A stretch of 51,950 nt of DNA from a virus: IMG/VR virus record IMGVR_UViG_3300020578_000114, positions 1 through 51,950 of that record; one strand, 5' to 3'. Position numbers and translations under genes: made by a program. The notes below the pieces were generated by a model. It saw only the letters and a list, made by a program, of their open reading frames with translations, was not told where the DNA came from and made no database searches. Positions 1 through 51,950 of the stretch are shown here, in pieces. Position 1 is the first letter of the stretch. Each line of letters starts with the position of its first letter.

Positions 1-2
1 GC

Positions 3-68
3 GTGTGCGGCTCGTCCGCCGGGACCCGCGTCGCGGGCTCCCACACCCGCCCGAACCGGTTCAACTGA
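3..68 (+). CDS. C-terminal end of an upstream gene (partial)
   Basis: Frame 3 is open from the window edge and stops at TGA 66-68. The TGA overlaps the ATG of the next gene (TGATG), the junction style used throughout this genome. Only about 21 residues are visible, too few to identify the protein. The topoisomerase B subunit is a possible neighbour but nothing here shows it. Confidence 0.4.
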   Translation: MCGSSAGTRVAGSHTRPNRFN

Positions 69-418
69 TGGAGCACCGGGCCGGCGAGGGCTGGATGGAC
101 TACTCGGGGAACCTCTACGTCCACGACGGCGCCGGCTGGTGCCTCGTGACGCCAGTGCCAGGCAAGCTCACCCCGACCTACCAGCCGCAGGATAGCACAA
201 TGGACAACGCACTTCACAGGGCCCGCGCCCTCTTCGACAAGGGCTCCCGCGAGGCCATCCTCGATCTCCTGCAGGAGCTCGACCCGAACGGCAGCTGGAC
301 CGACAGGGCGTCCTTCGCCGAGGGCCTCGAGCCGCTCACGTACGACGAGGCCCTGATCGAGCTGCAGGACGCCATCGAGGAGCTCGAGATCGAACAACGC
401 ACCGCGACAGTAGCATGA
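68..418 (+). CDS. hypothetical protein upstream of topoisomerase A
   Basis: Encodes about 116 residues. The start at 68 is chosen because its ATG overlaps the stop of the upstream frame. A second in-frame ATG at 200 would give a 72-residue protein. The C-terminal half is acidic and helical (LLQELDPNG, ALIELQDAIEELEIE). The stop overlaps the topoisomerase start as ATGA, so the two are probably translationally coupled. The family is not recognised. Confidence 0.6.
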   Translation: MEHRAGEGWMDYSGNLYVHDGAGWCLVTPVPGKLTPTYQPQDSTMDNALHRARALFDKGSREAILDLLQELDPNGSWTDRASFAEGLEPLTYDEALIELQDAIEELEIEQRTATVA

Positions 419-2406
419 CCGAAGCAGCAGCGAACATCACCCCGGTCGGCCTCGTCTCAGAGATGAAGACGGCCTACCTCGACTACAGCATGGCCGTGCT
501 GGTCGGCCGCGCCATCCCCGACCTGTACGACGGGCTGAAGCCGGTCACCCGCCGCGTGCTGACCGCCATGAAGTGGCTCGGGCTGAGGCCCGACGCCCGC
601 TACATGAAGGCCGCCCGCGTCGAGGGCGAGACGATGGGCAAGCTGCACCCGCACGGCGGGGCGTACGGCGCGATGGTGACGGCGGCCTCGTGGTGGACGA
701 ACAACCACCCGCTGGTCGACGGCCACGGCAACTGGGGCTCCCCGACCGACGGCCCCGCCGCCGCCCGCTACACCGAGGCCAAGCTGACCAGCTTCGCCTG
801 GGAGGCGCTGCTGCAGGACTCCGACACCTGGGCGACCCGCGACAACTACGACGGGAGCCTGCGGGAGCCCGTGCAGCTCAACGCGAGGCTGCCCCTGCTG
901 CTCCTCAACGGCTCCGAGGGCATCGGCGTGGGCTACGCGACCAAGATCCCCACGCACAACCTCCGGGGCGTCGCCAAGGCCCTCCGGTCGCTCGTCGACG
1001 ACGACGTCATCGCGGCCAAGAACGCTCTCGCGCCCGACTTCCCGACGGGCTGCGACGTGGTCAAGGACGAGGGGCTCGTCGAGTACCTGAACACCGGCCG
1101 CGGGCAGGTCCGCATGCGCGCCGTGTGCGAGAGGGAGACGCTCGACTACGGCAAGCGGTCCAAGCGCGACGCCCTCGTCTTCACTTGCCTCCCGCTGCAC
1201 GTGAATACCGAGCAGGTGGGCGAGCAGGTCAAGGACGCGCTCGAGAAGGGGAAGATCACGACCGTCGCCGACATCCGGGACGAGACCGACAAGGCCGGCG
1301 TGCGGTTGGTCGTCGTCCTTAAGGCGAACGCGGACCCCGACCGCGCCGAGGCCGAGCTGTACCACCACACGTCGCTCGACGCCAAGTTCTCGGCGCAGAA
1401 CCTCGCGATCGACGGCCTGAAGCCCGTGCAGCTGCCGCCCCACGAGATGCTGGTCCGGTGGGCCGGCTGGCGCGACCAGCGGCTCCTCGAGTCCCTCAAG
1501 GCCGAGCTCGGCAGGCGCCGCGAGCGGCTCGAGGTCGTCCAGGGCCTCGCCTCCGCGATGCTCGTGATCGAGGACGTCATCGACGCGATCCGCCGGTCGA
1601 AGGACCGGCCCGCCGCCCGCGCGGCGATAGTCAAGATGGAGTTCACGGACCGCCAGGCCGACGCCATCCTGGACATGCGGCTCGCCCAGCTGACGAGGCT
1701 CGACGACAAGCAGCTGCAGGCCGAGGCGAGGGAGATCCAGGCGCGCATCAAGGAGATCCTCGCGCTGACCTCGAGCGAAAAGAAGCGGCGCGAGTACATC
1801 GTGTCCGAGGTCGAGGGGCTGGCCGAGCGCCACGGGAACGCCCGCAGGTCGAAGGCCATCGCCGAGCCCAAGGGCCTCGCGGTCGAGACGGTCAAGGTCG
1901 GCCGGAGGACCGTGAAGGTGGCCGCCGCCGGGCCCAAGACCCGGTTCGTGCTACTCGACGAGGAGAAGGGCATCCTCACGCAGCTGAAGGGCCCCAGGGG
2001 CGCGAATCTGACCGCGCAGGACGACCAGAAGATCGTGGTCGCGTGCGGGAACGGCATGTTCTACAAGCTGTCGGCGAAGCACAAGGGCCCGGTCGCAGGC
2101 GAGCCGACGAGGGTGCTCGCGAGGGCGACAACGGCCAAACTTCCCGCGAAACCGCTCGTGGCGGTGTGGAAGACGCCGGAGGGCGTGTTCGGAAACGTGA
2201 TCCCGTGGGAGATCCTGACGAAGACCACCTCCCGCGGCAAGCGGTGGCTGCCCGAGGGCGCCGAGCTGATCCACCTGGGCGACACGTACGTACTGCCCAT
2301 GCAGGGCCGCCGGAAGGACAAGACGATCGGGATCAACTCGATCAAGCCCAGGCCGGTCGGCGGCAAGGGGACCAAGCTGGCCAAGCCGGAGGAGGCGGCC
2401 GTGTGA
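415..2406 (+). CDS. type IIA DNA topoisomerase, subunit A (GyrA/ParC/T4 gp52-like)
   Basis: This is the DNA breakage-reunion subunit of a type IIA topoisomerase. It forms a covalent phosphotyrosine bond with DNA and passes a second duplex through the break, working with an ATPase B subunit that is not in this window. Visible features are the N-terminal LKPVTRRVL segment (41-49), the winged-helix region with GKLHPHGGAYGAMV (75-88, equivalent to the quinolone-determining region), and the catalytic tyrosine in AAARYTEAKL (Tyr119). The tower and coiled-coil region follows (DAILDMRLAQLTRLD). The last 170 residues resemble a reduced beta-pinwheel DNA-wrapping domain. At 663 residues it is longer than T4 gp52 and shorter than cellular GyrA. 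Whether it supercoils like gyrase or only relaxes and decatenates cannot be told without the B subunit. Confidence 0.93.
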   Translation: MTEAAANITPVGLVSEMKTAYLDYSMAVLVGRAIPDLYDGLKPVTRRVLTAMKWLGLRPDARYMKAARVEGETMGKLHPHGGAYGAMVTAASWWTNNHPLVDGHGNWGSPTDGPAAARYTEAKLTSFAWEALLQDSDTWATRDNYDGSLREPVQLNARLPLLLLNGSEGIGVGYATKIPTHNLRGVAKALRSLVDDDVIAAKNALAPDFPTGCDVVKDEGLVEYLNTGRGQVRMRAVCERETLDYGKRSKRDALVFTCLPLHVNTEQVGEQVKDALEKGKITTVADIRDETDKAGVRLVVVLKANADPDRAEAELYHHTSLDAKFSAQNLAIDGLKPVQLPPHEMLVRWAGWRDQRLLESLKAELGRRRERLEVVQGLASAMLVIEDVIDAIRRSKDRPAARAAIVKMEFTDRQADAILDMRLAQLTRLDDKQLQAEAREIQARIKEILALTSSEKKRREYIVSEVEGLAERHGNARRSKAIAEPKGLAVETVKVGRRTVKVAAAGPKTRFVLLDEEKGILTQLKGPRGANLTAQDDQKIVVACGNGMFYKLSAKHKGPVAGEPTRVLARATTAKLPAKPLVAVWKTPEGVFGNVIPWEILTKTTSRGKRWLPEGAELIHLGDTYVLPMQGRRKDKTIGINSIKPRPVGGKGTKLAKPEEAAV

Positions 2407-2419
2407 CGGCCGGGGAGGT

Positions 2420-2466
2420 GTACACCTTTTTAACCGGAGAGGGGCCCCTGGGCTCATAATACATTC
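2420..2466 (+). promoter_or_regulatory. class A promoter, copy 1 (leaderless arrangement)
   Basis: The upstream block ACACCTTTTTAACCGGAG aligns with ACACCATTTCAACCGGAG at 6631-6648 and 6898-6915. It is followed by a GAGGGGCCCCT palindrome (2439-2449) and a -10-like CATAAT (2455-2460). The -10 box ends 6 nt before ATG 2467, so transcription would start at or beside the A of the ATG. This is inferred from alignment with the other copies. Confidence 0.6.
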
Positions 2467-2682
2467 ATGAACGAAACCAACAAGCCCACCGTCTACGTCG
2501 TCGAGGTCCGCGGCAACGACTACTACGACGACCTCGTCTTCCACTCCGTCTGGGCCGACCGCGAGGCCGCCGAGTTCCGCGCCGCCGAGCTGCGCTGCCT
2601 CGTCGAGGACAACGACGGCCCGTGCGACGACGGCGAGCTCGTCTACGTCGAGGTGCAAGTGATCGAAGCAACCCTACGCTGA
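2467..2682 (+). CDS. small acidic hypothetical protein, leaderless candidate
   Basis: Encodes 71 residues, starting NETNKPTVYVVEVRGNDYYDD and ending with a predicted beta strand (LVYVEVQVIEATLR). The composition is strongly acidic. It starts 6 nt after a -10-like box with no ribosome-binding site, so it is probably read from a leaderless message under a class A promoter. The other class A genes are also small, which suggests early-expressed host-interaction proteins. The family is not recognised. Confidence 0.7.
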   Translation: MNETNKPTVYVVEVRGNDYYDDLVFHSVWADREAAEFRAAELRCLVEDNDGPCDDGELVYVEVQVIEATLR

Positions 2683-2689
2683 GCCGACT

Positions 2690-2980
2690 ATGAATTGGAG
2701 AACCGAGCTGGAGGCCGCGATGGCCTCGACGGAGGACACGCTGGTGCGGATCGTGATCCAGGAGCGAGGACGCCCGATGGCCCCGCAGGCCGTACCTATC
2801 GACCACCCGGTCTTCGACCGCGAGTTCGACGGCGGCTTCGGCGGCTCCGAGGGCTGCCGCTTCACCGCCTGGGGCGAGCTGTACGTCTACTTCCCGGCCG
2901 TGTACGACGGCAGCGAGTGGATCGACTTCGTGCCGCGCAACCCGTGCCTCGTCGCCACGTCACACATCGGAGGGGAATGA
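2690..2980 (+). CDS. hypothetical protein
   Basis: Encodes 96 residues with no recognised family. The centre is rich in glycine and aromatics (FDREFDGGFGG, LYVYFPAVYDGSEWIDFVPRNPC), suggesting a small beta-rich fold. It starts 7 nt after the preceding stop and its own stop overlaps the next ATG, so it sits in a tightly coupled run of small genes. Confidence 0.65.
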   Translation: MNWRTELEAAMASTEDTLVRIVIQERGRPMAPQAVPIDHPVFDREFDGGFGGSEGCRFTAWGELYVYFPAVYDGSEWIDFVPRNPCLVATSHIGGE

Positions 2981-3144
2981 TGATCAGGACCAAGTACGTC
3001 GCGGCCGGCATCCTCGGCCTCATGGTGATCCTCGGCTGGAATGCCCTCCTGATCAAGCGCGATCAGGCGATGTTCCAGTCGGCGCACGAGCGCGCCTGCG
3101 CCCAGATGAAGAGTTTCCACCCAGACTGTCAGGTGGCGCGATGA
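2977..3144 (+). CDS. small single-pass membrane protein
   Basis: Encodes 55 residues. Residues about 7-26 (YVAAGILGLMVILGWNALLI) form one hydrophobic segment after a short basic N-terminus, so the protein is probably N-in/C-out in the inner membrane. The tail carries two cysteines. ATGA overlaps are present at both ends. A lysis or superinfection role is possible, but nothing here shows it. Confidence 0.6.
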   Translation: MMIRTKYVAAGILGLMVILGWNALLIKRDQAMFQSAHERACAQMKSFHPDCQVAR

Positions 3145-3416
3145 AGACCGGGATCGAGGGCGCGATCGCCGCAGTGGAGCGGCTCTACGAAGAGAACAAC
3201 GAGGGGCTGAGAGAGCTCGCGATGATTGAATCCAGGGAGCGCGACTGGAGGCACTACGTCTCCCTCATCGGGCTGGCGATCGAGGATACTATCCCGAGCG
3301 AGTGCGAGATCACGACCCTCGACGCGGTAAAACTGCTGGTGAGGGAGAACAACGCCCTGCGTAAGGCCGTCGGGCTCCCTACCTACGTTGAGATGGCCCG
3401 CGGCGAAGACCACTGA
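3141..3416 (+). CDS. hypothetical helical protein
   Basis: Encodes 91 residues, largely helical and charged (AAVERLYEENNEGLRELAMIESRERDW and LVRENNALRKAVGLP as coiled-coil-like stretches). It starts at an ATGA overlap with the preceding membrane-protein gene. The family is not recognised. Confidence 0.65.
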   Translation: MKTGIEGAIAAVERLYEENNEGLRELAMIESRERDWRHYVSLIGLAIEDTIPSECEITTLDAVKLLVRENNALRKAVGLPTYVEMARGEDH

Positions 3417-3422
3417 GGCACT

Positions 3423-3629
3423 ATGGGAAGACCAGCCGACAGAGATCCGTCTTACATGCGCGCGGCGCACGGGACGTCCAAACTCATCACGGACTACGGC
3501 TCGCTCGAGCGGAAGCTCGCGTGCCTCGACCCGTCGCAGATCCGCAACTCGGAGGACTACGACGACTGGGAGTACGGCACCGAGCCCATCCCGCACGACC
3601 ACACGTGGACGAGAAAACGCAGCACATAG
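3423..3629 (+). CDS. hypothetical protein
   Basis: Encodes 68 residues, opening MGRPADRDPSYMRAAHG, with an acidic tyrosine/tryptophan stretch (NSEDYDDWEYGTEP). It begins 6 nt after the previous stop. Its 3' end overlaps the next frame by about 25 nt. The family is not recognised. Confidence 0.6.
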   Translation: MGRPADRDPSYMRAAHGTSKLITDYGSLERKLACLDPSQIRNSEDYDDWEYGTEPIPHDHTWTRKRST

Positions 3630-3781
3630 AGGCCATCCTGGACTGGGCCGAGGACAGGATGGAGTACCTCGTCAACGTGGGCAAGGTGGCCGAGGCTCTC
3701 GACGTCGGCCGCGAGTTCCACGAGTGGATGAGGGCGCCGCTGGGGTTCGACCACGACCTGGAGTACCCGCGTGACAGCTGA
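3605..3781 (+). CDS. hypothetical helical protein, GTG start proposed
   Basis: Encodes 58 residues (DEKTQHIEAILDWAEDRMEY...), predicted all-helical. The frame is open from 3521, but upstream codons look like an out-of-frame reading of the preceding gene, so GTG 3605 is preferred. No ribosome-binding site is visible, and translation may depend on coupling to the overlapping upstream gene. The family is not recognised. Confidence 0.5.
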   Translation: MDEKTQHIEAILDWAEDRMEYLVNVGKVAEALDVGREFHEWMRAPLGFDHDLEYPRDS

Positions 3782-3822
3782 CGGACCGCACGCCGACGGC
3801 CTCCGGCGGGCCAGCGGCGCCG

Positions 3823-3828
3823 TAGAAT
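3823..3828 (+). promoter_or_regulatory. class B -10-like box (TAGAAT)
   Basis: TAGAAT stands out in GC-rich sequence and ends 20 nt before ATG 3849. It has the same placement as the TAARAT boxes at 12157, 18481, 19083, 21169, 21363 and 24658. No -35 element is apparent. Confidence 0.4.
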
Positions 3829-3848
3829 CAAGGAAACCGACCGACCCC

Positions 3849-4097
3849 ATGACAGAAGCAGACAACCTCGCCATCGACCGCATCGAGCGCCTCGTCGAGC
3901 GCGCGGCCTACCACGCCCGGCTGGGCGACGAGCGGACCAAGGAGTTCCTCCTCGCCGAGGCCCGGATCCAGGCGATGGTCATGGACGGGGCCGACGGCGT
4001 GGTCACCATGCGGTACCACCGCCTCGCCTCCGACTCGTTCGGGGTCGCCTTCGAGCTCGAGCACGGCGACTCTGAGCTGATGTTCGGGGGAGCGTGA
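3849..4097 (+). CDS. hypothetical protein
   Basis: Encodes 82 residues: a helical N-terminal half (IDRIERLVERAAYHARLGDERTKEFLLAEARI) and a beta-rich C-terminal half ending FELEHGDSELMFGGA. The start at 3849 is chosen over GTG 3771 because a -10-like box lies at 3823-3828. It is the last GC-rich gene before the AT-rich island. The family is not recognised. Confidence 0.6.
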   Translation: MTEADNLAIDRIERLVERAAYHARLGDERTKEFLLAEARIQAMVMDGADGVVTMRYHRLASDSFGVAFELEHGDSELMFGGA

Positions 4098-4098
4098 T

Positions 4099-4293
4099 GT
4101 GGAGCGAGTTCTGCATTGCTATGATGAGTGGGGATTGTATAAAATCACCTACGATGGAGACCACAAAATGTATGAAATGCTATTTGAGGGCACCGAAGAA
4201 GAGTGTAGGCAATATGCTTATGATAACTATACTGATAAGGAGCAAGGTGAAATGTGCCTGATGGATTGGGAAGCAAGGGAGTGGGATGTATGA
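4099..4293 (+). CDS. hypothetical protein in AT-rich island
   Basis: Encodes 64 residues from a GTG start (ERVLHCYDEWGLYKITYDGD...). The composition is acidic and rich in Tyr and Trp (TEEECRQYAYDNYTDKEQG, MDWEAREWDV). Codon use switches abruptly to A/T-ending codons (tat, aaa, gaa, aat), unlike its neighbours. The stop overlaps ATG 4290. An alternative frame from ATG 4097 is less protein-like. The first few codons may be native sequence and the rest imported. The family is not recognised. Confidence 0.55.
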   Translation: MERVLHCYDEWGLYKITYDGDHKMYEMLFEGTEEECRQYAYDNYTDKEQGEMCLMDWEAREWDV

Positions 4294-4785
4294 AATCAAC
4301 ACTCTTCATATCAGAAGATCAAGAGAAAGCACTCATTCAACAGTTGGTGTATAAAATCAAGATGGCAGATCTTGATATTCATCCATTTGATACTTGCTTT
4401 CTGATGGTATCACCGGACTATTCTGGTATTGTGACACAACACTTGTCACATGCGCTCTCTGTTGATCGAGAAATCTTTCATATTGAGGCGGTAAATGTAC
4501 CATTTCCAGATGAACCGATTGAAGCTTATGTGAGAGACTTTCGTGATAATTATGCACGATGGTCAAAACAATGGAAGCATTTTGTGTTGATTGAGGCTGG
4601 TGTCATTCGTGGTGGTAATTACACATGGATCACACAATTGATGGACAATAACTATCATACTGTGGCGCTGTGTGAAAATTATCATAGTAAATTCCAATCC
4701 GATTTTGTGGGCATGTATTACTATGATGAAACACATGACCTACATTTTTGGTGGGAACAGCCTAATGTCCACTGGAGGTCTTATG
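4100..4785 (+). other. AT-rich imported segment
   Basis: About 0.7 kb has clearly lower GC and A/T-ending codons, flanked on both sides by very GC-rich phage sequence. It carries the 4099 gene and most of the 4290 gene. Both edges are sharp and fall within coding sequence. At the right edge the 4290 frame runs on into GC-rich sequence that is better read in another frame. This pattern fits a recent insertion by illegitimate recombination from a low-GC donor, perhaps another phage. Confidence 0.8.
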
Positions 4786-4874
4786 ACTCGGGAGGAGTTA
4801 AGCGGGGGCTGGATGCGGGAGTACATCTGGCCGTACGACGACTGGTTCACACCGACCGCGAGCCCCCAACGTAA
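4290..4874 (+). CDS. unknown protein in AT-rich island, probable hybrid C-terminus
   Basis: Encodes 194 residues, of which about 165 come from AT-rich DNA. The core alternates strands and helices (FDTCFLMVSPDYSGIVTQHL, FVLIEAGVIRGGNYTWI, YHTVALCENYHSKF), suggesting a Rossmann-like or phosphoribosyltransferase-like fold, but no diagnostic motif can be claimed. After about residue 165 the base composition becomes GC-rich. The final 30 residues (YDSGGVKRGLDAGVHL...) look like an accidental out-of-frame reading of the 4783 gene. The protein therefore seems to have lost its native C-terminus at a recombination junction. Start ATG 4290 overlaps the previous stop. Confidence 0.6.
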   Translation: MKSTLFISEDQEKALIQQLVYKIKMADLDIHPFDTCFLMVSPDYSGIVTQHLSHALSVDREIFHIEAVNVPFPDEPIEAYVRDFRDNYARWSKQWKHFVLIEAGVIRGGNYTWITQLMDNNYHTVALCENYHSKFQSDFVGMYYYDETHDLHFWWEQPNVHWRSYDSGGVKRGLDAGVHLAVRRLVHTDREPPT

Positions 4875-4893
4875 GCTGAGACTGGGACGATGA
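4783..4893 (+). CDS. small protein at right edge of the island
   Basis: Encodes 36 residues (TREELSGGWMREYIWPYDDW...). Support comes from a strong ribosome-binding site (GGAGG at 4774-4778, 4 nt before the ATG), GC-rich codon use and a stop that overlaps ATG 4890. It overlaps the 3' end of the 4290 frame in a different frame. It may be the remnant of a longer native gene cut by the insertion. Confidence 0.5.
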   Translation: MTREELSGGWMREYIWPYDDWFTPTASPQRKLRLGR

Positions 4894-5276
4894 CAGACAG
4901 ACCGCACAGCAAGCTGCAGGCGACCGGCGGCTACAACGAGGACGACGGCTACTCCGTGGCGATCTGCGCCGGGGACGAGAGCCCGTTCGTGACGATCTCG
5001 AACCTCGAGCGGCGCGACCTCGTGTACCTCCGCGACCTGCTCGACTGCCTCATCTGGAAGGAGGAGGACACGGACTACGGCTCGGTCAAGGGCCGGGTCC
5101 AGGCGGTACTTGACGAGTACGTGCCGCTGCAGCTCGTCGAGGAGGCGTCCGACAGGGCGATCCACGCGCTCAGGGACATCATCCTCTCGCAGGTCGACTT
5201 CTCGTCGAACCCCGGCGGAATAGTGCGCTGGGAGGAGCTCGAGCCGATGATAACGCGGCCGTTGGAAGACGACTGA
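4890..5276 (+). CDS. hypothetical protein
   Basis: Encodes 128 residues. The first half looks beta-rich (DGYSVAICAGDESPFVTIS), followed by helices (RRDLVYLRDLLDCLIWKEE, DRAIHALRDIILSQVDF). It starts at an ATGA overlap with the 4783 gene and ends at a TGATG overlap with the next. The family is not recognised. Confidence 0.7.
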   Translation: MTDRPHSKLQATGGYNEDDGYSVAICAGDESPFVTISNLERRDLVYLRDLLDCLIWKEEDTDYGSVKGRVQAVLDEYVPLQLVEEASDRAIHALRDIILSQVDFSSNPGGIVRWEELEPMITRPLEDD

Positions 5277-5470
5277 TGGACGACCAGCCAGTGACGCGGT
5301 CGGAGGCGAGGGCCATGATCGACGAGGCCATCCGCCGGCACAACCGCAACGCCAGCATCATCAGCATGTGCGTGGGGTGGGTCGTCCTCGCGCTATTCGC
5401 CGAGGGCCTCCTCAGGCTGATCGGCAGAATTCCGCCGGTATTCCCATGGATGGACATAGCGCTGAAGTGA
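5276..5470 (+). CDS. small membrane protein
   Basis: Encodes 64 residues. A charged N-terminal helix (SEARAMIDEAIRRHNRN) precedes one hydrophobic segment at about 27-48 (SIISMCVGWVVLALFAEGLL). The start overlaps the previous stop (TGATG) and the 3' end overlaps the next membrane-protein gene by 25 nt. It is the first of three consecutive small membrane-protein genes. The family is not recognised. Confidence 0.65.
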   Translation: MDDQPVTRSEARAMIDEAIRRHNRNASIISMCVGWVVLALFAEGLLRLIGRIPPVFPWMDIALK

Positions 5471-5637
5471 TCGGGGCGGCGCTGCTGCTCGTGTTCGCCG
5501 GGACGATGTTCTACCAAGGGGTGTTGATCCTCCACGAGCGGGACGGCTACTCCCAGAGGCACACCAAAAGGGACGCCTCCCGTATGAGGCAACGGGTCGA
5601 GGAGATGCTCAAAGATGAGACGCATGGCCCAGATTGA
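5446..5637 (+). CDS. small membrane protein
   Basis: Encodes 63 residues from ATG 5446. A hydrophobic segment at about 8-26 (VIGAALLLVFAGTMFYQGV) is followed by a strongly basic, charged tail (ERDGYSQRHTKRDASRMRQRVEEML). It overlaps genes on both sides. The arrangement recalls paired phage membrane proteins such as spanin subunits or holin/antiholin pairs, but there is no motif to decide. Confidence 0.55.
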   Translation: MDGHSAEVIGAALLLVFAGTMFYQGVLILHERDGYSQRHTKRDASRMRQRVEEMLKDETHGPD

Positions 5638-5752
5638 GTTCCTGCTCCTGGCGGCATTTTCGCTGGGCTGCGCGGTCTTCGGCCCGGCCGTTTTGTTCTG
5701 GACCTATCTCGCGTTCGCCGCACTGTTCTCCACCGCCGTACTGCTGCTATGA
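5615..5752 (+). CDS. very small hydrophobic membrane protein
   Basis: Encodes 45 residues, almost wholly hydrophobic after MRRMAQIE (LLLAAFSLGCAVFGPAVLF, then a second stretch ending VLLL), enough for one long or two short membrane spans. The ATGA overlap with the next gene supports it. An alternative start is ATG 5624. Confidence 0.5.
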   Translation: MRRMAQIEFLLLAAFSLGCAVFGPAVLFWTYLAFAALFSTAVLLL

Positions 5753-6261
5753 CTGAAGAAAGGGGCTTCGAGATCACTCACTTCTCGATCCGGTACCCGA
5801 AGGCTGTGATGCAGTACCCGTACTTCGTTCACAACATCGTGTGGCGGGCGTACGACAAGGAGTTCAGGGACTACTGCCTCGGGCTGTGCGAGGACTGGCA
5901 GCGCACGGAGGTGGTCTTCGACACGAAGCTGGCCGACGAGTACATCGGCGGGCTGGACTTCAGTGTCGACGAGATCGACAACCAGTTCGGCTTCGGCAGG
6001 GTCGAGATCAAGCAGAAGGACGGGCTGAGGCGCGACGCGGTGTTCCACACCGGGTACCAGAGGCAGTTTCCCTTCGTGGTCCATCTCGAGAAGTTCGACT
6101 GCTTCAGGGCGTGGGGCTACACCGAGTCCAACGCCATCACGCAAGCCTGCGCGCACGAGATCCGCATGCTGCAGCTCAGTGAGCGGATGTACTCCGGCAG
6201 GTTCGCCACGTGGTGCCACTTCCGCAGGATAGTGGAGACGATGGACCGATTCTGGGACTGA
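5749..6261 (+). CDS. hypothetical protein
   Basis: Encodes 170 residues rich in Phe, Tyr, Trp and Cys (PYFVHNIVWRAYDKEF, CLGLCEDWQRT, KFDCFRAWGYTESNA), apparently a compact alpha/beta domain. The start is fixed by the ATGA overlap with the membrane-protein gene. The family is not recognised and no catalytic motif is evident. Confidence 0.7.
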   Translation: MTEERGFEITHFSIRYPKAVMQYPYFVHNIVWRAYDKEFRDYCLGLCEDWQRTEVVFDTKLADEYIGGLDFSVDEIDNQFGFGRVEIKQKDGLRRDAVFHTGYQRQFPFVVHLEKFDCFRAWGYTESNAITQACAHEIRMLQLSERMYSGRFATWCHFRRIVETMDRFWD

Positions 6262-6266
6262 TTGGC

Positions 6267-6431
6267 ATGGACGCCGGCACACGCATCGAATACCTCGAGA
6301 ACCGCGTGAGGATCCTTGAGGAGGAGAACGTGGGGATGACAAACGCGCTTTATGAGCTCGAGAACCGGCTGCAGTCGCAGCTGGACGCGCTCATCACCTA
6401 CACCATGTTCGCCCCGAACGACGTTTTCTGA
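6267..6431 (+). CDS. small coiled-coil protein
   Basis: Encodes 54 residues. Residues 5-45 form a clear heptad pattern (RIEYLENRVRILEEENVG, then ALYELENRLQSQLDAL), so it is probably a parallel coiled-coil oligomer. It begins 5 nt after the previous stop. It closes this run of genes and is followed by a roughly 200-nt non-coding region. Confidence 0.6.
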   Translation: MDAGTRIEYLENRVRILEEENVGMTNALYELENRLQSQLDALITYTMFAPNDVF

Positions 6432-6626
6432 TCTGGGGGCGGATTTGCTTGCAGCCCCGGTACTAGACCTCACGGCGCGGCCCCGCCGCGAGAAAATCGA
6501 AAAGTGCGCGGATCAGAAGCTTTGCGCCGCAAGGGGCCAAAGGCAGTGCGTACGTACAGAATTGATCCCCCGGTGGTTCGTAACAAAATCAGAATCGATA
6601 CAAGTGCACTCGTGCCAATTGAATAA
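6432..6626 (+). other. intergenic region, no gene seen
   Basis: About 195 nt without a credible gene. It holds a GC-rich inverted repeat (GGCGCGGCCCCGCC near 6474) and several A/T-rich patches (AACAAAATCAGAATCGATACA near 6583) that could be promoter elements. It leads directly into the class A promoter at 6627. A small RNA is possible but not demonstrated. Confidence 0.4.
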
Positions 6627-6675
6627 GCGCACACCATTTCAACCGGAGCGCCCGGATCGGCGGTATGATACTTGT
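6627..6675 (+). promoter_or_regulatory. class A promoter, copy 2 (leaderless arrangement)
   Basis: The block GCGCACACCATTTCAACCGG, a GC-rich spacer, TATGAT (6664-6669), 6 nt and then ATG 6676. It is almost identical to the copy at 6894-6942. The short distance from the -10 box to the ATG leaves no room for a leader or ribosome-binding site. Confidence 0.7.
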
Positions 6676-6701
6676 ATGAATGAGAAAAACGAAATGACCA
6701 A
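6629..6701 (+). repeat. direct repeat A, copy 1 (promoter plus first codons)
   Basis: 73 bp repeated at 6896-6968, 267 bp downstream, with a single mismatch (C/A at 6649 versus 6916). It spans the class A promoter and the first nine codons (MNEKNEMTN) of the following gene. Confidence 0.9.
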
Positions 6702-6864
6702 CTCCAATCCCTACGTCCAAGTCCTCCTCGAAAAGGGCTACACCGCGGCCGAGTGCCGCAAGCCCGCCGCCAAGCGGCAGTTCCCCTGCACCATCGGTGC
6801 CCGCACCTTCGAGACGGAGGAGCAGTACCGGGAGGCCCTCGCGGACTTCCTCAACGGCTATTGA
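6676..6864 (+). CDS. small protein with duplicated N-terminus (copy 1)
   Basis: Encodes 62 residues: MNEKNEMTNSNPYVQVLLEK... then a basic middle and an acidic helical end (TFETEEQYREALADFLNGY). The first nine residues and the whole promoter are shared with the 6943 gene, but the rest is unrelated. The DNA encoding this shared peptide is unusually A-rich, which would suit initiation on a leaderless message. The function is unknown; an early host-takeover protein is a guess from the promoter class. Confidence 0.7.
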   Translation: MNEKNEMTNSNPYVQVLLEKGYTAAECRKPAAKRQFPCTIGARTFETEEQYREALADFLNGY

Positions 6865-6893
6865 TACTTGCGTACTACGTGCCAGTCAAAAAA

Positions 6894-6942
6894 GTGCACA
6901 CCATTTCAACCGGAGAGCCCGGATCGGCGGTATGATACTTGT
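6894..6942 (+). promoter_or_regulatory. class A promoter, copy 3 (leaderless arrangement)
   Basis: Same element as at 6627-6675: ACACCATTTCAACCGGAG block, TATGAT at 6931-6936, ATG at 6943 after 6 nt. Confidence 0.7.
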
Positions 6943-6968
6943 ATGAATGAGAAAAACGAAATGACCAA
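6896..6968 (+). repeat. direct repeat A, copy 2
   Basis: Second copy of the 73-bp repeat (see 6629-6701). The identity ends right after the ninth codon of the gene, so promoter and initiation region were duplicated as a cassette in front of a different coding body. Confidence 0.9.
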
Positions 6969-7251
6969 TCCCAAAGTAATCGGTGCCTACACCTCGAAGA
7001 CCGGCAAGGTCTACGCCTACGATCTCGAGCGCCAGACGCGCACCGACTATGCCGAGTTCATGAACCCGGAGACTAAGTACGAGCGCGTGTACTACCAGGT
7101 GAACGTCTACGTCGACGGCAAGCGCCTGAACTTTGCCTTCGTCGACGACGCCAACGACGCGACGGCGATCCGCAAAGCCGTGCTCGGCGTCGTCCAGTGG
7201 GACGAGACACCAGACGAGGTGCTCGCCTCGATGCACTCCCGCTACGACTGA
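6943..7251 (+). CDS. small protein with duplicated N-terminus (copy 2)
   Basis: Encodes 102 residues. After the shared MNEKNEMTN peptide comes a beta-rich body (IGAYTSKTGKVYAYDLERQT, RVYYQVNVYVDGKRLNFAFV) and an acidic C-terminal helix (DETPDEVLASMHSRYD). It is driven by its own class A promoter. The family is not recognised. Confidence 0.75.
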   Translation: MNEKNEMTNPKVIGAYTSKTGKVYAYDLERQTRTDYAEFMNPETKYERVYYQVNVYVDGKRLNFAFVDDANDATAIRKAVLGVVQWDETPDEVLASMHSRYD

Positions 7252-7254
7252 GCC

Positions 7255-7407
7255 GTGTCCCTACTATCCAAGCAGGACCACGACCTCGCGATCGCCGCGC
7301 TGGCGATCGTGGCGGAGCAGGAGGACCCGACCGACCCGGCCGTGGTCCAGATGCGGCAGCTGCTCCAGTGGCTGAGGCTCCAGCGGGACAGGAAGTTCCC
7401 GGACTAG
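7255..7407 (+). CDS. small hypothetical protein, GTG start
   Basis: Encodes 50 residues (SLLSKQDHDLAIAALAIVAE...), predicted helical with a basic C-terminus (WLRLQRDRKFPD). It begins 3 nt after the previous stop and ends 8 nt before the first tRNA. Support comes only from spacing and GC-rich third positions. The family is not recognised. Confidence 0.5.
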   Translation: MSLLSKQDHDLAIAALAIVAEQEDPTDPAVVQMRQLLQWLRLQRDRKFPD

Positions 7408-7415
7408 ATCTGCGT

Positions 7416-7489
7416 GACGGCGTAGCTCAGCAGGATAGAGCGGCGGTTTCCTAAACCGCAGGCCGTGGGTTCGAGTCCCTCCGCCGCCG
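7416..7489 (+). tRNA. tRNA-Arg (CCT)
   Basis: Cloverleaf: acceptor GACGGCG/CGCCGCC, D stem GCTC/GAGC, anticodon stem GCGGT/ACCGC with loop TTCCTAA (anticodon CCT), T loop TTCGAGT. Two mismatches are present: A2-C71 in the acceptor and T-T in the T stem. It reads AGG, a codon used freely in these genes. No CCA is encoded. Confidence 0.85.
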
Positions 7490-7531
7490 TCGGGCCCGCG
7501 CCCGCTCAGAACCTAGACAATCAGCACACAT

Positions 7532-7603
7532 TGGCGCGTAGTTCAGTGGTAGAACTGTGCACTGTTAATGCGCCTGTCGTAGGTTCGAATCCTACCGCGC
7601 CAG
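7532..7603 (+). tRNA. tRNA-Asn (GTT)
   Basis: Acceptor TGGCGCG/CGCGCCA, D stem GTTC/GAAC, anticodon loop CTGTTAA (GTT), T arm GTAGG-TTCGAAT-CCTAC, discriminator G. All stems pair. Confidence 0.95.
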
Positions 7604-7605
7604 TT

Positions 7606-7628
7606 CCCGCAGCCATGCGCGCTGCGGG
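7606..7628 (+). other. hairpin after tRNA-Asn
   Basis: CCCGCAGC (7606-7613) pairs perfectly with GCTGCGGG (7621-7628) around a 7-nt loop. There is no T-tract, so it is more likely an RNA-processing or stability element than an intrinsic terminator. A second inverted repeat (7672-7678/7687-7693) lies just before tRNA-Asp. Confidence 0.55.
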
Positions 7629-7659
7629 CGTCACTCCGGGGTCTGATCGGCCGGGGGAC

Positions 7660-7693
7660 GTATGATGATCGGCCCCGCCCTCTAACGCGGGGC
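7660..7693 (+). promoter_or_regulatory. -10-like TATGAT and hairpin before tRNA-Asp
   Basis: TATGAT (7660-7665) lies about 32 nt upstream of the tRNA-Asp 5' end, followed by an 8-bp direct repeat (GATCGGCC flanking the box) and a GCCCCGC/GCGGGGC hairpin (7672-7693). It could restart transcription within the tRNA array. The upstream class A block is absent, so confidence is low. Confidence 0.3.
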
Positions 7694-7697
7694 GCCT

Positions 7698-7770
7698 GAC
7701 CCATTGGTGTAGCGGTCATCACGCCACCCTGTCACGGTGGAGATCGCGGGTTCGAATCCCGCATGGGTCG
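7698..7770 (+). tRNA. tRNA-Asp (GTC)
   Basis: Acceptor GACCCAT/ATGGGTC, anticodon stem CCACC/GGTGG with loop CTGTCAC (GTC), T arm GCGGG-TTCGAAT-CCCGC, discriminator G. Confidence 0.95.
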
Positions 7771-7949
7771 TCGCCAGTTCTGAGGTCCTCCAACGGTGAG
7801 GGTAGCCTCTCCTGGCATGTTCCCGCTCTGCTTCGGCATCGGGCTGAATGACCCAGTGCCGGGTCGCGATGGCAGGCACTCGCCATCGTTCCAACGAGCC
7901 CCCACCTCTGTGCGTCCCCGAGGCGTCTCACGTGCTAAATGGGGCCTTC
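7771..7949 (+). other. 179-nt spacer inside the tRNA array with stable hairpins
   Basis: No tRNA or convincing gene. A perfect 7-bp hairpin CGATGGC/GCCATCG (7867-7873/7882-7888) is visible. A competing GTGCC/GGCAC pairing suggests a folded RNA. It could be a decayed tRNA region or a small RNA; there is no evidence to choose. Confidence 0.35.
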
Positions 7950-8022
7950 GGAAACATAGCTTAGTTGGTAAAGCACACGACTGATAATCGTGAGAGCGCT
8001 GGTTCGAGCCCAGCTGTTTCCA
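7950..8022 (+). tRNA. tRNA-Ile (GAT)
   Basis: Acceptor GGAAACA/TGTTTCC, anticodon stem CACGA/TCGTG with loop CTGATAA (GAT), T arm GCTGG-TTCGAGC-CCAGC, discriminator A. Confidence 0.95.
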
Positions 8023-8039
8023 TCGCCAGAGGGCGAACT

Positions 8040-8113
8040 ACTCCCCTAGCTCAGCGGATCAGAGCATCTGACTACGGATCAGAGGGTCGCAGGTTCGAGT
8101 CCTGCGGGGAGTG
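8040..8113 (+). tRNA. tRNA-Arg (ACG)
   Basis: Acceptor ACTCCCC/GGGGAGT, D stem GCTC/GAGC, anticodon stem TCTGA/TCAGA with loop CTACGGA (ACG; A34 presumably becomes inosine through host TadA), T arm GCAGG-TTCGAGT-CCTGC. Confidence 0.93.
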
Positions 8114-8116
8114 CCA

Positions 8117-8206
8117 GGAGGGTTGGCCGAGAGGCTTATGGCGGCGGTTTGCTAAACCGCTGGGCCGATACGATCGGCCCCGGAGGTTCGAATCCTCCAC
8201 CCTCCG
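8117..8206 (+). tRNA. tRNA-Ser (GCT)
   Basis: A class II tRNA with a long variable arm: acceptor GGAGGGT/ACCCTCC, anticodon stem GCGGT/ACCGC with loop TTGCTAA (GCT), T arm GGAGG-TTCGAAT-CCTCC, discriminator G. CCA follows at 8207-8209 and abuts the next tRNA. Confidence 0.95.
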
Positions 8207-8209
8207 CCA

Positions 8210-8283
8210 CGGAGTATGGCGCAGCTTGGTAGCGCGCCTGGTTTGGGACCAGGATGCCGCAGGTTCGAATCCTGCTACTCCGA
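8210..8283 (+). tRNA. tRNA-Pro (TGG)
   Basis: Acceptor CGGAGTA/TACTCCG, D stem GCGC/GCGC, anticodon stem CCTGG/CCAGG with loop TTTGGGA (TGG), T arm GCAGG-TTCGAAT-CCTGC, discriminator A. It is directly adjacent to the CCA of tRNA-Ser. Confidence 0.95.
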
Positions 8284-8287
8284 CCTC

Positions 8288-8360
8288 GGGGAATTGGCTC
8301 AGCTGGTAGAGCGCCGCGATCGCACCGCGGAGGCCAGGGGTTCGAGTCCCCTATTCTCCA
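8288..8360 (+). tRNA. tRNA-Ala (CGC)
   Basis: Acceptor GGGGAAT/ATTCTCC with one G-U pair, D stem GCTC/GAGC, anticodon stem CCGCG/CGCGG with loop ATCGCAC (CGC), T arm AGGGG-TTCGAGT-CCCCT, discriminator A. It reads GCG. Confidence 0.93.
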
Positions 8361-8393
8361 TCGCCCCGCCGGGGCACAAACCAACACAGAAAG

Positions 8394-8906
8394 ATGCAAG
8401 TACCACAGGTCGACTTCTACTTCCGCGAGGGCGGCGAGTTCGTCACCCGCACCAGCAAGGAGCTCTTCGCCGGCAAGCGCGTCGTCCTCTTCGCGCTGCC
8501 CGGCGCCTTCACGCCCACCTGCACCGAGCAGATGCTGCCCGGCTTCGAGGCCGCCTACGACGAGATCCGGTCCCTGGGCGTGGACGAGGTGTACTGCCTG
8601 TCCATGGACAACGCCTTCGTGATGAACGCCTGGCTCAAGGACCTCGGCGTCGAGAAGGTCAAGCCCCTGCCCGACGGCAACGGCTCCTGGACCACCGCCG
8701 TCAAGATGGCCGTGAGCAAGGAGAACGTGGGCCTCGGCATCTGCTCGTGGCGCTACGCGGTCGTCCTGAACGACGGCAACCTCGAGTTCAGCGGCGCCGA
8801 GGACGGCATGCGCAACAACGCCTCGGACGACCCCTACGAGGCCTCGACCCCCGAGGCGATCGTCGCCTACCTGAAGGCGGCCAAGGACGCGCCGGCAGAA
8901 GCCTGA
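8394..8906 (+). CDS. peroxiredoxin (Prx5/type II family)
   Basis: A thiol peroxidase that would reduce H2O2 and organic hydroperoxides in the cytoplasm using thioredoxin or glutathione-type donors. The 170-residue length matches the Prx5 family. The active-site motif PGAFTPTC (36-43) places the peroxidatic cysteine at Cys43 with Thr40. The conserved Arg is in SWRYAVVLNDG. Cys68 (VYCLSMDNAF) and the Cys in GLGICSW are possible resolving cysteines. It is unusual cargo for a phage and probably a host-derived metabolic gene that limits oxidative damage during infection. It lies directly after tRNA-Ala and before an oxygenase gene, so it may share a transcript with the tRNA array. Confidence 0.93.
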   Translation: MQVPQVDFYFREGGEFVTRTSKELFAGKRVVLFALPGAFTPTCTEQMLPGFEAAYDEIRSLGVDEVYCLSMDNAFVMNAWLKDLGVEKVKPLPDGNGSWTTAVKMAVSKENVGLGICSWRYAVVLNDGNLEFSGAEDGMRNNASDDPYEASTPEAIVAYLKAAKDAPAEA

Positions 8907-8932
8907 TTCTTAACGGAGCCGCGCTAGACAGC

Positions 8933-9520
8933 ATGGGCAACCAAGCGCTCTTCATGCTATTCGCCACGCCGGTGGCGTTCCTGGAGGACTTCATCTCCGA
9001 GGAGGAGCGCCTGGCCCTGATGGCACGCGTCGACGAGAACGACCTCGCGCCGCACGAGGAATTCACCGGGAATTCCGTCTCGAGTCACAACAGGTCGAGC
9101 GAGGTCTCGGTCAACCGATTCCTCCCGGCCGAGATCCTGGACCGGCTGACGCGCACCATCAACAATTTCTCGGAGCACTACGGGGTCGGGCGGCTCAAGA
9201 TCGACAACTACTGGGTCAACGTCCAAAACAGAGGCAGCACACTCAATAGGCATCTGCACTCAGGATCGGTGCTGTCCGGCGTCCTCTACCTGAACGTGAA
9301 CGAAGCGGCCAGCAAGCTAGTCTTCTGGAACCCCAACCCGCACCACAGGTTCATGCTCTTCGACAAGCAGACGGAGCTGAATTGGGGCAGCTACACCCTC
9401 AAGCCAAGCAACGGCGCCCTCATGATGTGGCCATCGTGGCTGGAGCACGGATCGGGCGTCTTCGACAACGAGATGGACAACAGGGTCTCGCTGAGTTTCA
9501 ATACCCAGCTCGACCGCTGA
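8933..9520 (+). CDS. putative 2OG-Fe(II) oxygenase
   Basis: Encodes 195 residues and resembles the small 2-oxoglutarate/Fe(II) oxygenases common in phages. These oxidise an unactivated C-H bond with 2-oxoglutarate and O2; the substrate here is unknown. The iron-site motif appears as NRHLHSGSVLSGVLYL (105-120, His107/His109). The distal histidine is in PSWLEHGSG (His172), and the 2OG-binding arginine is in NRVSLSFN (Arg184). The start ATG 8933 is the first good methionine after the peroxiredoxin stop. An intrinsic terminator follows the stop by about 25 nt, so this gene probably ends the tRNA/peroxiredoxin transcript. A protein or nucleic-acid hydroxylase role is open. Confidence 0.75.
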   Translation: MGNQALFMLFATPVAFLEDFISEEERLALMARVDENDLAPHEEFTGNSVSSHNRSSEVSVNRFLPAEILDRLTRTINNFSEHYGVGRLKIDNYWVNVQNRGSTLNRHLHSGSVLSGVLYLNVNEAASKLVFWNPNPHHRFMLFDKQTELNWGSYTLKPSNGALMMWPSWLEHGSGVFDNEMDNRVSLSFNTQLDR

Positions 9521-9543
9521 TCGCATTGCGTGTAACAATACTC

Positions 9544-9576
9544 GGGAGAGCTTTCATAGGCTCTCCCTTTCCTTTT
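9544..9576 (+). terminator. intrinsic terminator after the oxygenase gene
   Basis: GGGAGAGC (9544-9551) pairs with GCTCTCCC (9560-9567) around an 8-nt loop, followed by a T-rich run (TTTCCTTTT, 9568-9576). Confidence 0.85.
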
Positions 9577-9612
9577 GGTTCACACTTCGTTGTGTGTGGG
9601 CAAGATTATAGC

Positions 9613-9756
9613 GTCCCGTAGCGATACGAACCGCAGCCTTTATGAGGGGCTCCCGCGCCATCGCGCGGACGGGACTCGGGGGTGAAACGCCCCTTAAACA
9701 CACTGCGCCGTGGAGGAACGCGCCCTGAGACGGGCGAGTGACCGTCCTCTATACGG
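9613..9756 (+). ncRNA. candidate structured RNA upstream of the lysozyme gene
   Basis: This non-coding stretch has three consecutive helical domains. First, GTCCCGT (9613-9619) pairs with ACGGGAC (9669-9675) and encloses a CCGCGC/GCGCGG hairpin (9653-9658/9663-9668). Second, GGGGTG/CGCCCC forms a hairpin at 9679-9693. Third, CCG-TGGAGGA (9708-9717) pairs with TCCTCTA-CGG (9745-9756) around a CGCCC/GGGCG hairpin (9721-9725/9732-9736). It lies between a terminator and the next gene, with an A/T-rich TTATAG just before it. It could be a trans-acting phage RNA or the 5' leader of the lysozyme gene. I recognise no known family. Confidence 0.5.
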
Positions 9757-9778
9757 ATGACGAGTTCAACCGAATCAC

Positions 9779-10408
9779 ATGCTCCAAAGCCTTACACTTG
9801 CGGCCGCCCTCGCCGGGTCAGCTGCGACGTCCCTGGCTCTGCTACCGCCGCCCGCGGCGACGGCCTCGTTCCCCTACTCAATCATCAGAGAGGAGCCCGA
9901 GGTCAAGGTAGCCATCCGAGAAGCCGCCCCTGAAAAACCCAAGGAGGCCCGGCTGATCTGTAAGAGCTGCAACGCAAACGAGAAGATTGCGCTCCAGAAG
10001 CTTCAGGATCACGGGATCAAGGACAAGAACGCCCTGGCCACCATCATGGGCAACATCCGGCAGGAGTCCACTTTCCAGCCGGACGTGTGCGAGGGTGGCG
10101 CGAAGACGGGCTACAACGGCTGCCGCTCCGGCGGGTTCGGCCTCATCCAGTGGACATCCGAGAACCGCTTCCGCGGCCTCGGCTCCCACGCCGCTAGGAC
10201 CGGGGGCAACCCATCCACGATCCACACCCAGCTGTCCTACCTCTTCGAGGAGGGCGACTGGAAGATGATCGAGGACCGGATGCTCGAGCCCGGCCGCACC
10301 ATCGACGACTACATGCGGACCGCCCGCAAGTGGATCAGGTGGGGCCACCACGGCGCGCGCACCGCGTACGCCCACGACTACGCGAGCCGCTTCACATCCG
10401 GCTCCTGA
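9779..10408 (+). CDS. secreted phage lysozyme-like peptidoglycan hydrolase
   Basis: Encodes 209 residues. A hydrophobic Ala-rich N-terminus (4-30) looks like a signal peptide or signal-arrest anchor, then a linker, then a domain typical of phage tail lysozymes from about residue 65. In that domain NALATIMGNIRQESTF (84-99, likely catalytic Glu96) and GGFGLIQWT (118-126) are the hallmark segments of the goose-type/soluble-transglycosylase fold. Cysteines at 61, 64, 104 and 115 may form disulfides outside the cytoplasm. The enzyme would cut the glycan strand. With an export signal and two small membrane-protein genes downstream it fits a signal-endolysin; a virion role is the alternative. Confidence 0.8.
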   Translation: MLQSLTLAAALAGSAATSLALLPPPAATASFPYSIIREEPEVKVAIREAAPEKPKEARLICKSCNANEKIALQKLQDHGIKDKNALATIMGNIRQESTFQPDVCEGGAKTGYNGCRSGGFGLIQWTSENRFRGLGSHAARTGGNPSTIHTQLSYLFEEGDWKMIEDRMLEPGRTIDDYMRTARKWIRWGHHGARTAYAHDYASRFTSGS

Positions 10409-10420
10409 CGTTATGATCCC

Positions 10421-10438
10421 GGGGAGCGAGAGCTCCCC
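10421..10438 (+). other. GNRA-capped hairpin before tRNA-Thr
   Basis: GGGGAGC/GCTCCCC with a GAGA tetraloop, 7 bp, without a U-tract. A -10-like TATGAT (10412-10417) sits immediately upstream. It could be a processing signal or start-site structure for the tRNA-Thr transcript. Confidence 0.5.
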
Positions 10439-10448
10439 TCCCTAGACC

Positions 10449-10520
10449 GCCTTCGTAGCACAGCGGTAGTGCAGCTGTTTCGTAAACAGCAGGTCGCTGG
10501 TTCAAATCCAGTCGAAGGCT
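10449..10520 (+). tRNA. tRNA-Thr (CGT)
   Basis: Acceptor GCCTTCG/CGAAGGC, D stem GCAC/GTGC, anticodon stem GCTGT/ACAGC with loop TTCGTAA (CGT), T arm GCTGG-TTCAAAT-CCAGT with one G-U, discriminator T. Confidence 0.93.
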
Positions 10521-10533
10521 TCGGGCCCACCGA

Positions 10534-10749
10534 ATGAAAAACAACCTGTGGAAGACGTGGGCGCGGGCCCTCGGCGAGAAGGCCTCGAAGCACAAGCACG
10601 AGGCAGACGCCGTCGCCGCCATAAGGACACTGATCTTCCTCTCCTACCTCACCACGAATGCTTTCATCATCGCCGGCGTCGCCAGGCACTGGAATGACGC
10701 GGTCTGCGCGCCGCCGCCGACTGCTAGAGGTGCTGAGAATCGTAGGTAA
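10534..10749 (+). CDS. small membrane protein (holin candidate)
   Basis: Encodes 71 residues. A strongly basic N-terminus (MKNNLWKTWARALGEKASKHKHE) is followed by one hydrophobic segment at about 31-49 (TLIFLSYLTTNAFIIAGVA) and a short polar tail. It lies just downstream of the lysozyme and overlaps the next membrane-protein gene by 56 nt. Location, size and topology fit a holin or antiholin. This is inference from context; there is no family match. Confidence 0.55.
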   Translation: MKNNLWKTWARALGEKASKHKHEADAVAAIRTLIFLSYLTTNAFIIAGVARHWNDAVCAPPPTARGAENRR

Positions 10750-10945
10750 CGCCTTCTTCATCGTCGGCTACGCCGTGGTCCTGTTCGGGTCTGTCGAGGC
10801 CGGCATCTGGACGAGACTGTTCGGCAACCTGCTCTCCTGGCCCTACTTCGCCTCGGTCAAAATGTGGGACATGATAATCGTCCGCAGCTTCTTCGCCGTC
10901 ATCGAGACGGTCAAGCTGGTCCAGATCCTCCTTTTCCATGGCTGA
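10694..10945 (+). CDS. small polytopic membrane protein (holin candidate)
   Basis: Encodes 83 residues from ATG 10694, with a basic start (MTRSARRRRLLEVLR). Hydrophobic stretches lie at about 16-34 (IVGNAFFIVGYAVVLFGSV), 41-52 (LLSWPYFASVKM) and 57-80 (SFFAVIETVKLVQILLF), giving two or three spans. It overlaps the upstream membrane-protein gene in another frame. Together with that gene it may form the lysis pore-forming pair. An upstream start at 10658 would add 12 residues that look non-native. Confidence 0.55.
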   Translation: MTRSARRRRLLEVLRIVGNAFFIVGYAVVLFGSVEAGIWTRLFGNLLSWPYFASVKMWDMIIVRSFFAVIETVKLVQILLFHG

Positions 10946-11183
10946 CGACAACTGCTGCAAGCGAAGCCTAGCGGGATCGCTCTGGGACTCCGCCAAGCGG
11001 GCCATCAAGAACCCGGTGCCCATACCCGCGCATGCGCAGGCGGCCAGACTTGCCGAATGCGGGGGCTGCGACCGGTTCGACGGAACCTCGTGCGCCGAGT
11101 GCGGCTGCATCATGGCTCTGAAGGTCAGGTTCGCGGAGATGGAGTGCCCGCTCGGCCGGTGGGGCAAACACACGGGCGACTAG
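10938..11183 (+). CDS. small cysteine-rich zinc-ribbon-like protein
   Basis: Encodes 81 residues with CGGCDRFDGTSCAECGC and a later CPLGRW. The spacing (CxxC...CxxCxC...CP..W) matches the small phage or prophage zinc-binding proteins of unknown function often seen near structural or lysis genes. The stop codon TAG (11181-11183) lies inside tRNA-Val and uses its positions 8-10, so gene and tRNA overlap by 10 nt. The function is unknown; a metal-binding adaptor is plausible. Confidence 0.7.
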   Translation: MADDNCCKRSLAGSLWDSAKRAIKNPVPIPAHAQAARLAECGGCDRFDGTSCAECGCIMALKVRFAEMECPLGRWGKHTGD

Positions 11184-11245
11184 CTCAGCGGTAGAGCAAC
11201 ACCTTGACATGGTGGAGGTCGCCGGTTCGATCCCGGCGTTGCCCA
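11174..11245 (+). tRNA. tRNA-Val (GAC)
   Basis: Acceptor GGGCGAC/GTTGCCC with one G-U, D stem GCTC/GAGC, anticodon stem ACACC/GGTGG with loop TTGACAT (GAC), T arm GCCGG-TTCGATC-CCGGC, discriminator A. The 5' end overlaps the stop of the preceding gene. Confidence 0.93.
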
Positions 11246-11256
11246 TACAGACCAAC

Positions 11257-11268
11257 GGGGTAAGTCCC
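11257..11268 (+). promoter_or_regulatory. GGGGTAAGTCCC motif (class B)
   Basis: TAAGTC at 11261-11266 in a palindromic GGGGTAAGTCCC context, 31 nt before ATG 11298. The same motif occurs at 26384 and 38980 before virion genes. Confidence 0.4.
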
Positions 11269-11297
11269 ACGGAACCATCCCGGGGAACGACCCCAAG

Positions 11298-12215
11298 ATG
11301 ACATTGAAGACGATGAGCTTCCGCGCGTTCACCCGCGCGAGGCACCAGCTGTGGCTCGAGAGGGCCTACGGCGCGAAGGCGCCCAAGGAGGCGGACGCGC
11401 TGCGGCCGCACCACTACACTAACCTCTGGCGCGAGCTCGACCGCGGCACGGTGTTCCTGTTCAACGAGGTGCAGCGGCCGCGCCTGCACGACAGGCCCGA
11501 GCTGATCAGGCACACCATCCTCTACCGCATCTTCAACGTGCGGGAGACGTACGAAGACGTATGCTTTCGGTTCGGCAACCACCTCCATAGGGGCGTTACC
11601 GCGGAAAATCTATACGAGTTCCTCTCCTCGCGGGACAAGAATTTCACGAACGCGTACGTGAGGTGCTGCGACCTGAGGCTCGTGTGCGAGCAGCTCGCCA
11701 ACCTCGATGGGCACCTGTACGACATCGGTTCCAGGCTCGAGTACGGCCAGGTCGACGAGGCCAGGGACGCGATCTCGCGGATCTACTCGTTCGGGGCCTT
11801 CACCGGCGACCAGCTAATGATGGACCTCTGCTGGGAGGGGGGCCCGTTCGCCGCGCGGTTCGCGCCGAAGTTCGGACCAGGCGCCCAGCGCGGCCTGGCC
11901 TACTGCATGGAGAACGGCTACGGCAACGTCAACCACCTGCTCAGGACCGGCCACGAGGAGATCCCCGAGGCGTCGCGCCCGACAGTCAACGGCCTCCCGA
12001 TAGCCTACGACCTGCGCACGCTCGAGCACACGCTGTGCGAGCTCTCAAAGCACGTGAAGTTCCAGACCCGCGGCGACCGCCAGGTCAAGATGCGGTCCTA
12101 CCGGCCCAGCGCGTCGCCGGTCGACCCGCTGCCGTTCGCCTGGGGCGCCCCGGAGGTAAGATCGACCGAAGCCGAAGCGCGCGAATGCTCTCGACCGATA
12201 CACGCCTCCGCCTAG
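11298..12215 (+). CDS. putative DNA-base hypermodification protein (aGPT-pyrophosphorylase-like)
   Basis: Encodes 305 residues. The pattern resembles the alpha-glutamyl/putrescinyl-thymine pyrophosphorylase and 5-hydroxymethyl-dU kinase helical-domain families described in phages with hypermodified DNA. Matching segments are NLWRELDRGT (42-51), ILYRIFN (74-80), GAFTGDQLMMDL (166-177) and GPGAQRGL (193-200). In those families the enzyme is proposed to displace pyrophosphate from a 5-pyrophosphomethyl base with an amine or amino acid. That assignment rests on recalled motifs, so the family call is tentative and the chemistry is inference. A GGGGTAAGTCCC motif precedes the start. The last 50 residues are low-complexity, and an internal -10-like box (12157) drives the next, overlapping gene. 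Confidence 0.45.
   Translation: MTLKTMSFRAFTRARHQLWLERAYGAKAPKEADALRPHHYTNLWRELDRGTVFLFNEVQRPRLHDRPELIRHTILYRIFNVRETYEDVCFRFGNHLHRGVTAENLYEFLSSRDKNFTNAYVRCCDLRLVCEQLANLDGHLYDIGSRLEYGQVDEARDAISRIYSFGAFTGDQLMMDLCWEGGPFAARFAPKFGPGAQRGLAYCMENGYGNVNHLLRTGHEEIPEASRPTVNGLPIAYDLRTLEHTLCELSKHVKFQTRGDRQVKMRSYRPSASPVDPLPFAWGAPEVRSTEAEARECSRPIHASA
12157..12162 (+). promoter_or_regulatory. class B -10-like box (TAAGAT)
   Basis: GAGGTAAGATCGACC within the end of the 11298 gene; the box ends 22 nt before ATG 12185. Confidence 0.45.
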
Positions 12216-12496
12216 AGGCCATCGCGGCCCGCATCGTCGGCCACGAGGAGGTCACCTTCGAGGAGATGACCTTCATCCAGAAGTGGGCGGACCATAATAG
12301 GCACGCGGCCAAGATCCTCAACCAAGCGCGGCGGGAGTCAATCCAGGGAAAGCCTGAGCCGGGCTCCATGGACGAGTTCCTCAACGACCTCGACCTTGGA
12401 GACCCGGACCCCCACAACCACCTGATCGGGCCGCAGGACCCCATCGACCTGGCGAGGTGGTTCACGCAGCCCGACAGCTGGTTCAACCAAGATTGA
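12185..12496 (+). CDS. hypothetical acidic protein
   Basis: Encodes 103 residues: a helical N-terminal half (RLRLEAIAARIVGHEEVTFEEMTFIQKWADH) and an acidic, proline-rich second half (MDEFLNDLDLGDPDPHNHL, ending QPDSWFNQD). It overlaps the 11298 gene by 31 nt in another frame and is preceded by TAAGAT at 12157. The family is not recognised. Confidence 0.65.
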   Translation: MLSTDTRLRLEAIAARIVGHEEVTFEEMTFIQKWADHNRHAAKILNQARRESIQGKPEPGSMDEFLNDLDLGDPDPHNHLIGPQDPIDLARWFTQPDSWFNQD

Positions 12497-12512
12497 AGAC
12501 ACGACTAAAACA

Positions 12513-13172
12513 ATGAGCACCAAACTAACTGACTTCGAGCTGCCCGGCGAGCCCGGGCTCGAGGGCGACGTGACCTACACGTCCATCGTGGAGGACGAGT
12601 TCTGCAAGCTGGAGCTCAACGAGCGGCTAGTCCGCGTTTACGGCGTGACCGGCTACGCGAGGGGCGACGACGGCCGCGAGGTCGGCGTGTACATCCGGGG
12701 CACGCTCATCAGCTCCCCGGGCAACAACGGGATGCGCATCGTCAAGCTCATCTCGGCCCCCGACATGGACGGCGGCGAGGCGCGTTCGACCCGCTTCCTC
12801 TGCTCCGAGCGGCTGACCCCCAAGATCATCCGCTTCGGGGGGTCCGTCGAGGTCGGCGGGCGCGAGGTCGGCTTCCTGTACGAGGGCTTCGACGACGGGT
12901 CGGGCGACTGGTACCCGATCGAGGTCGAGGGCGAGGAGAGCTGCCGCGTGATCGGCACCCGCTGGAAGATGCTGGCGGCCGACGGCGACGACGGGAGCGA
13001 CGTCCTGCACGTCCTCTCGCTCAACTCCATGGAGTGGACCCGCATCCACACGGGCATGGCCCTCCCGAAGAAGATCACAAACATCCACCACATCGACAAT
13101 TCATACAAGATCTCCGGCGAGTTCAGCAACGGCGCCGAGTTCGAGGTGACATATGTCGACGAGAGCATCTAA
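12513..13172 (+). CDS. hypothetical beta-rich protein
   Basis: Encodes 219 residues dominated by predicted strands (RLVRVYGVTGYARGDDGREV, MRIVKLISAPDMDGG, REVGFLYEGFDDGSGDWYP, FEVTYVDESI), with a DNSYKISGEFSNGAEF hairpin near the end. Acidic overall. No ribosome-binding site is visible. The family is not recognised. Confidence 0.7.
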   Translation: MSTKLTDFELPGEPGLEGDVTYTSIVEDEFCKLELNERLVRVYGVTGYARGDDGREVGVYIRGTLISSPGNNGMRIVKLISAPDMDGGEARSTRFLCSERLTPKIIRFGGSVEVGGREVGFLYEGFDDGSGDWYPIEVEGEESCRVIGTRWKMLAADGDDGSDVLHVLSLNSMEWTRIHTGMALPKKITNIHHIDNSYKISGEFSNGAEFEVTYVDESI

Positions 13173-13184
13173 CGCTGGAGCAGC

Positions 13185-13286
13185 ATGACCGACCCCGTCT
13201 GGCCGCTCATAGCCTTCATCGGCGTTGGGCTGCTGTTCGTCGTCGGGGTGATAGCGGCGATCATCATCGAGGCGACGAACGAGTGA
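13185..13286 (+). CDS. 33-residue single-pass membrane peptide
   Basis: MTDPVWPL followed by about 20 hydrophobic residues (IAFIGVGLLFVVGVIAAIII) and EATNE. It fills the space between the 12513 gene and a class A promoter. It is very short, so support is modest. Confidence 0.45.
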   Translation: MTDPVWPLIAFIGVGLLFVVGVIAAIIIEATNE

Positions 13287-13288
13287 CG

Positions 13289-13347
13289 GCCGGGAAACCG
13301 GCACGAGAAAGGTCCCCGAGGGGCCCCTCTCCCCGTATGATGGATAC
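13289..13347 (+). promoter_or_regulatory. class A-like promoter with GAAA hairpin (leaderless arrangement)
   Basis: GCCGG-GAAA-CCGGC forms a perfect tetraloop hairpin (13289-13302). A GAGGGGCCCCT palindrome shared with the 2420 promoter follows, then TATGAT (13336-13341) 6 nt before ATG 13348. The upstream ACACCATTTCAACCGG block is replaced by CACGAGAAAGG. Confidence 0.55.
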
Positions 13348-14436
13348 ATGCGAAACGAATCCGTCCTATACCTCGAGCGCTGGCTCAACCAGCACGGGCT
13401 GCTGGCCCTGGCCGACCACGGCGTCCGCGTGACGTCCGACGCCCGCTATCCGGGCCTCCACTGCCTGAAGTACGGCCCGACGGCCGACAAGTCCTCCCGC
13501 ATCGTGCAGGTGTGCCGCGGCGCCGTCGTCGAGCTCGACGAGGCGGACGGCCACCGCGTGGTCGCCTACGCGTTCGACCGGTTCTTCAACGCCGGCGAGG
13601 CGCAGGCAGCCGAGATCGACTGGGACGCGGCGCGCGTCTTCGAGAAGCACGACGGCAGCCTGATCAAGCTGTTCCACCACGACGCGCACGGCTGGATCGT
13701 GTCGACGTCCGGGACCGTCGGGGCGGACATCCGCTTCGGCGAGATGGACATGACGTTCGAGCAGCTGTTCTGGCGCGCTTTCGCCAACTGCAACTACTCC
13801 CGCGAGCTGCTCCACGAGGGTACGGTCTACGTCTTCGAGCTGTGCACGCCCGAGAACAAGGTGGTCGTCGACCACAAGTTCGACCGCCTGCCGCTGCTGG
13901 CGGCGCGCGACGCCCGGACGATGGAGGAGATCTACGCGGAGTCCTTCTCCGGGGTCTTCGACATTGCGACCGAGCACGGCGCGTGGAGCAACCTCGACGG
14001 GCTGGTCGAGTGGGCGAACGAGCGCAAGGGCTCCGAGCACGAGGGCTTCATCGTCGTCGACGCCAACTGGAACCGCATCAAGGTGAAGGGCGAGTCGTAC
14101 GTGCAGATGCACCGCGTCAAGGGCAACGGCGACCCGAGCTTCTTCGAGCTGTGGCGGAACGACGACCTCGTCGAGTTCTGGACCTATTTCCCGGAGTACC
14201 GCGAGCGGTTCCAAAAGTTGCTGTCCCGCGTCGAGGACGCGGCGTTCTTCGTCGAGGGCTTCGTGCGCGAGTACTCGCACATGGACCAGAAGTCGTTCGC
14301 GGCGCAGGTCATGCACCACCACCCCAAGGTGAGCGGCGCCATGTTCTCGATCCGCGCCGGCAAGGTCGGCGGGTTCGTCGAGTGGCTGATGCAGCAGAAT
14401 GAGAAGAAGTTCGAGCAGGTCTTCGGCGATGCGTGA
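13348..14436 (+). CDS. RNA ligase (T4 Rnl1-like)
   Basis: An ATP-dependent RNA ligase that adenylates a lysine, transfers AMP to a 5'-phosphate RNA end and seals it to a 3'-OH. Rnl1-type features are CRGAVVEL (56-63) and FDRFFN (76-81) upstream of the nucleotidyl-transferase motif I EKHDGSLIK (99-107, adenylated Lys100). Motif III-like YVFELCTPENK (161-171), motif IV EGFIVVD (232-238) and motif V RIKVKGESY (243-251) follow. Length (362 residues) matches Rnl1 (about 370). It starts 6 nt after a TATGAT box, so it is probably leaderless. The next gene is a metallophosphoesterase 15 nt downstream. In T4 this ligase rejoins tRNAs cut by host anticodon nucleases; the nearby tRNA array and kinase/phosphatase genes suggest the same role. 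Confidence 0.9.
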   Translation: MRNESVLYLERWLNQHGLLALADHGVRVTSDARYPGLHCLKYGPTADKSSRIVQVCRGAVVELDEADGHRVVAYAFDRFFNAGEAQAAEIDWDAARVFEKHDGSLIKLFHHDAHGWIVSTSGTVGADIRFGEMDMTFEQLFWRAFANCNYSRELLHEGTVYVFELCTPENKVVVDHKFDRLPLLAARDARTMEEIYAESFSGVFDIATEHGAWSNLDGLVEWANERKGSEHEGFIVVDANWNRIKVKGESYVQMHRVKGNGDPSFFELWRNDDLVEFWTYFPEYRERFQKLLSRVEDAAFFVEGFVREYSHMDQKSFAAQVMHHHPKVSGAMFSIRAGKVGGFVEWLMQQNEKKFEQVFGDA

Positions 14437-14451
14437 GGACAGCAGTTGACC

Positions 14452-15075
14452 ATGATCCGCTTCATCGGCGACGTCCACGGGAAGTGGAAGCAGTACAAGC
14501 GCATTATCGGGGACTGCGACCGCTCCGTGCAGGTCGGCGACTTCGGCGTCGGCTTCTACAACCCGCGGACCGACACCTACACCTCCCCGCCGTACGACCA
14601 CATGCGGCGGGGCGACCACAAGTTCATCAGAGGCAACCATGATAACCCCGCGCGCTGCCGCTCTCACCCGTTTTGGATCCCCGATGGCACGCTTCTTGAG
14701 GGCCGCGTCTTCTGCGTGGGAGGCGCTGGCTCGATCGACAAGCACCTCCGCACGGAGGGCTGGGACTGGTGGCCGGACGAGGAGCTCAGCTACTCGCAGT
14801 TCCTCGAACTCCTTCGGGCGTACGAGGAGGCGAGGCCGAGCGTTGTCGTCTCTCACGACTGCCCTGAGAAGATGGTCGAGGCCGTCCTGAGGAGCAAGGG
14901 CAAGTACAAGTACGACATCCCGAGCATCACGAGGCAGTTCTTCGAGAACCTGCTGCACGTCCACCGGCCGGACGTCTGGATCCACGGCCACTGGCACCTG
15001 GACCACCACACCGTCTTCGAGGGCGTCGAGTACATCGGCCTCGGGGAGCTCTCACACCTGGACCTGGAGGTCTGA
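14452..15075 (+). CDS. metallophosphoesterase next to RNA ligase
   Basis: A calcineurin-type binuclear-metal phosphoesterase of 207 residues. All core motifs are present: GDVHG (6-10), GDFG (29-32), GNHD (61-64), SHD (134-136) and HGHWH (178-182). The substrate cannot be read from sequence. Its position directly after the RNA ligase suggests RNA-end healing (removal of a 2',3'-cyclic phosphate or 3'-phosphate before ligation), as in bacterial Pnkp. A general protein or nucleotide phosphatase is the alternative. ATG 14452 is preferred over TTG 14446. The stop overlaps the next start (TGATG). Confidence 0.85.
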   Translation: MIRFIGDVHGKWKQYKRIIGDCDRSVQVGDFGVGFYNPRTDTYTSPPYDHMRRGDHKFIRGNHDNPARCRSHPFWIPDGTLLEGRVFCVGGAGSIDKHLRTEGWDWWPDEELSYSQFLELLRAYEEARPSVVVSHDCPEKMVEAVLRSKGKYKYDIPSITRQFFENLLHVHRPDVWIHGHWHLDHHTVFEGVEYIGLGELSHLDLEV

Positions 15076-15257
15076 TGGACACCATACACAAGGCGCTGTA
15101 CGCCGCCGACCACTTCCAGATGACGGCCAAGCAGCAGCTCTGGGGCGACGTTTACCGCTGCGCCTTCTACAGGTGGAAGGCCTCCGGCTACCAGTCGGAG
15201 GGCGACTACGCCACGATGGCCGCGGCTCTCGGGCTGGGCGACCGGTTCTGGGAGTGA
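15075..15257 (+). CDS. hypothetical protein
   Basis: Encodes 60 residues, helical with many aromatics (DTIHKALYAADHFQMTAKQQL, RCAFYRWKASGYQSEGDY). It is coupled to the metallophosphoesterase by a TGATG overlap, so it may act with the RNA-repair genes. The family is not recognised. Confidence 0.65.
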   Translation: MDTIHKALYAADHFQMTAKQQLWGDVYRCAFYRWKASGYQSEGDYATMAAALGLGDRFWE

Positions 15258-15290
15258 CACGGGAGCCCCCTCACGCACCCGCCGCGCGGG

Positions 15291-15296
15291 CACAAT
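15291..15296 (+). promoter_or_regulatory. class B -10-like box (CACAAT)
   Basis: CACAAT follows a GC-rich inverted repeat (CCCGC...GCGGG) and ends 23 nt before ATG 15320. A similar hairpin plus CACAAA sits before the peroxiredoxin gene at 8375. Confidence 0.3.
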
Positions 15297-15319
15297 CACC
15301 ACAGGAAACAACCACATCG

Positions 15320-15718
15320 ATGCGAAACAGCGAAGCTCAGTTCTTCATCACCGCCGGCCTGCTGGGGGCCATCGTCATCGCTGGCCTGGCCTTCGGGCTG
15401 CCGCAGTACGGCGTCTACACGAAGACCCTGAACGGCAAGGCGCAGCTGCAGGAGGCCGAGTTCACCCGCCAGGTGGCGGTGCTCGAGGCCAAGGCCAAGC
15501 TCGACTCCGCGAAGGAGCTGGCGCAGGCCGAGGTCGAGCGCGCCAAGGGCGTCGCCCAGGCCAACCAGATCATCGGCGACAGCCTCAAGGGCAACCGCGA
15601 GTACCTCCAGTACCTGTACATCACCGGCCTCGAGGAGGGCAGCCAGAAGGGCAACGTGACGATCTACGTGCCCACCGAGGGCGGCATGCCCGTGCCCACG
15701 CTGCAGATGAACAAGTGA
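15320..15718 (+). CDS. stomatin/prohibitin-like membrane protein
   Basis: Encodes 132 residues. A membrane anchor at about 9-27 (FITAGLLGAIVIAGLAFGL) precedes a short linker and a long charged helix rich in Ala, Glu and Lys (LQEAEFTRQVAVLEAKAKLD, then AKELAQAEVERAKGVAQANQ). It ends in a beta-like segment NVTIYVPTEGGMPVP. This is the C-terminal layout of SPFH (stomatin/prohibitin/HflK) proteins without the full SPFH domain, a form seen in other large phages. It would oligomerise on the inner face of the membrane. A role in shielding phage proteins from the FtsH protease is conceivable but unproven. Confidence 0.7.
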   Translation: MRNSEAQFFITAGLLGAIVIAGLAFGLPQYGVYTKTLNGKAQLQEAEFTRQVAVLEAKAKLDSAKELAQAEVERAKGVAQANQIIGDSLKGNREYLQYLYITGLEEGSQKGNVTIYVPTEGGMPVPTLQMNK

Positions 15719-15933
15719 GCGACCTAGAGATCATCGCCCCTCCCGGCTTCACCCAGGAGGAGTTCGAGAGGATGCTCGAGGACCACATCGCCAGGTCCAT
15801 GTTCGACGCGATCATCAGCTACCTGAAGAAGACCGCCGACACAATGGACAAGTGCGGGCTGCGGAGCATGACGGCGGACGACCTCCGCCGCGTCGCGCTC
15901 GAGATGACCACGCAAGGCTACGAACCGCAATGA
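15715..15933 (+). CDS. hypothetical protein, GTG start
   Basis: Encodes 72 residues with GTGA overlap to the stomatin-like gene. Helical and acidic (TQEEFERMLEDHIARSMFDA, then DDLRRVALEMTTQGYEPQ). The C-terminal part resembles a short regulatory helix pair. The family is not recognised. Confidence 0.65.
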   Translation: MSDLEIIAPPGFTQEEFERMLEDHIARSMFDAIISYLKKTADTMDKCGLRSMTADDLRRVALEMTTQGYEPQ

Positions 15934-16139
15934 CGGGATACACCTTCGAGGTATGGGTTGACCATACGATGGAAAAAGCCGACGGTCGCGCGATCTACGT
16001 CGCGCGGGTGACAGACCCATTCGGCTTGCTGGTGGGGGAGGTGAGGAGCCTCTCCGAGGACACGACGCTGAGACTAGCTAATGAGCTTAAGAAGAGAGAC
16101 AGCGGCCGCTACGCCACCGACCACGGCCTCTGCGCCTGA
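15930..16139 (+). CDS. hypothetical protein
   Basis: Encodes 69 residues from ATG 15930, which overlaps the previous stop (ATGA). Beta-rich start (TGYTFEVWVDHTMEKADGR) and helical end (DTTLRLANELKKRDSGRYA). The family is not recognised. Confidence 0.6.
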   Translation: MTGYTFEVWVDHTMEKADGRAIYVARVTDPFGLLVGEVRSLSEDTTLRLANELKKRDSGRYATDHGLCA

Positions 16140-16149
16140 CTTCGAGCGG

Positions 16150-16275
16150 ATGGACGAGCTCTGGCACACGATCCAGGACGTCGGGCTGACCGGCATGTCC
16201 ACCGACGAGCTCGAGGAGTGGACGTACCTCATGGCGAGGAGCCTCGAGGGCAAGAGTAACGGGCCGATCCGCTAA
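16150..16275 (+). CDS. small acidic hypothetical protein
   Basis: Encodes 41 residues (DELWHTIQDVGLTGMSTDEL...). ATG 16150 is preferred because it follows the previous stop by 10 nt. The frame is open from ATG 16081, but that stretch reads like an out-of-frame copy of the preceding gene. The family is not recognised. Confidence 0.45.
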   Translation: MDELWHTIQDVGLTGMSTDELEEWTYLMARSLEGKSNGPIR

Positions 16276-16330
16276 GCGCACACCATTCCGGCCGCGGGAC
16301 TCACGGGCGCGATACGATACAGGTATCGAG
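16275..16330 (+). promoter_or_regulatory. class A promoter variant
   Basis: AGCGCACACCATTCCGGCCG matches the first part of the class A block. TACGAT at 16313-16318 is followed by ACAGGTATCGAG, similar to ACTTGTATCGAA after the copy at 17117. Here a leader of about 25-30 nt would precede ATG 16349. Confidence 0.5.
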
Positions 16331-16348
16331 CCTCAAGAGAAAACAACG

Positions 16349-17068
16349 ATGAACGACTACACAGGACCAGCCCCGCCGCGCGAGCAGCGGGGCGTTTTAC
16401 TTACCGACCACGACCTGGACGAGCGCTCCGTCGTGGTGATCGGCGACGTGCACGGCTGCGCGCAGGCGCTGCGGGACCTCCTCACCGAGGTCGTGCACAC
16501 CGGCTGCCAGGTCGTCTTCGTCGGCGACCTCATGGACCGCGGCGGGCAGTTCAGGTCCGTGCTCACGATCGTGCACGGGATGTGCACCGACCCCGCGAGC
16601 TGGGGCGTCACGAGCGCCGTCTGCCTCATGGGCAATCACGAGCGCATGATGCTCGACGCCTACTCCGGCGCGCGGGACGACGCGTGGAGGCTGTGGATGA
16701 GGAACGGCGGTTTCGTAGAAGACTTCCAGTACGTCAGCGATTCCGCCCGCTGGGGCTGGCTGAACGGCCTCCCGACCTGGTACGAGCACCCGAAACGGGT
16801 TTCCTGGGAGGGAGAGGCCTTGCGGCTACTGGTCACCCACGGGTCGGTCGAGCCCGGCGTGCCGCTGGGGCGCCAGGACCCCGAAACGCTGTACTGGGGC
16901 AGGCGGGTCGCGGGCTACTCCCGTGACCACCTGACCGTCAACGGCCACACGATCTGCCGCGAGGGCGAGCCCCTGCAGTACGAGACCGAGACCGGCAAGG
17001 TGGTCCGGATCGATACGGGCTCCTACATGACCGGCATCGTGACCGGGCTGGCCCTGAGGGAGACGTGA
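16349..17068 (+). CDS. PPP-type metallophosphatase (lambda phosphatase-like)
   Basis: Encodes 239 residues with the phosphoprotein-phosphatase signature: GDVHG (32-36), GDLMDRGG (59-66), GNHE (95-98), VTHG near residue 164 and VNGHT near 195. Lambda-type phosphatases remove phosphate from Ser/Thr, Tyr or His residues. The same fold makes the 2',3'-phosphatase domain of bacterial Pnkp. It has its own class A promoter and lies upstream of the polynucleotide kinase, so both protein dephosphorylation and RNA-end healing are possible. The 30-residue N-terminal extension is proline-rich and probably disordered. Confidence 0.85.
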   Translation: MNDYTGPAPPREQRGVLLTDHDLDERSVVVIGDVHGCAQALRDLLTEVVHTGCQVVFVGDLMDRGGQFRSVLTIVHGMCTDPASWGVTSAVCLMGNHERMMLDAYSGARDDAWRLWMRNGGFVEDFQYVSDSARWGWLNGLPTWYEHPKRVSWEGEALRLLVTHGSVEPGVPLGRQDPETLYWGRRVAGYSRDHLTVNGHTICREGEPLQYETETGKVVRIDTGSYMTGIVTGLALRET

Positions 17069-17079
17069 CAGCCGGGAAA

Positions 17080-17128
17080 GCGCACACCATTTCGACCGGA
17101 GGGCGCCCGGGCGGCCTATGATACTTGT
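17080..17128 (+). promoter_or_regulatory. class A promoter, copy before the kinase operon
   Basis: GCGCACACCATTTCGACCGG, GGGCGCCC palindrome, then TATGAT (17117-17122) followed by ACTTGT. The predicted start at about 17129 lies 10 nt upstream of ATG 17139, so the leader would be very short rather than absent. Confidence 0.65.
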
Positions 17129-17138
17129 ATCGAAACGA

Positions 17139-17345
17139 ATGAGACAAGTGACCGTCCAAATCCCCGCCTACGTCAAGAACGCCCGCCGCGCCGAGAAGCT
17201 CGCGGCCGACGAGTTCTGGGCCTACCACGCCGAGATCGCCGGCAAGAAGCCGGTCGACGCGAAGTACCGCACCCTGCAGCGCCGCATGGCGGCCGCAGCC
17301 GAGCGCCGCGTCGAGGCCGTCCGCGAGTTCACGGCCGCCCTCTGA
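17139..17345 (+). CDS. small basic protein upstream of polynucleotide kinase
   Basis: Encodes 68 residues from ATG 17139 (RQVTVQIPAYVKNARRAEKL...), highly basic and helical (Arg/Lys/Ala-rich), suggesting nucleic-acid binding. The stop overlaps the kinase start (TGATG), making it the first gene of the kinase-phosphatase operon under a class A promoter. The family is not recognised. Confidence 0.65.
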   Translation: MRQVTVQIPAYVKNARRAEKLAADEFWAYHAEIAGKKPVDAKYRTLQRRMAAAAERRVEAVREFTAAL

Positions 17346-17785
17346 TGCTAATCGCGCACGTGATGGTCGGGGCCCCGGGCTCCGGCAAGTCGACGGCGGG
17401 CGCCCGCCTCGCCGAGCTCTTCGACTCCGTCGTGGTGTCCACCGACGCTGTCCGCGGCGACCTGTGGGGCGACGAGTCCGTCCAGGGCGACTGGGCCGAC
17501 GTCTCGCGCGAGGTCGAGCGGAGGGTCCGCTGCGCCGCCGCTGGCGGCCGGAACGTCGTCCTCGACGCCACCCACGCCAAGCGCTCGTACCGCCGCCGCG
17601 CGGCCGAGATGCTCCGAGCCGCCGGGTACGACGAGATCGTCCCCGTGCTCGCCCACCCGCCCCTGGAGACCTGCCTCGAGCGCAACGCCGGCCGCGGCCG
17701 CGTGGTCCCCGCCGGCGTCGTCGAGCGCATGTGGCTCTCGATCGAGCAGAACAAGCAATCCATACAAGAGGACTTCAACAAGTGA
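17345..17785 (+). CDS. polynucleotide 5'-kinase (Pnkp kinase-domain type)
   Basis: A P-loop kinase of 146 residues. Walker A GAPGSGKST (9-17), STDAVRGDLWGD (32-43), VVLDATH (71-77) and the lid-type LERNAGRGRVV (111-121) match in order and spacing the kinase domain of bacterial Pnkp. That domain phosphorylates 5'-OH RNA ends during RNA repair. Here the kinase is a stand-alone protein, and its stop overlaps the start of a metallophosphatase (GTGA). This gives the kinase-phosphatase order of Pnkp as separate proteins. Together with the Rnl1-like ligase it would supply end-healing for cleaved tRNA. A kinase for another polyol or nucleotide substrate of the same AAA_33-like group is possible. Confidence 0.8.
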   Translation: MLIAHVMVGAPGSGKSTAGARLAELFDSVVVSTDAVRGDLWGDESVQGDWADVSREVERRVRCAAAGGRNVVLDATHAKRSYRRRAAEMLRAAGYDEIVPVLAHPPLETCLERNAGRGRVVPAGVVERMWLSIEQNKQSIQEDFNK

Positions 17786-18474
17786 CCGAAACGTACCTGA
17801 TAGGCGACGTGCACTCGCAGGCCGACGAGCTCGGCAGGGCGCTCGAGTACGTGCTGGCCAGCGGCGGGCAGAGCGCTCGCGTGATCTTCCTGGGCGACCT
17901 GTTCGACTCCCGGTGTGAGACGTCCTGCTCGGCGGCGGTCTACAAGACCGTGAGGCGGTTCCAGGACGAGCACGGCGCCGTCGTGCTCAACTCCAACCAC
18001 CAGGACAAGCTCCGGCGCTACCTTTCGGGCTCGCCCGTGCGCGTCGACCTCGTCCCCGAGCTCGGCCGTACCATCCAAGAGTTCCAGCAGTCCGACGTCT
18101 GCCGCGACGAGCTGCTCCGCTGGCTCGAGTCGTGCCCCTACGGCTACGTGTTCCACGACGCCTCGGGCCGCGAGTACCGCTGCGCCCACGCCTACTTCCC
18201 CAGCTGGGTCGAGCCGGACGGCGCCACGGTCACCGGCGAGGGCTTGCCACGCAAGGCCCGGGACCTCATGCTCTACGGCAAGCGCGACCACGAGACCAAG
18301 CAGAGGGTCCGCTGGTGGGAGCAGGAGAGCAGCGTGCCCTGGACCCGCGTGTCCGGCCACTACCACTGCGTCCACACGAGCCGCGAGTCACTCGTGCTCG
18401 ACGGCCAGTGCGGCAACGAGGGCGGCCGCCTGCCGGTCTACCAGGTGAACGCCGCGCGCCTCACGTACTTCTGA
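17782..18474 (+). CDS. metallophosphatase (Pnkp phosphatase-domain-like)
   Basis: Encodes 230 residues from GTG 17782, overlapping the kinase stop. Motifs: IGDVHS (7-12), GDLFDSR (38-44), NSNHQDKLRRYLSG (70-83), a C-terminal CAHAYF and SGHYH. The NHQDKLRRYLSG segment resembles the GNHD-K-L-RYL-G signature of bacterial Pnkp 2',3'-phosphatase domains, although Gln replaces the usual Asp/Glu and Ser the Gly. It would remove 2',3'-cyclic phosphate or 3'-phosphate ends before ligation. The pairing with the kinase is the main support for this substrate. Activity may differ because of the altered NHE/NHD motif. Confidence 0.75.
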   Translation: MTETYLIGDVHSQADELGRALEYVLASGGQSARVIFLGDLFDSRCETSCSAAVYKTVRRFQDEHGAVVLNSNHQDKLRRYLSGSPVRVDLVPELGRTIQEFQQSDVCRDELLRWLESCPYGYVFHDASGREYRCAHAYFPSWVEPDGATVTGEGLPRKARDLMLYGKRDHETKQRVRWWEQESSVPWTRVSGHYHCVHTSRESLVLDGQCGNEGGRLPVYQVNAARLTYF

Positions 18475-18480
18475 TCGGCG

Positions 18481-18486
18481 TAAAAT
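18481..18486 (+). promoter_or_regulatory. class B -10-like box (TAAAAT)
   Basis: GGCGTAAAATCAC just after the phosphatase stop; the box ends 25 nt before ATG 18512. Confidence 0.45.
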
Positions 18487-18511
18487 CACAACAGGTACCA
18501 AGGCGAGCCAC

Positions 18512-19090
18512 ATGGACACCAGACAGATCATCTACCCGACCGAGAGGCTGCTCGCCAACCCCCGCGTCTTCATGGCCATCGCCAGGGAGTTCGACGGCCC
18601 GGACTGGGAAACGATCGCGAACGCCTTCTACGACCTCATCGAGCACGACATCCTCCAGGAGGATGAGATGGAGGACGTGGCGTTCAACGCCCCAGAGGTC
18701 TGCTTCCGCGAGAAGCCCGGCGCGCCCGAGGTCATGCAGATCGTGCTGCCGGACGGCAACGCGGTCGAGCTGCACCCCACGGCCAGCTCCGGCGACGGCG
18801 AGGAGGAGTACTACGCGGCCGTGAAGACCGAGCAGGACTTCGCGATCACGTCCACGATCAATGCCCGCCTGATCCGCGCGATTGAGGAGGCGGCGCCAGA
18901 GGTGGCCGGCGATGTCGCCCTGTGCGAGCCCCCGACGCCCGCGAACGAGTTCCTCCGCGACTCCGATGACGACTGCTTCCGCGGCCAGTTCCACCTGATG
19001 TCCGACCCGGACCGGGTGTACGACTTCCGCGTGGAGGTCGTCGACCTGTCCACCGACCAGCTCCGGGCGTCCGTCCGCCCGATAAGATGA
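18512..19090 (+). CDS. hypothetical acidic protein
   Basis: Encodes 192 residues, acidic throughout (LIEHDILQEDEMEDV, LRDSDDDCFRGQFHL), with a helical start and beta-rich end (VYDFRVEVVDLSTDQL). It sits between the Pnkp-like operon and the glycosylase, each with its own -10-like box. The family is not recognised; DNA mimicry is conceivable from the charge alone. Confidence 0.65.
   Translation: MDTRQIIYPTERLLANPRVFMAIAREFDGPDWETIANAFYDLIEHDILQEDEMEDVAFNAPEVCFREKPGAPEVMQIVLPDGNAVELHPTASSGDGEEEYYAAVKTEQDFAITSTINARLIRAIEEAAPEVAGDVALCEPPTPANEFLRDSDDDCFRGQFHLMSDPDRVYDFRVEVVDLSTDQLRASVRPIR
19083..19088 (+). promoter_or_regulatory. class B -10-like box (TAAGAT)
   Basis: GATAAGATGACG overlapping the stop of the previous gene; the box ends 20 nt before ATG 19109. 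Confidence 0.45.
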
Positions 19091-19108
19091 CGAGGCGGAG
19101 TAAGTTCG

Positions 19109-19747
19109 ATGTCGGAAACCAACCCAGACCAGCAGAATTCCTCCAGCCCGTACACGTACGAGGGCTGGCTCATCCAGGAGCAACTCCCAACCCAATGGCA
19201 CATCCTAGTCGCGGCGATACTCCTAAACCAGAGCAAAAGGACCCCGGCGTGGGACGGAACGCTCTACGAACTGTTCTCGCGGTGGTCAAGCCCCTCCTCC
19301 CTCGCATCCGCTGACGGTGGGCTCGAGGCCCTGCTGACCCCGCAGGGCTTCGCAAACGTTAAAGCCAAGCGCCTCCGGCGGATGTCGGAGGAGTACCTGT
19401 CCTGGGACCACCAGGACGCTAGAGTCCTCTACGGTTGCGGGCAGTACGCCTACGACTCGTGGAGGATCTTCGTCCGCGGGGACAGGCCGCAGCCATCCAA
19501 AATCAAGGACGGGGTCCTAGTCAAGTTCCTGGAACGGCACCATGCGGGATGGCGAATTGGATCACCTCTACCACCGATGGTCGGGGATAGCGTGGGAGCG
19601 TGGTCGGCTGCAAGAGTTCGAGACCCTCTACCGCTCCTACAGACTGATGTGCTGGTCGAGGCGCGAGTGCGTCCTAAAGGCGGCCTGCGACATGAACTTA
19701 CCGGGGCGCCCGTAGGCGCACGATCGATAAAACCACTGCGAGCATGA
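19109..19747 (+). CDS. MBD4-like HhH-GPD DNA glycosylase
   Basis: The first 150 residues match the glycosylase domain of MBD4: WHILVAAILLNQSK (30-43), the LTPQGFANVKAKRLRRMSEEYL stretch (76-97) and the helix-hairpin-helix LYGCGQYAYDSWRIF (107-121), with catalytic Asp116. Such enzymes excise T, U or 5-hydroxymethyl-U opposite G, the products of deaminated 5-modified cytosine. This fits the dCMP-type thymidylate synthase homologue downstream. A base-hypermodification role, as proposed for some phage HhH proteins, is the alternative. After about residue 148 the reading frame loses GC-rich third positions while another frame (19542-19715) gains them. The natural C-terminus may therefore be shorter or reached by a frameshift. 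The stop does overlap the next ATG. Confidence 0.75.
   Translation: MSETNPDQQNSSSPYTYEGWLIQEQLPTQWHILVAAILLNQSKRTPAWDGTLYELFSRWSSPSSLASADGGLEALLTPQGFANVKAKRLRRMSEEYLSWDHQDARVLYGCGQYAYDSWRIFVRGDRPQPSKIKDGVLVKFLERHHAGWRIGSPLPPMVGDSVGAWSAARVRDPLPLLQTDVLVEARVRPKGGLRHELTGAPVGARSIKPLRA
19542..19715 (+). CDS. overlapping frame within the glycosylase gene
   Basis: Encodes 57 residues (RDGELDHLYHRWSGIAWERG...), basic and aromatic, with strong GC at third codon positions where the 19109 frame has lost it. It is either a separate small gene read from ATG 19542 or the true C-terminal part of the glycosylase reached by a +1 shift. No slippery sequence is obvious, so a genuine frameshift mutation is also possible. 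Confidence 0.4.
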   Translation: MRDGELDHLYHRWSGIAWERGRLQEFETLYRSYRLMCWSRRECVLKAACDMNLPGRP

Positions 19748-20592
19748 ACCACCTAGTCGACGCCGAGCTGAGGCGCCTCGCGCGCCAGAAAGAGCTGCTG
19801 ATGGAGGGCGTGAAGGACCTCGAGCTGGACTTCGAGGCGAAGATCCGCAAGATCGAGGAGGCCTCCGCCAAGCTCGACGAGATGCAGGAGCGCGTCGTGA
19901 TCGCCCTGGACACGTTCAAGTACCGCATCGAGCGGTCGGCGAACGCCGAGCTGAAGCGCGCCCAGAAGCGCGTGAGGGAACTCGAGGCTAAGCTCGCCGA
20001 GGCCGGCGACGCCAACGCCAAGCGGTCGGTCGACTCCGCGATCGTGTCCAAGGCGAAGACGATCGCCATCTTCGACGCGATCCTGTTCAACATCTGCAAC
20101 TGGTCGACGGACGGCGACACGGCGCCAGACTTCGAGCTGGCCTCGCAGGCGATCCTGTTCCCCGCCGTCTACGAGCGGGTGATGAAGGGCGACGAGGAGG
20201 CGTACATCCTCGACGAGGTGCCCGTGAGCGCCCTAGAGGTCGTCAAGCGCGGCCGCGAGTGGGTGAGATACTTCCGCCGCAGCTGCGAGCTGTCGCTCGT
20301 CGACCCCTCGGTGTGGGAGCGCAGCGTGGACGACGTCGCCAAGTGGTGGGTGTCCGACGCCCTCCCGCTGATCTACGGCGCCCGCGACCCCGACTGGGAC
20401 CACGACGAGCCCTACTCACTGTCGGAGATGATCGCCTGGCGCGACTACCCCGCCAACCGCCCGCTGTCCTTCCCGCTGATCTTCGACGGGATGGAGGCGG
20501 TCAACAAGCACTCCGACCAGATTCGCGACAACTCCGGCCTGCCACTATTCAACCAGCGAGCGATCAAGACGAGGCTGAGCGCGGATGAATGA
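19744..20592 (+). CDS. hypothetical protein with N-terminal coiled coil
   Basis: Encodes 282 residues. Residues 1-90 form a charged coiled coil (ELRRLARQKELLMEGVKDLE, then ANAELKRAQKRVRELEAKLA). From about 100 there is a compact domain rich in Trp (FNICNWSTDGD, REWVRYFRRSCEL, VDDVAKWWVSDALPLIYGA). It is coupled to the glycosylase by ATGA and to the next gene by an 8-nt overlap. Family not recognised; the layout suits an oligomeric scaffold or a DNA-binding accessory protein. Confidence 0.65.
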   Translation: MNHLVDAELRRLARQKELLMEGVKDLELDFEAKIRKIEEASAKLDEMQERVVIALDTFKYRIERSANAELKRAQKRVRELEAKLAEAGDANAKRSVDSAIVSKAKTIAIFDAILFNICNWSTDGDTAPDFELASQAILFPAVYERVMKGDEEAYILDEVPVSALEVVKRGREWVRYFRRSCELSLVDPSVWERSVDDVAKWWVSDALPLIYGARDPDWDHDEPYSLSEMIAWRDYPANRPLSFPLIFDGMEAVNKHSDQIRDNSGLPLFNQRAIKTRLSADE

Positions 20593-20992
20593 CATCAGGA
20601 ACCTCGAGAGCTGGGCGTCGGAGACCGTCACCGAGAACCGGCGCCTCGGCGAGCTGAAGATGCAGGCGGGCCACGCCATCGTCGACGCCCTCGAGTCGTA
20701 CTACGCGCAGTGGCAGACCAAGCGCACCGACCGCGTGCGCAACGAGTACATGAAGTGGCGCGTCCGCCTGCACCGCAAGTGGAACGACCACCCCTCGTTC
20801 CTCGAGGAGCTCGACGAGGCGTTCAACATAGGGCTGAACGACGACGCGATAGGTAAAACCCTCTGGGATATTCCAGCGGAAGACTCCGTAAATCTCTCGA
20901 ATGGCTACAACTGGCGACGCGACTCCGGCTACGCCCTCCGCGGCAGGAACCGCAAGCAGCAGCCAGCCGCTGCTCCAGATCTGGCGCAGTGA
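20585..20992 (+). CDS. hypothetical helical protein
   Basis: Encodes 135 residues, helical and rich in Trp and Arg (LESWASETVTENRRLGELKM, YEYAQ-like YYAQWQTKRTDRVRNEYMKW). The last 35 residues are low-complexity and overlap the next gene by 92 nt in another frame. It starts 8 nt inside the previous gene. The family is not recognised. Confidence 0.6.
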   Translation: MNDIRNLESWASETVTENRRLGELKMQAGHAIVDALESYYAQWQTKRTDRVRNEYMKWRVRLHRKWNDHPSFLEELDEAFNIGLNDDAIGKTLWDIPAEDSVNLSNGYNWRRDSGYALRGRNRKQQPAAAPDLAQ

Positions 20993-21152
20993 GCACATCG
21001 ACCAGTACAGGTGGGTCCTGAGCTTCGGCCCGGGAGACGCAGATCTGTTCCACGGCAACGCCACGTCCCTCGAGCAAGCGATGGGGGACATCGAGCACTG
21101 CCGCAGGATCCACGAGGGGACGGCCCGGGAAGCGGCCGCTGCGGCGCCCTGA
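20901..21152 (+). CDS. hypothetical protein
   Basis: Encodes 83 residues: an Ala/Thr/Ser-rich N-terminus, then LLQIWRSEHIDQYRWVLSFG and a His-Cys helix (MGDIEHCRRIHEGTAREAA). A TAAAAC box (20854-20859) lies upstream inside the preceding gene. The long overlap makes the exact start uncertain. The family is not recognised. Confidence 0.5.
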   Translation: MATTGDATPATPSAAGTASSSQPLLQIWRSEHIDQYRWVLSFGPGDADLFHGNATSLEQAMGDIEHCRRIHEGTAREAAAAAP

Positions 21153-21168
21153 GGCCCCGTCCCCGCGC

Positions 21169-21174
21169 TAGGAT
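21169..21174 (+). promoter_or_regulatory. class B -10-like box (TAGGAT)
   Basis: GCGCTAGGATAGATTG; the box ends 23 nt before ATG 21198. Confidence 0.4.
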
Positions 21175-21197
21175 AGATTGTTCCTACGGGTCACTCA

Positions 21198-21365
21198 ATG
21201 GACTACATCGACGCGGCGGTCGACAGGATCCACCACCTGGTGGACCGGGCCGACGAGCTGTACGACGCCTACATGGATGTCGAGGCCGCGCTGCTGCTCG
21301 AGCAGGCGCTCGAGATCGCCCAGTCCATCCGGGAGCCCGCGCGCACCCCGGCCCTCGCCGCATAA
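21198..21365 (+). CDS. small helical protein before DNA polymerase
   Basis: Encodes 55 residues (DYIDAAVDRIHHLVDRADEL...), a predicted helical hairpin with heptad-like Leu/Ala spacing. Its TAA stop (21363-21365) is also the first half of the TAAGAT box of the polymerase gene. The family is not recognised. Confidence 0.55.
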   Translation: MDYIDAAVDRIHHLVDRADELYDAYMDVEAALLLEQALEIAQSIREPARTPALAA

Positions 21366-21368
21366 GAT
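21363..21368 (+). promoter_or_regulatory. class B -10-like box before DNA polymerase (TAAGAT)
   Basis: GCATAAGATACAC overlaps the previous stop codon and ends 22 nt before ATG 21391. Confidence 0.5.
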
Positions 21369-21390
21369 ACACTTGAACAAAACCTATCAG

Positions 21391-24297
21391 ATGGCAACGT
21401 CTATGAAGCTGAACGAGCAAGGCTACCCCGTCCTCGACGACGGGTTGCACCGCAAGCTCTTCGGCTCGGCACGCCGCCCCGCCCCCAAGAGCTCCACGCT
21501 CGAGAGGACGAGGCGGCTTCTTAGTAGGTTCGAGATCCCGACGCCGGTCGACTACCCGGACGGGATGTACGACGGCGACCTGCCGTTCCCCGAGCTGATC
21601 GGCGGGTCGATCGAGGCGCACTTCGAGGCCATGGCCGGCGAGTTCGTCGACGACTACAAGGCGCTCGCCGGCGCCTTCGCCGAGTCGAGGCTGCCCGAGG
21701 TCCCCGGCTACGACGACTTCGTCTTCCGGCCCGGGTGGACCCGCTACACCGTGGCCGACGGCCAGTGGGTCACCGAGGAGGTCCCACACCCGCTCGAGCG
21801 GGCGTTCACGTACGACACGGAGACCTTCGTCACCGGTGGGGCGTTCCCCGTCATCGGCACCGCCCTGTCAGCGGAGGCGGCGTACGTGTGGCTCGCGGCA
21901 GAGATGTGCGACCCCACGCTGCCGGTCGAGGGCTGGACACAGCACGACCTCATTCCCCTAGGCAAGGGCAACTTCGTCGTCGGCCACAACGTCTCGTACG
22001 ACCGCGTGCGCGCCCGCGACGGCTACACCCTCGCCGAGACCGAGCCGGAGAACTTCTACTTCGACACGCTGTCGGCCCACATCGCCGTGTCGGGGCTGGC
22101 GTCGGGCCAGCGCTGGCTCTACGTCCTGGCCGGCAAGGACCCCGAGGCGCTGACCGAGGAGGAGCGGAAGAAGCTGCGGTTCCGCCCGCGCTGGGCGGAC
22201 GAGGGCGCGACCAACTCCCTGGTCAACGTCTACAACTTCCACGTCGCCGCCGTGCGCGAGTACTTCGGGCAGGACGTTCACCGCATGGAGGACGCCGACA
22301 AGGAGATCCGCGACGTCTTCGTGAAGGCAACCGAGATGCACCAGCTGGCGAACCGCCGCGACCTGCTCGAGTACGCCATGCTCGACGCCTTCTACACGAC
22401 TGAACTGTTCCAGGCCATCTGGCCGAAGTACCTCGACTCGACCCCGTCTAAGGTCGCCCTGGCCGGCCACATGTTCCTCAACGGCTCACGCATCCCCACA
22501 CCGACCGACTGGCCGCGGTGGATCGGGCAGGTCGAGGAGGTGTTCGCGGAGTACAACCGCGAGATGTCGGACATCTGCCACGCGCTGATCGGCAAGTACG
22601 TCGACGAGTGGCGCGAGCTCCTCGACCAGGACGTCGCCGGCGTGCAGGCCAAGCTCGACTCCGACGACCGGCAGCGGCTGCTCGAGCGGCTCGCGCTCGA
22701 CAAGAAGAAGACCGTCAAGATCAACGACGTCCTGAAGGCGCTCGACAAGGCGCAGATCGAGTGGCGCAAGCGCTCCGACCGCTGGGTGGCCCGCGACCCG
22801 TGGCTGAACCAGCTCGACTGGGCGCCCCGGAACTACGCCGGCAAGTACGCCTACATGCCGAATTGGGCCAGCAAGTACCTCGCCGACGACTCCGAGCGCA
22901 TCACCAACAAGGCCAACGTCTCGCACCTGCTGCTCAAGCTCAAGTGGGAGGGCACGCCCGTGATCCTCACGAAGTCCGACGGCTGGTGCTTCCACAGCGA
23001 GGAGGGCAAGCTCGAGAAGGTCCCGCACCCGAAAGGCAACGGCGACAACGTGGGCGTGCTCCTGTCCAAGGACTTCCTCGTCGACATGGAGAACGGCCGC
23101 CTTAGCAGCGACCTGCCCGAGGCCAAGCGCGCGCTCGACATCGCGAACGCCACATCTTACTGGACGTCCGTCCGCAAGCGCGTGCACGACCGGATCTTCA
23201 TGGATGTGGAGAACCCCCACGGCGAGGGCTGGTGCATGATGATGCCGGAGATCATCGCCCACGGCGCCGTGACGCGCCGCACGGTCGAATCGCTCATGGT
23301 CACCATGTGCTCGACCAAGGGCCACCGCATCGGCACCGAGCTGAAGACCCGCATTCAGTGCCCGCCCGGCTGGAAGATCGTCGGCGCCGACTTCGACGGC
23401 CAGGAGCTGCAGATCGCCAGCATCTACGCCGACGCCTGGGAGGGCGGCTTCATCGGCGCGTCGCCGATGGCCCACACCGTGCTCTCCGGCTCGAAGGAGA
23501 AGGGCACCGACGCGCACACGAAGCTCGCGAAGGCCATCGACACCAACCGCGACGTCGCCAAGGGCGTCGGCTTCGCCATGCTCTACGGCGCCGGCGTGAG
23601 GACGATCGCCAACACCATCAAGAAGACGTACAAGGACCGGAGCGCCACCGAGCTGCGCCAGTTCGGCAACCGGGCGCTCGCGTTCAAGAAGGGCAAGAAG
23701 ACGCCCGACGGCTACTACGAGGGCGGCAGCGACAGCGGCTGCTACAACTTCATGGAGGGCATCGCGCTCCGGACCAAGTGCCCGACGCTGCCCTGCCTCG
23801 GGACCAAGATCTCGACGGCCCTGCGGCCCTCCGCGGTCGGCGACGACTTCCACACCGGCCGCATCAACTGGACGATCCAGTCCAGCGGCGCCGAGATGCT
23901 GGCCGTGATCCTCACGGCTACCCACTGGCTGGCCCGGTGCTTCCAGATCCCCGCCCAGTTCATCCTCAGCATCCACGACGAGCTGTGGTGGATGGTGCCC
24001 GAGCGCTACGCCGAGAGCTTCTGCGTCGTCTTCCAGATGGCCCACCTGTACTCCTGGGCGCGCTTCCAGGCCGGCGTCGGCATGTGCGACGTGCCGCTGA
24101 GCCGGGCGTTCTTCTCGTCTGTGGCGATCGACGAGCGGCTGAGGAAGTCGGTGTGCGAGTGCACCAGGACCCCGTCCAACCCGGGCGGCGGCGATGAGCC
24201 CGACGGGGCCGAGTACTCGATGGCCCAGATGGCCGAGCTGGGCTGGGTGAAGAAGCTCCGGACGCGGGGCGAGATGATCGCGAAGGGGCTCATTTGA
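21391..24297 (+). CDS. family A DNA polymerase of the mitochondrial POLG type
   Basis: The replicative polymerase, 968 residues, with 3'-5' exonuclease and polymerase domains. Exonuclease motifs: YDTETF (Asp142/Glu144), VVGHNVSYDR and YAMLDAFYTTELF. Polymerase motif A is GADFDGQELQIAS (Asp667), motif B RDVAKGVGFAMLYGAG and motif C SIHDELWW (Asp863). Several segments match animal DNA polymerase gamma rather than E. coli Pol I or T7: VVGHNVSYDR, the TLxGxKxKGTDxH-like GSKEKGTDAHTKLA, QSSGAEML, and the C-terminal FFSSVAIDERLRKSV with TPSNPGG. A spacer of about 200 residues lies between the domains, as in POLG. No 5'-3' exonuclease or separate accessory subunit is seen. Contractile-tail phages often carry family B enzymes, so this is notable. 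Confidence 0.93.
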   Translation: MATSMKLNEQGYPVLDDGLHRKLFGSARRPAPKSSTLERTRRLLSRFEIPTPVDYPDGMYDGDLPFPELIGGSIEAHFEAMAGEFVDDYKALAGAFAESRLPEVPGYDDFVFRPGWTRYTVADGQWVTEEVPHPLERAFTYDTETFVTGGAFPVIGTALSAEAAYVWLAAEMCDPTLPVEGWTQHDLIPLGKGNFVVGHNVSYDRVRARDGYTLAETEPENFYFDTLSAHIAVSGLASGQRWLYVLAGKDPEALTEEERKKLRFRPRWADEGATNSLVNVYNFHVAAVREYFGQDVHRMEDADKEIRDVFVKATEMHQLANRRDLLEYAMLDAFYTTELFQAIWPKYLDSTPSKVALAGHMFLNGSRIPTPTDWPRWIGQVEEVFAEYNREMSDICHALIGKYVDEWRELLDQDVAGVQAKLDSDDRQRLLERLALDKKKTVKINDVLKALDKAQIEWRKRSDRWVARDPWLNQLDWAPRNYAGKYAYMPNWASKYLADDSERITNKANVSHLLLKLKWEGTPVILTKSDGWCFHSEEGKLEKVPHPKGNGDNVGVLLSKDFLVDMENGRLSSDLPEAKRALDIANATSYWTSVRKRVHDRIFMDVENPHGEGWCMMMPEIIAHGAVTRRTVESLMVTMCSTKGHRIGTELKTRIQCPPGWKIVGADFDGQELQIASIYADAWEGGFIGASPMAHTVLSGSKEKGTDAHTKLAKAIDTNRDVAKGVGFAMLYGAGVRTIANTIKKTYKDRSATELRQFGNRALAFKKGKKTPDGYYEGGSDSGCYNFMEGIALRTKCPTLPCLGTKISTALRPSAVGDDFHTGRINWTIQSSGAEMLAVILTATHWLARCFQIPAQFILSIHDELWWMVPERYAESFCVVFQMAHLYSWARFQAGVGMCDVPLSRAFFSSVAIDERLRKSVCECTRTPSNPGGGDEPDGAEYSMAQMAELGWVKKLRTRGEMIAKGLI

Positions 24298-24473
24298 CCA
24301 AACTCGAACGGGCTATCGACGCCCTCTACCGCGGGCGCTGCAACCTGATCCAGGCCTGCCAGCTGGCCGAGGTCGACCAGGACACGATGAAGCGCTTCCT
24401 CCTCGACAAGGTGCACTGCACCCCGACCCACCCCATCCAACTGACCCTAGACCTCCGGAGCCCAGAGCCATGA
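24294..24473 (+). CDS. small protein after DNA polymerase, TTG start
   Basis: Encodes 59 residues (TKLERAIDALYRGRCNLIQA...), with TTGA overlapping the polymerase stop and the next ATG overlapping its own stop. The LIQACQLAEVDQDTMKRFLL segment resembles a short helix-turn-helix. The function is unknown. Confidence 0.55.
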   Translation: MTKLERAIDALYRGRCNLIQACQLAEVDQDTMKRFLLDKVHCTPTHPIQLTLDLRSPEP

Positions 24474-24646
24474 GCAAGAAGAAGGCGCACTTCTACACCC
24501 TGACCGAGCTGGCGTCCAACCGCCCGTACGCCACCATCGAGTTCTACGACCACAAGGAGCGGCGCATGCTGAGCTCCGTGGACGTGGTCCTCAACATGGC
24601 GTACCATGACGCTTCGTCGATCGCACAGTTCGTGGCATCACGATGA
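24470..24646 (+). CDS. small hypothetical protein
   Basis: Encodes 58 residues (SKKKAHFYTLTELASNRPYA...), a basic start, a beta strand (YATIEFYDHKERRML) and a helical end. Coupled on both sides by ATGA. The family is not recognised. Confidence 0.55.
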   Translation: MSKKKAHFYTLTELASNRPYATIEFYDHKERRMLSSVDVVLNMAYHDASSIAQFVASR

Positions 24647-24657
24647 CCGCCGCGCTG

Positions 24658-24663
24658 TACAAT
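24658..24663 (+). promoter_or_regulatory. class B -10-like box (TACAAT)
   Basis: CTGTACAATAGCG; the box ends 21 nt before ATG 24685, supporting that start for the kinase gene. Confidence 0.35.
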
Positions 24664-24684
24664 AGCGACAGCACCCAACCCACC

Positions 24685-25254
24685 ATGCTCATCATCGTCT
24701 CGGGGCCGGACCGCGTCGGCAAGTCGACCCTGATCAACGCCATGGCCGAGGAGCTCGGCGCCGCCGACACCTACGTCGCCCACCACGGCCCGCCGCCCAC
24801 GGCCAACGAGAACATCTTCGACGTGTACCGCGACACGATCCAGGACTGGAAGTGGTCGCAGAAGCCGTACGCGATCTTCGACCGCGCGTACCCCTGCAGC
24901 TACATCCTCGAGCAGCACCGCCGCCGCAACGCCGGCCACTTCGAGGACGTGATCGACTTCGAGATCGAGCTGGCCGACGCCGTCGACTCGGTCGTGCACC
25001 TCGGCGTCTTCCGGCCCTGGCACTGGTCCGCGCCGCTCCACGTCGAGGAGGTCCGCGACGAGAACCCGGGCGCGGCCCTCTGGTACGTCCGCGACGAGTA
25101 CATCGCCCGCATGCAAGAGCACCAGATCTACACCGAGCAGCTCCTCAACTTCTACGACAACATCACCATGTTCCCCAACGCCCGCATGGAGAACGAGGAC
25201 ACCGACGCCCAGCTGGCCATCGCCAAGTGCCGCGAGGCGCTGCGGAGGGGCTGA
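24685..25254 (+). CDS. P-loop nucleoside monophosphate kinase-like (dTMP kinase/T4 gp1 role)
   Basis: Encodes 189 residues. LIIVSGPDRVGKSTLINAMA carries the Walker A motif in the form typical of thymidylate kinases. The DR motif FDRAYPCSYILEQ resembles their FDRY/DRS segment, and ARMENEDTDAQLAIAKCREAL forms the C-terminal helix. It should phosphorylate a deoxynucleoside monophosphate. Its position two genes upstream of a dCMP-type thymidylate synthase homologue suggests it handles the modified dCMP, as T4 gp1 does for hydroxymethyl-dCMP. The start is chosen from a -10-like box at 24658; ATG 24643, overlapping the previous stop, would add 14 residues. Confidence 0.7.
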   Translation: MLIIVSGPDRVGKSTLINAMAEELGAADTYVAHHGPPPTANENIFDVYRDTIQDWKWSQKPYAIFDRAYPCSYILEQHRRRNAGHFEDVIDFEIELADAVDSVVHLGVFRPWHWSAPLHVEEVRDENPGAALWYVRDEYIARMQEHQIYTEQLLNFYDNITMFPNARMENEDTDAQLAIAKCREALRRG

Positions 25255-25469
25255 TGCCTTTCCCTATGCCGCAGGACCCGGGGTTCATGCTCGAGTACTG
25301 CAAGGAGTGGATCGACGACGCCAACTACCGGTACGATCACGGCATGAAGGCGATGGCACAGGAGAGCATCCGGTCGGCCGCGCAGCTCTACATCCAGCTC
25401 CCGCGCGGCTACAGCAACCCCGAGCTGGAAAAATACTACCAGGACACACTCAAGAAGGTCTACGGATGA
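25254..25469 (+). CDS. hypothetical protein between kinase and synthase
   Basis: Encodes 71 residues, helical (LEYCKEWIDDANYRYDHGMK, PELEKYYQDTLKKVYG). It overlaps both neighbours by TGATG and ATGA, so it is translated together with the nucleotide enzymes. The family is not recognised; a subunit of one of them is possible. Confidence 0.65.
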   Translation: MPFPMPQDPGFMLEYCKEWIDDANYRYDHGMKAMAQESIRSAAQLYIQLPRGYSNPELEKYYQDTLKKVYG

Positions 25470-26380
25470 CATTCGAACGGCGAATCAGGGAGATGACAGC
25501 GAAGCGCCAGCACGTGATCTCCTTCGGCGACCACGTGATCGCCAGCGACAACTGGGACTACGCGTACGGCGAGTACCTGTACGAGATCATGAACCACGGC
25601 GAGCGGTTCGACGGGCGCAACGGCGAGACGAAGGCCGCCTTCGGCTGCTCGGCCAAGGTCGACCTCCGCGCCGGCTTCCCGCTGACCCGCCTGCGGAAGA
25701 TGCCCTGGAAGAACCTCGTCCGCGAGTTCCTCTTCGACATCGGCTTCAACACCAACGTCGAGGCGCTCGGCCCGGCTAAGCACTTCTGGGACTTCCTCGC
25801 CGACGAGAACGGCGAGCTCGGCGCGTCGGCCTACTGCCGGCAGTGGCGCCAGTGGCCGCAATCGGCGCCCGGCGTCGAGGTGCCGAACGAGACGCTGGAG
25901 ACCGACCGCTCGGTCGACCAGCTGAAGGACGTGACGACGCTGCTCAACAACCAGCCGAACTCGCGGCAGGCGACGGTCATCACGCACAACCCGACGGCGA
26001 TCGACCCCGCCTGCCCGCCGTGCCACATCGCGATGCAGTTCATGCCCGCGAAGGACGGATGGCTCGACCTGATGGTGCCGGCCCGCTCCAACGACATGGT
26101 GGTCGGCTTCCCGCTCGACATCGCGCGGTACGCCCTGATGCTCAAGGTTGTTGCCGCGATGACCGACAAGGCCGCGCGCTTCGTCTACATGCCGAGCGCC
26201 AACTCGCACATCTACGAGAACTGCTACGATCTGGTCGACGAAATGCTGGAGCGCGAGCCGCGCCCCGAGTGCCAGGCCCGGATCAACGCGCAGCGCCTCT
26301 ACCTCAAGGACCTGGCGCTCGACGACTTCGAGCTCGAGGGCTACGACCCGCACCCCGCCATCAAGGTGGCGGTCAACTGA
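25466..26380 (+). CDS. thymidylate synthase-fold enzyme, probable dCMP (hydroxy)methylase
   Basis: Encodes 304 residues with the thymidylate synthase fold: GFPLTRLRKMPWKNLVREFL (70-89), TNVEALGPAKHFWDFLADENGELG, CRQWRQWP, DQLKDV and PNSRQATV. The catalytic cysteine lies in CPPCHIAMQF (Cys186), and RSNDMVVGFPLDIARYALM follows. In dUMP enzymes the last motif reads PFN, and that Asn selects uracil. Here it is PLD (Asp218), the change known from T4 dCMP hydroxymethylase. The likely product is therefore 5-hydroxymethyl-dCMP or 5-methyl-dCMP. The Trp in FWDF is kept, which leaves methyl versus hydroxymethyl open. The late GDxHIY motif is altered to SANSHIY. A kinase gene two places upstream would process the product. 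Confidence 0.8.
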   Translation: MTFERRIREMTAKRQHVISFGDHVIASDNWDYAYGEYLYEIMNHGERFDGRNGETKAAFGCSAKVDLRAGFPLTRLRKMPWKNLVREFLFDIGFNTNVEALGPAKHFWDFLADENGELGASAYCRQWRQWPQSAPGVEVPNETLETDRSVDQLKDVTTLLNNQPNSRQATVITHNPTAIDPACPPCHIAMQFMPAKDGWLDLMVPARSNDMVVGFPLDIARYALMLKVVAAMTDKAARFVYMPSANSHIYENCYDLVDEMLEREPRPECQARINAQRLYLKDLALDDFELEGYDPHPAIKVAVN

Positions 26381-26383
26381 CCC

Positions 26384-26397
26384 GGGGTAAGACCCCG
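26384..26397 (+). promoter_or_regulatory. GGGGTAAGACCCC motif before the tail operon (class B)
   Basis: TAAGAC at 26388-26393 inside a CGGGGT-AAG-ACCCCG palindrome (26383-26397), 30 nt before ATG 26424. Nearly identical to the motif at 38980-38993. Confidence 0.5.
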
Positions 26398-26423
26398 GCA
26401 ACCGGAAACACACCCGATACGAC

Positions 26424-26774
26424 ATGGAAGAGCAGACCAACCCACGGGTCAAAGTGATGCGCCAGGGCGACGCCCAGGCCGAGCAGGCCTACGTGCCCGA
26501 CGACGGCGACGAGCTGTTTGGCGTGACGCTATCGACAGGCCGCTACGTCGAGCTCCGCGAGATGAACGCCGGCGACCTCCTCTACCTGGAGAAGACGCTC
26601 GGCAACTGCGGCGACATGGAGCGCTCGCTCAAGCTGGCCTCCCGCCTGTCCACGGCCGGCGGCAAGATCACCTTCGACGAGCTCGGCAAGCTCAAGATGA
26701 AGGACCTCAAGAAGGTGACCGACCTGCTCGGCAAGGCCGGCGGCACCGACGAGGACGAAGAGGACCCAAACTGA
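26424..26774 (+). CDS. tail assembly chaperone, short form (lambda gpG-like)
   Basis: Encodes 116 residues. Role inferred from context: binds the tape measure protein during tail assembly in partnership with a frameshifted longer form. The protein has a beta-rich first part (ELFGVTLSTGRYVELREMNA) and a helical, charged end (KITFDELGKLKMKDLKKVTD). It ends in an acidic tail DEDEEDPN. Its last two sense codons form the slippery heptamer CCCAAAC directly before TGA, so part of the ribosomes should shift to -1 and continue to 27223. No tape measure gene follows in this window, which is unusual for the position. Confidence 0.75.
   Translation: MEEQTNPRVKVMRQGDAQAEQAYVPDDGDELFGVTLSTGRYVELREMNAGDLLYLEKTLGNCGDMERSLKLASRLSTAGGKITFDELGKLKMKDLKKVTDLLGKAGGTDEDEEDPN
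26765..26771 (+). promoter_or_regulatory. -1 programmed ribosomal frameshift site CCCAAAC
   Basis: The heptamer is in the correct phase (gaC-CCA-AAC-TGA), fits X XXY YYZ, and abuts the zero-frame stop. After slipping, reading resumes at CTG 26771 and stays open for 150 codons. Same arrangement as the tail chaperones of many phages. Confidence 0.88.
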
Positions 26775-27223
26775 TCCGGGTCACTCCCCTCGAGGACTTC
26801 ATGTACGAGGTGGTCGTCGACGGCGGCCGCCTCGCTTTGACGTTTCGGGAGCTGACCCCCCGCGACTTCTACTTCTTCAACCTCGTCGAGAACGACTACA
26901 AGGACATCACGCAGACGCACCTCTCGCTTCTGATCCTGATGCGCCTGGCCGGCCTCGAGGAGCGCGACCTCGACCTCATCCCGAGCCGGTACGTGAGGCC
27001 CGTCTGCGAGTGGATGGGGCCCGAGCTGCTCCAGGAGAAGGTCATGAAGGTCGAGCAGTGGCTCGAGATGGCCTTCCACCTGTGCAAGCAGCGGTGGGAC
27101 TCCTCGATCGACTGGATGGAGACCCAGCCGGTGTCGAAGATCCTGCTGATGGCGCACCTGCAGAGCCAGTTCGTCGACAAGCAGAACGAGGAGACCAAGA
27201 AGGCCGCCCGTAAGCGCAAATGA
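26771..27223 (+). CDS. tail assembly chaperone, frameshift extension (lambda gpT-like)
   Basis: The -1 frame continues after the slippery site, giving a 266-residue fusion of the 26424 protein with 150 further residues. This part is helical (DFYFFNLVENDYKDITQTHL, VKIMKVE-like KVMKVEQWLEMAFHLCKQRW) and ends in a basic tail (EETKKAARKRK). Independent initiation at ATG 26801 is possible, but the frame is open with no start or ribosome-binding site right up to the slippery site. That is what a frameshift product would show. The gene overlaps the next by ATGA. Confidence 0.8.
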   Translation: MIRVTPLEDFMYEVVVDGGRLALTFRELTPRDFYFFNLVENDYKDITQTHLSLLILMRLAGLEERDLDLIPSRYVRPVCEWMGPELLQEKVMKVEQWLEMAFHLCKQRWDSSIDWMETQPVSKILLMAHLQSQFVDKQNEETKKAARKRK

Positions 27224-27618
27224 TCAGATTCAAGTTGACGGTACCGACGGTGAACACCAACTGGTGGGCGTCGTCCAAGAACGAGATCGCCAGGGCCCTG
27301 CTCGAGGACAACCAGCAGGACTGGGCGGCCGAGCGCGACCCGAACACCGGCTCGAAATGGGCGCCGCGCAAGCAGCCCACCGGCGGCTGGCCGATCCTGC
27401 GGAGGACCGGCACGATGCAGGACCGCGCCCGGGTCAAGCCCGGCGGCGGCGTCGGCATCTTCGTCGCCACCACGGTCAGCTACGGCCCGTTCCACCAGTA
27501 CGGCACGAGCCGCATGGTCGCGCGCCCGTGGCTCGGGGTGCCGGACCGCACGTTGCCCAGGGCCGCCGAGATCGTCGGCAAAAGCATCTTCAAGGGCCGC
27601 AGCAGGACGTTCCAATGA
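27220..27618 (+). CDS. virion morphogenesis/tail completion protein (Mu gpG-like)
   Basis: Encodes 132 residues with the pattern of the phage virion morphogenesis family. It has a DWAAERDPNTGSKWAPRK segment (40-57), PILRRTGTMQDRARV, and a His-Tyr-Gly motif in YGPFHQYGTSRMVARPWLGV. In Mu and relatives this protein acts at the head-tail joining stage or as the tail completion protein. ATGA overlaps link it to both neighbours. The last residues (KGRSRTFQ) are basic. Confidence 0.8.
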   Translation: MIRFKLTVPTVNTNWWASSKNEIARALLEDNQQDWAAERDPNTGSKWAPRKQPTGGWPILRRTGTMQDRARVKPGGGVGIFVATTVSYGPFHQYGTSRMVARPWLGVPDRTLPRAAEIVGKSIFKGRSRTFQ

Positions 27619-28019
27619 CCGCGATCAAGATCTCCAGGCCCGGCGACACGTGGAACGGCGTCGCTTACACCTACTACAGCGACTCCAGGGAGTTCAGGAC
27701 GATCCTGGAGCTGAACCCGGGCTACGACATCCGGAGCTTCCCGGCCCCGGGCCTGCCGATGCAGATCTTCTCGCTCGGCAGTGGTATAACTACTACAGGC
27801 CCCTCGGCGGGTTCACTGATACAACCCGACGCAAACATCGACCTCCGAGCGGGCTCCCCGGCGAACACGACGCCGGAGAGTATATTCCCCTGGGACACTG
27901 TCGAGGCCTACGAGGCCCGGCAGGCGGACTACGTTCCAAGCGCGTTGGCCGAGGTGAACCGGCTCAACGGCTTCACGCTCGACACGAGTCAGGCGCTGAC
28001 GGGGAATCAGAGTGGTTGA
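27615..28019 (+). CDS. LysM-like tail protein
   Basis: Encodes 134 residues. The first 55 residues look like a LysM or P2 gpX-type domain (ISRPGDTWNGVAYTYYSDSR, TILELNPGYD, PAPGLPMQIF). This domain is common at the tail tip or baseplate and can bind peptidoglycan or help baseplate assembly. The rest is a Ser/Thr/Pro-rich linker and a short helix (FPWDTVEAYEARQADYVPSA). It is the last gene before the sheath. Confidence 0.65.
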   Translation: MTAIKISRPGDTWNGVAYTYYSDSREFRTILELNPGYDIRSFPAPGLPMQIFSLGSGITTTGPSAGSLIQPDANIDLRAGSPANTTPESIFPWDTVEAYEARQADYVPSALAEVNRLNGFTLDTSQALTGNQSG

Positions 28020-28070
28020 GCGCCCCTGCGGGGACCACGGGTGGACAGTCCGAAGCCACCAGTCGCTCAA
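28016..28070 (+). other. structured leader of the sheath gene (three-way junction)
   Basis: TTGAGCG (28016-28022, containing the previous stop) pairs with CGCTCAA (28064-28070). Inside are two hairpins, CCCC/GGGG (28023-28026/28030-28033) and GGTGG/CCACC (28040-28044/28056-28060). It ends 11 nt before the AAGGAG ribosome-binding site of the sheath gene. It may protect or regulate a highly expressed mRNA. Confidence 0.5.
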
Positions 28071-28097
28071 ACCCAAAAGAAGGAGTTAAAACTCTAA

Positions 28098-31000
28098 ATG
28101 GCCACCATCACCCTCGGAGGCGCCCGCGGCGGAACTCCGGGAACCTTCATCTACGAGGACGCCCGCGCCACGCGCACGGCAGCGGCCAGCTTCAACACCG
28201 TCTACATGTGTGTTGACGCGCCCGCGTCCGCCTCCGTGATCCGGTTCCCCTACAACCGCCCGGTCTTCGTCTCCAGCCTCAACGAGTACGAGAACCTGAT
28301 CGGCGAGCTGCCCACCAGCGGCCCCGAGCTGGACTCCTACTTCGCTGTGAAGGCCTTCTTCCAGCAGTGCACGATCGGCGACCTGCGCGTGACCCGCGTC
28401 GGCACCCCGACCAACATCGTCCGCATCGGCTTCGACCCCGCGGCCAACAAGGACAACGGCGCCTCCGCGCCCAGCTCCCTGAAGCGCGGCGACAAGGTCT
28501 ACATCAAGCTCGAGATCAACGGCATCGAGCTGGGCGCCAAGACGCCCGCCGGCGCGTGGCTCGGCGTCGAGGTGACGATCCCCGTCGACTACATCCCGGG
28601 CGACCAGGGCAACAACCTCAAGATCGCCAACGAGATCCGCGACACAGTCGCCCAGGCCCTCAAGGACAACGCTGACATCAGCGCCGGCGCCTTCATCCGC
28701 GTCGAGGACAGCATCGGCGAGATCTCCTACTTCGATCTGACCGGCCGCGTGTTCAACGCCCCCGTCGAGGTCGTCAACAGCAACAACATCACCGGCAACC
28801 AGTACATCCTGGCCTCCGCCGGCTACGCGATCTCCCAGGTCACCGAGTCCAACGAGACCGTCTTCGACTGGATCCAGACCGTCCGGACCGCGTTCAACGA
28901 CCCCCAGCTGCCCGCCGGCTACATGATCGCCCCCGCGGCGTTCAAGCAGTTCAAGAAGACGCAGCGCGTCAACCTCGGCCAGAGCATGGAAGAGGTCTGC
29001 AGCGACTTCCTGCACAAGTGGATGGCGCTGGTCGACTGCGGCCCGTTCGACGTCACCTCGATCAACGAGTACAAGGACTTCATCGAGCACGACCCCGCCA
29101 ACGGTTTCGGCCCCGGCGACGAGGTGCTGGTCGACAACGGCATCTACCTCTGGACCGACACGAGCCCGCAGCGGTTCACGGCGGCCAACTACGAGGCGAA
29201 CAACCCCGCGGCCTGCGCCAACTCGCTCTTCAGCACCGGCCAGCGCGTCGGCCTGAAGGACGACCAGCAGATCCTCGTCGGCGTGGCCGCCAACACGACG
29301 ACCGACGTGATCACCCTGGCCGAGGACTGGCCGGTCGACGCCCTCGGCACCGGCACGGCCATCGTGTTCGAGCTCGGCGACAACCCCGGCAACTCTCCCA
29401 CCCCGCCCCTCTACACTGACACCTTCACCGGTATCACCAACGAGGAGCTCCTGGGCGGCGGCTTCTTCGTGATCGCTAACGACGTCGACAACAGCCTCGA
29501 CGCCAACCAGATCCGCGTGGCCTCCAGCCGGACCCGCGCCTTCGCGAACACCGCGATCAACATCGTGACCGCCGGCACCCCGCAGGGCGGCGTGATGCTG
29601 AACGTGACCTACGCCGACCCGGCGTGGAAGTTCGAGGTGGAGATCAAGGGCAAGATCAGCGACCTCGTCGAGGCCGCCAACGGCGCGGACCCCGCCTCGT
29701 TCAACACCCTGCACATCCCCGCGACGTTCCAGGACCCCACCCAGACGTTCGAGTACAAGGCGATCACCCGCCAGATCACCGATCCCTCTGAGGCGATCGC
29801 GACCGGCGGCCTGAAGCTCCTGTACTTCAACGCGGGCGACGTGAACGCCGCCGCCGACCAGATCCTGCTGCCCGCCCACGGCTTCAGCACCGGCGACGCC
29901 GTCACGCTGTCCGTGATCCCGAGCGCCGTGGCCCCCGGCGGCCTGACCTCCGGCACCGAGTACTTCGTGATCGTCGTCGACGACAACACGATCGAGCTCG
30001 CGACGTCCCTGGCCAACGCCAACGCCGGCACCCAGCAGCCGATCGCCTCGGCCGGCACCGACTCCGCCACCGTGCTCAACCCCCTGGGCGCCCCCGCCCA
30101 GTGCGTCATCACGATCGGCGGCGACTGCATGTTCATGGTCGCCAACCACGACCTGCAGACCGCCGACAAGGTGTTCTTCGACGGCGACATCCTGTCCGGC
30201 ACCCCGGACTTCGTGTTCCGCGGCACGACCGACACCGCCACCACGGTGTACTTCGTCGAACGCGTCGACCGCAACATCTTCCGCCTCGCCCGCAGCTCCA
30301 GCGACCTGGCCTCCGGCGCCTTCGTGGACTTCCCCACGAGCGGCATCGCGACCAGCACGCCCACCCGCGTGTACAAGAAGCTGTCCTACGCGGTCTCCGG
30401 CGGCGGCTTCACCGACGCTGGCGTCCAGCGCTTCACGCGCGGCCGCAAGTACCAGCTGGACGTGAACCTGGCGGTCTACGGCGTCCGCGACGAGGCCAAC
30501 GTCCAGATCGTCAACGGCCAGACGGACCCCTACGGCGTCCTCTACACCGCTGACATCAGCACGGACATCCGCCTGTCCTACGCCGAGGTCCCCGGCACGA
30601 TCGACGTCTACAGCGTCTCCGCCGCGAACGTCAATGCGGGCACCGACACCATCACGGTGACCGCCCACGGCTACGTGACCGGCACCGAGGTCGTCGTCAA
30701 CACGGCGGCGCTCGCGACGCTGGCCGGCGGCCTGACCGACGCCGCGCGCTACTTCGTGATCAACACGGGCGCCAACACCTTCCAGCTGGCCGAGACGGCC
30801 GCCGACGCCGCGCTCGCGGTGGAGGTCCCCCTCACCAGCGCGGGCGTGGACAACGCGGCGGGCGTCGAGTTCACCGTGACCGCGGCGAGCAACCCGTTCA
30901 CCTTCGCCTACACCGAGGACGCTATCGCGAACCCTCTGAACGCGGCGATGGACTTCGCGGGCGACGAGAACTTCTACTGCGTCCCCCTGAGCGACGGCGG

Positions 31001-32015
31001 CGATCTGTACGGTGACGAGCTCACCAACACGATCCCCGACGTGTACATCCACACGGTGCTGCAGGTCAACACGACCTACACCCCGCTGTACGGCGCCCAG
31101 ATCGTCAACGAGTTCCTCGAGCCCGCCGGCGAAGTCCCCTCCACCCTGTGGAACTGGGAGTGCGTGAGCTCCGTCGACCTGATCGGCGAGGCACTGCGCG
31201 GCGTGAACAACGGCGGCATCCCGCAGGTCCGGACCCTCGAGGTCGGCATGGACAACCACAGCCGCCTCTTCGCCGAGTCCCAGTCGTACTTCACGACCCA
31301 GGGCTTCCTGGCGTACTACGCCCCGTACATCAAGAACGACGTCGAGTACTTCATCGCGCCGTCCTCGTACGTGGCTGGTCTCGCGCTCCGTCGCTACCGC
31401 GACACCGCAGCCGGCTTCAAGCTCCCGCCCGCAGGCGTGAAGTACAGCCTGGCCGGCGCCCGCGGCTGCCAGATCAACATCACGAGCGCCCAGCAGGAGG
31501 TCAGCAACCCCGCCGGCATGAACAGCCTGCGGCAGCTGCCCGGCTACAGCACCATCGACCCAGACACCGGCGAGATCTTCGGTCCCGTCTTCGTCTGGGG
31601 CAGCCGCACCCGCGTGAACCGCGGCAACGCGACCCAGGCGCTGTACCAGTTCGTGAACACGCGCGTGATCATGAACGTCATCTACCACACGCTGAAGCAG
31701 GCCTTCGACGGCCAGATCTTCAACGTGATCGACGGCCAGGCCGTGACGTTCAACCAGATCCGGGCCATCGCGTCGAACACCCTGTACGAGCAGTTCTACG
31801 TCCCCGGCGCGCTGTTCGGCGCGACGCCCGCCGACGCCTTCCAGGTGATCTGCGACGACCGGAACAACCCGCCCGGCAACCTCGACAACGGCTTCGTCAA
31901 CGTCAAGATCTACGTCGTGCCCGTGCCAACGCTCGAGCGCATCGAGATCGACCTCGTCCGGGTCGGCATCGGCAGCATCCCCGAGGTCCTGTCCCAGGAC
32001 GGCTTCGGCAGCTGA
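28098..32015 (+). CDS. contractile tail sheath protein, oversized
   Basis: Encodes 1305 residues, about twice the usual sheath size. The N-terminal 350 residues (ATITLGGARGGTPGTFIYED, VRTAFNDPQLPAGYMIAPAA) and the last 250 (VFVWGSRTRVNRGN, NTRVIMNVIYHTLKQAFDGQ) match the two ends of contractile-phage sheaths, which interlock subunits and drive DNA injection. In between, about residues 580-930, lie three related beta-rich modules. They are marked by PAHGFSTGDAVTLSV, NHDLQTADKVFFDG and TAHGYVTGTEVVVN, each followed by YFVI/YFVE and a LA-rich strand. These are probably surface decorations on the tail. An AAGGAG ribosome-binding site and a folded leader suggest strong expression. Confidence 0.88.
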   Translation: MATITLGGARGGTPGTFIYEDARATRTAAASFNTVYMCVDAPASASVIRFPYNRPVFVSSLNEYENLIGELPTSGPELDSYFAVKAFFQQCTIGDLRVTRVGTPTNIVRIGFDPAANKDNGASAPSSLKRGDKVYIKLEINGIELGAKTPAGAWLGVEVTIPVDYIPGDQGNNLKIANEIRDTVAQALKDNADISAGAFIRVEDSIGEISYFDLTGRVFNAPVEVVNSNNITGNQYILASAGYAISQVTESNETVFDWIQTVRTAFNDPQLPAGYMIAPAAFKQFKKTQRVNLGQSMEEVCSDFLHKWMALVDCGPFDVTSINEYKDFIEHDPANGFGPGDEVLVDNGIYLWTDTSPQRFTAANYEANNPAACANSLFSTGQRVGLKDDQQILVGVAANTTTDVITLAEDWPVDALGTGTAIVFELGDNPGNSPTPPLYTDTFTGITNEELLGGGFFVIANDVDNSLDANQIRVASSRTRAFANTAINIVTAGTPQGGVMLNVTYADPAWKFEVEIKGKISDLVEAANGADPASFNTLHIPATFQDPTQTFEYKAITRQITDPSEAIATGGLKLLYFNAGDVNAAADQILLPAHGFSTGDAVTLSVIPSAVAPGGLTSGTEYFVIVVDDNTIELATSLANANAGTQQPIASAGTDSATVLNPLGAPAQCVITIGGDCMFMVANHDLQTADKVFFDGDILSGTPDFVFRGTTDTATTVYFVERVDRNIFRLARSSSDLASGAFVDFPTSGIATSTPTRVYKKLSYAVSGGGFTDAGVQRFTRGRKYQLDVNLAVYGVRDEANVQIVNGQTDPYGVLYTADISTDIRLSYAEVPGTIDVYSVSAANVNAGTDTITVTAHGYVTGTEVVVNTAALATLAGGLTDAARYFVINTGANTFQLAETAADAALAVEVPLTSAGVDNAAGVEFTVTAASNPFTFAYTEDAIANPLNAAMDFAGDENFYCVPLSDGGDLYGDELTNTIPDVYIHTVLQVNTTYTPLYGAQIVNEFLEPAGEVPSTLWNWECVSSVDLIGEALRGVNNGGIPQVRTLEVGMDNHSRLFAESQSYFTTQGFLAYYAPYIKNDVEYFIAPSSYVAGLALRRYRDTAAGFKLPPAGVKYSLAGARGCQINITSAQQEVSNPAGMNSLRQLPGYSTIDPDTGEIFGPVFVWGSRTRVNRGNATQALYQFVNTRVIMNVIYHTLKQAFDGQIFNVIDGQAVTFNQIRAIASNTLYEQFYVPGALFGATPADAFQVICDDRNNPPGNLDNGFVNVKIYVVPVPTLERIEIDLVRVGIGSIPEVLSQDGFGS

Positions 32016-32033
32016 TCGAGGTAGGAGGCCCGC

Positions 32034-32327
32034 ATGCCCAAGGAGCTCATCGCTTTCGAGGTCGACGCGGGCCTCCGCCAATCGCTGGTGGAGGAGGCGC
32101 GCGGGCGCGGGGTCCGGTTCGAGGACCTGTGCCACGCCCTCCTCACCGTCGCCCTGGCCGACCACGGTCGGTCGGGGGTTAAAGAACGAGAGCCAGAGGT
32201 GCTCTCCTTCGCGTCGCTCGCCCTGCTGCGGGACGAGGTCAGGCGCGTCGAGATAGAGAGGCCGGAGGGGTGGAGGTCCACCCTGGCCCGCCTCAACTCC
32301 GAGATCTCAAGAAGGTTCCGCGTCTGA
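32034..32327 (+). CDS. hypothetical small virion-region protein
   Basis: Encodes 97 residues with a clear ribosome-binding site (GTAGGAGG). Helical and charged (AGLRQSLVEEARGRGVRFED, TLARLNSEISRRFRV). It lies between sheath and gp25-like genes. Its fold (short strand then helices) faintly resembles ribbon-helix-helix proteins. Family not recognised. Confidence 0.65.
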   Translation: MPKELIAFEVDAGLRQSLVEEARGRGVRFEDLCHALLTVALADHGRSGVKEREPEVLSFASLALLRDEVRRVEIERPEGWRSTLARLNSEISRRFRV

Positions 32328-32680
32328 TGGCGTTCATCCGAGGCCTGTCGTACCCCCTAGAGGTGGTCAACGGCCAAATCAAGCTGAGCGAGGACGAGGA
32401 CCTCGTCGCCGAGCACATCTACTCCGTGCTCGAGACCCGCCCGTACGAGAGAGTCATGAGGGCCGACTACGGACTGCAGGACCGCACGTTCGAGACGATG
32501 GACCCCGTCGCCATCAACGCGAAGATCACGACCGCGATCATCGAGCAGGTGGGCGGCGTGCAGGACCTGCGCGTCGAGGGCTCGTGGCAGAAGGGCGACT
32601 CGGGGCAGTACGGAGTAAGAATCACGTACAAGATCAACGGCGCCCCGCAGCCGCCGCTGACGCTCAGCCTGGTGATCTGA
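32327..32680 (+). CDS. baseplate wedge protein (gp25-like)
   Basis: Encodes 117 residues matching the GPW/gp25 family that links the sheath to the baseplate wedge. Evidence: SYPLEVVNGQIKLSEDEDLV, IYSVLETRPYERVMRADYGL (the conserved L-x-T-xx-GER-x-x-R-x-x-YG-like core) and NAKITTAIIEQVGGVQ. TGATG overlaps are present at both ends. In T4 gp25 nucleates sheath polymerisation. Confidence 0.88.
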   Translation: MAFIRGLSYPLEVVNGQIKLSEDEDLVAEHIYSVLETRPYERVMRADYGLQDRTFETMDPVAINAKITTAIIEQVGGVQDLRVEGSWQKGDSGQYGVRITYKINGAPQPPLTLSLVI

Positions 32681-34092
32681 TGGCAAAGAGATTCGCTATA
32701 CCTGCGGTCCCGAAGGGTGAGGTCGCCCAGTACTCGAGCGACCCGTACCTCTGGTCGATCGCCTACGGGCACATCCCCGTCGACGGCCGGACGGCCGGCA
32801 CGCTGGTGCGCCCGCAGGACGACCTCCTCATGCAGAAGGGGGGCGCCCAGGCGCTCAACATCTACCAGCGGCTGCTGTTCGACTCGAACGTGCAGGCCGC
32901 CTGGCTGAAGGTCTCGCAGGAGATCACGTCGCGCGAGCTGGTCGTCGAGGCGGCCTCCGAGCTCGCCGGCGACATGGCCGTGAAGGAGTTCGTCGAGGAG
33001 CAGCTCTGCGACCTACCGATGGACGAGATCTTCCGCGGGCTGCTCGAGGCGTACGTCACCGGCTTCTCGGTCGGGGAGGTCATGTGGCGCCGCACGGCGT
33101 CCGGCATCCGCGCCTACGACATCAGGATGCGCGACATCCGCCGCTTCCGCTTCGAGGAAAACGAGGACGCGGACATGGGCTTCTCCATGCGCATGGTGAC
33201 GCGCAAGGACATGTACCTGGGCGACGAGCTGCCGGCCCGCAAGTTCGTCGTGTTCCGCTACTGGGCGCAGGCCAACGGCGACCCGTACGGCTGCGGCCTC
33301 GGGCGCATCCTGTACCCGCTGGTGAAGTTCAAGCGCCGCGCGCTCGAGTCCCAGCTGCTCTACTCCGACCGCTTCGCCAACCCGACGGCCGTCGCGACCG
33401 CGCCGCTCTCCGCCACCACGCAGGAGATCGACACGCTGTACAACCACCTGTCGAACCTCTCGCAGGAGACCGCGCTGGTGCTGCCCGAGGGCTACAACCT
33501 CGAGTTCATCAACCCCGCCGGCTCGCCCGACACCTTTACTACGATCCGCGACTCCATCATCAAGGAGATCAACATGCTGATCACCGGGGAGGACGAGACG
33601 GGCAACGCCGACGCCGGCTCGCGCGCCTCGTCCGAGGTCGCCCTGCAGGTGCGCGAGGTGCGCGCCAAGGAAATGTCCGAGCTGATCTGCGAGACCCTCA
33701 ACGAGTCGCTCGTGCGCTGGATCGTCGACCTGAACTTCGGCACGTCCGTCGTGGCGCCCAAGATCCACCGCGACTTCAAGCTCGAGGAGGGCAGCAAGCT
33801 GACGATGACCGACGTCGGCACGATGATCGAGAAGGTCGGGTTCCGCCCGACCCGCGACTGGATCGAGGCGACCTACAAGGTCGAGCTCGAGGAGCCGGAG
33901 GAGACCGAGGCCCCTCCGGCCGTGGCCGAGGCGCCGGCAGAGCAGGCTCCGGCCGACAGCGGTCCGATGCAGGAGGGCCAGCCCGCACCGGAGATCCCGG
34001 CCGACGAGGCCGCGCCGGCGGGCGAGAGCGCCCCTGACGACGAGGAGCTCGACGCGCTGATCGACGAGATCTTCGGCAACGCCGCCGGGTAA
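32680..34092 (+). CDS. portal protein (Mu gp29/DUF935-like)
   Basis: Encodes 470 residues. The dodecameric ring at the capsid vertex for DNA entry and exit. The DUF935-type pattern is visible: YQRLLFDSNVQAAWLKVSQE, FRGLLEAYVTGFSVGEVMWR, the FVVFRYWAQANGDPYGCGLG segment and the LEFINPAGSPDTF...LITGEDETG region. The last 70 residues are Pro/Ala/Glu-rich and probably disordered, ending in a short acidic helix (EELDALIDEIFGNAAG). The stop codon TAA is also part of a TAAAAC box for the next gene. Finding it right after a gp25-like gene, away from the terminase, is unusual. Confidence 0.88.
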   Translation: MAKRFAIPAVPKGEVAQYSSDPYLWSIAYGHIPVDGRTAGTLVRPQDDLLMQKGGAQALNIYQRLLFDSNVQAAWLKVSQEITSRELVVEAASELAGDMAVKEFVEEQLCDLPMDEIFRGLLEAYVTGFSVGEVMWRRTASGIRAYDIRMRDIRRFRFEENEDADMGFSMRMVTRKDMYLGDELPARKFVVFRYWAQANGDPYGCGLGRILYPLVKFKRRALESQLLYSDRFANPTAVATAPLSATTQEIDTLYNHLSNLSQETALVLPEGYNLEFINPAGSPDTFTTIRDSIIKEINMLITGEDETGNADAGSRASSEVALQVREVRAKEMSELICETLNESLVRWIVDLNFGTSVVAPKIHRDFKLEEGSKLTMTDVGTMIEKVGFRPTRDWIEATYKVELEEPEETEAPPAVAEAPAEQAPADSGPMQEGQPAPEIPADEAAPAGESAPDDEELDALIDEIFGNAAG

Positions 34093-34095
34093 AAC
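34087..34095 (+). promoter_or_regulatory. GGGTAAAAC motif before protease/scaffold gene (class B)
   Basis: TAAAAC at 34090-34095 overlaps the portal stop codon and ends 24 nt before ATG 34120. Confidence 0.4.
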
Positions 34096-34119
34096 GTTAC
34101 GAGGCTGTCCCAGCTGACG

Positions 34120-36084
34120 ATGATCAAGGAAGTCCACATCTTCAAGGCCGGGACGCAGACCTCGGCCCAGGGGATCACGCGCGAGTTCACCAAGGGTGAC
34201 CTCAAGCAGATCGCCGAGTCATACAAGCCCGAAGTCCACGAGGCCCCGATACGCATCGGCCACGAGGACAACGACAAGGTCCCCGCCTGGGGCTGGGTGA
34301 AGGGCGTCAAGGTGAAGGGGGACGACCTCTTCGCCGAGGTGGACTTCTCGCCCATGGCCGAGGAGTACATCAAGAACGGCCTGTACAAGAAGGTCAGCGC
34401 GTCCTTCTACTCGCCCGACTCCAAGATCAACCCGGAGCCCGGCAACTGGTCCCTGCGCCACGTAGCGCTTCTGGGGGCCCAGCCGCCGGCCGTGAAGGGC
34501 CTCAAAGGCTTCGCCTACGAGGAGAACGGCGACGGAGTCCTGGACTTCGCCGTCGCAACCCTGTCCCCGGAAGCCGTGTTCGACGACGAGCTCGGCCCCA
34601 CGCTCAAGCGCGACGTAGGTCCGCTGGAGCTCCTTAAAGAAAAACTCGAAGAGGCCCGTTCACAAATGACAGCCGAACAGCAATCCGCGGCACCCGAGCA
34701 GGAGCTCGAGGCGGCAGCGCCAGTAGAAGAGACCGCCACCCCCGCCCAGGGCGAGGAGTTCGGCGAGAAGCCCGCCTTCCTGATGAAGGGCAAGAAGGTC
34801 AAGGGCGAGAAGATGGGCGAGGAGGGCGACGACGAGGAGGAGGACGACGACACCGTCATGTCCGCCGAGATGGAGGGCAAGGACCTCCCCGAGGCCCTCA
34901 AGAAGAACGCCGCCAAGAAGATGGCCAAGAAGCGCGGGATCTCCGAGGAGGAGGCCATGGGCGAGAAGGGCATGGAGTACGGCTCCTGCGGCACTAAGAA
35001 GGGCATGAACTACGAGGAGGAGGACTCCGAGGACCACCAGGAGGTCGAGGAGGCTGACGGCGAGGGCCCAGTGGCGTCCAAGGTCAAGAAGGACGCCAAG
35101 TCCGGCGCCGCCATGCAGGAGGACGAGGACAAGTTCGAGGAGCCCACGATGGAGGACTCCAAGAAGAAGCGCGGCTCCGACGGCCTCAACACGACCGACG
35201 CGGGCGTGAAGGAGACCGAGGGCGGCCCGGGCGGCCTGGTCCGCACGCGCTCCACCTCCAAGGGCGTCAACCTGGGCTTCGAGGAGCCTGACGAGCTCGA
35301 GGACGACGACGAGCAGCACGCCGAGGACTCCGATCCTTACACCAAGCGCGCCTCCGTCGGCAAGCCCGGCGCGGGCAGCGAGACCGGCCGCGGCAAGACC
35401 GCCAAGCACGCCGAGACGAAGGGCTACCCAGACGGCGAGGGCAAGGGCGCGGCCAAGGGCTCCCACGCGGAGATCAAGGGCTTCGACGGCGAGACGGCCA
35501 AGGACGGCTCCCAGGAGGCCGATCGCAAGAAGGTCGGCAAGGCCAAGGAGGTCAAGGGCTATCCCGACAAGATGACCGCCCTGTCCAACGGCGGCGGCCA
35601 GGGCAAGCAGGTCAAGGGCGGTAAGGTCCGCGTGATGGCCGTCAACCACGCCGAGGCCGAGGACAAGCTGTCCGCGATGCTGGCGCGGCTCGAAGAACTC
35701 GAGGCCGCTAACGCCCGCCTCCGCGAGCAGGCCGAGTTCGCCGAGCGCCAGGCCAACCGCATGCGCCTCGAGCAGTTCGCGGAGGGCCTGTACGAGTCCG
35801 GCAAGCTGACCGACGCCGTCGTGTCGCAGGACGAGCTGGTGGACTACATGGAGGGGCTGGAGTACGGCACTCTCGAGTTCGCCGAGGGCGAGTCCGCGGC
35901 CACCCCGCTGATGAAGATCCTGGGCAACCTGCCCTCGCAGGTCTGCTTCGAGGAGCTCGCCGGCGGCGAGGTCGTGGTCCGCGACGAGGACCTCGACCCC
36001 CACGAGCGCGCTCTGAAGCTCGCCAAGGAGGAGGGTATCGAGTACGCCGAGGCGCTGAAGGCCGTCCTCTTCTCGGCGGGCTGA
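34120..36084 (+). CDS. Mu I-like prohead protease fused to scaffold
   Basis: Encodes 654 residues in three parts. Residues 1-140 are the Mu-like protease I domain (APIRIGHEDNDKVPAWGWVK, YKKVSASFYSPD, GNWSLRHVALLGAQPPAVKG). Residues about 180-500 are highly charged, Lys/Glu/Gly-rich and repetitive (several KGYPD and ETKG-type units), presumably disordered scaffold. Residues 500-654 hold a coiled coil (LSAMLARLEELEAANARLRE) and a conserved-looking end. In Mu the scaffold is also made alone from an internal start. ATG 34666 (TAEQQSAAPEQELEA), after a GAAGAGG stretch, is a candidate here. The protease would cut the scaffold during head maturation. Confidence 0.85.
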   Translation: MIKEVHIFKAGTQTSAQGITREFTKGDLKQIAESYKPEVHEAPIRIGHEDNDKVPAWGWVKGVKVKGDDLFAEVDFSPMAEEYIKNGLYKKVSASFYSPDSKINPEPGNWSLRHVALLGAQPPAVKGLKGFAYEENGDGVLDFAVATLSPEAVFDDELGPTLKRDVGPLELLKEKLEEARSQMTAEQQSAAPEQELEAAAPVEETATPAQGEEFGEKPAFLMKGKKVKGEKMGEEGDDEEEDDDTVMSAEMEGKDLPEALKKNAAKKMAKKRGISEEEAMGEKGMEYGSCGTKKGMNYEEEDSEDHQEVEEADGEGPVASKVKKDAKSGAAMQEDEDKFEEPTMEDSKKKRGSDGLNTTDAGVKETEGGPGGLVRTRSTSKGVNLGFEEPDELEDDDEQHAEDSDPYTKRASVGKPGAGSETGRGKTAKHAETKGYPDGEGKGAAKGSHAEIKGFDGETAKDGSQEADRKKVGKAKEVKGYPDKMTALSNGGGQGKQVKGGKVRVMAVNHAEAEDKLSAMLARLEELEAANARLREQAEFAERQANRMRLEQFAEGLYESGKLTDAVVSQDELVDYMEGLEYGTLEFAEGESAATPLMKILGNLPSQVCFEELAGGEVVVRDEDLDPHERALKLAKEEGIEYAEALKAVLFSAG

Positions 36085-36088
36085 CGCG

Positions 36089-36808
36089 ATGGAGCTCCTG
36101 ACTTTCATCGGTCAGGCGGCCAGGCGCAAGGACGACTACATCGAGCGCGCTGACGACCTGGCCGAATCCACCGGCTCCCTCGACAAGCTCGAGGAGGAGA
36201 TGAACGGGAGGGCCGACGCGCTCTCCCGCAAGCTCAACGCCGGCAAGATAACCTTCGCGGAGTTCCAGAGGGCGGTTGCCGAGGACACGCTGGTGAGCTC
36301 GCTCGCCGCCGTCAAGCTCGGCTACGGCAAGAGCTCGCCCCTGACCGACTCGACCTACGCCGAGACGATGGGCGTGATGCAGTACCTCTGGGGGTTCTTC
36401 GAGGACATTAAAAGGGCGTTGTCCGAGGGTAAAATCAAGTACGGCTCGGCCGAGCAAGACTTTGCTGACGCCGAGGAGATAGAGGACGACATCCTCGACG
36501 AGATCCCAGAGTCCGCCCTATCACCTACTCCTGGCGCCTCCACCCCCGCCACTTGGGGCGGGCTGAGAGAGCGCCTGAAGCGCTACCTAGTGACACCGGC
36601 GTACCGGTGGTACAACGCTGGCCGGATGGCGCTCATGCTGGAGCTAGGGTCCCGGGAGATGCGCCGGGTGGCTCGCCGCGACAAGCGGACGTGCCCTGAC
36701 TGCATCGGATACGATTCCGCCGGCTGGCAACCGATAGGCAGCCTGCCGCTCCCCGGCACACGTTGTCGGTGTCACGACCGCTGCAGGTGCGTGCTAGAAT
36801 TCCGCTAG
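36089..36808 (+). CDS. minor head protein (Mu gpF-like)
   Basis: Encodes 239 residues. The C-terminal part has the head-morphogenesis pattern: YRWYNAGRMALMLELGSREMRR, then CPDCIGYDSAGWQPIG and PLPGTRCRCHDRCRC. The CxxC...CxCxxxCxC cluster corresponds to the metal-binding HxNCRC-like end of Mu gpF/SPP1 gp7 relatives. The N-terminal half is helical. It follows the protease/scaffold by 4 nt. It likely sits inside the capsid near the portal and may guide DNA ejection. Confidence 0.8.
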   Translation: MELLTFIGQAARRKDDYIERADDLAESTGSLDKLEEEMNGRADALSRKLNAGKITFAEFQRAVAEDTLVSSLAAVKLGYGKSSPLTDSTYAETMGVMQYLWGFFEDIKRALSEGKIKYGSAEQDFADAEEIEDDILDEIPESALSPTPGASTPATWGGLRERLKRYLVTPAYRWYNAGRMALMLELGSREMRRVARRDKRTCPDCIGYDSAGWQPIGSLPLPGTRCRCHDRCRCVLEFR

Positions 36809-36810
36809 CG

Positions 36811-36876
36811 GGTAAATCGTAACAAAGGAAACCCCCCTGACCGGGGCCATATTGAATTCCACTCGCCAACTATAAA
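36811..36876 (+). promoter_or_regulatory. GGGTAAATC motif and leader of the decoration gene
   Basis: GCGGGTAAATCG (TAAATC 36813-36818) and, closer to the gene, A/T-rich ATATTGAATTCC and TATAAA just before ATG 36877. There is no Shine-Dalgarno sequence. The 66-nt leader contains a CCCCCCTGACCGGGG inverted repeat. Confidence 0.4.
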
Positions 36877-37323
36877 ATGGCTTCTCCCGTCTACGGCAAG
36901 CAGTACATCCGCTTCGCCGAAACCTTCCAGGTCGCCCAGGGCACCGCTGTCAACGAGTTCCGCGTGGTCGAGCTGACCGGCGCGCCCGGCAGCCACCCTC
37001 CCCTCCTGGTCGAGCAGTCCAACGGCGGCGCCGCAGTGGGCGTCGCGCAGTTCACCCTGAACGACAACGTGCCCCCGACCGGCTTCGCCACCGACGAGGT
37101 GCGCCTCCTGACCGTCGCCACCAGCGGCTTGCTGCTGGTCGCTGCTGACGGCACCCTGGCCGCCAACGACATCGGCACCGCCCTCGAGGTGGTCGCCGGC
37201 GGCCTGGCCTCCGACGCCGCCACGGCCGGCTCCACCGCCGTGACTGTCGGTGGCACGACCCCGATCATCCGCGACGTGCTGGACATCGGCGGCGACCAGT
37301 TCGCGCTCGTGAGCTTCAACTGA
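36877..37323 (+). CDS. capsid decoration/stabilisation protein
   Basis: Encodes 148 residues, almost all small and hydrophobic residues in short strands (VGVAQFTLNDNVPPTG, TVATSGLLLVAADGTLAAND). Composition and position just before the major capsid gene match head-decoration proteins of the DUF2190/gpD-like type. These bind capsid three-fold or quasi-three-fold sites. A hairpin follows the stop. Exact family not proven. Confidence 0.65.
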   Translation: MASPVYGKQYIRFAETFQVAQGTAVNEFRVVELTGAPGSHPPLLVEQSNGGAAVGVAQFTLNDNVPPTGFATDEVRLLTVATSGLLLVAADGTLAANDIGTALEVVAGGLASDAATAGSTAVTVGGTTPIIRDVLDIGGDQFALVSFN

Positions 37324-37329
37324 TCCTAA

Positions 37330-37366
37330 GGCCCTGGCTTCGGCTCGTCCGTGTAAGCCCAGGGCC
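37330..37366 (+). other. hairpin between decoration and capsid genes
   Basis: GGCCCTGG (37330-37337) pairs with CCAGGGCC (37359-37366), extendable by CTT/AAG with a one-base bulge. No U-tract, so perhaps an mRNA processing or partial termination element that sets relative expression. Confidence 0.5.
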
Positions 37367-37401
37367 GTCTCTAACCTTCTGCAGAAGGAGACTTAAAGTC
37401 A

Positions 37402-38457
37402 ATGATGAATCTTCGTGACACCTACGGTGGTGTCGATCCTATTCTGACCACGCTGGCCCAGGGCTTCATGCTGCCCGAGACCAGCATCGCCAACTTCATC
37501 GCTCCCGTGGTGGACACCCCCACCCGGGCCGGTAAGATCCTGCGCTTCGGCAAGGAAGCCTTCGCGATCCAGGACTACCGTCGCGCCTACGGCACCAACA
37601 TCCCCGCCGTCCAGAGCCGCTTCGACACCGACGCTTACGCGCTCGAGCAGGAAGTGATCGCTTGGGAACTCCCCGAGGAAGTGATCGAGAACGCTGGTGA
37701 GGGCCCTGCTCAGGTCGACCTGCGCGCCATCGAGACGCGCAACGCCATGAGCCGCCTGATGAACAGCTACGAGGTGACCGTGGCCAACGCCGTGTCTACC
37801 ACGGGCAACTACGAGGCTGGCACGATCGCCGGCGGCGGCACCCTGGGCCTCGGCTACGCCGACTGGACCGCGTACGACGGCGACGCCACCACCATCGGCA
37901 TCACCACCGGCGGCAACCCCTGGGGCACCCTGGGCAACAACCCGATCGTCGACGTCCTCAACTGGAAGCGCGCCGTCTCCAACCAGATCGGCATCCGCCC
38001 CAACAGCGCCGTGATCGGCACCGCTGTGTTCGACAGCCTGCTGACCAACCCCGCGATCCTGGACCGCATCCAGTTCACCACGGCCGACTCGATCGACGTG
38101 GACGTGCTGGCCCGCTACTTCGGCCTCGAGCGCGGCATCCGCGTCGCTGAGGGCCGCCAGCTCGACACTGACGGCACCCTGACCCCGGTGTTCCCCGAGA
38201 ACGGAGTGCTGCTGTTCTACAGCCCGCTGTCCGCCTCCGAGTCCGTGATGCCCGCCGGCGGCGCCAACGCCGCCACCCCCGCGTTCGCCTACACGTACCA
38301 GCTGACCGGCACCCCCGCCGTCCGCCCCGAGTACTACATCCGCGAGCGCCGCGTGGTGCGTGCTGAGATCACCGTCGAGCGCGCAGTGAACATCACTGGC
38401 CTCGGCGCGACTGGCGCCTTCGGTTCTGGCTTCTACATCAACAACGTATTCGCCTGA
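37402..38457 (+). CDS. major capsid protein (HK97 fold)
   Basis: Encodes 351 residues after a strong ribosome-binding site (AGAAGGAGA). The sequence pattern is that of HK97-fold coat proteins of the Mu/BPP-1-like group. It has an N-terminal arm (LPETSIANFIAPVVDTPTRA), FGKEAFAIQDYRRAYGTNIP (E-loop region), NSYEVTVANAVSTTG (spine helix) and a P domain with LNWKRAVSNQIGIRPNSAVI and FDSLLTNPAILDRIQ. It ends in an A-domain beta sheet with YYIRERRVVRAEITVERAVN. Codon use includes more T-ending codons than elsewhere, typical of a highly expressed gene. It is placed after decoration and protease genes. Confidence 0.9.
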   Translation: MMNLRDTYGGVDPILTTLAQGFMLPETSIANFIAPVVDTPTRAGKILRFGKEAFAIQDYRRAYGTNIPAVQSRFDTDAYALEQEVIAWELPEEVIENAGEGPAQVDLRAIETRNAMSRLMNSYEVTVANAVSTTGNYEAGTIAGGGTLGLGYADWTAYDGDATTIGITTGGNPWGTLGNNPIVDVLNWKRAVSNQIGIRPNSAVIGTAVFDSLLTNPAILDRIQFTTADSIDVDVLARYFGLERGIRVAEGRQLDTDGTLTPVFPENGVLLFYSPLSASESVMPAGGANAATPAFAYTYQLTGTPAVRPEYYIRERRVVRAEITVERAVNITGLGATGAFGSGFYINNVFA

Positions 38458-38493
38458 TCCTTCTTTACACTCAACCCCTAAAGGAGGATCCCG

Positions 38494-38916
38494 ATGCCCA
38501 TTCTCGTACCCATTCCAAAGTCTGCCTTCATCGTCACCATCTCCGGGATGGAGACGATCTGGACGACATTCTCCGGGATCTCGGATACGGCTGAGAGCGG
38601 CCAGTACGCCAACGCCACCGGCAACAGGATCTACAAGGTCGTCGGCCCACGTTCCGTGGACGACGTCACCCTCTCGGCTCCATACGACCCCGCACTCGCC
38701 TCTGCGATCGAGCAGATCTGGCTCAACTACAACTGCGCCTTCATCACGATCACGATCCAGCCCACGACCTGTAACGGAACCAACAACAACGGCTCCGCCT
38801 ACACGCTCAACGGCTGTCAGCTCCAACAGCTGACCGTGGCCGAGATGGACCGCGAGTCCGGCGACGTCGGCACCATCGAACTGGTGTTCACCGTCAACTC
38901 CTGGACCCGCTCCTGA
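38494..38916 (+). CDS. probable tail tube protein
   Basis: Encodes 140 residues with the strongest ribosome-binding site in the window (AAAGGAGG). Mostly beta (SAFIVTISGMETIWTTFSGI, CAFITITIQPTTC, TIELVFTVNSWTRS), the pattern of tail-tube/Hcp-like subunits that stack inside the sheath. It follows the capsid gene and is closed by an intrinsic terminator. The assignment is from fold pattern, size and position; a second head protein is the alternative. Confidence 0.6.
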   Translation: MPILVPIPKSAFIVTISGMETIWTTFSGISDTAESGQYANATGNRIYKVVGPRSVDDVTLSAPYDPALASAIEQIWLNYNCAFITITIQPTTCNGTNNNGSAYTLNGCQLQQLTVAEMDRESGDVGTIELVFTVNSWTRS

Positions 38917-38939
38917 TCCGTCAGAGACTACCCCACACC

Positions 38940-38966
38940 GCCCCGCTCGCGCGGGGCTTTTTTATT
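38940..38966 (+). terminator. intrinsic terminator after the tube gene
   Basis: GCCCCGC-TCGC-GCGGGGC (38940-38957) followed by TTTTTTATT. It ends the head operon. Confidence 0.92.
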
Positions 38967-38979
38967 GCCCTCTCCCCGG

Positions 38980-38993
38980 GGGTAAGACACCCC
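38980..38993 (+). promoter_or_regulatory. GGGGTAAGACACCCC motif before the baseplate operon (class B)
   Basis: TAAGAC at 38983-38988, flanked by complementary G/C runs, 29 nt before ATG 39018 and directly after a terminator, where a new promoter is expected. It is the best-placed member of the class. Confidence 0.6.
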
Positions 38994-39017
38994 GAGAGAT
39001 ACAGCCTACGACCGCAC

Positions 39018-39449
39018 ATGGCCAAGACCCTGTTTGGGCCCGGAGTTATCGTCACCTCGCAGTGGCTCAACGGCGCGAGGGACATCAAGTTCGACGGTGC
39101 GGACCTCGACTGGCACTACCCGCCGCTGAGCGCTAGTGACATCCAGCGCGGCGGCGAGGGCGGTCTGGACAACGTGTACGTCACGCTCAACACCGACCAG
39201 ACTTACGGCTCGACCCCCATCGTCGGGCCCAAGAGCTTCATGGGCCCCGTCGCCTTCGGCGACCAGGCAAACGTCAACCCGCGCTACGCGCCGCTGTCCT
39301 GGAACACCAACGCCAAGTTCAACCAGGGCGGCACGGAGCAGAACTTCCTGACCAAGTACTCGCAGCTCACCGACGCCGACGTCGTCACCAAAGCCGTCCT
39401 CACCGAGCGCATCGCTAACTTCCCGATCGTAGACGAAGGCTCCTTCTGA
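39018..39449 (+). CDS. hypothetical baseplate-operon protein
   Basis: Encodes 143 residues, mostly beta and loops (FGPGVIVTSQWLNGARDIKF, GPKSFMGPVAFGDQANVNPR), ending in a short helix (TKAVLTERIANFPIVDEGSF). The DADVVTKAVL stretch resembles the hinge found in fibre and baseplate proteins. It is the first gene after the terminator and overlaps gp6-like by TGATG, so it probably belongs to the baseplate. Confidence 0.6.
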   Translation: MAKTLFGPGVIVTSQWLNGARDIKFDGADLDWHYPPLSASDIQRGGEGGLDNVYVTLNTDQTYGSTPIVGPKSFMGPVAFGDQANVNPRYAPLSWNTNAKFNQGGTEQNFLTKYSQLTDADVVTKAVLTERIANFPIVDEGSF

Positions 39450-42400
39450 TGCCACAGTACGCCCCGCTTCCGAACATCGAGCTCGACCCGCGTAACGAGA
39501 CCGAGCTCGTGGCCGCCGCGGCGCAGAGGGTCTTCCAGGCGTCGGGCTCGACCATCAACGACTTCTCCGCCGGGTCGCCCATCGCCGCCCTGCTCGAGGG
39601 CCAGGCCTTCGCCCAGGCCGAGTTCCTGCAGTTCGCGAACCAGTTCCCCGAGTCCGTGCTCGTCGAGTGGATCGGGCCGTTCCTCGGCGCCCAGCGCCGA
39701 GCCGGCGCCGGCGCCACCGTCTCGCTCGAGTTCTCCATCGCGCCGCGCGACCGCGACTTCGTCATCTTCGCCGGATTCGAGGTCTCCACCGACTCCAACC
39801 TGACCGGCGGCCAGGCGATCACGTTCATCACCAGCGAGCAGGTGACCATCCCCGCCGGCGAGAGCACGGGGCGCGGCGTCGCCGTGTCCCTGCTGAAGGG
39901 CGAGGCGTCCAACGTGGCGCCGAGGACGATCACGCGGGTGCTGACGAGCCTCGACGGCGTCGACGGCGTAACCAACCCCGAGGCGGCCTTCGGCGGCGAG
40001 GACCCCGAGCTCCTGGACGAGGTCAAGCAGCGCTTCTTCACGCTCATCCGCCGCCGCAACCCCGTCTCGGCCGAGGACTGGCAGAGCTTCTTCGAGGACG
40101 CCCTGGGCGCCGGGGTTGCCGTGAACGTGCTGCCGCGCCGCTCCGAGAAGGAGGTCTACCGCTACGAGGCGGACTACGTCACGTCGAACCCCTCGGTCTC
40201 GTTCTTCGCACTCAATCCGGACGGCACGCCGCTGACGCTGGCCCAGCGCAACGGCCTGCAGAACCTGATCAAGTTCAGCCTCCCGATCGAGTTCACCGGC
40301 AACGTGTACTCCATGGAGGTCGATGACGTCGACATCGAGCTGACGGTCGCCTACGATCCGGCCAAGAACTACGCGACGGACCTGCGCAACTTCAGCCGCA
40401 CCATCCGCGACAGCCTGTTCGGGATCCTGACGCCCAACGCGGTGTTCCCCATCAGCTACGCGCCGTCCGTATCCGACGTCGAGGGCGCCCTGACGACGAG
40501 CTTCCCCGCGGTGCTCGGCTCTGGGAACCAGTTCGTCGACCCGGACATCGAGGCGATCTACGCCTACTACACGCCGCGGAACATGTCCTCCGCGACGTTC
40601 ACGCGGATCGTCCCCAAGCCTTTCGTCACCGACTATTCGCTCAACCAGAACGACCTGGTCGTCGACGCGACTGGCGTCGAGCAGCGCTTCTTCGCCGTGG
40701 CCAACAGCTTCAATCCGGTCACGGGCTCAAAGGTCTACCACAACAACCTGGGCGACCTCACGCTGGTACTGATCAAGGACCTGACGGCCTCGACGTACAG
40801 CGCTGGGGACGTCGTGTCCATCGGCATCGAGCGCGAAGCGGCCCTGCACGTCGTGCTGGCCCCGTTCACGTACAACGCGCGCAAGACCATCCCCCAGCTG
40901 ATCTCCGAGGGGCTGCTAAGCGAGGCCAAGGAGTTCACCGAGTTCCTCGTCAATACTTCGTACACGCCCGTCGACGAGCTGGGTCGGTACAACCCCCAGC
41001 TGATCGAGTTCGAGCGGGGCGACACCGACTTTGAGACCTTCGAACCGCGCACGCCGGCAGGCGTCCCGCCGTCCAAGCGTGCGGGCTGGCCCGTCTGGGT
41101 GGTGGCCCGCGGGTTCACGCGGGTGACCAACACGACCAACCTCGCCACGGCGCAGGCTGATGGTTTCGTTTCGACCAACTCCGAGGAGGTGCTCCTCCTC
41201 ACGCCGGGGGTCGAGTACCTCTCCGGGCAGTACGTGTCGACGCCGTCCCCGGAGGAGGCGCTCCTGCGTACTATCTTGGCCGAGGTCTGCTACACCGACG
41301 TCCTGCGGGGCGCCTCCAAGGTCTACGCCAAGGTGCTCAACTCCTTCACCTTCACGCTCGGCACCGACCAGACGTACAAGGAGGAGATCGACGGCCTCGT
41401 CGCGCAGGGGATCATCGAGATCATCGACGTTGTGGACTTCGTCGACTGCGCCGGCCGCTCATCGTTCAAGGACAGGCCCTTCAGGTACGAGGCCCGCTTC
41501 CGCACCGGCGAGTACCTCAGGTACAGGCCAGAGGGCGGCTTCGACGCGAAGCAGCTCGAGGAGTGCTTCCGCGAGTCGGTGACGTGCCCGAACCTGTCTT
41601 CCGGCTGCAAGCGCCTGATCGAGCAGAACCTGCCGCTGCCGGCATACTACTACGTGCTCAAGGACTTCACGCCCAACACTCAGAGCATCGGGGACCTCGT
41701 GGGCCAGAACCTGATAGAGGAGGTCCCGTCGAACTACTTTTTCACGAAGTACGCGGCGATCGTGCAGACGCCGACCGAGCTCGTAGGCCCGGAGACCATC
41801 ACGTCCCTGATGGTCTCCCAGGGGCTAATCGCCGGGACGTCCGAGTTGTCCATCGGCGACTCCGTCACGCTGCAAGACGCCGCGGGCCGCGACATCCAGA
41901 TATACTACTGGACTGGGGAGACCTGGGCGGTGGATGTCGGCGGGATCCCCACGTACCGCGACCTGTTCCGCTTCGCTCCCAGGGACGCCGCGTCGTTCAG
42001 GAGCGGGAGCGTCATCCGCCAGTACGAGGCGACGCAGCACGTCACGCCGATCCTCGACCTCGAGACGTACTACGACAACGGCGTCTTCGTCGCCTCTGAG
42101 CGCACCGAGAACGTGAAGTACACGGACCCGCTCTACCACTACGAGGACGTCATCGCCGACGTGTCGGACCGCCAGGCGCGATTCTACAGAGCCATCCGCT
42201 CGTTCACGCCGCCGTCGATCGTCACCACGTGGATCGGGCCCGACCAGGCCAACTCCGAGCGGGCCGAGGAGGTTTTCGGCAACCTCCTCAAGTTCGTCGT
42301 CAGGGCCGAGGGCCAGGACGACATCTACTCGCGCCTCGGGCAGCAGGTGTCGGCGATCAAGCTGGGCGTGGCCAACATAAAACTCCGCTCCCAGGCGAAC

Positions 42401-42532
42401 AAGAACCCCGAGAACAACTTCGTGTGGGAGTCTACCGACGCCGTGCTCGCGTCGCCGCAGCTCTCCTACTTCACCGGCACGCAATTCCAGTTCCGGCCAG
42501 TCAACTACGGTAACGGCACCCTCGCCCTATGA
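39449..42532 (+). CDS. baseplate wedge protein (gp6/J-like)
   Basis: Encodes 1027 residues. The N-terminal 330 residues have the baseplate J/gp6 pattern: SAGSPIAALLEGQAFAQAEF, GPFLGAQRRAGAGATVSLEF, ITSEQVTIPAGESTG, then GGEDPELLDEVKQRFFTLIR and RNPVSAEDWQSFFEDA. This protein forms the ring that holds wedges together and opens on contraction. The C-terminal 600 residues are large beta-rich and helical modules with several YVLKDFTPN / KVYAKVLNSFTF-like repeats, much longer than P2 gpJ and closer in size to T4 gp6 plus extra domains. TGATG and ATGA overlaps flank it. Confidence 0.85.
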   Translation: MPQYAPLPNIELDPRNETELVAAAAQRVFQASGSTINDFSAGSPIAALLEGQAFAQAEFLQFANQFPESVLVEWIGPFLGAQRRAGAGATVSLEFSIAPRDRDFVIFAGFEVSTDSNLTGGQAITFITSEQVTIPAGESTGRGVAVSLLKGEASNVAPRTITRVLTSLDGVDGVTNPEAAFGGEDPELLDEVKQRFFTLIRRRNPVSAEDWQSFFEDALGAGVAVNVLPRRSEKEVYRYEADYVTSNPSVSFFALNPDGTPLTLAQRNGLQNLIKFSLPIEFTGNVYSMEVDDVDIELTVAYDPAKNYATDLRNFSRTIRDSLFGILTPNAVFPISYAPSVSDVEGALTTSFPAVLGSGNQFVDPDIEAIYAYYTPRNMSSATFTRIVPKPFVTDYSLNQNDLVVDATGVEQRFFAVANSFNPVTGSKVYHNNLGDLTLVLIKDLTASTYSAGDVVSIGIEREAALHVVLAPFTYNARKTIPQLISEGLLSEAKEFTEFLVNTSYTPVDELGRYNPQLIEFERGDTDFETFEPRTPAGVPPSKRAGWPVWVVARGFTRVTNTTNLATAQADGFVSTNSEEVLLLTPGVEYLSGQYVSTPSPEEALLRTILAEVCYTDVLRGASKVYAKVLNSFTFTLGTDQTYKEEIDGLVAQGIIEIIDVVDFVDCAGRSSFKDRPFRYEARFRTGEYLRYRPEGGFDAKQLEECFRESVTCPNLSSGCKRLIEQNLPLPAYYYVLKDFTPNTQSIGDLVGQNLIEEVPSNYFFTKYAAIVQTPTELVGPETITSLMVSQGLIAGTSELSIGDSVTLQDAAGRDIQIYYWTGETWAVDVGGIPTYRDLFRFAPRDAASFRSGSVIRQYEATQHVTPILDLETYYDNGVFVASERTENVKYTDPLYHYEDVIADVSDRQARFYRAIRSFTPPSIVTTWIGPDQANSERAEEVFGNLLKFVVRAEGQDDIYSRLGQQVSAIKLGVANIKLRSQANKNPENNFVWESTDAVLASPQLSYFTGTQFQFRPVNYGNGTLAL

Positions 42533-44205
42533 CCGACGCACCAGCGCTCCCGCAGTCGCAGCTGGGGCCAATGCGGACCACGCTGTTCGCCGAAACCCAG
42601 CCGACGGTCAAATTTTTCAACCCGGCGGCCGCGGCGGTCATCGGCTTCCTGCCGACGCCGACGGTCTGGGGGCGCCCCAGCGGCCGTCCGATATACGACC
42701 GGCTGCCCGCCATAGGCGGCGCCTACGTCACGGACTTCACCACCGAGGACCGGATCCGCATCTACATCGAGAACCAGAACCGGGCGACCGGAGCCGGGAC
42801 GCTGCAGGTCGGCCGCTGGCAGGAGGACGCCGGCATCCTAGTGGTGCAGAGCGGGACCATCGTGTGGCGCTACGGGCCCGTCGACGTGCAGGCCCTGGCG
42901 ATCAAGCTGGCCAACCTGAACGATCGCGGAGGGCTGCAGGACGGCGAGTACCAGGTCGGGTACCTCCTCAGGTACGAGCCCGACACCAGCGACCGGTACA
43001 AGGAGTACAAGGTCGAGGACTACTCGCTCGCCGCGAGCGCGACAGTCTACGGCGCGACCGCCGCGGCCGAGCAGTTCCCGGTCGACGTCGCCTTCACAGA
43101 CGAGCTCGATACGAGTTGGAGGCCGACGGACTCGGGCTACGTCGGCGGGTACGACGAGGGCCAGGCGCTGATCCTGGACTTCACGCAGCCGTGCAAGGCC
43201 GAGCGCTTCAGGCTCACCGCCTCAGCGGTCGAGCTCGCCACGGCCAAGTGCACCGTCTACTGGTCCGACGACGGCATCATCTGGCACCTCGACGACCGCA
43301 CCTGGGAGCCCAAGGGCGGCGCGTGGGACATGCTGGTCTCAGAGCAAACGAAGCGCAGGTACTGGAAGCTGTTCTTCTGGTCCGGCCTGGTCGACGTGCA
43401 GACGGTGGAGTACACCGGCACCGCGTTCTACGCCGACCAGCGGCGCACGGGCTCCGTGTCAGTGGCGGAGCCGTACCTCGACGAGCTCTACGAGGACATC
43501 GCCACCCCGCACATACAGCTCGCCACGCTCGAGGTCCGCGACAACCAGGTTGTGAGGGTCGAGGACTATAGGCTCAGCCAGCTGACGTACGAGAAGTTCC
43601 AGCCGGTCGCGTCGTGGCTGACGACCTTCCAGGACGAGTCGATCAGGAAGTACTTCACCGACGTCGAGAGGTACGCCGAGAGGTGGATGGCTCCCCCGAC
43701 CGCGGCCTACGGCATCTACGACGAGCTGCTGCAGGAGGACACGTTCGAGATCGGCTCGGAGCTCGACTACCCGCGACTGGAGCTGCCGGTCAGGGTCGAG
43801 CTCGAGGAGGGCTACTACTTCACGTACGACGACATCGACATCCAGGTCGACGGCGAGCAGAACTTCTACCGCGCTCCGGTCCTGCTCGACATCCCGACGC
43901 CTGAGATCGCGACCGAGACCGGGATCGTCATCAGTACGCAGGCCACGCAGGCCATAGCGACGGACAGGCCACAGTCGACGATGATGTACTCGCTCAAGGG
44001 TAAGAGTGATGCGCTCGGCTTGGCGGCCAACCCCAGCGGTGATCAGATCCAGGGCGACGAGGTGACGGTGTACCTGTCGTCCAACAAGGTCGAGCCGTAC
44101 CATGTGATCAGAGTCGGGGCGCCGGTGGACGAGAGCGACCTGTCCACTAAGGCCTACGCCGACTCGGCCCTCATCGTGAATATGGACAATGGCGCATACG
44201 ACTGA
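42529..44205 (+). CDS. baseplate/tail protein with discoidin-like domain
   Basis: Encodes 558 residues. Residues about 165-310 look like an F5/8 type C (discoidin) domain: LDFTQPCKAERFRLTASAVE, CTVYWSDDGIIWHLDD and RRYWKLFFWSG. That domain often binds carbohydrate. The end DLSTKAYADSALIV is a fibre-hinge motif. Expected location is the baseplate periphery, where it could attach fibres or contact the host surface. ATGA overlap with gp6-like gene. Confidence 0.7.
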   Translation: MTDAPALPQSQLGPMRTTLFAETQPTVKFFNPAAAAVIGFLPTPTVWGRPSGRPIYDRLPAIGGAYVTDFTTEDRIRIYIENQNRATGAGTLQVGRWQEDAGILVVQSGTIVWRYGPVDVQALAIKLANLNDRGGLQDGEYQVGYLLRYEPDTSDRYKEYKVEDYSLAASATVYGATAAAEQFPVDVAFTDELDTSWRPTDSGYVGGYDEGQALILDFTQPCKAERFRLTASAVELATAKCTVYWSDDGIIWHLDDRTWEPKGGAWDMLVSEQTKRRYWKLFFWSGLVDVQTVEYTGTAFYADQRRTGSVSVAEPYLDELYEDIATPHIQLATLEVRDNQVVRVEDYRLSQLTYEKFQPVASWLTTFQDESIRKYFTDVERYAERWMAPPTAAYGIYDELLQEDTFEIGSELDYPRLELPVRVELEEGYYFTYDDIDIQVDGEQNFYRAPVLLDIPTPEIATETGIVISTQATQAIATDRPQSTMMYSLKGKSDALGLAANPSGDQIQGDEVTVYLSSNKVEPYHVIRVGAPVDESDLSTKAYADSALIVNMDNGAYD

Positions 44206-44395
44206 GACTGTATCCCCAGACGTCCAGGTGACGGGGATCCTCGACATGCGCACGAACCGCATCACGGGCCTGGACCTGGACCTGGACTTCTACCCCGCCC
44301 TCCCTGAGGACGGCGCGAGCAAGAAGTACGTGGACTTCAAGAAGAACGAGATAATCCAAGCGCTGCCGACCCTCGTCAACAACGGGACGTTCTGA
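44189..44395 (+). CDS. small fibre-attachment-like protein
   Basis: Encodes 68 residues (TGILDMRTNRITGLDLDLDF, GASKKYVDFKKNEI). The 'NxITGL...P..GASKKYVD' pattern is the repeating hinge of phage tail fibres, here as a stand-alone protein. It overlaps the discoidin-like gene by 17 nt and precedes the giant tail protein by 4 nt, so it may be an adaptor or a hinge separated from a fibre. Confidence 0.65.
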   Translation: MAHTTETVSPDVQVTGILDMRTNRITGLDLDLDFYPALPEDGASKKYVDFKKNEIIQALPTLVNNGTF

Positions 44396-44399
44396 GAAG

Positions 44400-47300
44400 A
44401 TGCCGCGCCAGATATTTGACGTCGAGCAGTACGAACTCAGGGGCTCGCTGCCCCAGACTTACACCGAGAGCCAGAAGAAGGTCCTCAACAGGGTCATCTC
44501 GCGCGTAAACGGGCAGCTCGACTGGACGGCGCAGCTCCTGGGCTTCAACGGCCCGCGGTACTGGGGGAACTCGACAGCCGACACGGCGGGGAACTACCAG
44601 TTCGTCGGCCTCCCGCAGACCGTCTCCGAGAAGCGCGCGCTGCTGGCCGGCACCTTCGGCGTCTACAACAAGGACAAGCCCTACGAGTCCTGGCCCGCCC
44701 CGTTCAACAGGGGGGCGGTGGGCGCGTCGGCCGACCTGACCTTCTCGGTCGAGGACCGCGGCGGCAAGGTGGCCGTGTGGCCCTTCGCCCAGGACAGGAA
44801 CTTCACCCTCGACAAGTCCCCGTACCTCATCGTCGGTGGCGCGTACACGTTCGACCAGCTCATCGACGTCGACGTGTTCAACGCGGACCCCGACACGGTG
44901 GAGGTGATCCAGGACATCGACCAGAGGGTCTCCAGGCTGCGCGTGCTGGACTCCGACGTCCAGTTTGTGGCCGTGAGCCTCGTTGGCAGCGACGCCAAGC
45001 CCTTCACCTTCACGGTGCGCGGGTGGGCCGACCCGTCCGACTGGGACGACGAGGACGTCAAGCAGCAGTTCCTCGGCGCGTGGGGCAACAAGGGCAACCA
45101 GCTGTCGATGCACTTCGCGTTCGACGCGCTGGACCTCCATGGGTTCAACGAGGTCGAGGGCCTGTCGCTCGACAAGGTCACCGGCTCGCTGCGCGTCGAG
45201 CAGCTCCTGGGCCTGATCGGGCTCAAGCCCGGCCCGATGTCGGCGCTCGTCAGCGCGCCGTATTCGTTCGAGGTCGAGGGGTGCGAGGTCGAGGGCCCAT
45301 TTTCCCCGTCGGTGGACTGGGAGTCGACGTCGGCCACGCTGATGACGAACGACTTCATCGACATCGCGGCCGAGGACGGGCGGGTGATCGCGACCGACGA
45401 GGGCTCGTGCGCGACGCTGGAGTACATATTCATGCTGACCGACGGCGAGGACGGGACCGGCGACGCCCCCGACTTCGACAACGGCTTCTTCCCCGACGAG
45501 GGCCTGACCGCCTGCTTCACGGACAACGGCACGCTGGAGCTGCCCGGCTCGGTGACCGGCGTCATGAGCAACGGCGAGTACGAACTGATCGGGGACTTCC
45601 CGATCCAGGCGAACGGCATATACGACCAGAACCCGCTCTCGATCTGCGAGAACGACCCGGGCACCACGCCGACGAGCACGCTGTCCAACGGCGAGTTCCC
45701 TGGCGATTACTACCCGTACCCGGGCGGCACGGTCGACAACGAGGGCACCTACGACATCAGCATCGAGCAGCTGATGGCCGAGGACGGCAAGTTCATCTCC
45801 GCCAATAACGAGTCCTTCGACTACAGTGGCTGCTATGCCGAGCCGGCCGAGGCCTACGGCGTGTGCGACACCTGCGACTACACTCTCACGCTCAGGCAGA
45901 CTTACGACGACACGCCCAACGACCTCGCGATCGACCCGGGCCCCGAGGCGAGCATCCCGATCGGGCTCAACGGCTTCATGCGCGACTTCCCGGTCGACTG
46001 CGGGATCAACAACGGCCTGTTTGAGGACATGTTCTTCCGCAACTTCTTCCTTGACCGCGCGCAGACGGTCAAGTGGGAGGACATCGTCCCGGTCAATTCC
46101 TTCACGGTTATCACGCGGGACCTCGGAACGTTCACCATCACCGAGCAAGGCGGCCTGTTCGAGTTTCTCGCGCGCGACCGCTTCGTGGCCATCCCGCCCC
46201 CGAGCAACTCCGCCAACGGCGGCCTGGTCGACGACGGCTCCTATGGCGACTTCAACCCCAACGCCCTGACCAGGTACGATCTCGACCTGGCGTCCCAGGG
46301 GCTGTTCAACGGGTACAACGACCTCGGCCTCCTCGGCAACCAGACCGTCTGCTACACCGACGGCGGCCTGTTCGAGGACCCGGCGTGGTTCGTCAACGCC
46401 CAGCTCAACGACGGCTCCTACGACGTCATCACCGGCTCGACGTCCACGGAGGACAACGGCGAGTTCGACCAGGATCCCGGGTCCATCTGCCCGCCGCCCG
46501 ACCCGCCGTTCGGCCAGTCCTACGACTGGGGCGTGGTCTACCAGGTGCCCTTCAACGGCGTCGTGGACCAGCAGGAGGCGGACTACCGTATCTACGACGG
46601 CATCTACGACCAGGACCCCGCGCTCAACTGCGACGAGCCGCAGGCTCCGGAGGTCGACATTAACTTTTTCGACCTCGTCACCGACGTCTTCGGCGAGCCA
46701 GGCCCGATCCTGGTCTCCGACTCCGGAGTGGGCAACGAGATCACCCTGACGGCCGGGGATGACGAGTTCCCGGGCTACGACGGCTTCACGATCGCCTTCG
46801 ACGGGCTCGAGCTTGCGGAGCTCGCCTTCGATTACGAGGCGAAGACGCCGTTCGCCATGACGGAGTTTCCCACGGTCGAGTGGGTCGTCGACCTGCAGCT
46901 GGACAACGGCTCGTTCTACCCGGTCTCCGACCAGGGCGCCTGGATGGGCACCGACGATGGCCTGTTCGAGGACCGCGGCGAGTTCGTTCGCGTCGGCACC
47001 ATCGCGTCCGTCTTCGACTCCGAGCTCGAGGCCGTGGGCCTGCCGTTTAAGGGTGGCCTCCTCACGTTCGATGACGGCGAGTTTGACGAGCTGGTCGAGC
47101 CGAACTGCGACTTCGAGGGCGGCAGCCCGTGCGCGCTGGTCGACGGCGGCACGTTCGTCGAGGGCCTCGACGCTACGGTCCCGACCACAAATTGCCTCGA
47201 GGAGTGCGGGAAGATCGACAGCGGCGACTACGTCTTCTACGGCTTCGTCCCGCCCGCCGCGCCGGTCATCGATGGCCAGGGATCGCGCACCATCCCGGAC

Positions 47301-49619
47301 TCCTGCGTCCTGTATGATAACTCGGAGTACGACCGCGTGCCGCGCCCCGACGTCGACGGCCAGGGCTACTACAGCTGCACCACGTACGACAATTCGGTCT
47401 ACCCATTCACCGGGATCTACGACTGCAACCTCGAGGAATGGGGCGAGTTCGACTTCGTCACCGGCGGCCCGATCGTCGACCAGGGCGAGTACACCGAGAC
47501 GACCTTCCCCACGGCGTGCGCGCCGTGCGGCCCCGTGCCCGACGGCACCGACTGCTACGTCAACAACGGCCTCATGGAAGACCCTGGCTCCAGCGAGGGA
47601 GTCGACGAGGGCTTCTACGACAACGCCTTCGAGATCTGCGAGCCGTGCGTCACGGAGGTCGAGCCGACGGTGCCGTGCTACGTGCCCCCCGTGCGCATCC
47701 GCCTGGACCGCGTCATCTACGCAAACCCGCTCTGGAAGTTCAGCCCGTCCGTCATGAACTCCGTGACGCCCCTGCGCACGTGGAAGAACCACGTGCTCGA
47801 GGTGGCCGACGACAGCTCCGACGGGATCACCAGCGAGAACGCCGCGGAGTACCTCGACGCCAAGACGTACCGCAACGCGCTCGTCGCCGACCGCAACACG
47901 GGCACGGAGCCCGAGAACACCTACAGGCACTTCGTGCGCCTGCCGGCCGAGTACTCGCGCAACAGCCGGCAGTGGAACAAGGCTGCGAACATAGTCAGCT
48001 CCTACAGTTACTTCTCCTCGGTCTACCCGCTCGCCGACACCGCCGTCCGCCCCTACAGCCTGCGACCGCTGCTGTACGACGACGTGTACTGCGGCTGCGC
48101 CGAGGACATCCCCGACTACGCCGTCTTCTACCAGGAGGACTTCCTCGTCTCCAGCATTAAGGGCGCGCGCATCAACGCCGAGGCGGGCTTCGCCGACTCG
48201 AAGATCGAGTACGAGGACGCCGCGGAGGTGTTTCCGTTCCAAGCCGGTACCATCGTCGACTACGACCCGTACGACGAGCGGGAGATCCTCGGCAGCGACG
48301 GCGAGTGGGCCGGCACGTACTTCAAGTGGCAGCGCAGGGGCCCGCTGACGGGCTATCTCATTACGGACGTCGTCGATCACAGGCTGCGCGCCGTCGAGTA
48401 CGCGGAGCAGCCTGAGGGCGATTACTCGTTCATCAAGGCGCCGAACACCGAATTCCCGGACGATACGGACGTCGCCAACTTCGCCAACTACGTCGTTAGC
48501 TACGCGTACTTCACCGCCGACCTGTCCGCGGCGGACGAACCCGTGTTCGACCCGGCCGTCAAGTACAGCTGGCGCGAGTGCAACATCCCGAGGTGCGAGG
48601 ACGGCACGCCCGTGTTCGTCACCGACATCACAGGCCTCGAGATCGTCACCGAGGAGGGCTTCAGCATCGGCATCGGCGGCGGCCCTGTGTTCGTCGAGAG
48701 CGCCGTGGAGTCCAACACCGCCTACCTGCTCAACAGGTGCGAGAAGTTCGAGGCGCCGGAGGTCAACGTCAAGGCTCTGATCGAGGAGCCCTTCGCCGGC
48801 GGCAAGCCCGGGCGCCAGGGTCCCCCACCGCAGCCCACCAGCCCGCCCACGGTCACGATCGACGCCGTCCCCGGCGACGAGATCACCGGCCCGGTGACGC
48901 TAACCGGCACGGTCTCGAACGCGGGCACCGTCGACCTGTTCATAGGCAACTCCGTCCAGGCCCAGATCACCGGCGGGACGTGGTCCTACCAGATGACCAA
49001 CGAGGACTTCAACGCCATGCTGGCGGTTGGGCAGGGCAACCCGGCACAGTTCACCATCTCGGCGACTGCCACGTCCCCCACAGACGCAAGGAATACGATC
49101 GCTAGGTACAGGGTGACCGTCAAGCAGCCGGCGGCCCAGGCGGACTTCTTCGTGATCACGTACGGCTTCACCAACGGCTCCGACCTCGACACCCGCACCG
49201 GCTTCTTCGACCCCGCGATCCCGGGTTACGTCGGGTGGGGACAGAATAACGGCATCGCCCAGCTGCAATGGGGAGGGGACAACACCGGCACCGGCGTGGA
49301 GAGTGTGCTGTTCGACCGGCAGGCGTTCGCGGCCGCGAACCCGGGCCGCACATCCGTCTCCATCGACCTGAGGGCTATGTGGTACGGCTCCGTCGGCACG
49401 GATCCCGTCACGATCAACGTCACGTCCTACAAGGGCGGCCAGATGGTCCCGAGCGGCTACACCTGGACGAACCCGACCGCCGAGGCGACGTACACCAACT
49501 TCACGTCCACCGAGAAGGTCATCAACCTGTTCTCGCGCCAGGCCAGCAACATCGGCCAGCGGGTCGCCATAATCGACCTGGACTACGTGGCCGGCACGGT
49601 CAACTACAGGGAGTCGTAG
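44400..49619 (+). CDS. giant repeat-rich tail/adhesion protein
   Basis: Encodes 1739 residues. The N-terminal 330 residues look like a baseplate-attachment domain (VLNRVISRVNGQLDWTAQLL, FTFTVRGWADPSDW). Residues about 340-1100 carry some 25 loosely repeated units of the form D/N-x-G-x-Y/F-D/E, such as NGIYDQNPLSIC, NDGSYDVITG, NNGLFEDMFF and YDGIYDQDPALNC. They are acidic and many end in Cys. An alpha/beta region follows, then a proline linker (GPPPQPTSPP) to an Ig-like domain (PVTLTGTVSNAGTVDLFIGN) and a C-terminal beta-sandwich resembling carbohydrate-binding domains. It is probably a receptor-binding or side-fibre protein. The repeat family is not recognised. Confidence 0.75.
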   Translation: MPRQIFDVEQYELRGSLPQTYTESQKKVLNRVISRVNGQLDWTAQLLGFNGPRYWGNSTADTAGNYQFVGLPQTVSEKRALLAGTFGVYNKDKPYESWPAPFNRGAVGASADLTFSVEDRGGKVAVWPFAQDRNFTLDKSPYLIVGGAYTFDQLIDVDVFNADPDTVEVIQDIDQRVSRLRVLDSDVQFVAVSLVGSDAKPFTFTVRGWADPSDWDDEDVKQQFLGAWGNKGNQLSMHFAFDALDLHGFNEVEGLSLDKVTGSLRVEQLLGLIGLKPGPMSALVSAPYSFEVEGCEVEGPFSPSVDWESTSATLMTNDFIDIAAEDGRVIATDEGSCATLEYIFMLTDGEDGTGDAPDFDNGFFPDEGLTACFTDNGTLELPGSVTGVMSNGEYELIGDFPIQANGIYDQNPLSICENDPGTTPTSTLSNGEFPGDYYPYPGGTVDNEGTYDISIEQLMAEDGKFISANNESFDYSGCYAEPAEAYGVCDTCDYTLTLRQTYDDTPNDLAIDPGPEASIPIGLNGFMRDFPVDCGINNGLFEDMFFRNFFLDRAQTVKWEDIVPVNSFTVITRDLGTFTITEQGGLFEFLARDRFVAIPPPSNSANGGLVDDGSYGDFNPNALTRYDLDLASQGLFNGYNDLGLLGNQTVCYTDGGLFEDPAWFVNAQLNDGSYDVITGSTSTEDNGEFDQDPGSICPPPDPPFGQSYDWGVVYQVPFNGVVDQQEADYRIYDGIYDQDPALNCDEPQAPEVDINFFDLVTDVFGEPGPILVSDSGVGNEITLTAGDDEFPGYDGFTIAFDGLELAELAFDYEAKTPFAMTEFPTVEWVVDLQLDNGSFYPVSDQGAWMGTDDGLFEDRGEFVRVGTIASVFDSELEAVGLPFKGGLLTFDDGEFDELVEPNCDFEGGSPCALVDGGTFVEGLDATVPTTNCLEECGKIDSGDYVFYGFVPPAAPVIDGQGSRTIPDSCVLYDNSEYDRVPRPDVDGQGYYSCTTYDNSVYPFTGIYDCNLEEWGEFDFVTGGPIVDQGEYTETTFPTACAPCGPVPDGTDCYVNNGLMEDPGSSEGVDEGFYDNAFEICEPCVTEVEPTVPCYVPPVRIRLDRVIYANPLWKFSPSVMNSVTPLRTWKNHVLEVADDSSDGITSENAAEYLDAKTYRNALVADRNTGTEPENTYRHFVRLPAEYSRNSRQWNKAANIVSSYSYFSSVYPLADTAVRPYSLRPLLYDDVYCGCAEDIPDYAVFYQEDFLVSSIKGARINAEAGFADSKIEYEDAAEVFPFQAGTIVDYDPYDEREILGSDGEWAGTYFKWQRRGPLTGYLITDVVDHRLRAVEYAEQPEGDYSFIKAPNTEFPDDTDVANFANYVVSYAYFTADLSAADEPVFDPAVKYSWRECNIPRCEDGTPVFVTDITGLEIVTEEGFSIGIGGGPVFVESAVESNTAYLLNRCEKFEAPEVNVKALIEEPFAGGKPGRQGPPPQPTSPPTVTIDAVPGDEITGPVTLTGTVSNAGTVDLFIGNSVQAQITGGTWSYQMTNEDFNAMLAVGQGNPAQFTISATATSPTDARNTIARYRVTVKQPAAQADFFVITYGFTNGSDLDTRTGFFDPAIPGYVGWGQNNGIAQLQWGGDNTGTGVESVLFDRQAFAAANPGRTSVSIDLRAMWYGSVGTDPVTINVTSYKGGQMVPSGYTWTNPTAEATYTNFTSTEKVINLFSRQASNIGQRVAIIDLDYVAGTVNYRES

Positions 49620-49620
49620 G

Positions 49621-50283
49621 ATGGGGAGGAACGTCGAGCTGTTCGGCAAGTTGCTGAACAACTACAACCAGGCGGCGCAGTACGCGCGCGACAACGCCGG
49701 CACACTCAAGGAAACGGCCGGTCGCGTCATCGACGTGGAGGACCCCAAGGAGATGGGCCGGGTCCGGGTCGTGCTGCGCGAGGTCGACCCCAAGTACCTC
49801 GAGGCCAACGGGCTCCCGCAGGGTGACGCCAAGGAGACCGAGAGCGACTGGATCAACCCGTTCCCAGCGTTCAAGGGCAAGCAGCCCAAGTCCCTGCTCG
49901 AGAAGCGCGTGAAGATCATGCCCTCGCAGGGCGACCCCAACAAGATGGTCTTCGGCGACGTCCTGTTCGACAAGGATGACGACCCGACGATCAAGGAGAT
50001 GCCGAACACCTCGAACATGACGAGGCTGCCCGTGTACAAGGCGGGCGAGCTCCCGCCGGCGACGAAGGAGAACGTGGGTTGCGTCATCGTCGAGGAGGGA
50101 GGGCCGCAGGGCTACGATTGGCTCATGGTGTGCCTCAACCGCGGCGGCTACAAGTGGGTCAGGCACATCGACAGGCTGCACTACCACGACGGCCAGCTAC
50201 CCGATGCGGACAACGATTCCGAGAAGCGCACGTACGACGCCGTCACAGCGACGACCGGCTCGCCGAACGAGGGCTCGGACTGA
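49621..50283 (+). CDS. baseplate hub/spike OB-fold-like protein
   Basis: Encodes 220 residues. GRVIDVEDPKEMGRVRVVLREVD (34-56) matches the N-terminal OB-fold entry of gp5/VgrG/gpV-type spike proteins (a G-x-V-x-x-x-x-DP-x-x-x-GRV-K-V pattern). A bulkier beta-rich part follows (RVKIMPSQGDPNKMVFGDVL) and a YDAVTATTGSPNEGSD tail. No lysozyme domain is visible, so puncturing would rely on another protein. It starts one base after the preceding stop. Confidence 0.55.
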   Translation: MGRNVELFGKLLNNYNQAAQYARDNAGTLKETAGRVIDVEDPKEMGRVRVVLREVDPKYLEANGLPQGDAKETESDWINPFPAFKGKQPKSLLEKRVKIMPSQGDPNKMVFGDVLFDKDDDPTIKEMPNTSNMTRLPVYKAGELPPATKENVGCVIVEEGGPQGYDWLMVCLNRGGYKWVRHIDRLHYHDGQLPDADNDSEKRTYDAVTATTGSPNEGSD

Positions 50284-50289
50284 CCGTCC

Positions 50290-50298
50290 GGGTAAATC
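50290..50298 (+). promoter_or_regulatory. GGGTAAATC motif (class B)
   Basis: TAAATC at 50293-50298, 27 nt before GTG 50326, in the only intergenic gap of this stretch. Confidence 0.4.
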
Positions 50299-50325
50299 CA
50301 AGGGGACAGACCGTCCGACCGTGAC

Positions 50326-51477
50326 GTGCGCAACCAGTACGCGGTAGACCCGGACGACGTCGCCTCGGCCGCCCGGGCCAAGTGGTGGGAGACCATCCCC
50401 ATCGCGGAAGCCGAGCCGTACGAGGCCGCCGCCTGGAGGTACATCCAGACGAGCGTGGAGGTCGAGGAGGGCTCCGACCAGCCCTCAGGGCTGGGCGACC
50501 AGGACGACCTCGATATTGAAGACACCCCGTGGTGGGAGACCGTCGGCGGCGAGGGCCCCAGGCCCTACGAGGTCGCGGCCTGGACGTACGCGTCCACGGT
50601 CGTGTACGAGGTCGAGGACGCCTGCCCGGAACCGGCCCTTGCCGACGGCACCCCGATCGACCTCGGCCTGGAGTGCGCGCCGGACGAGTGGTGGGCCAGC
50701 ATCGGCGGCGAGGGACCCAAGCCCTACGCCTCCGCGACCTGGCAGTACCTCTACGGCTCGGACTTCATCCTCGAGATCGTCGCGGTGTCCACCACCGAGC
50801 TGGCGAGCTTCGACGAGGGCGTCCTCGGGTATGTCGACGACCGGGTCGATTACGACGCGGGCCTGTTCGGGTCGGCGCTCGGCGTGCTCATCGACGGGAT
50901 CTTCTACACCGCAACCGGCGTTGGAATAGAGGTGAAGCGCACTTTTTCCGAGATCAAGGTATACGACTCCCTCGCCTCCTCGCCCGGCGACCTGCCCCTC
51001 ATCGAGCAGCCGCTGGGGAACCTGGCGACCGAGCCCAACGGCGGGGGCGACGTGGTCCTGCTCGACCCGGGCACCCTCGGCGACACCGAACTCAGCACGG
51101 ACCCGCTCGAGATCCAGCTCGAGACCGACGTCCCGCCGCTCGAGTCCCAGGAGATCCTGGTCAACGGCGGCGGCTTCGACGGCTTCGCGATAGAGTTCGC
51201 GCGCACGTCCACCCGCAACGACGACGTCCCGCCCGGCCAGCTCCTCGGGCAGCTGAACTACGAGACGTTCGGCTCCGTCGTCACGGTAACGTCCTGGGAC
51301 CACTACAACTGGGAGGACGACGCGCCTATAAGGAAGGCGGTCGAGGCCATGCTCAACAGCATCCCGGCCGGGATCGTGGAGGTCAGGGTGCTCGACGACC
51401 CGACGGCCTTCTGGCAGTCCCTAGGCTTCTCCAGGGCGTACAAGGGCGACCCCTACATCCACTACTTCCCAGGCTGA
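50326..51477 (+). CDS. tail-region protein with WWE repeats and GNAT-like end
   Basis: Encodes 383 residues from GTG. Three N-terminal repeats of about 45-55 residues share a WWE(T/S)-x-GGEGP-x-PY-x-x-A-x-W-x-Y core: KWWETIPIAEAEPYEAAAWRY, PWWETVGGEGPRPYEVAAWTY and EWWASIGGEGPKPYASATWQY. After a beta-rich middle, residues about 280-383 look like the end of a GNAT acetyltransferase (SIPAGIVEVRVLDDPTAFWQ SLGFSRAYKG). The typical ending of that fold is 'FWxxLGF'. The acetyl-CoA loop is not obvious, so enzymatic activity is uncertain. It lies among baseplate and adhesion genes, yet such a combination is not one I recognise from virion proteins. Confidence 0.6.
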   Translation: MRNQYAVDPDDVASAARAKWWETIPIAEAEPYEAAAWRYIQTSVEVEEGSDQPSGLGDQDDLDIEDTPWWETVGGEGPRPYEVAAWTYASTVVYEVEDACPEPALADGTPIDLGLECAPDEWWASIGGEGPKPYASATWQYLYGSDFILEIVAVSTTELASFDEGVLGYVDDRVDYDAGLFGSALGVLIDGIFYTATGVGIEVKRTFSEIKVYDSLASSPGDLPLIEQPLGNLATEPNGGGDVVLLDPGTLGDTELSTDPLEIQLETDVPPLESQEILVNGGGFDGFAIEFARTSTRNDDVPPGQLLGQLNYETFGSVVTVTSWDHYNWEDDAPIRKAVEAMLNSIPAGIVEVRVLDDPTAFWQSLGFSRAYKGDPYIHYFPG

Positions 51478-51480
51478 CGA

Positions 51481-51950
51481 ATGGCGGCTCCCCAACTCTC
51501 AGAAGCTATCGTCAGGGACCAGACCAAGCTCCGTCTGGTGTTCGACCAGGCCCTCGACGGCACCATCGCGGTGCCGGTCACCTGCTTCCAGATCAACTAC
51601 GGGAAGATCCCGATCGTCGACCGGAAGTACGTCGACACCAACGAGATCGAGCTGGTGCTCGGCCGCAACCTGACGCCCGGCGACAAGGTATTCCTCAACT
51701 ACACGCCGCCCGAGGACGTGAACCTGGCGCTGAGGGCGCCGGTCAAGTCCGGGGCCAGCGTGGCCACCATCAGGCGCAACGTCGTCAGGGCGCTCTTCAA
51801 GTTCCCCTGCCGCAACCTGCTGAAGATTAGCGAGCGCGGGATCGGCTGGGAGGCCGACTCCAACCTCGGCGCGTACGCCGACGGCGCCCCGTACTCCAGG
51901 CGCGACAGGCCGGCCAACCCGCGCACGGCCGGCATGGACGACTTCGTCAT
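51481..51950 (+). CDS. SwmB-like beta-sandwich tail protein (partial, runs off window)
   Basis: The first 156 residues are visible. Residues 5-80 match the SwmB-like repeat seen in cyanobacterial and phage adhesive proteins: TKLRLVFDQALDGTIAVPVT, FQINYGKIPIV, EIELVLGRNLTPGDKVFLNY and TPPED. The following segment (SVATIRRNVVRALFKFPCRN) is basic and helical. It starts 3 nt after the previous stop. It is probably another fibre or adhesion protein; the rest lies outside. Confidence 0.65.
   Translation, partial: MAAPQLSEAIVRDQTKLRLVFDQALDGTIAVPVTCFQINYGKIPIVDRKYVDTNEIELVLGRNLTPGDKVFLNYTPPEDVNLALRAPVKSGASVATIRRNVVRALFKFPCRNLLKISERGIGWEADSNLGAYADGAPYSRRDRPANPRTAGMDDFV

Follow-up and report, generated by a model that had tools for sequence, protein, structure and literature searches.

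A ThyA-like enzyme with predicted cytosine specificity and a probable dCMP-modifying pathway in a relative of the S-TIM5 cyanophages

In phage T4 hydroxymethyl-dCMP is made by gp42, an enzyme of thymidylate synthase (TS) fold, and the gp42 pathway includes the dNMP kinase gp1. For water activation, hydroxymethylases require an Asp at the third residue ahead of the catalytic Cys (position 143 in E. coli numbering, Ec143), and the D145N variant of the T4 enzyme, altered at this residue, does not make hm-dCMP. A second position concerns the base, as the literature holds that Asp177 selects dCMP in TS-family enzymes, and the Asn177Asp exchange in ThyA is described, in work cited in PMC8670742, as switching preference to dCMP with production of 5mdCMP. 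ThyA-type methylation yields dihydrofolate, which is reduced by DHFR; hydroxymethylation gives back tetrahydrofolate. The DNA of the Bosavirus Xp12 has 100% 5-methylcytosine (5mC), and for its fellow Bosavirus AXL1 5mC is suspected only. Among the cytosine-modified virome contigs of the MetaGPA study, a TS domain with Asp177 was associated with modified cytosine (PMC8670742).

The whole stretch of DNA considered here, which we call the window, is a viral record 51,950 bases long. Its colinearity with the 27–79.5 kb part of a relative of 149,878 bases (G001) shows that it comes from a larger genome. G001 has a psbA gene with 95–98% identity to those of Cyanobium and Synechococcus, the nearest annotated phage relatives for synthase, kinase and glycosylase alike are S-TIM5-group cyanophages, and the window polymerase, with its DNApol_Exo domain, matches the mitochondrial-like polymerase reported for S-TIM5. 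We infer that the phage is a relative of the S-TIM5 group with a high-GC picocyanobacterial host. The four genes that a preliminary description had proposed as a possible cytosine-modification set (synthase, kinase, glycosylase and a hypermodification-type protein) are all present, scattered across 15 kb (Table 1); within this region the conserved neighbourhood is polymerase-kinase-synthase only.

Table 1. Features of the window discussed in the text, with functions predicted from profile, motif and fold matches
Feature	Position	Strand	Detail
2OG-Fe(II) oxygenase, not TET/JBP (context only)	8933..9520	+	PF13759
HMUDK_hel / aGPT-Pplase1-type DNA base hypermodification protein	11298..12215	+	PF18723 E=5.6e-24
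MBD4-like HhH-GPD mismatch glycosylase	19109..19747	+	D116 in GCGQYAYDSW
Family A DNA polymerase, DNApol_Exo domain	21403..24297	+	adjoins kinase on upstream side
P-loop nucleotide kinase, TMPK/PPK2-like fold	24643..25254	+	Walker A GPDRVGKST
Small ORF (67 aa) between kinase and synthase	25266..25469	+	
ThyA-fold dCMP-type synthase	25466..26380	+	PF00303 E=9.7e-59; C186 in CPPC motif

The synthase, with its start at ATG 25466 or alternatively 25493, has the TS fold by its significant profile match and by the presence of Glu58, Cys146, Arg166 and Asp169. Its C186 corresponds to the catalytic Cys146 of the E. coli enzyme, C183 to Leu143 and D218 to Asn177, so that the Asp-for-Asn replacement first noted in this protein is confirmed. 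Asp occupies the position in the window synthase and all relatives read, and among the aligned relatives it is invariant in two lineages, the window's own and that of S-TIM5 (~41% identity). The replacement had been taken as the mark of a hydroxymethylase, a reading that we correct: it is a mark of cytosine specificity, not of hydroxymethylation, and the Asp at Ec143 that hydroxymethylases need is missing. Of the 30 records searched, 11 gave ThyX, including S-TIM5, S-TIM54, G001 and two further relatives (G014 and G020), and these 11 comprise five of the six records larger than 135 kb; dCMP deaminase is encoded in most large records, among them G001, S-TIM5 and S-TIM54. In these relatives dTMP thus has a separate route, leaving the ThyA-fold enzyme free for dCMP. 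Since Asp is kept in all relatives of the synthase, and near-complete relatives carry ThyX and dCMP deaminase, the synthase is most likely a dCMP enzyme, as had been suggested. Together the residues and gene content make a dCMP-modifying pathway in the window phage well supported, and the phage DNA probably contains 5-modified cytosine.

The likeness to T4 gp42 extends to the TS fold, the catalytic Cys, the Asp177-type recognition of cytosine, Asn at Ec168 (present in the window clade as in hydroxymethylases) and a predicted pre-replicative route with a phage kinase. Unlike gp42, the window synthase lacks Asp145 (Ec143), carries the ThyA C-terminal tail and lies in a separate clade; a glucosyltransferase was not recognised in the scanned portions of the window and its relative. 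The residue three before the catalytic Cys is Asp in T4 gp42 and in the dUMP hydroxymethylase SPO1 gp29, Leu in E. coli TS and Asn in the Bosavirus synthase, and it is Cys in every member of the window clade, so that neither the window nor its relatives have the Asp or Glu of a T4-type dCMP hydroxymethylase. Nor does the clade group with the T4 and SPO1 enzymes: in a tree of 72 synthases, for which the program gave a long-branch warning and phage Y10 was left out, it stands beside canonical ThyA as its sister (100/99), outside the hydroxymethylases (93/81) and the Bosaviruses. His147 and the ThyA-type C-terminal tail are retained. The MetaGPA enzymes share the Asp177 TS domain with the window synthase but vary at Ec147, and some occur with carbamoyltransferases (PMC8670742); no carbamoyltransferase was recognised among the window-phage proteins scanned.

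Residue 143, ancestry, His147 and the C-terminal tail all liken the enzyme to a methylase switched to cytosine. As the signature of hydroxymethylation is missing, 5mC is a serious alternative, in which the same pathway would make 5-methyl-dCMP through a ThyA-derived dCMP methylase, the DNA would, like that of Xp12, contain 5mC, and T opposite G would be repaired by the MBD4-like enzyme. The loss of hm-dCMP synthesis in T4 D145N and the 5mdCMP reported for ThyA Asn177Asp fit this alternative, as do the Bosaviruses, where an MBD4-like glycosylase again lies near an Asp177 synthase (here AXL1 and other Bosaviruses stand in for Xp12). The likeness of the window phage to Xp12 and AXL1 includes the dCMP deaminase; the Bosavirus synthase differs in forming its own clade and in its Asn at Ec143, and AXL1 differs in carrying DHFR and a nucleotide pyrophosphohydrolase, ThyX not being found there. 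It is on the folate side that 5mC fits less well. A DHFR search of the window's phage relatives gave no match, and PF00186 was found in none of ten likely host or related genomes (Cyanobium, Synechococcus and other cyanobacteria), with an S. elongatus control positive, whereas in AXL1 DHFR lies beside the synthase cluster. The DHFR on which an Xp12-type dCMP methylase would draw was thus recognised in neither phage nor likely host; this speaks against high-flux methylation and falls short of proof, a reductase outside PF00186 being possible.

The HMUDK_hel protein, whose start is ATG 11298 or 11313, also weighs on the product. It had been described as aGPT-pyrophosphorylase-like, with a comparison of its predicted structure proposed as a check, and both profile and structure agree: the AlphaFold model (pLDDT 83.9) has a DNA-glycosylase-like helical fold, with viral models under the names '5-hmdU DNA kinase helical domain' and 'aGPT pyrophosphorylase clade 1' as its matches, the PF18723 match is over the cut-off, and all 16 family-invariant residues are intact; a sequence search of the PDB gave no matches. 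A scan of viral contigs, with patterns built on the proteins of the window and of Microbacterium phages, returned 49 loci, 30 with a readable synthase in the flanks and ten more with one elsewhere on the contig. The synthase was of the Asp143 type on all 40 of these other contigs (a biased sample, with some near-copies), with Asp177 (cytosine type) on 16 and Asn177 (uracil type) on 24. The HMUDK_hel proteins closest to that of the window (47% identity) pair with Asp143/Asp177 enzymes of the dCMP hydroxymethylase type. SP10, PhiW-14 and Microbacterium phage Clock have an HMUDK_hel protein with the same conserved residues and a matching fold, and Clock also has a T4-like dCMP hydroxymethylase; the synthases read in HMUDK_hel phages are Asp143 hydroxymethylases, whereas the window has a Cys143 enzyme. 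Of the window-clade records searched, just two gave HMUDK_hel, namely the window and G001, its nearest relative; both lack the Asp143-type partner.

As the family goes with hydroxymethylpyrimidines, the presence of HMUDK_hel argues for hydroxymethylcytosine (hmC) in the window phage and G001. Were the product 5-methyl-dCMP, HMUDK_hel would be left without a hydroxyl group as its target, and a TET gene that could supply one was not found in a search lacking a positive control. The route from 5mC to hmC by a TET/JBP oxygenase was set aside: 0 of 19 records had a match, and the controls gave nothing either. HMUDK_hel and the missing DHFR in phage and likely hosts thus point to hydroxymethylation, and we assign hmC as the product tentatively, at a little short of an even chance; mC is a lesser though substantial possibility. 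Against the hydroxymethyl assignment run Cys at Ec143, the ThyA-sister clade, His147 with the tail, and the restriction of HMUDK_hel to one other record of the clade; in addition, the scanned parts of the window and its relative showed no recognisable dCTPase, glycosyltransferase or further hypermodification enzyme. The initial remark that no described phage set has this combination can be kept only with qualification. AXL1 combines an Asp177 synthase with an MBD4-like protein in a single cluster, and Clock has HMUDK_hel with a dCMP hydroxymethylase.

The kinase lies two genes upstream of the synthase, as first described, with a single ORF between them, and its match to PHROG 761 'thymidylate kinase' is weak (1.8e-8). 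Kinase and synthase are less than ~300 bases apart in 13 of 14 relatives, a non-random sample. The suggested likeness to T4 gp1 found no support: the best fold matches of the P-loop NMP-kinase-like model are PPK2 and thymidylate kinases, with T4 gp1 not listed among the best. The kinase probably phosphorylates modified dCMP.

The identification of the glycosylase as MBD4-type, with Asp116, is upheld: in the PDB its best matches are MBD4 without exception (2e-9), and the HhH-GPD fold is joined to a catalytic Asp in an MBD4-type motif. A simple gene caller skipped its ORF, yet the gene is real because it is conserved in relatives (57–80% identity). It occurs ~1.5–1.7 kb upstream of the polymerase within the window lineage, 5 of whose 12 records have it, as do 2 of the 16 S-TIM-lineage records; S-TIM54 has one. 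In AXL1 the corresponding protein, AXL1_65, matches MBD4 in the PDB at 1.1e-13, and its gene is two away from that of the Asp177 synthase, with the genes for dCMP deaminase and DHFR adjoining; reported as common, within its genus, to Xp12 only, it was also found in DoCa6, YB23 and a Janthinobacterium phage. As a guard of modified cytosine, the role originally proposed, the predicted activity is plausible and not specific. Distant MBD4-like homologues are common on viral contigs, and a ThyA-fold enzyme was encoded in 0 of 39 records with MBD4-like genes, nearly all of them distant homologues, which rules the glycosylase out as a specific marker of cytosine modification. A C5-methyltransferase was considered as the general partner of MBD4-like genes and rejected, occurring in just 2 of 42 records.

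This wide distribution would also suit an explanation in which cytosine nucleotides are altered for some other end, be it RNA, DNA modified only partly or locally, or the poisoning of host nucleotide pools, and the MBD4-like enzyme performs general G:T and G:U repair unrelated to the synthase. The look-up for dCMP deaminase or dCTPase that had been recommended succeeded for the deaminase in relatives; for dCTPase/MazG, PF03819 gave no match in relatives, and since the same search missed the annotated pyrophosphohydrolase of AXL1 this negative is no guide. Among the validated systems of a bacterial defence study are TS, dNMP kinase and 5hmdU kinase domains. The position beside the phage DNA polymerase is, however, conserved in the window lineage, and we regard such another end as improbable. 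Of much the same low probability is an ordinary or relaxed thymidylate synthase active on dUMP in vivo, with canonical virion DNA, for although canonical ThyA is the closest enzyme by tree and PDB matches, Asp177 is invariant, the cofactor pocket is remodelled (Ec83 Leu, Ec143 Cys, Ec165 Ala, Ec176 Leu) and near-complete relatives have ThyX.

The reading that we prefer, a pathway with 5-hydroxymethyl-dCMP as its product, is held with somewhat less than even confidence; the sequence itself shows residues, gene content and conservation, from which we deduce what the enzyme uses and makes, the kinase step, the make-up of the DNA and the part played by repair. An S-TIM5-like cyanophage would modify dCMP ahead of replication by placing a one-carbon unit on C5, with the ThyA-fold enzyme taking dCMP and recognising cytosine through Asp218. 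The product, somewhat more likely 5-hydroxymethyl-dCMP, would come from an enzyme clade with an evolutionary origin apart from that of T4 gp42, and the adjoining kinase would raise it towards the triphosphate for insertion opposite G by the phage polymerase. ThyX, fed by the phage dCMP deaminase, would supply dTMP. The HMUDK_hel protein would then act on the hydroxymethyl group in DNA, and the MBD4-like enzyme would excise T or hmU opposite G after deamination.

S-TIM5 and S-TIM54 (Aurunvirus) share with the window phage the Asp177/CPPC ThyA-like enzyme, ThyX, dCMP deaminase and a related kinase, with an MBD4-like gene in S-TIM54; they differ in a synthase only 41% identical to that of the window, a kinase that is not adjacent and the lack of HMUDK_hel. 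Their annotation as 'ThyA' (thymidylate synthase) is probably wrong as to function. Modified cytosine is accordingly predicted in a widespread cyanophage lineage that includes these cultured phages, and there are indications that MBD4-like glycosylases accompany 5-modified cytosine, at least in the two cyanophage lineages and in the 5mC group of Bosavirus. Two roles that are often merged are separated here, Asp177 selecting cytosine and Asp143 selecting hydroxymethyl, and the CPPC clade is a new form of dCMP-specific TS-family enzyme. More speculatively, and in our estimate doubtfully, this clade may be an independently evolved type of dCMP C5-modifying enzyme, with Cys183 at the position whose residue, Leu in methylases and Asp in hydroxymethylases, decides what becomes of the exocyclic methylene, and with hydroxymethylation or another quenching (e.g. 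by a thiol) in hosts that lack DHFR. If this is true, the enzyme together with ThyX, an MBD4-like guard and HMUDK_hel would constitute a type of cytosine modification new to cyanophages.

The CPPC motif around the catalytic cysteine (C186) is nearly invariant in the window synthase (25466-26380, plus strand) and its relatives, with CPGC found in two, and one might speculate that in the window clade a disulfide formed within CPPC under oxidising conditions could turn the enzyme off. MBD4-like glycosylases are common on environmental viral contigs (IMG/VR; loci L076-L148), occurring in at least 531 stretches, and a ThyA-fold gene was found in none of the 39 longer viral records with such a glycosylase that were searched.

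The make-up of the clustered window genes (see the table) is suggestive of an RNA repair set. A Pfam scan of a protein set that includes the 516-aa protein of G001, the colinear relative, returned a tryptophan halogenase match (2.5e-101), which most likely belongs to this protein.

Coordinates of genes and clusters in the window and in other phages
Feature	Source	Position
RNA ligase, PNK-like kinase and three metallophosphoesterases, clustered	window	13348-18474
516-aa protein	G001	L156:17517-19064 (G001 115017-116567)
'Thymidylate synthase' adjoining DHFR	Aeromonas phage GomatiRiver_11 (OP967013.2)	L315:295-1134
HMUDK_hel, T4-like dCMP hydroxymethylase, glycosyltransferase, 'thymidylate kinase' and MazG-like gene	Microbacterium phage Clock	L149:3484-8787

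Among other phage synthases, that of the T4-like phage GomatiRiver_11 carries Asp at position 177 and Leu at position 143 (E. coli numbering), a combination that makes it a candidate dCMP methylase. Microbacterium phage Huwbert (locus L311) has two tandem thymidylate synthase genes (gp67 and gp68) with a dCMP deaminase close by. The gene cluster of Microbacterium phage Clock is likely to be a cassette for hypermodified hmC.
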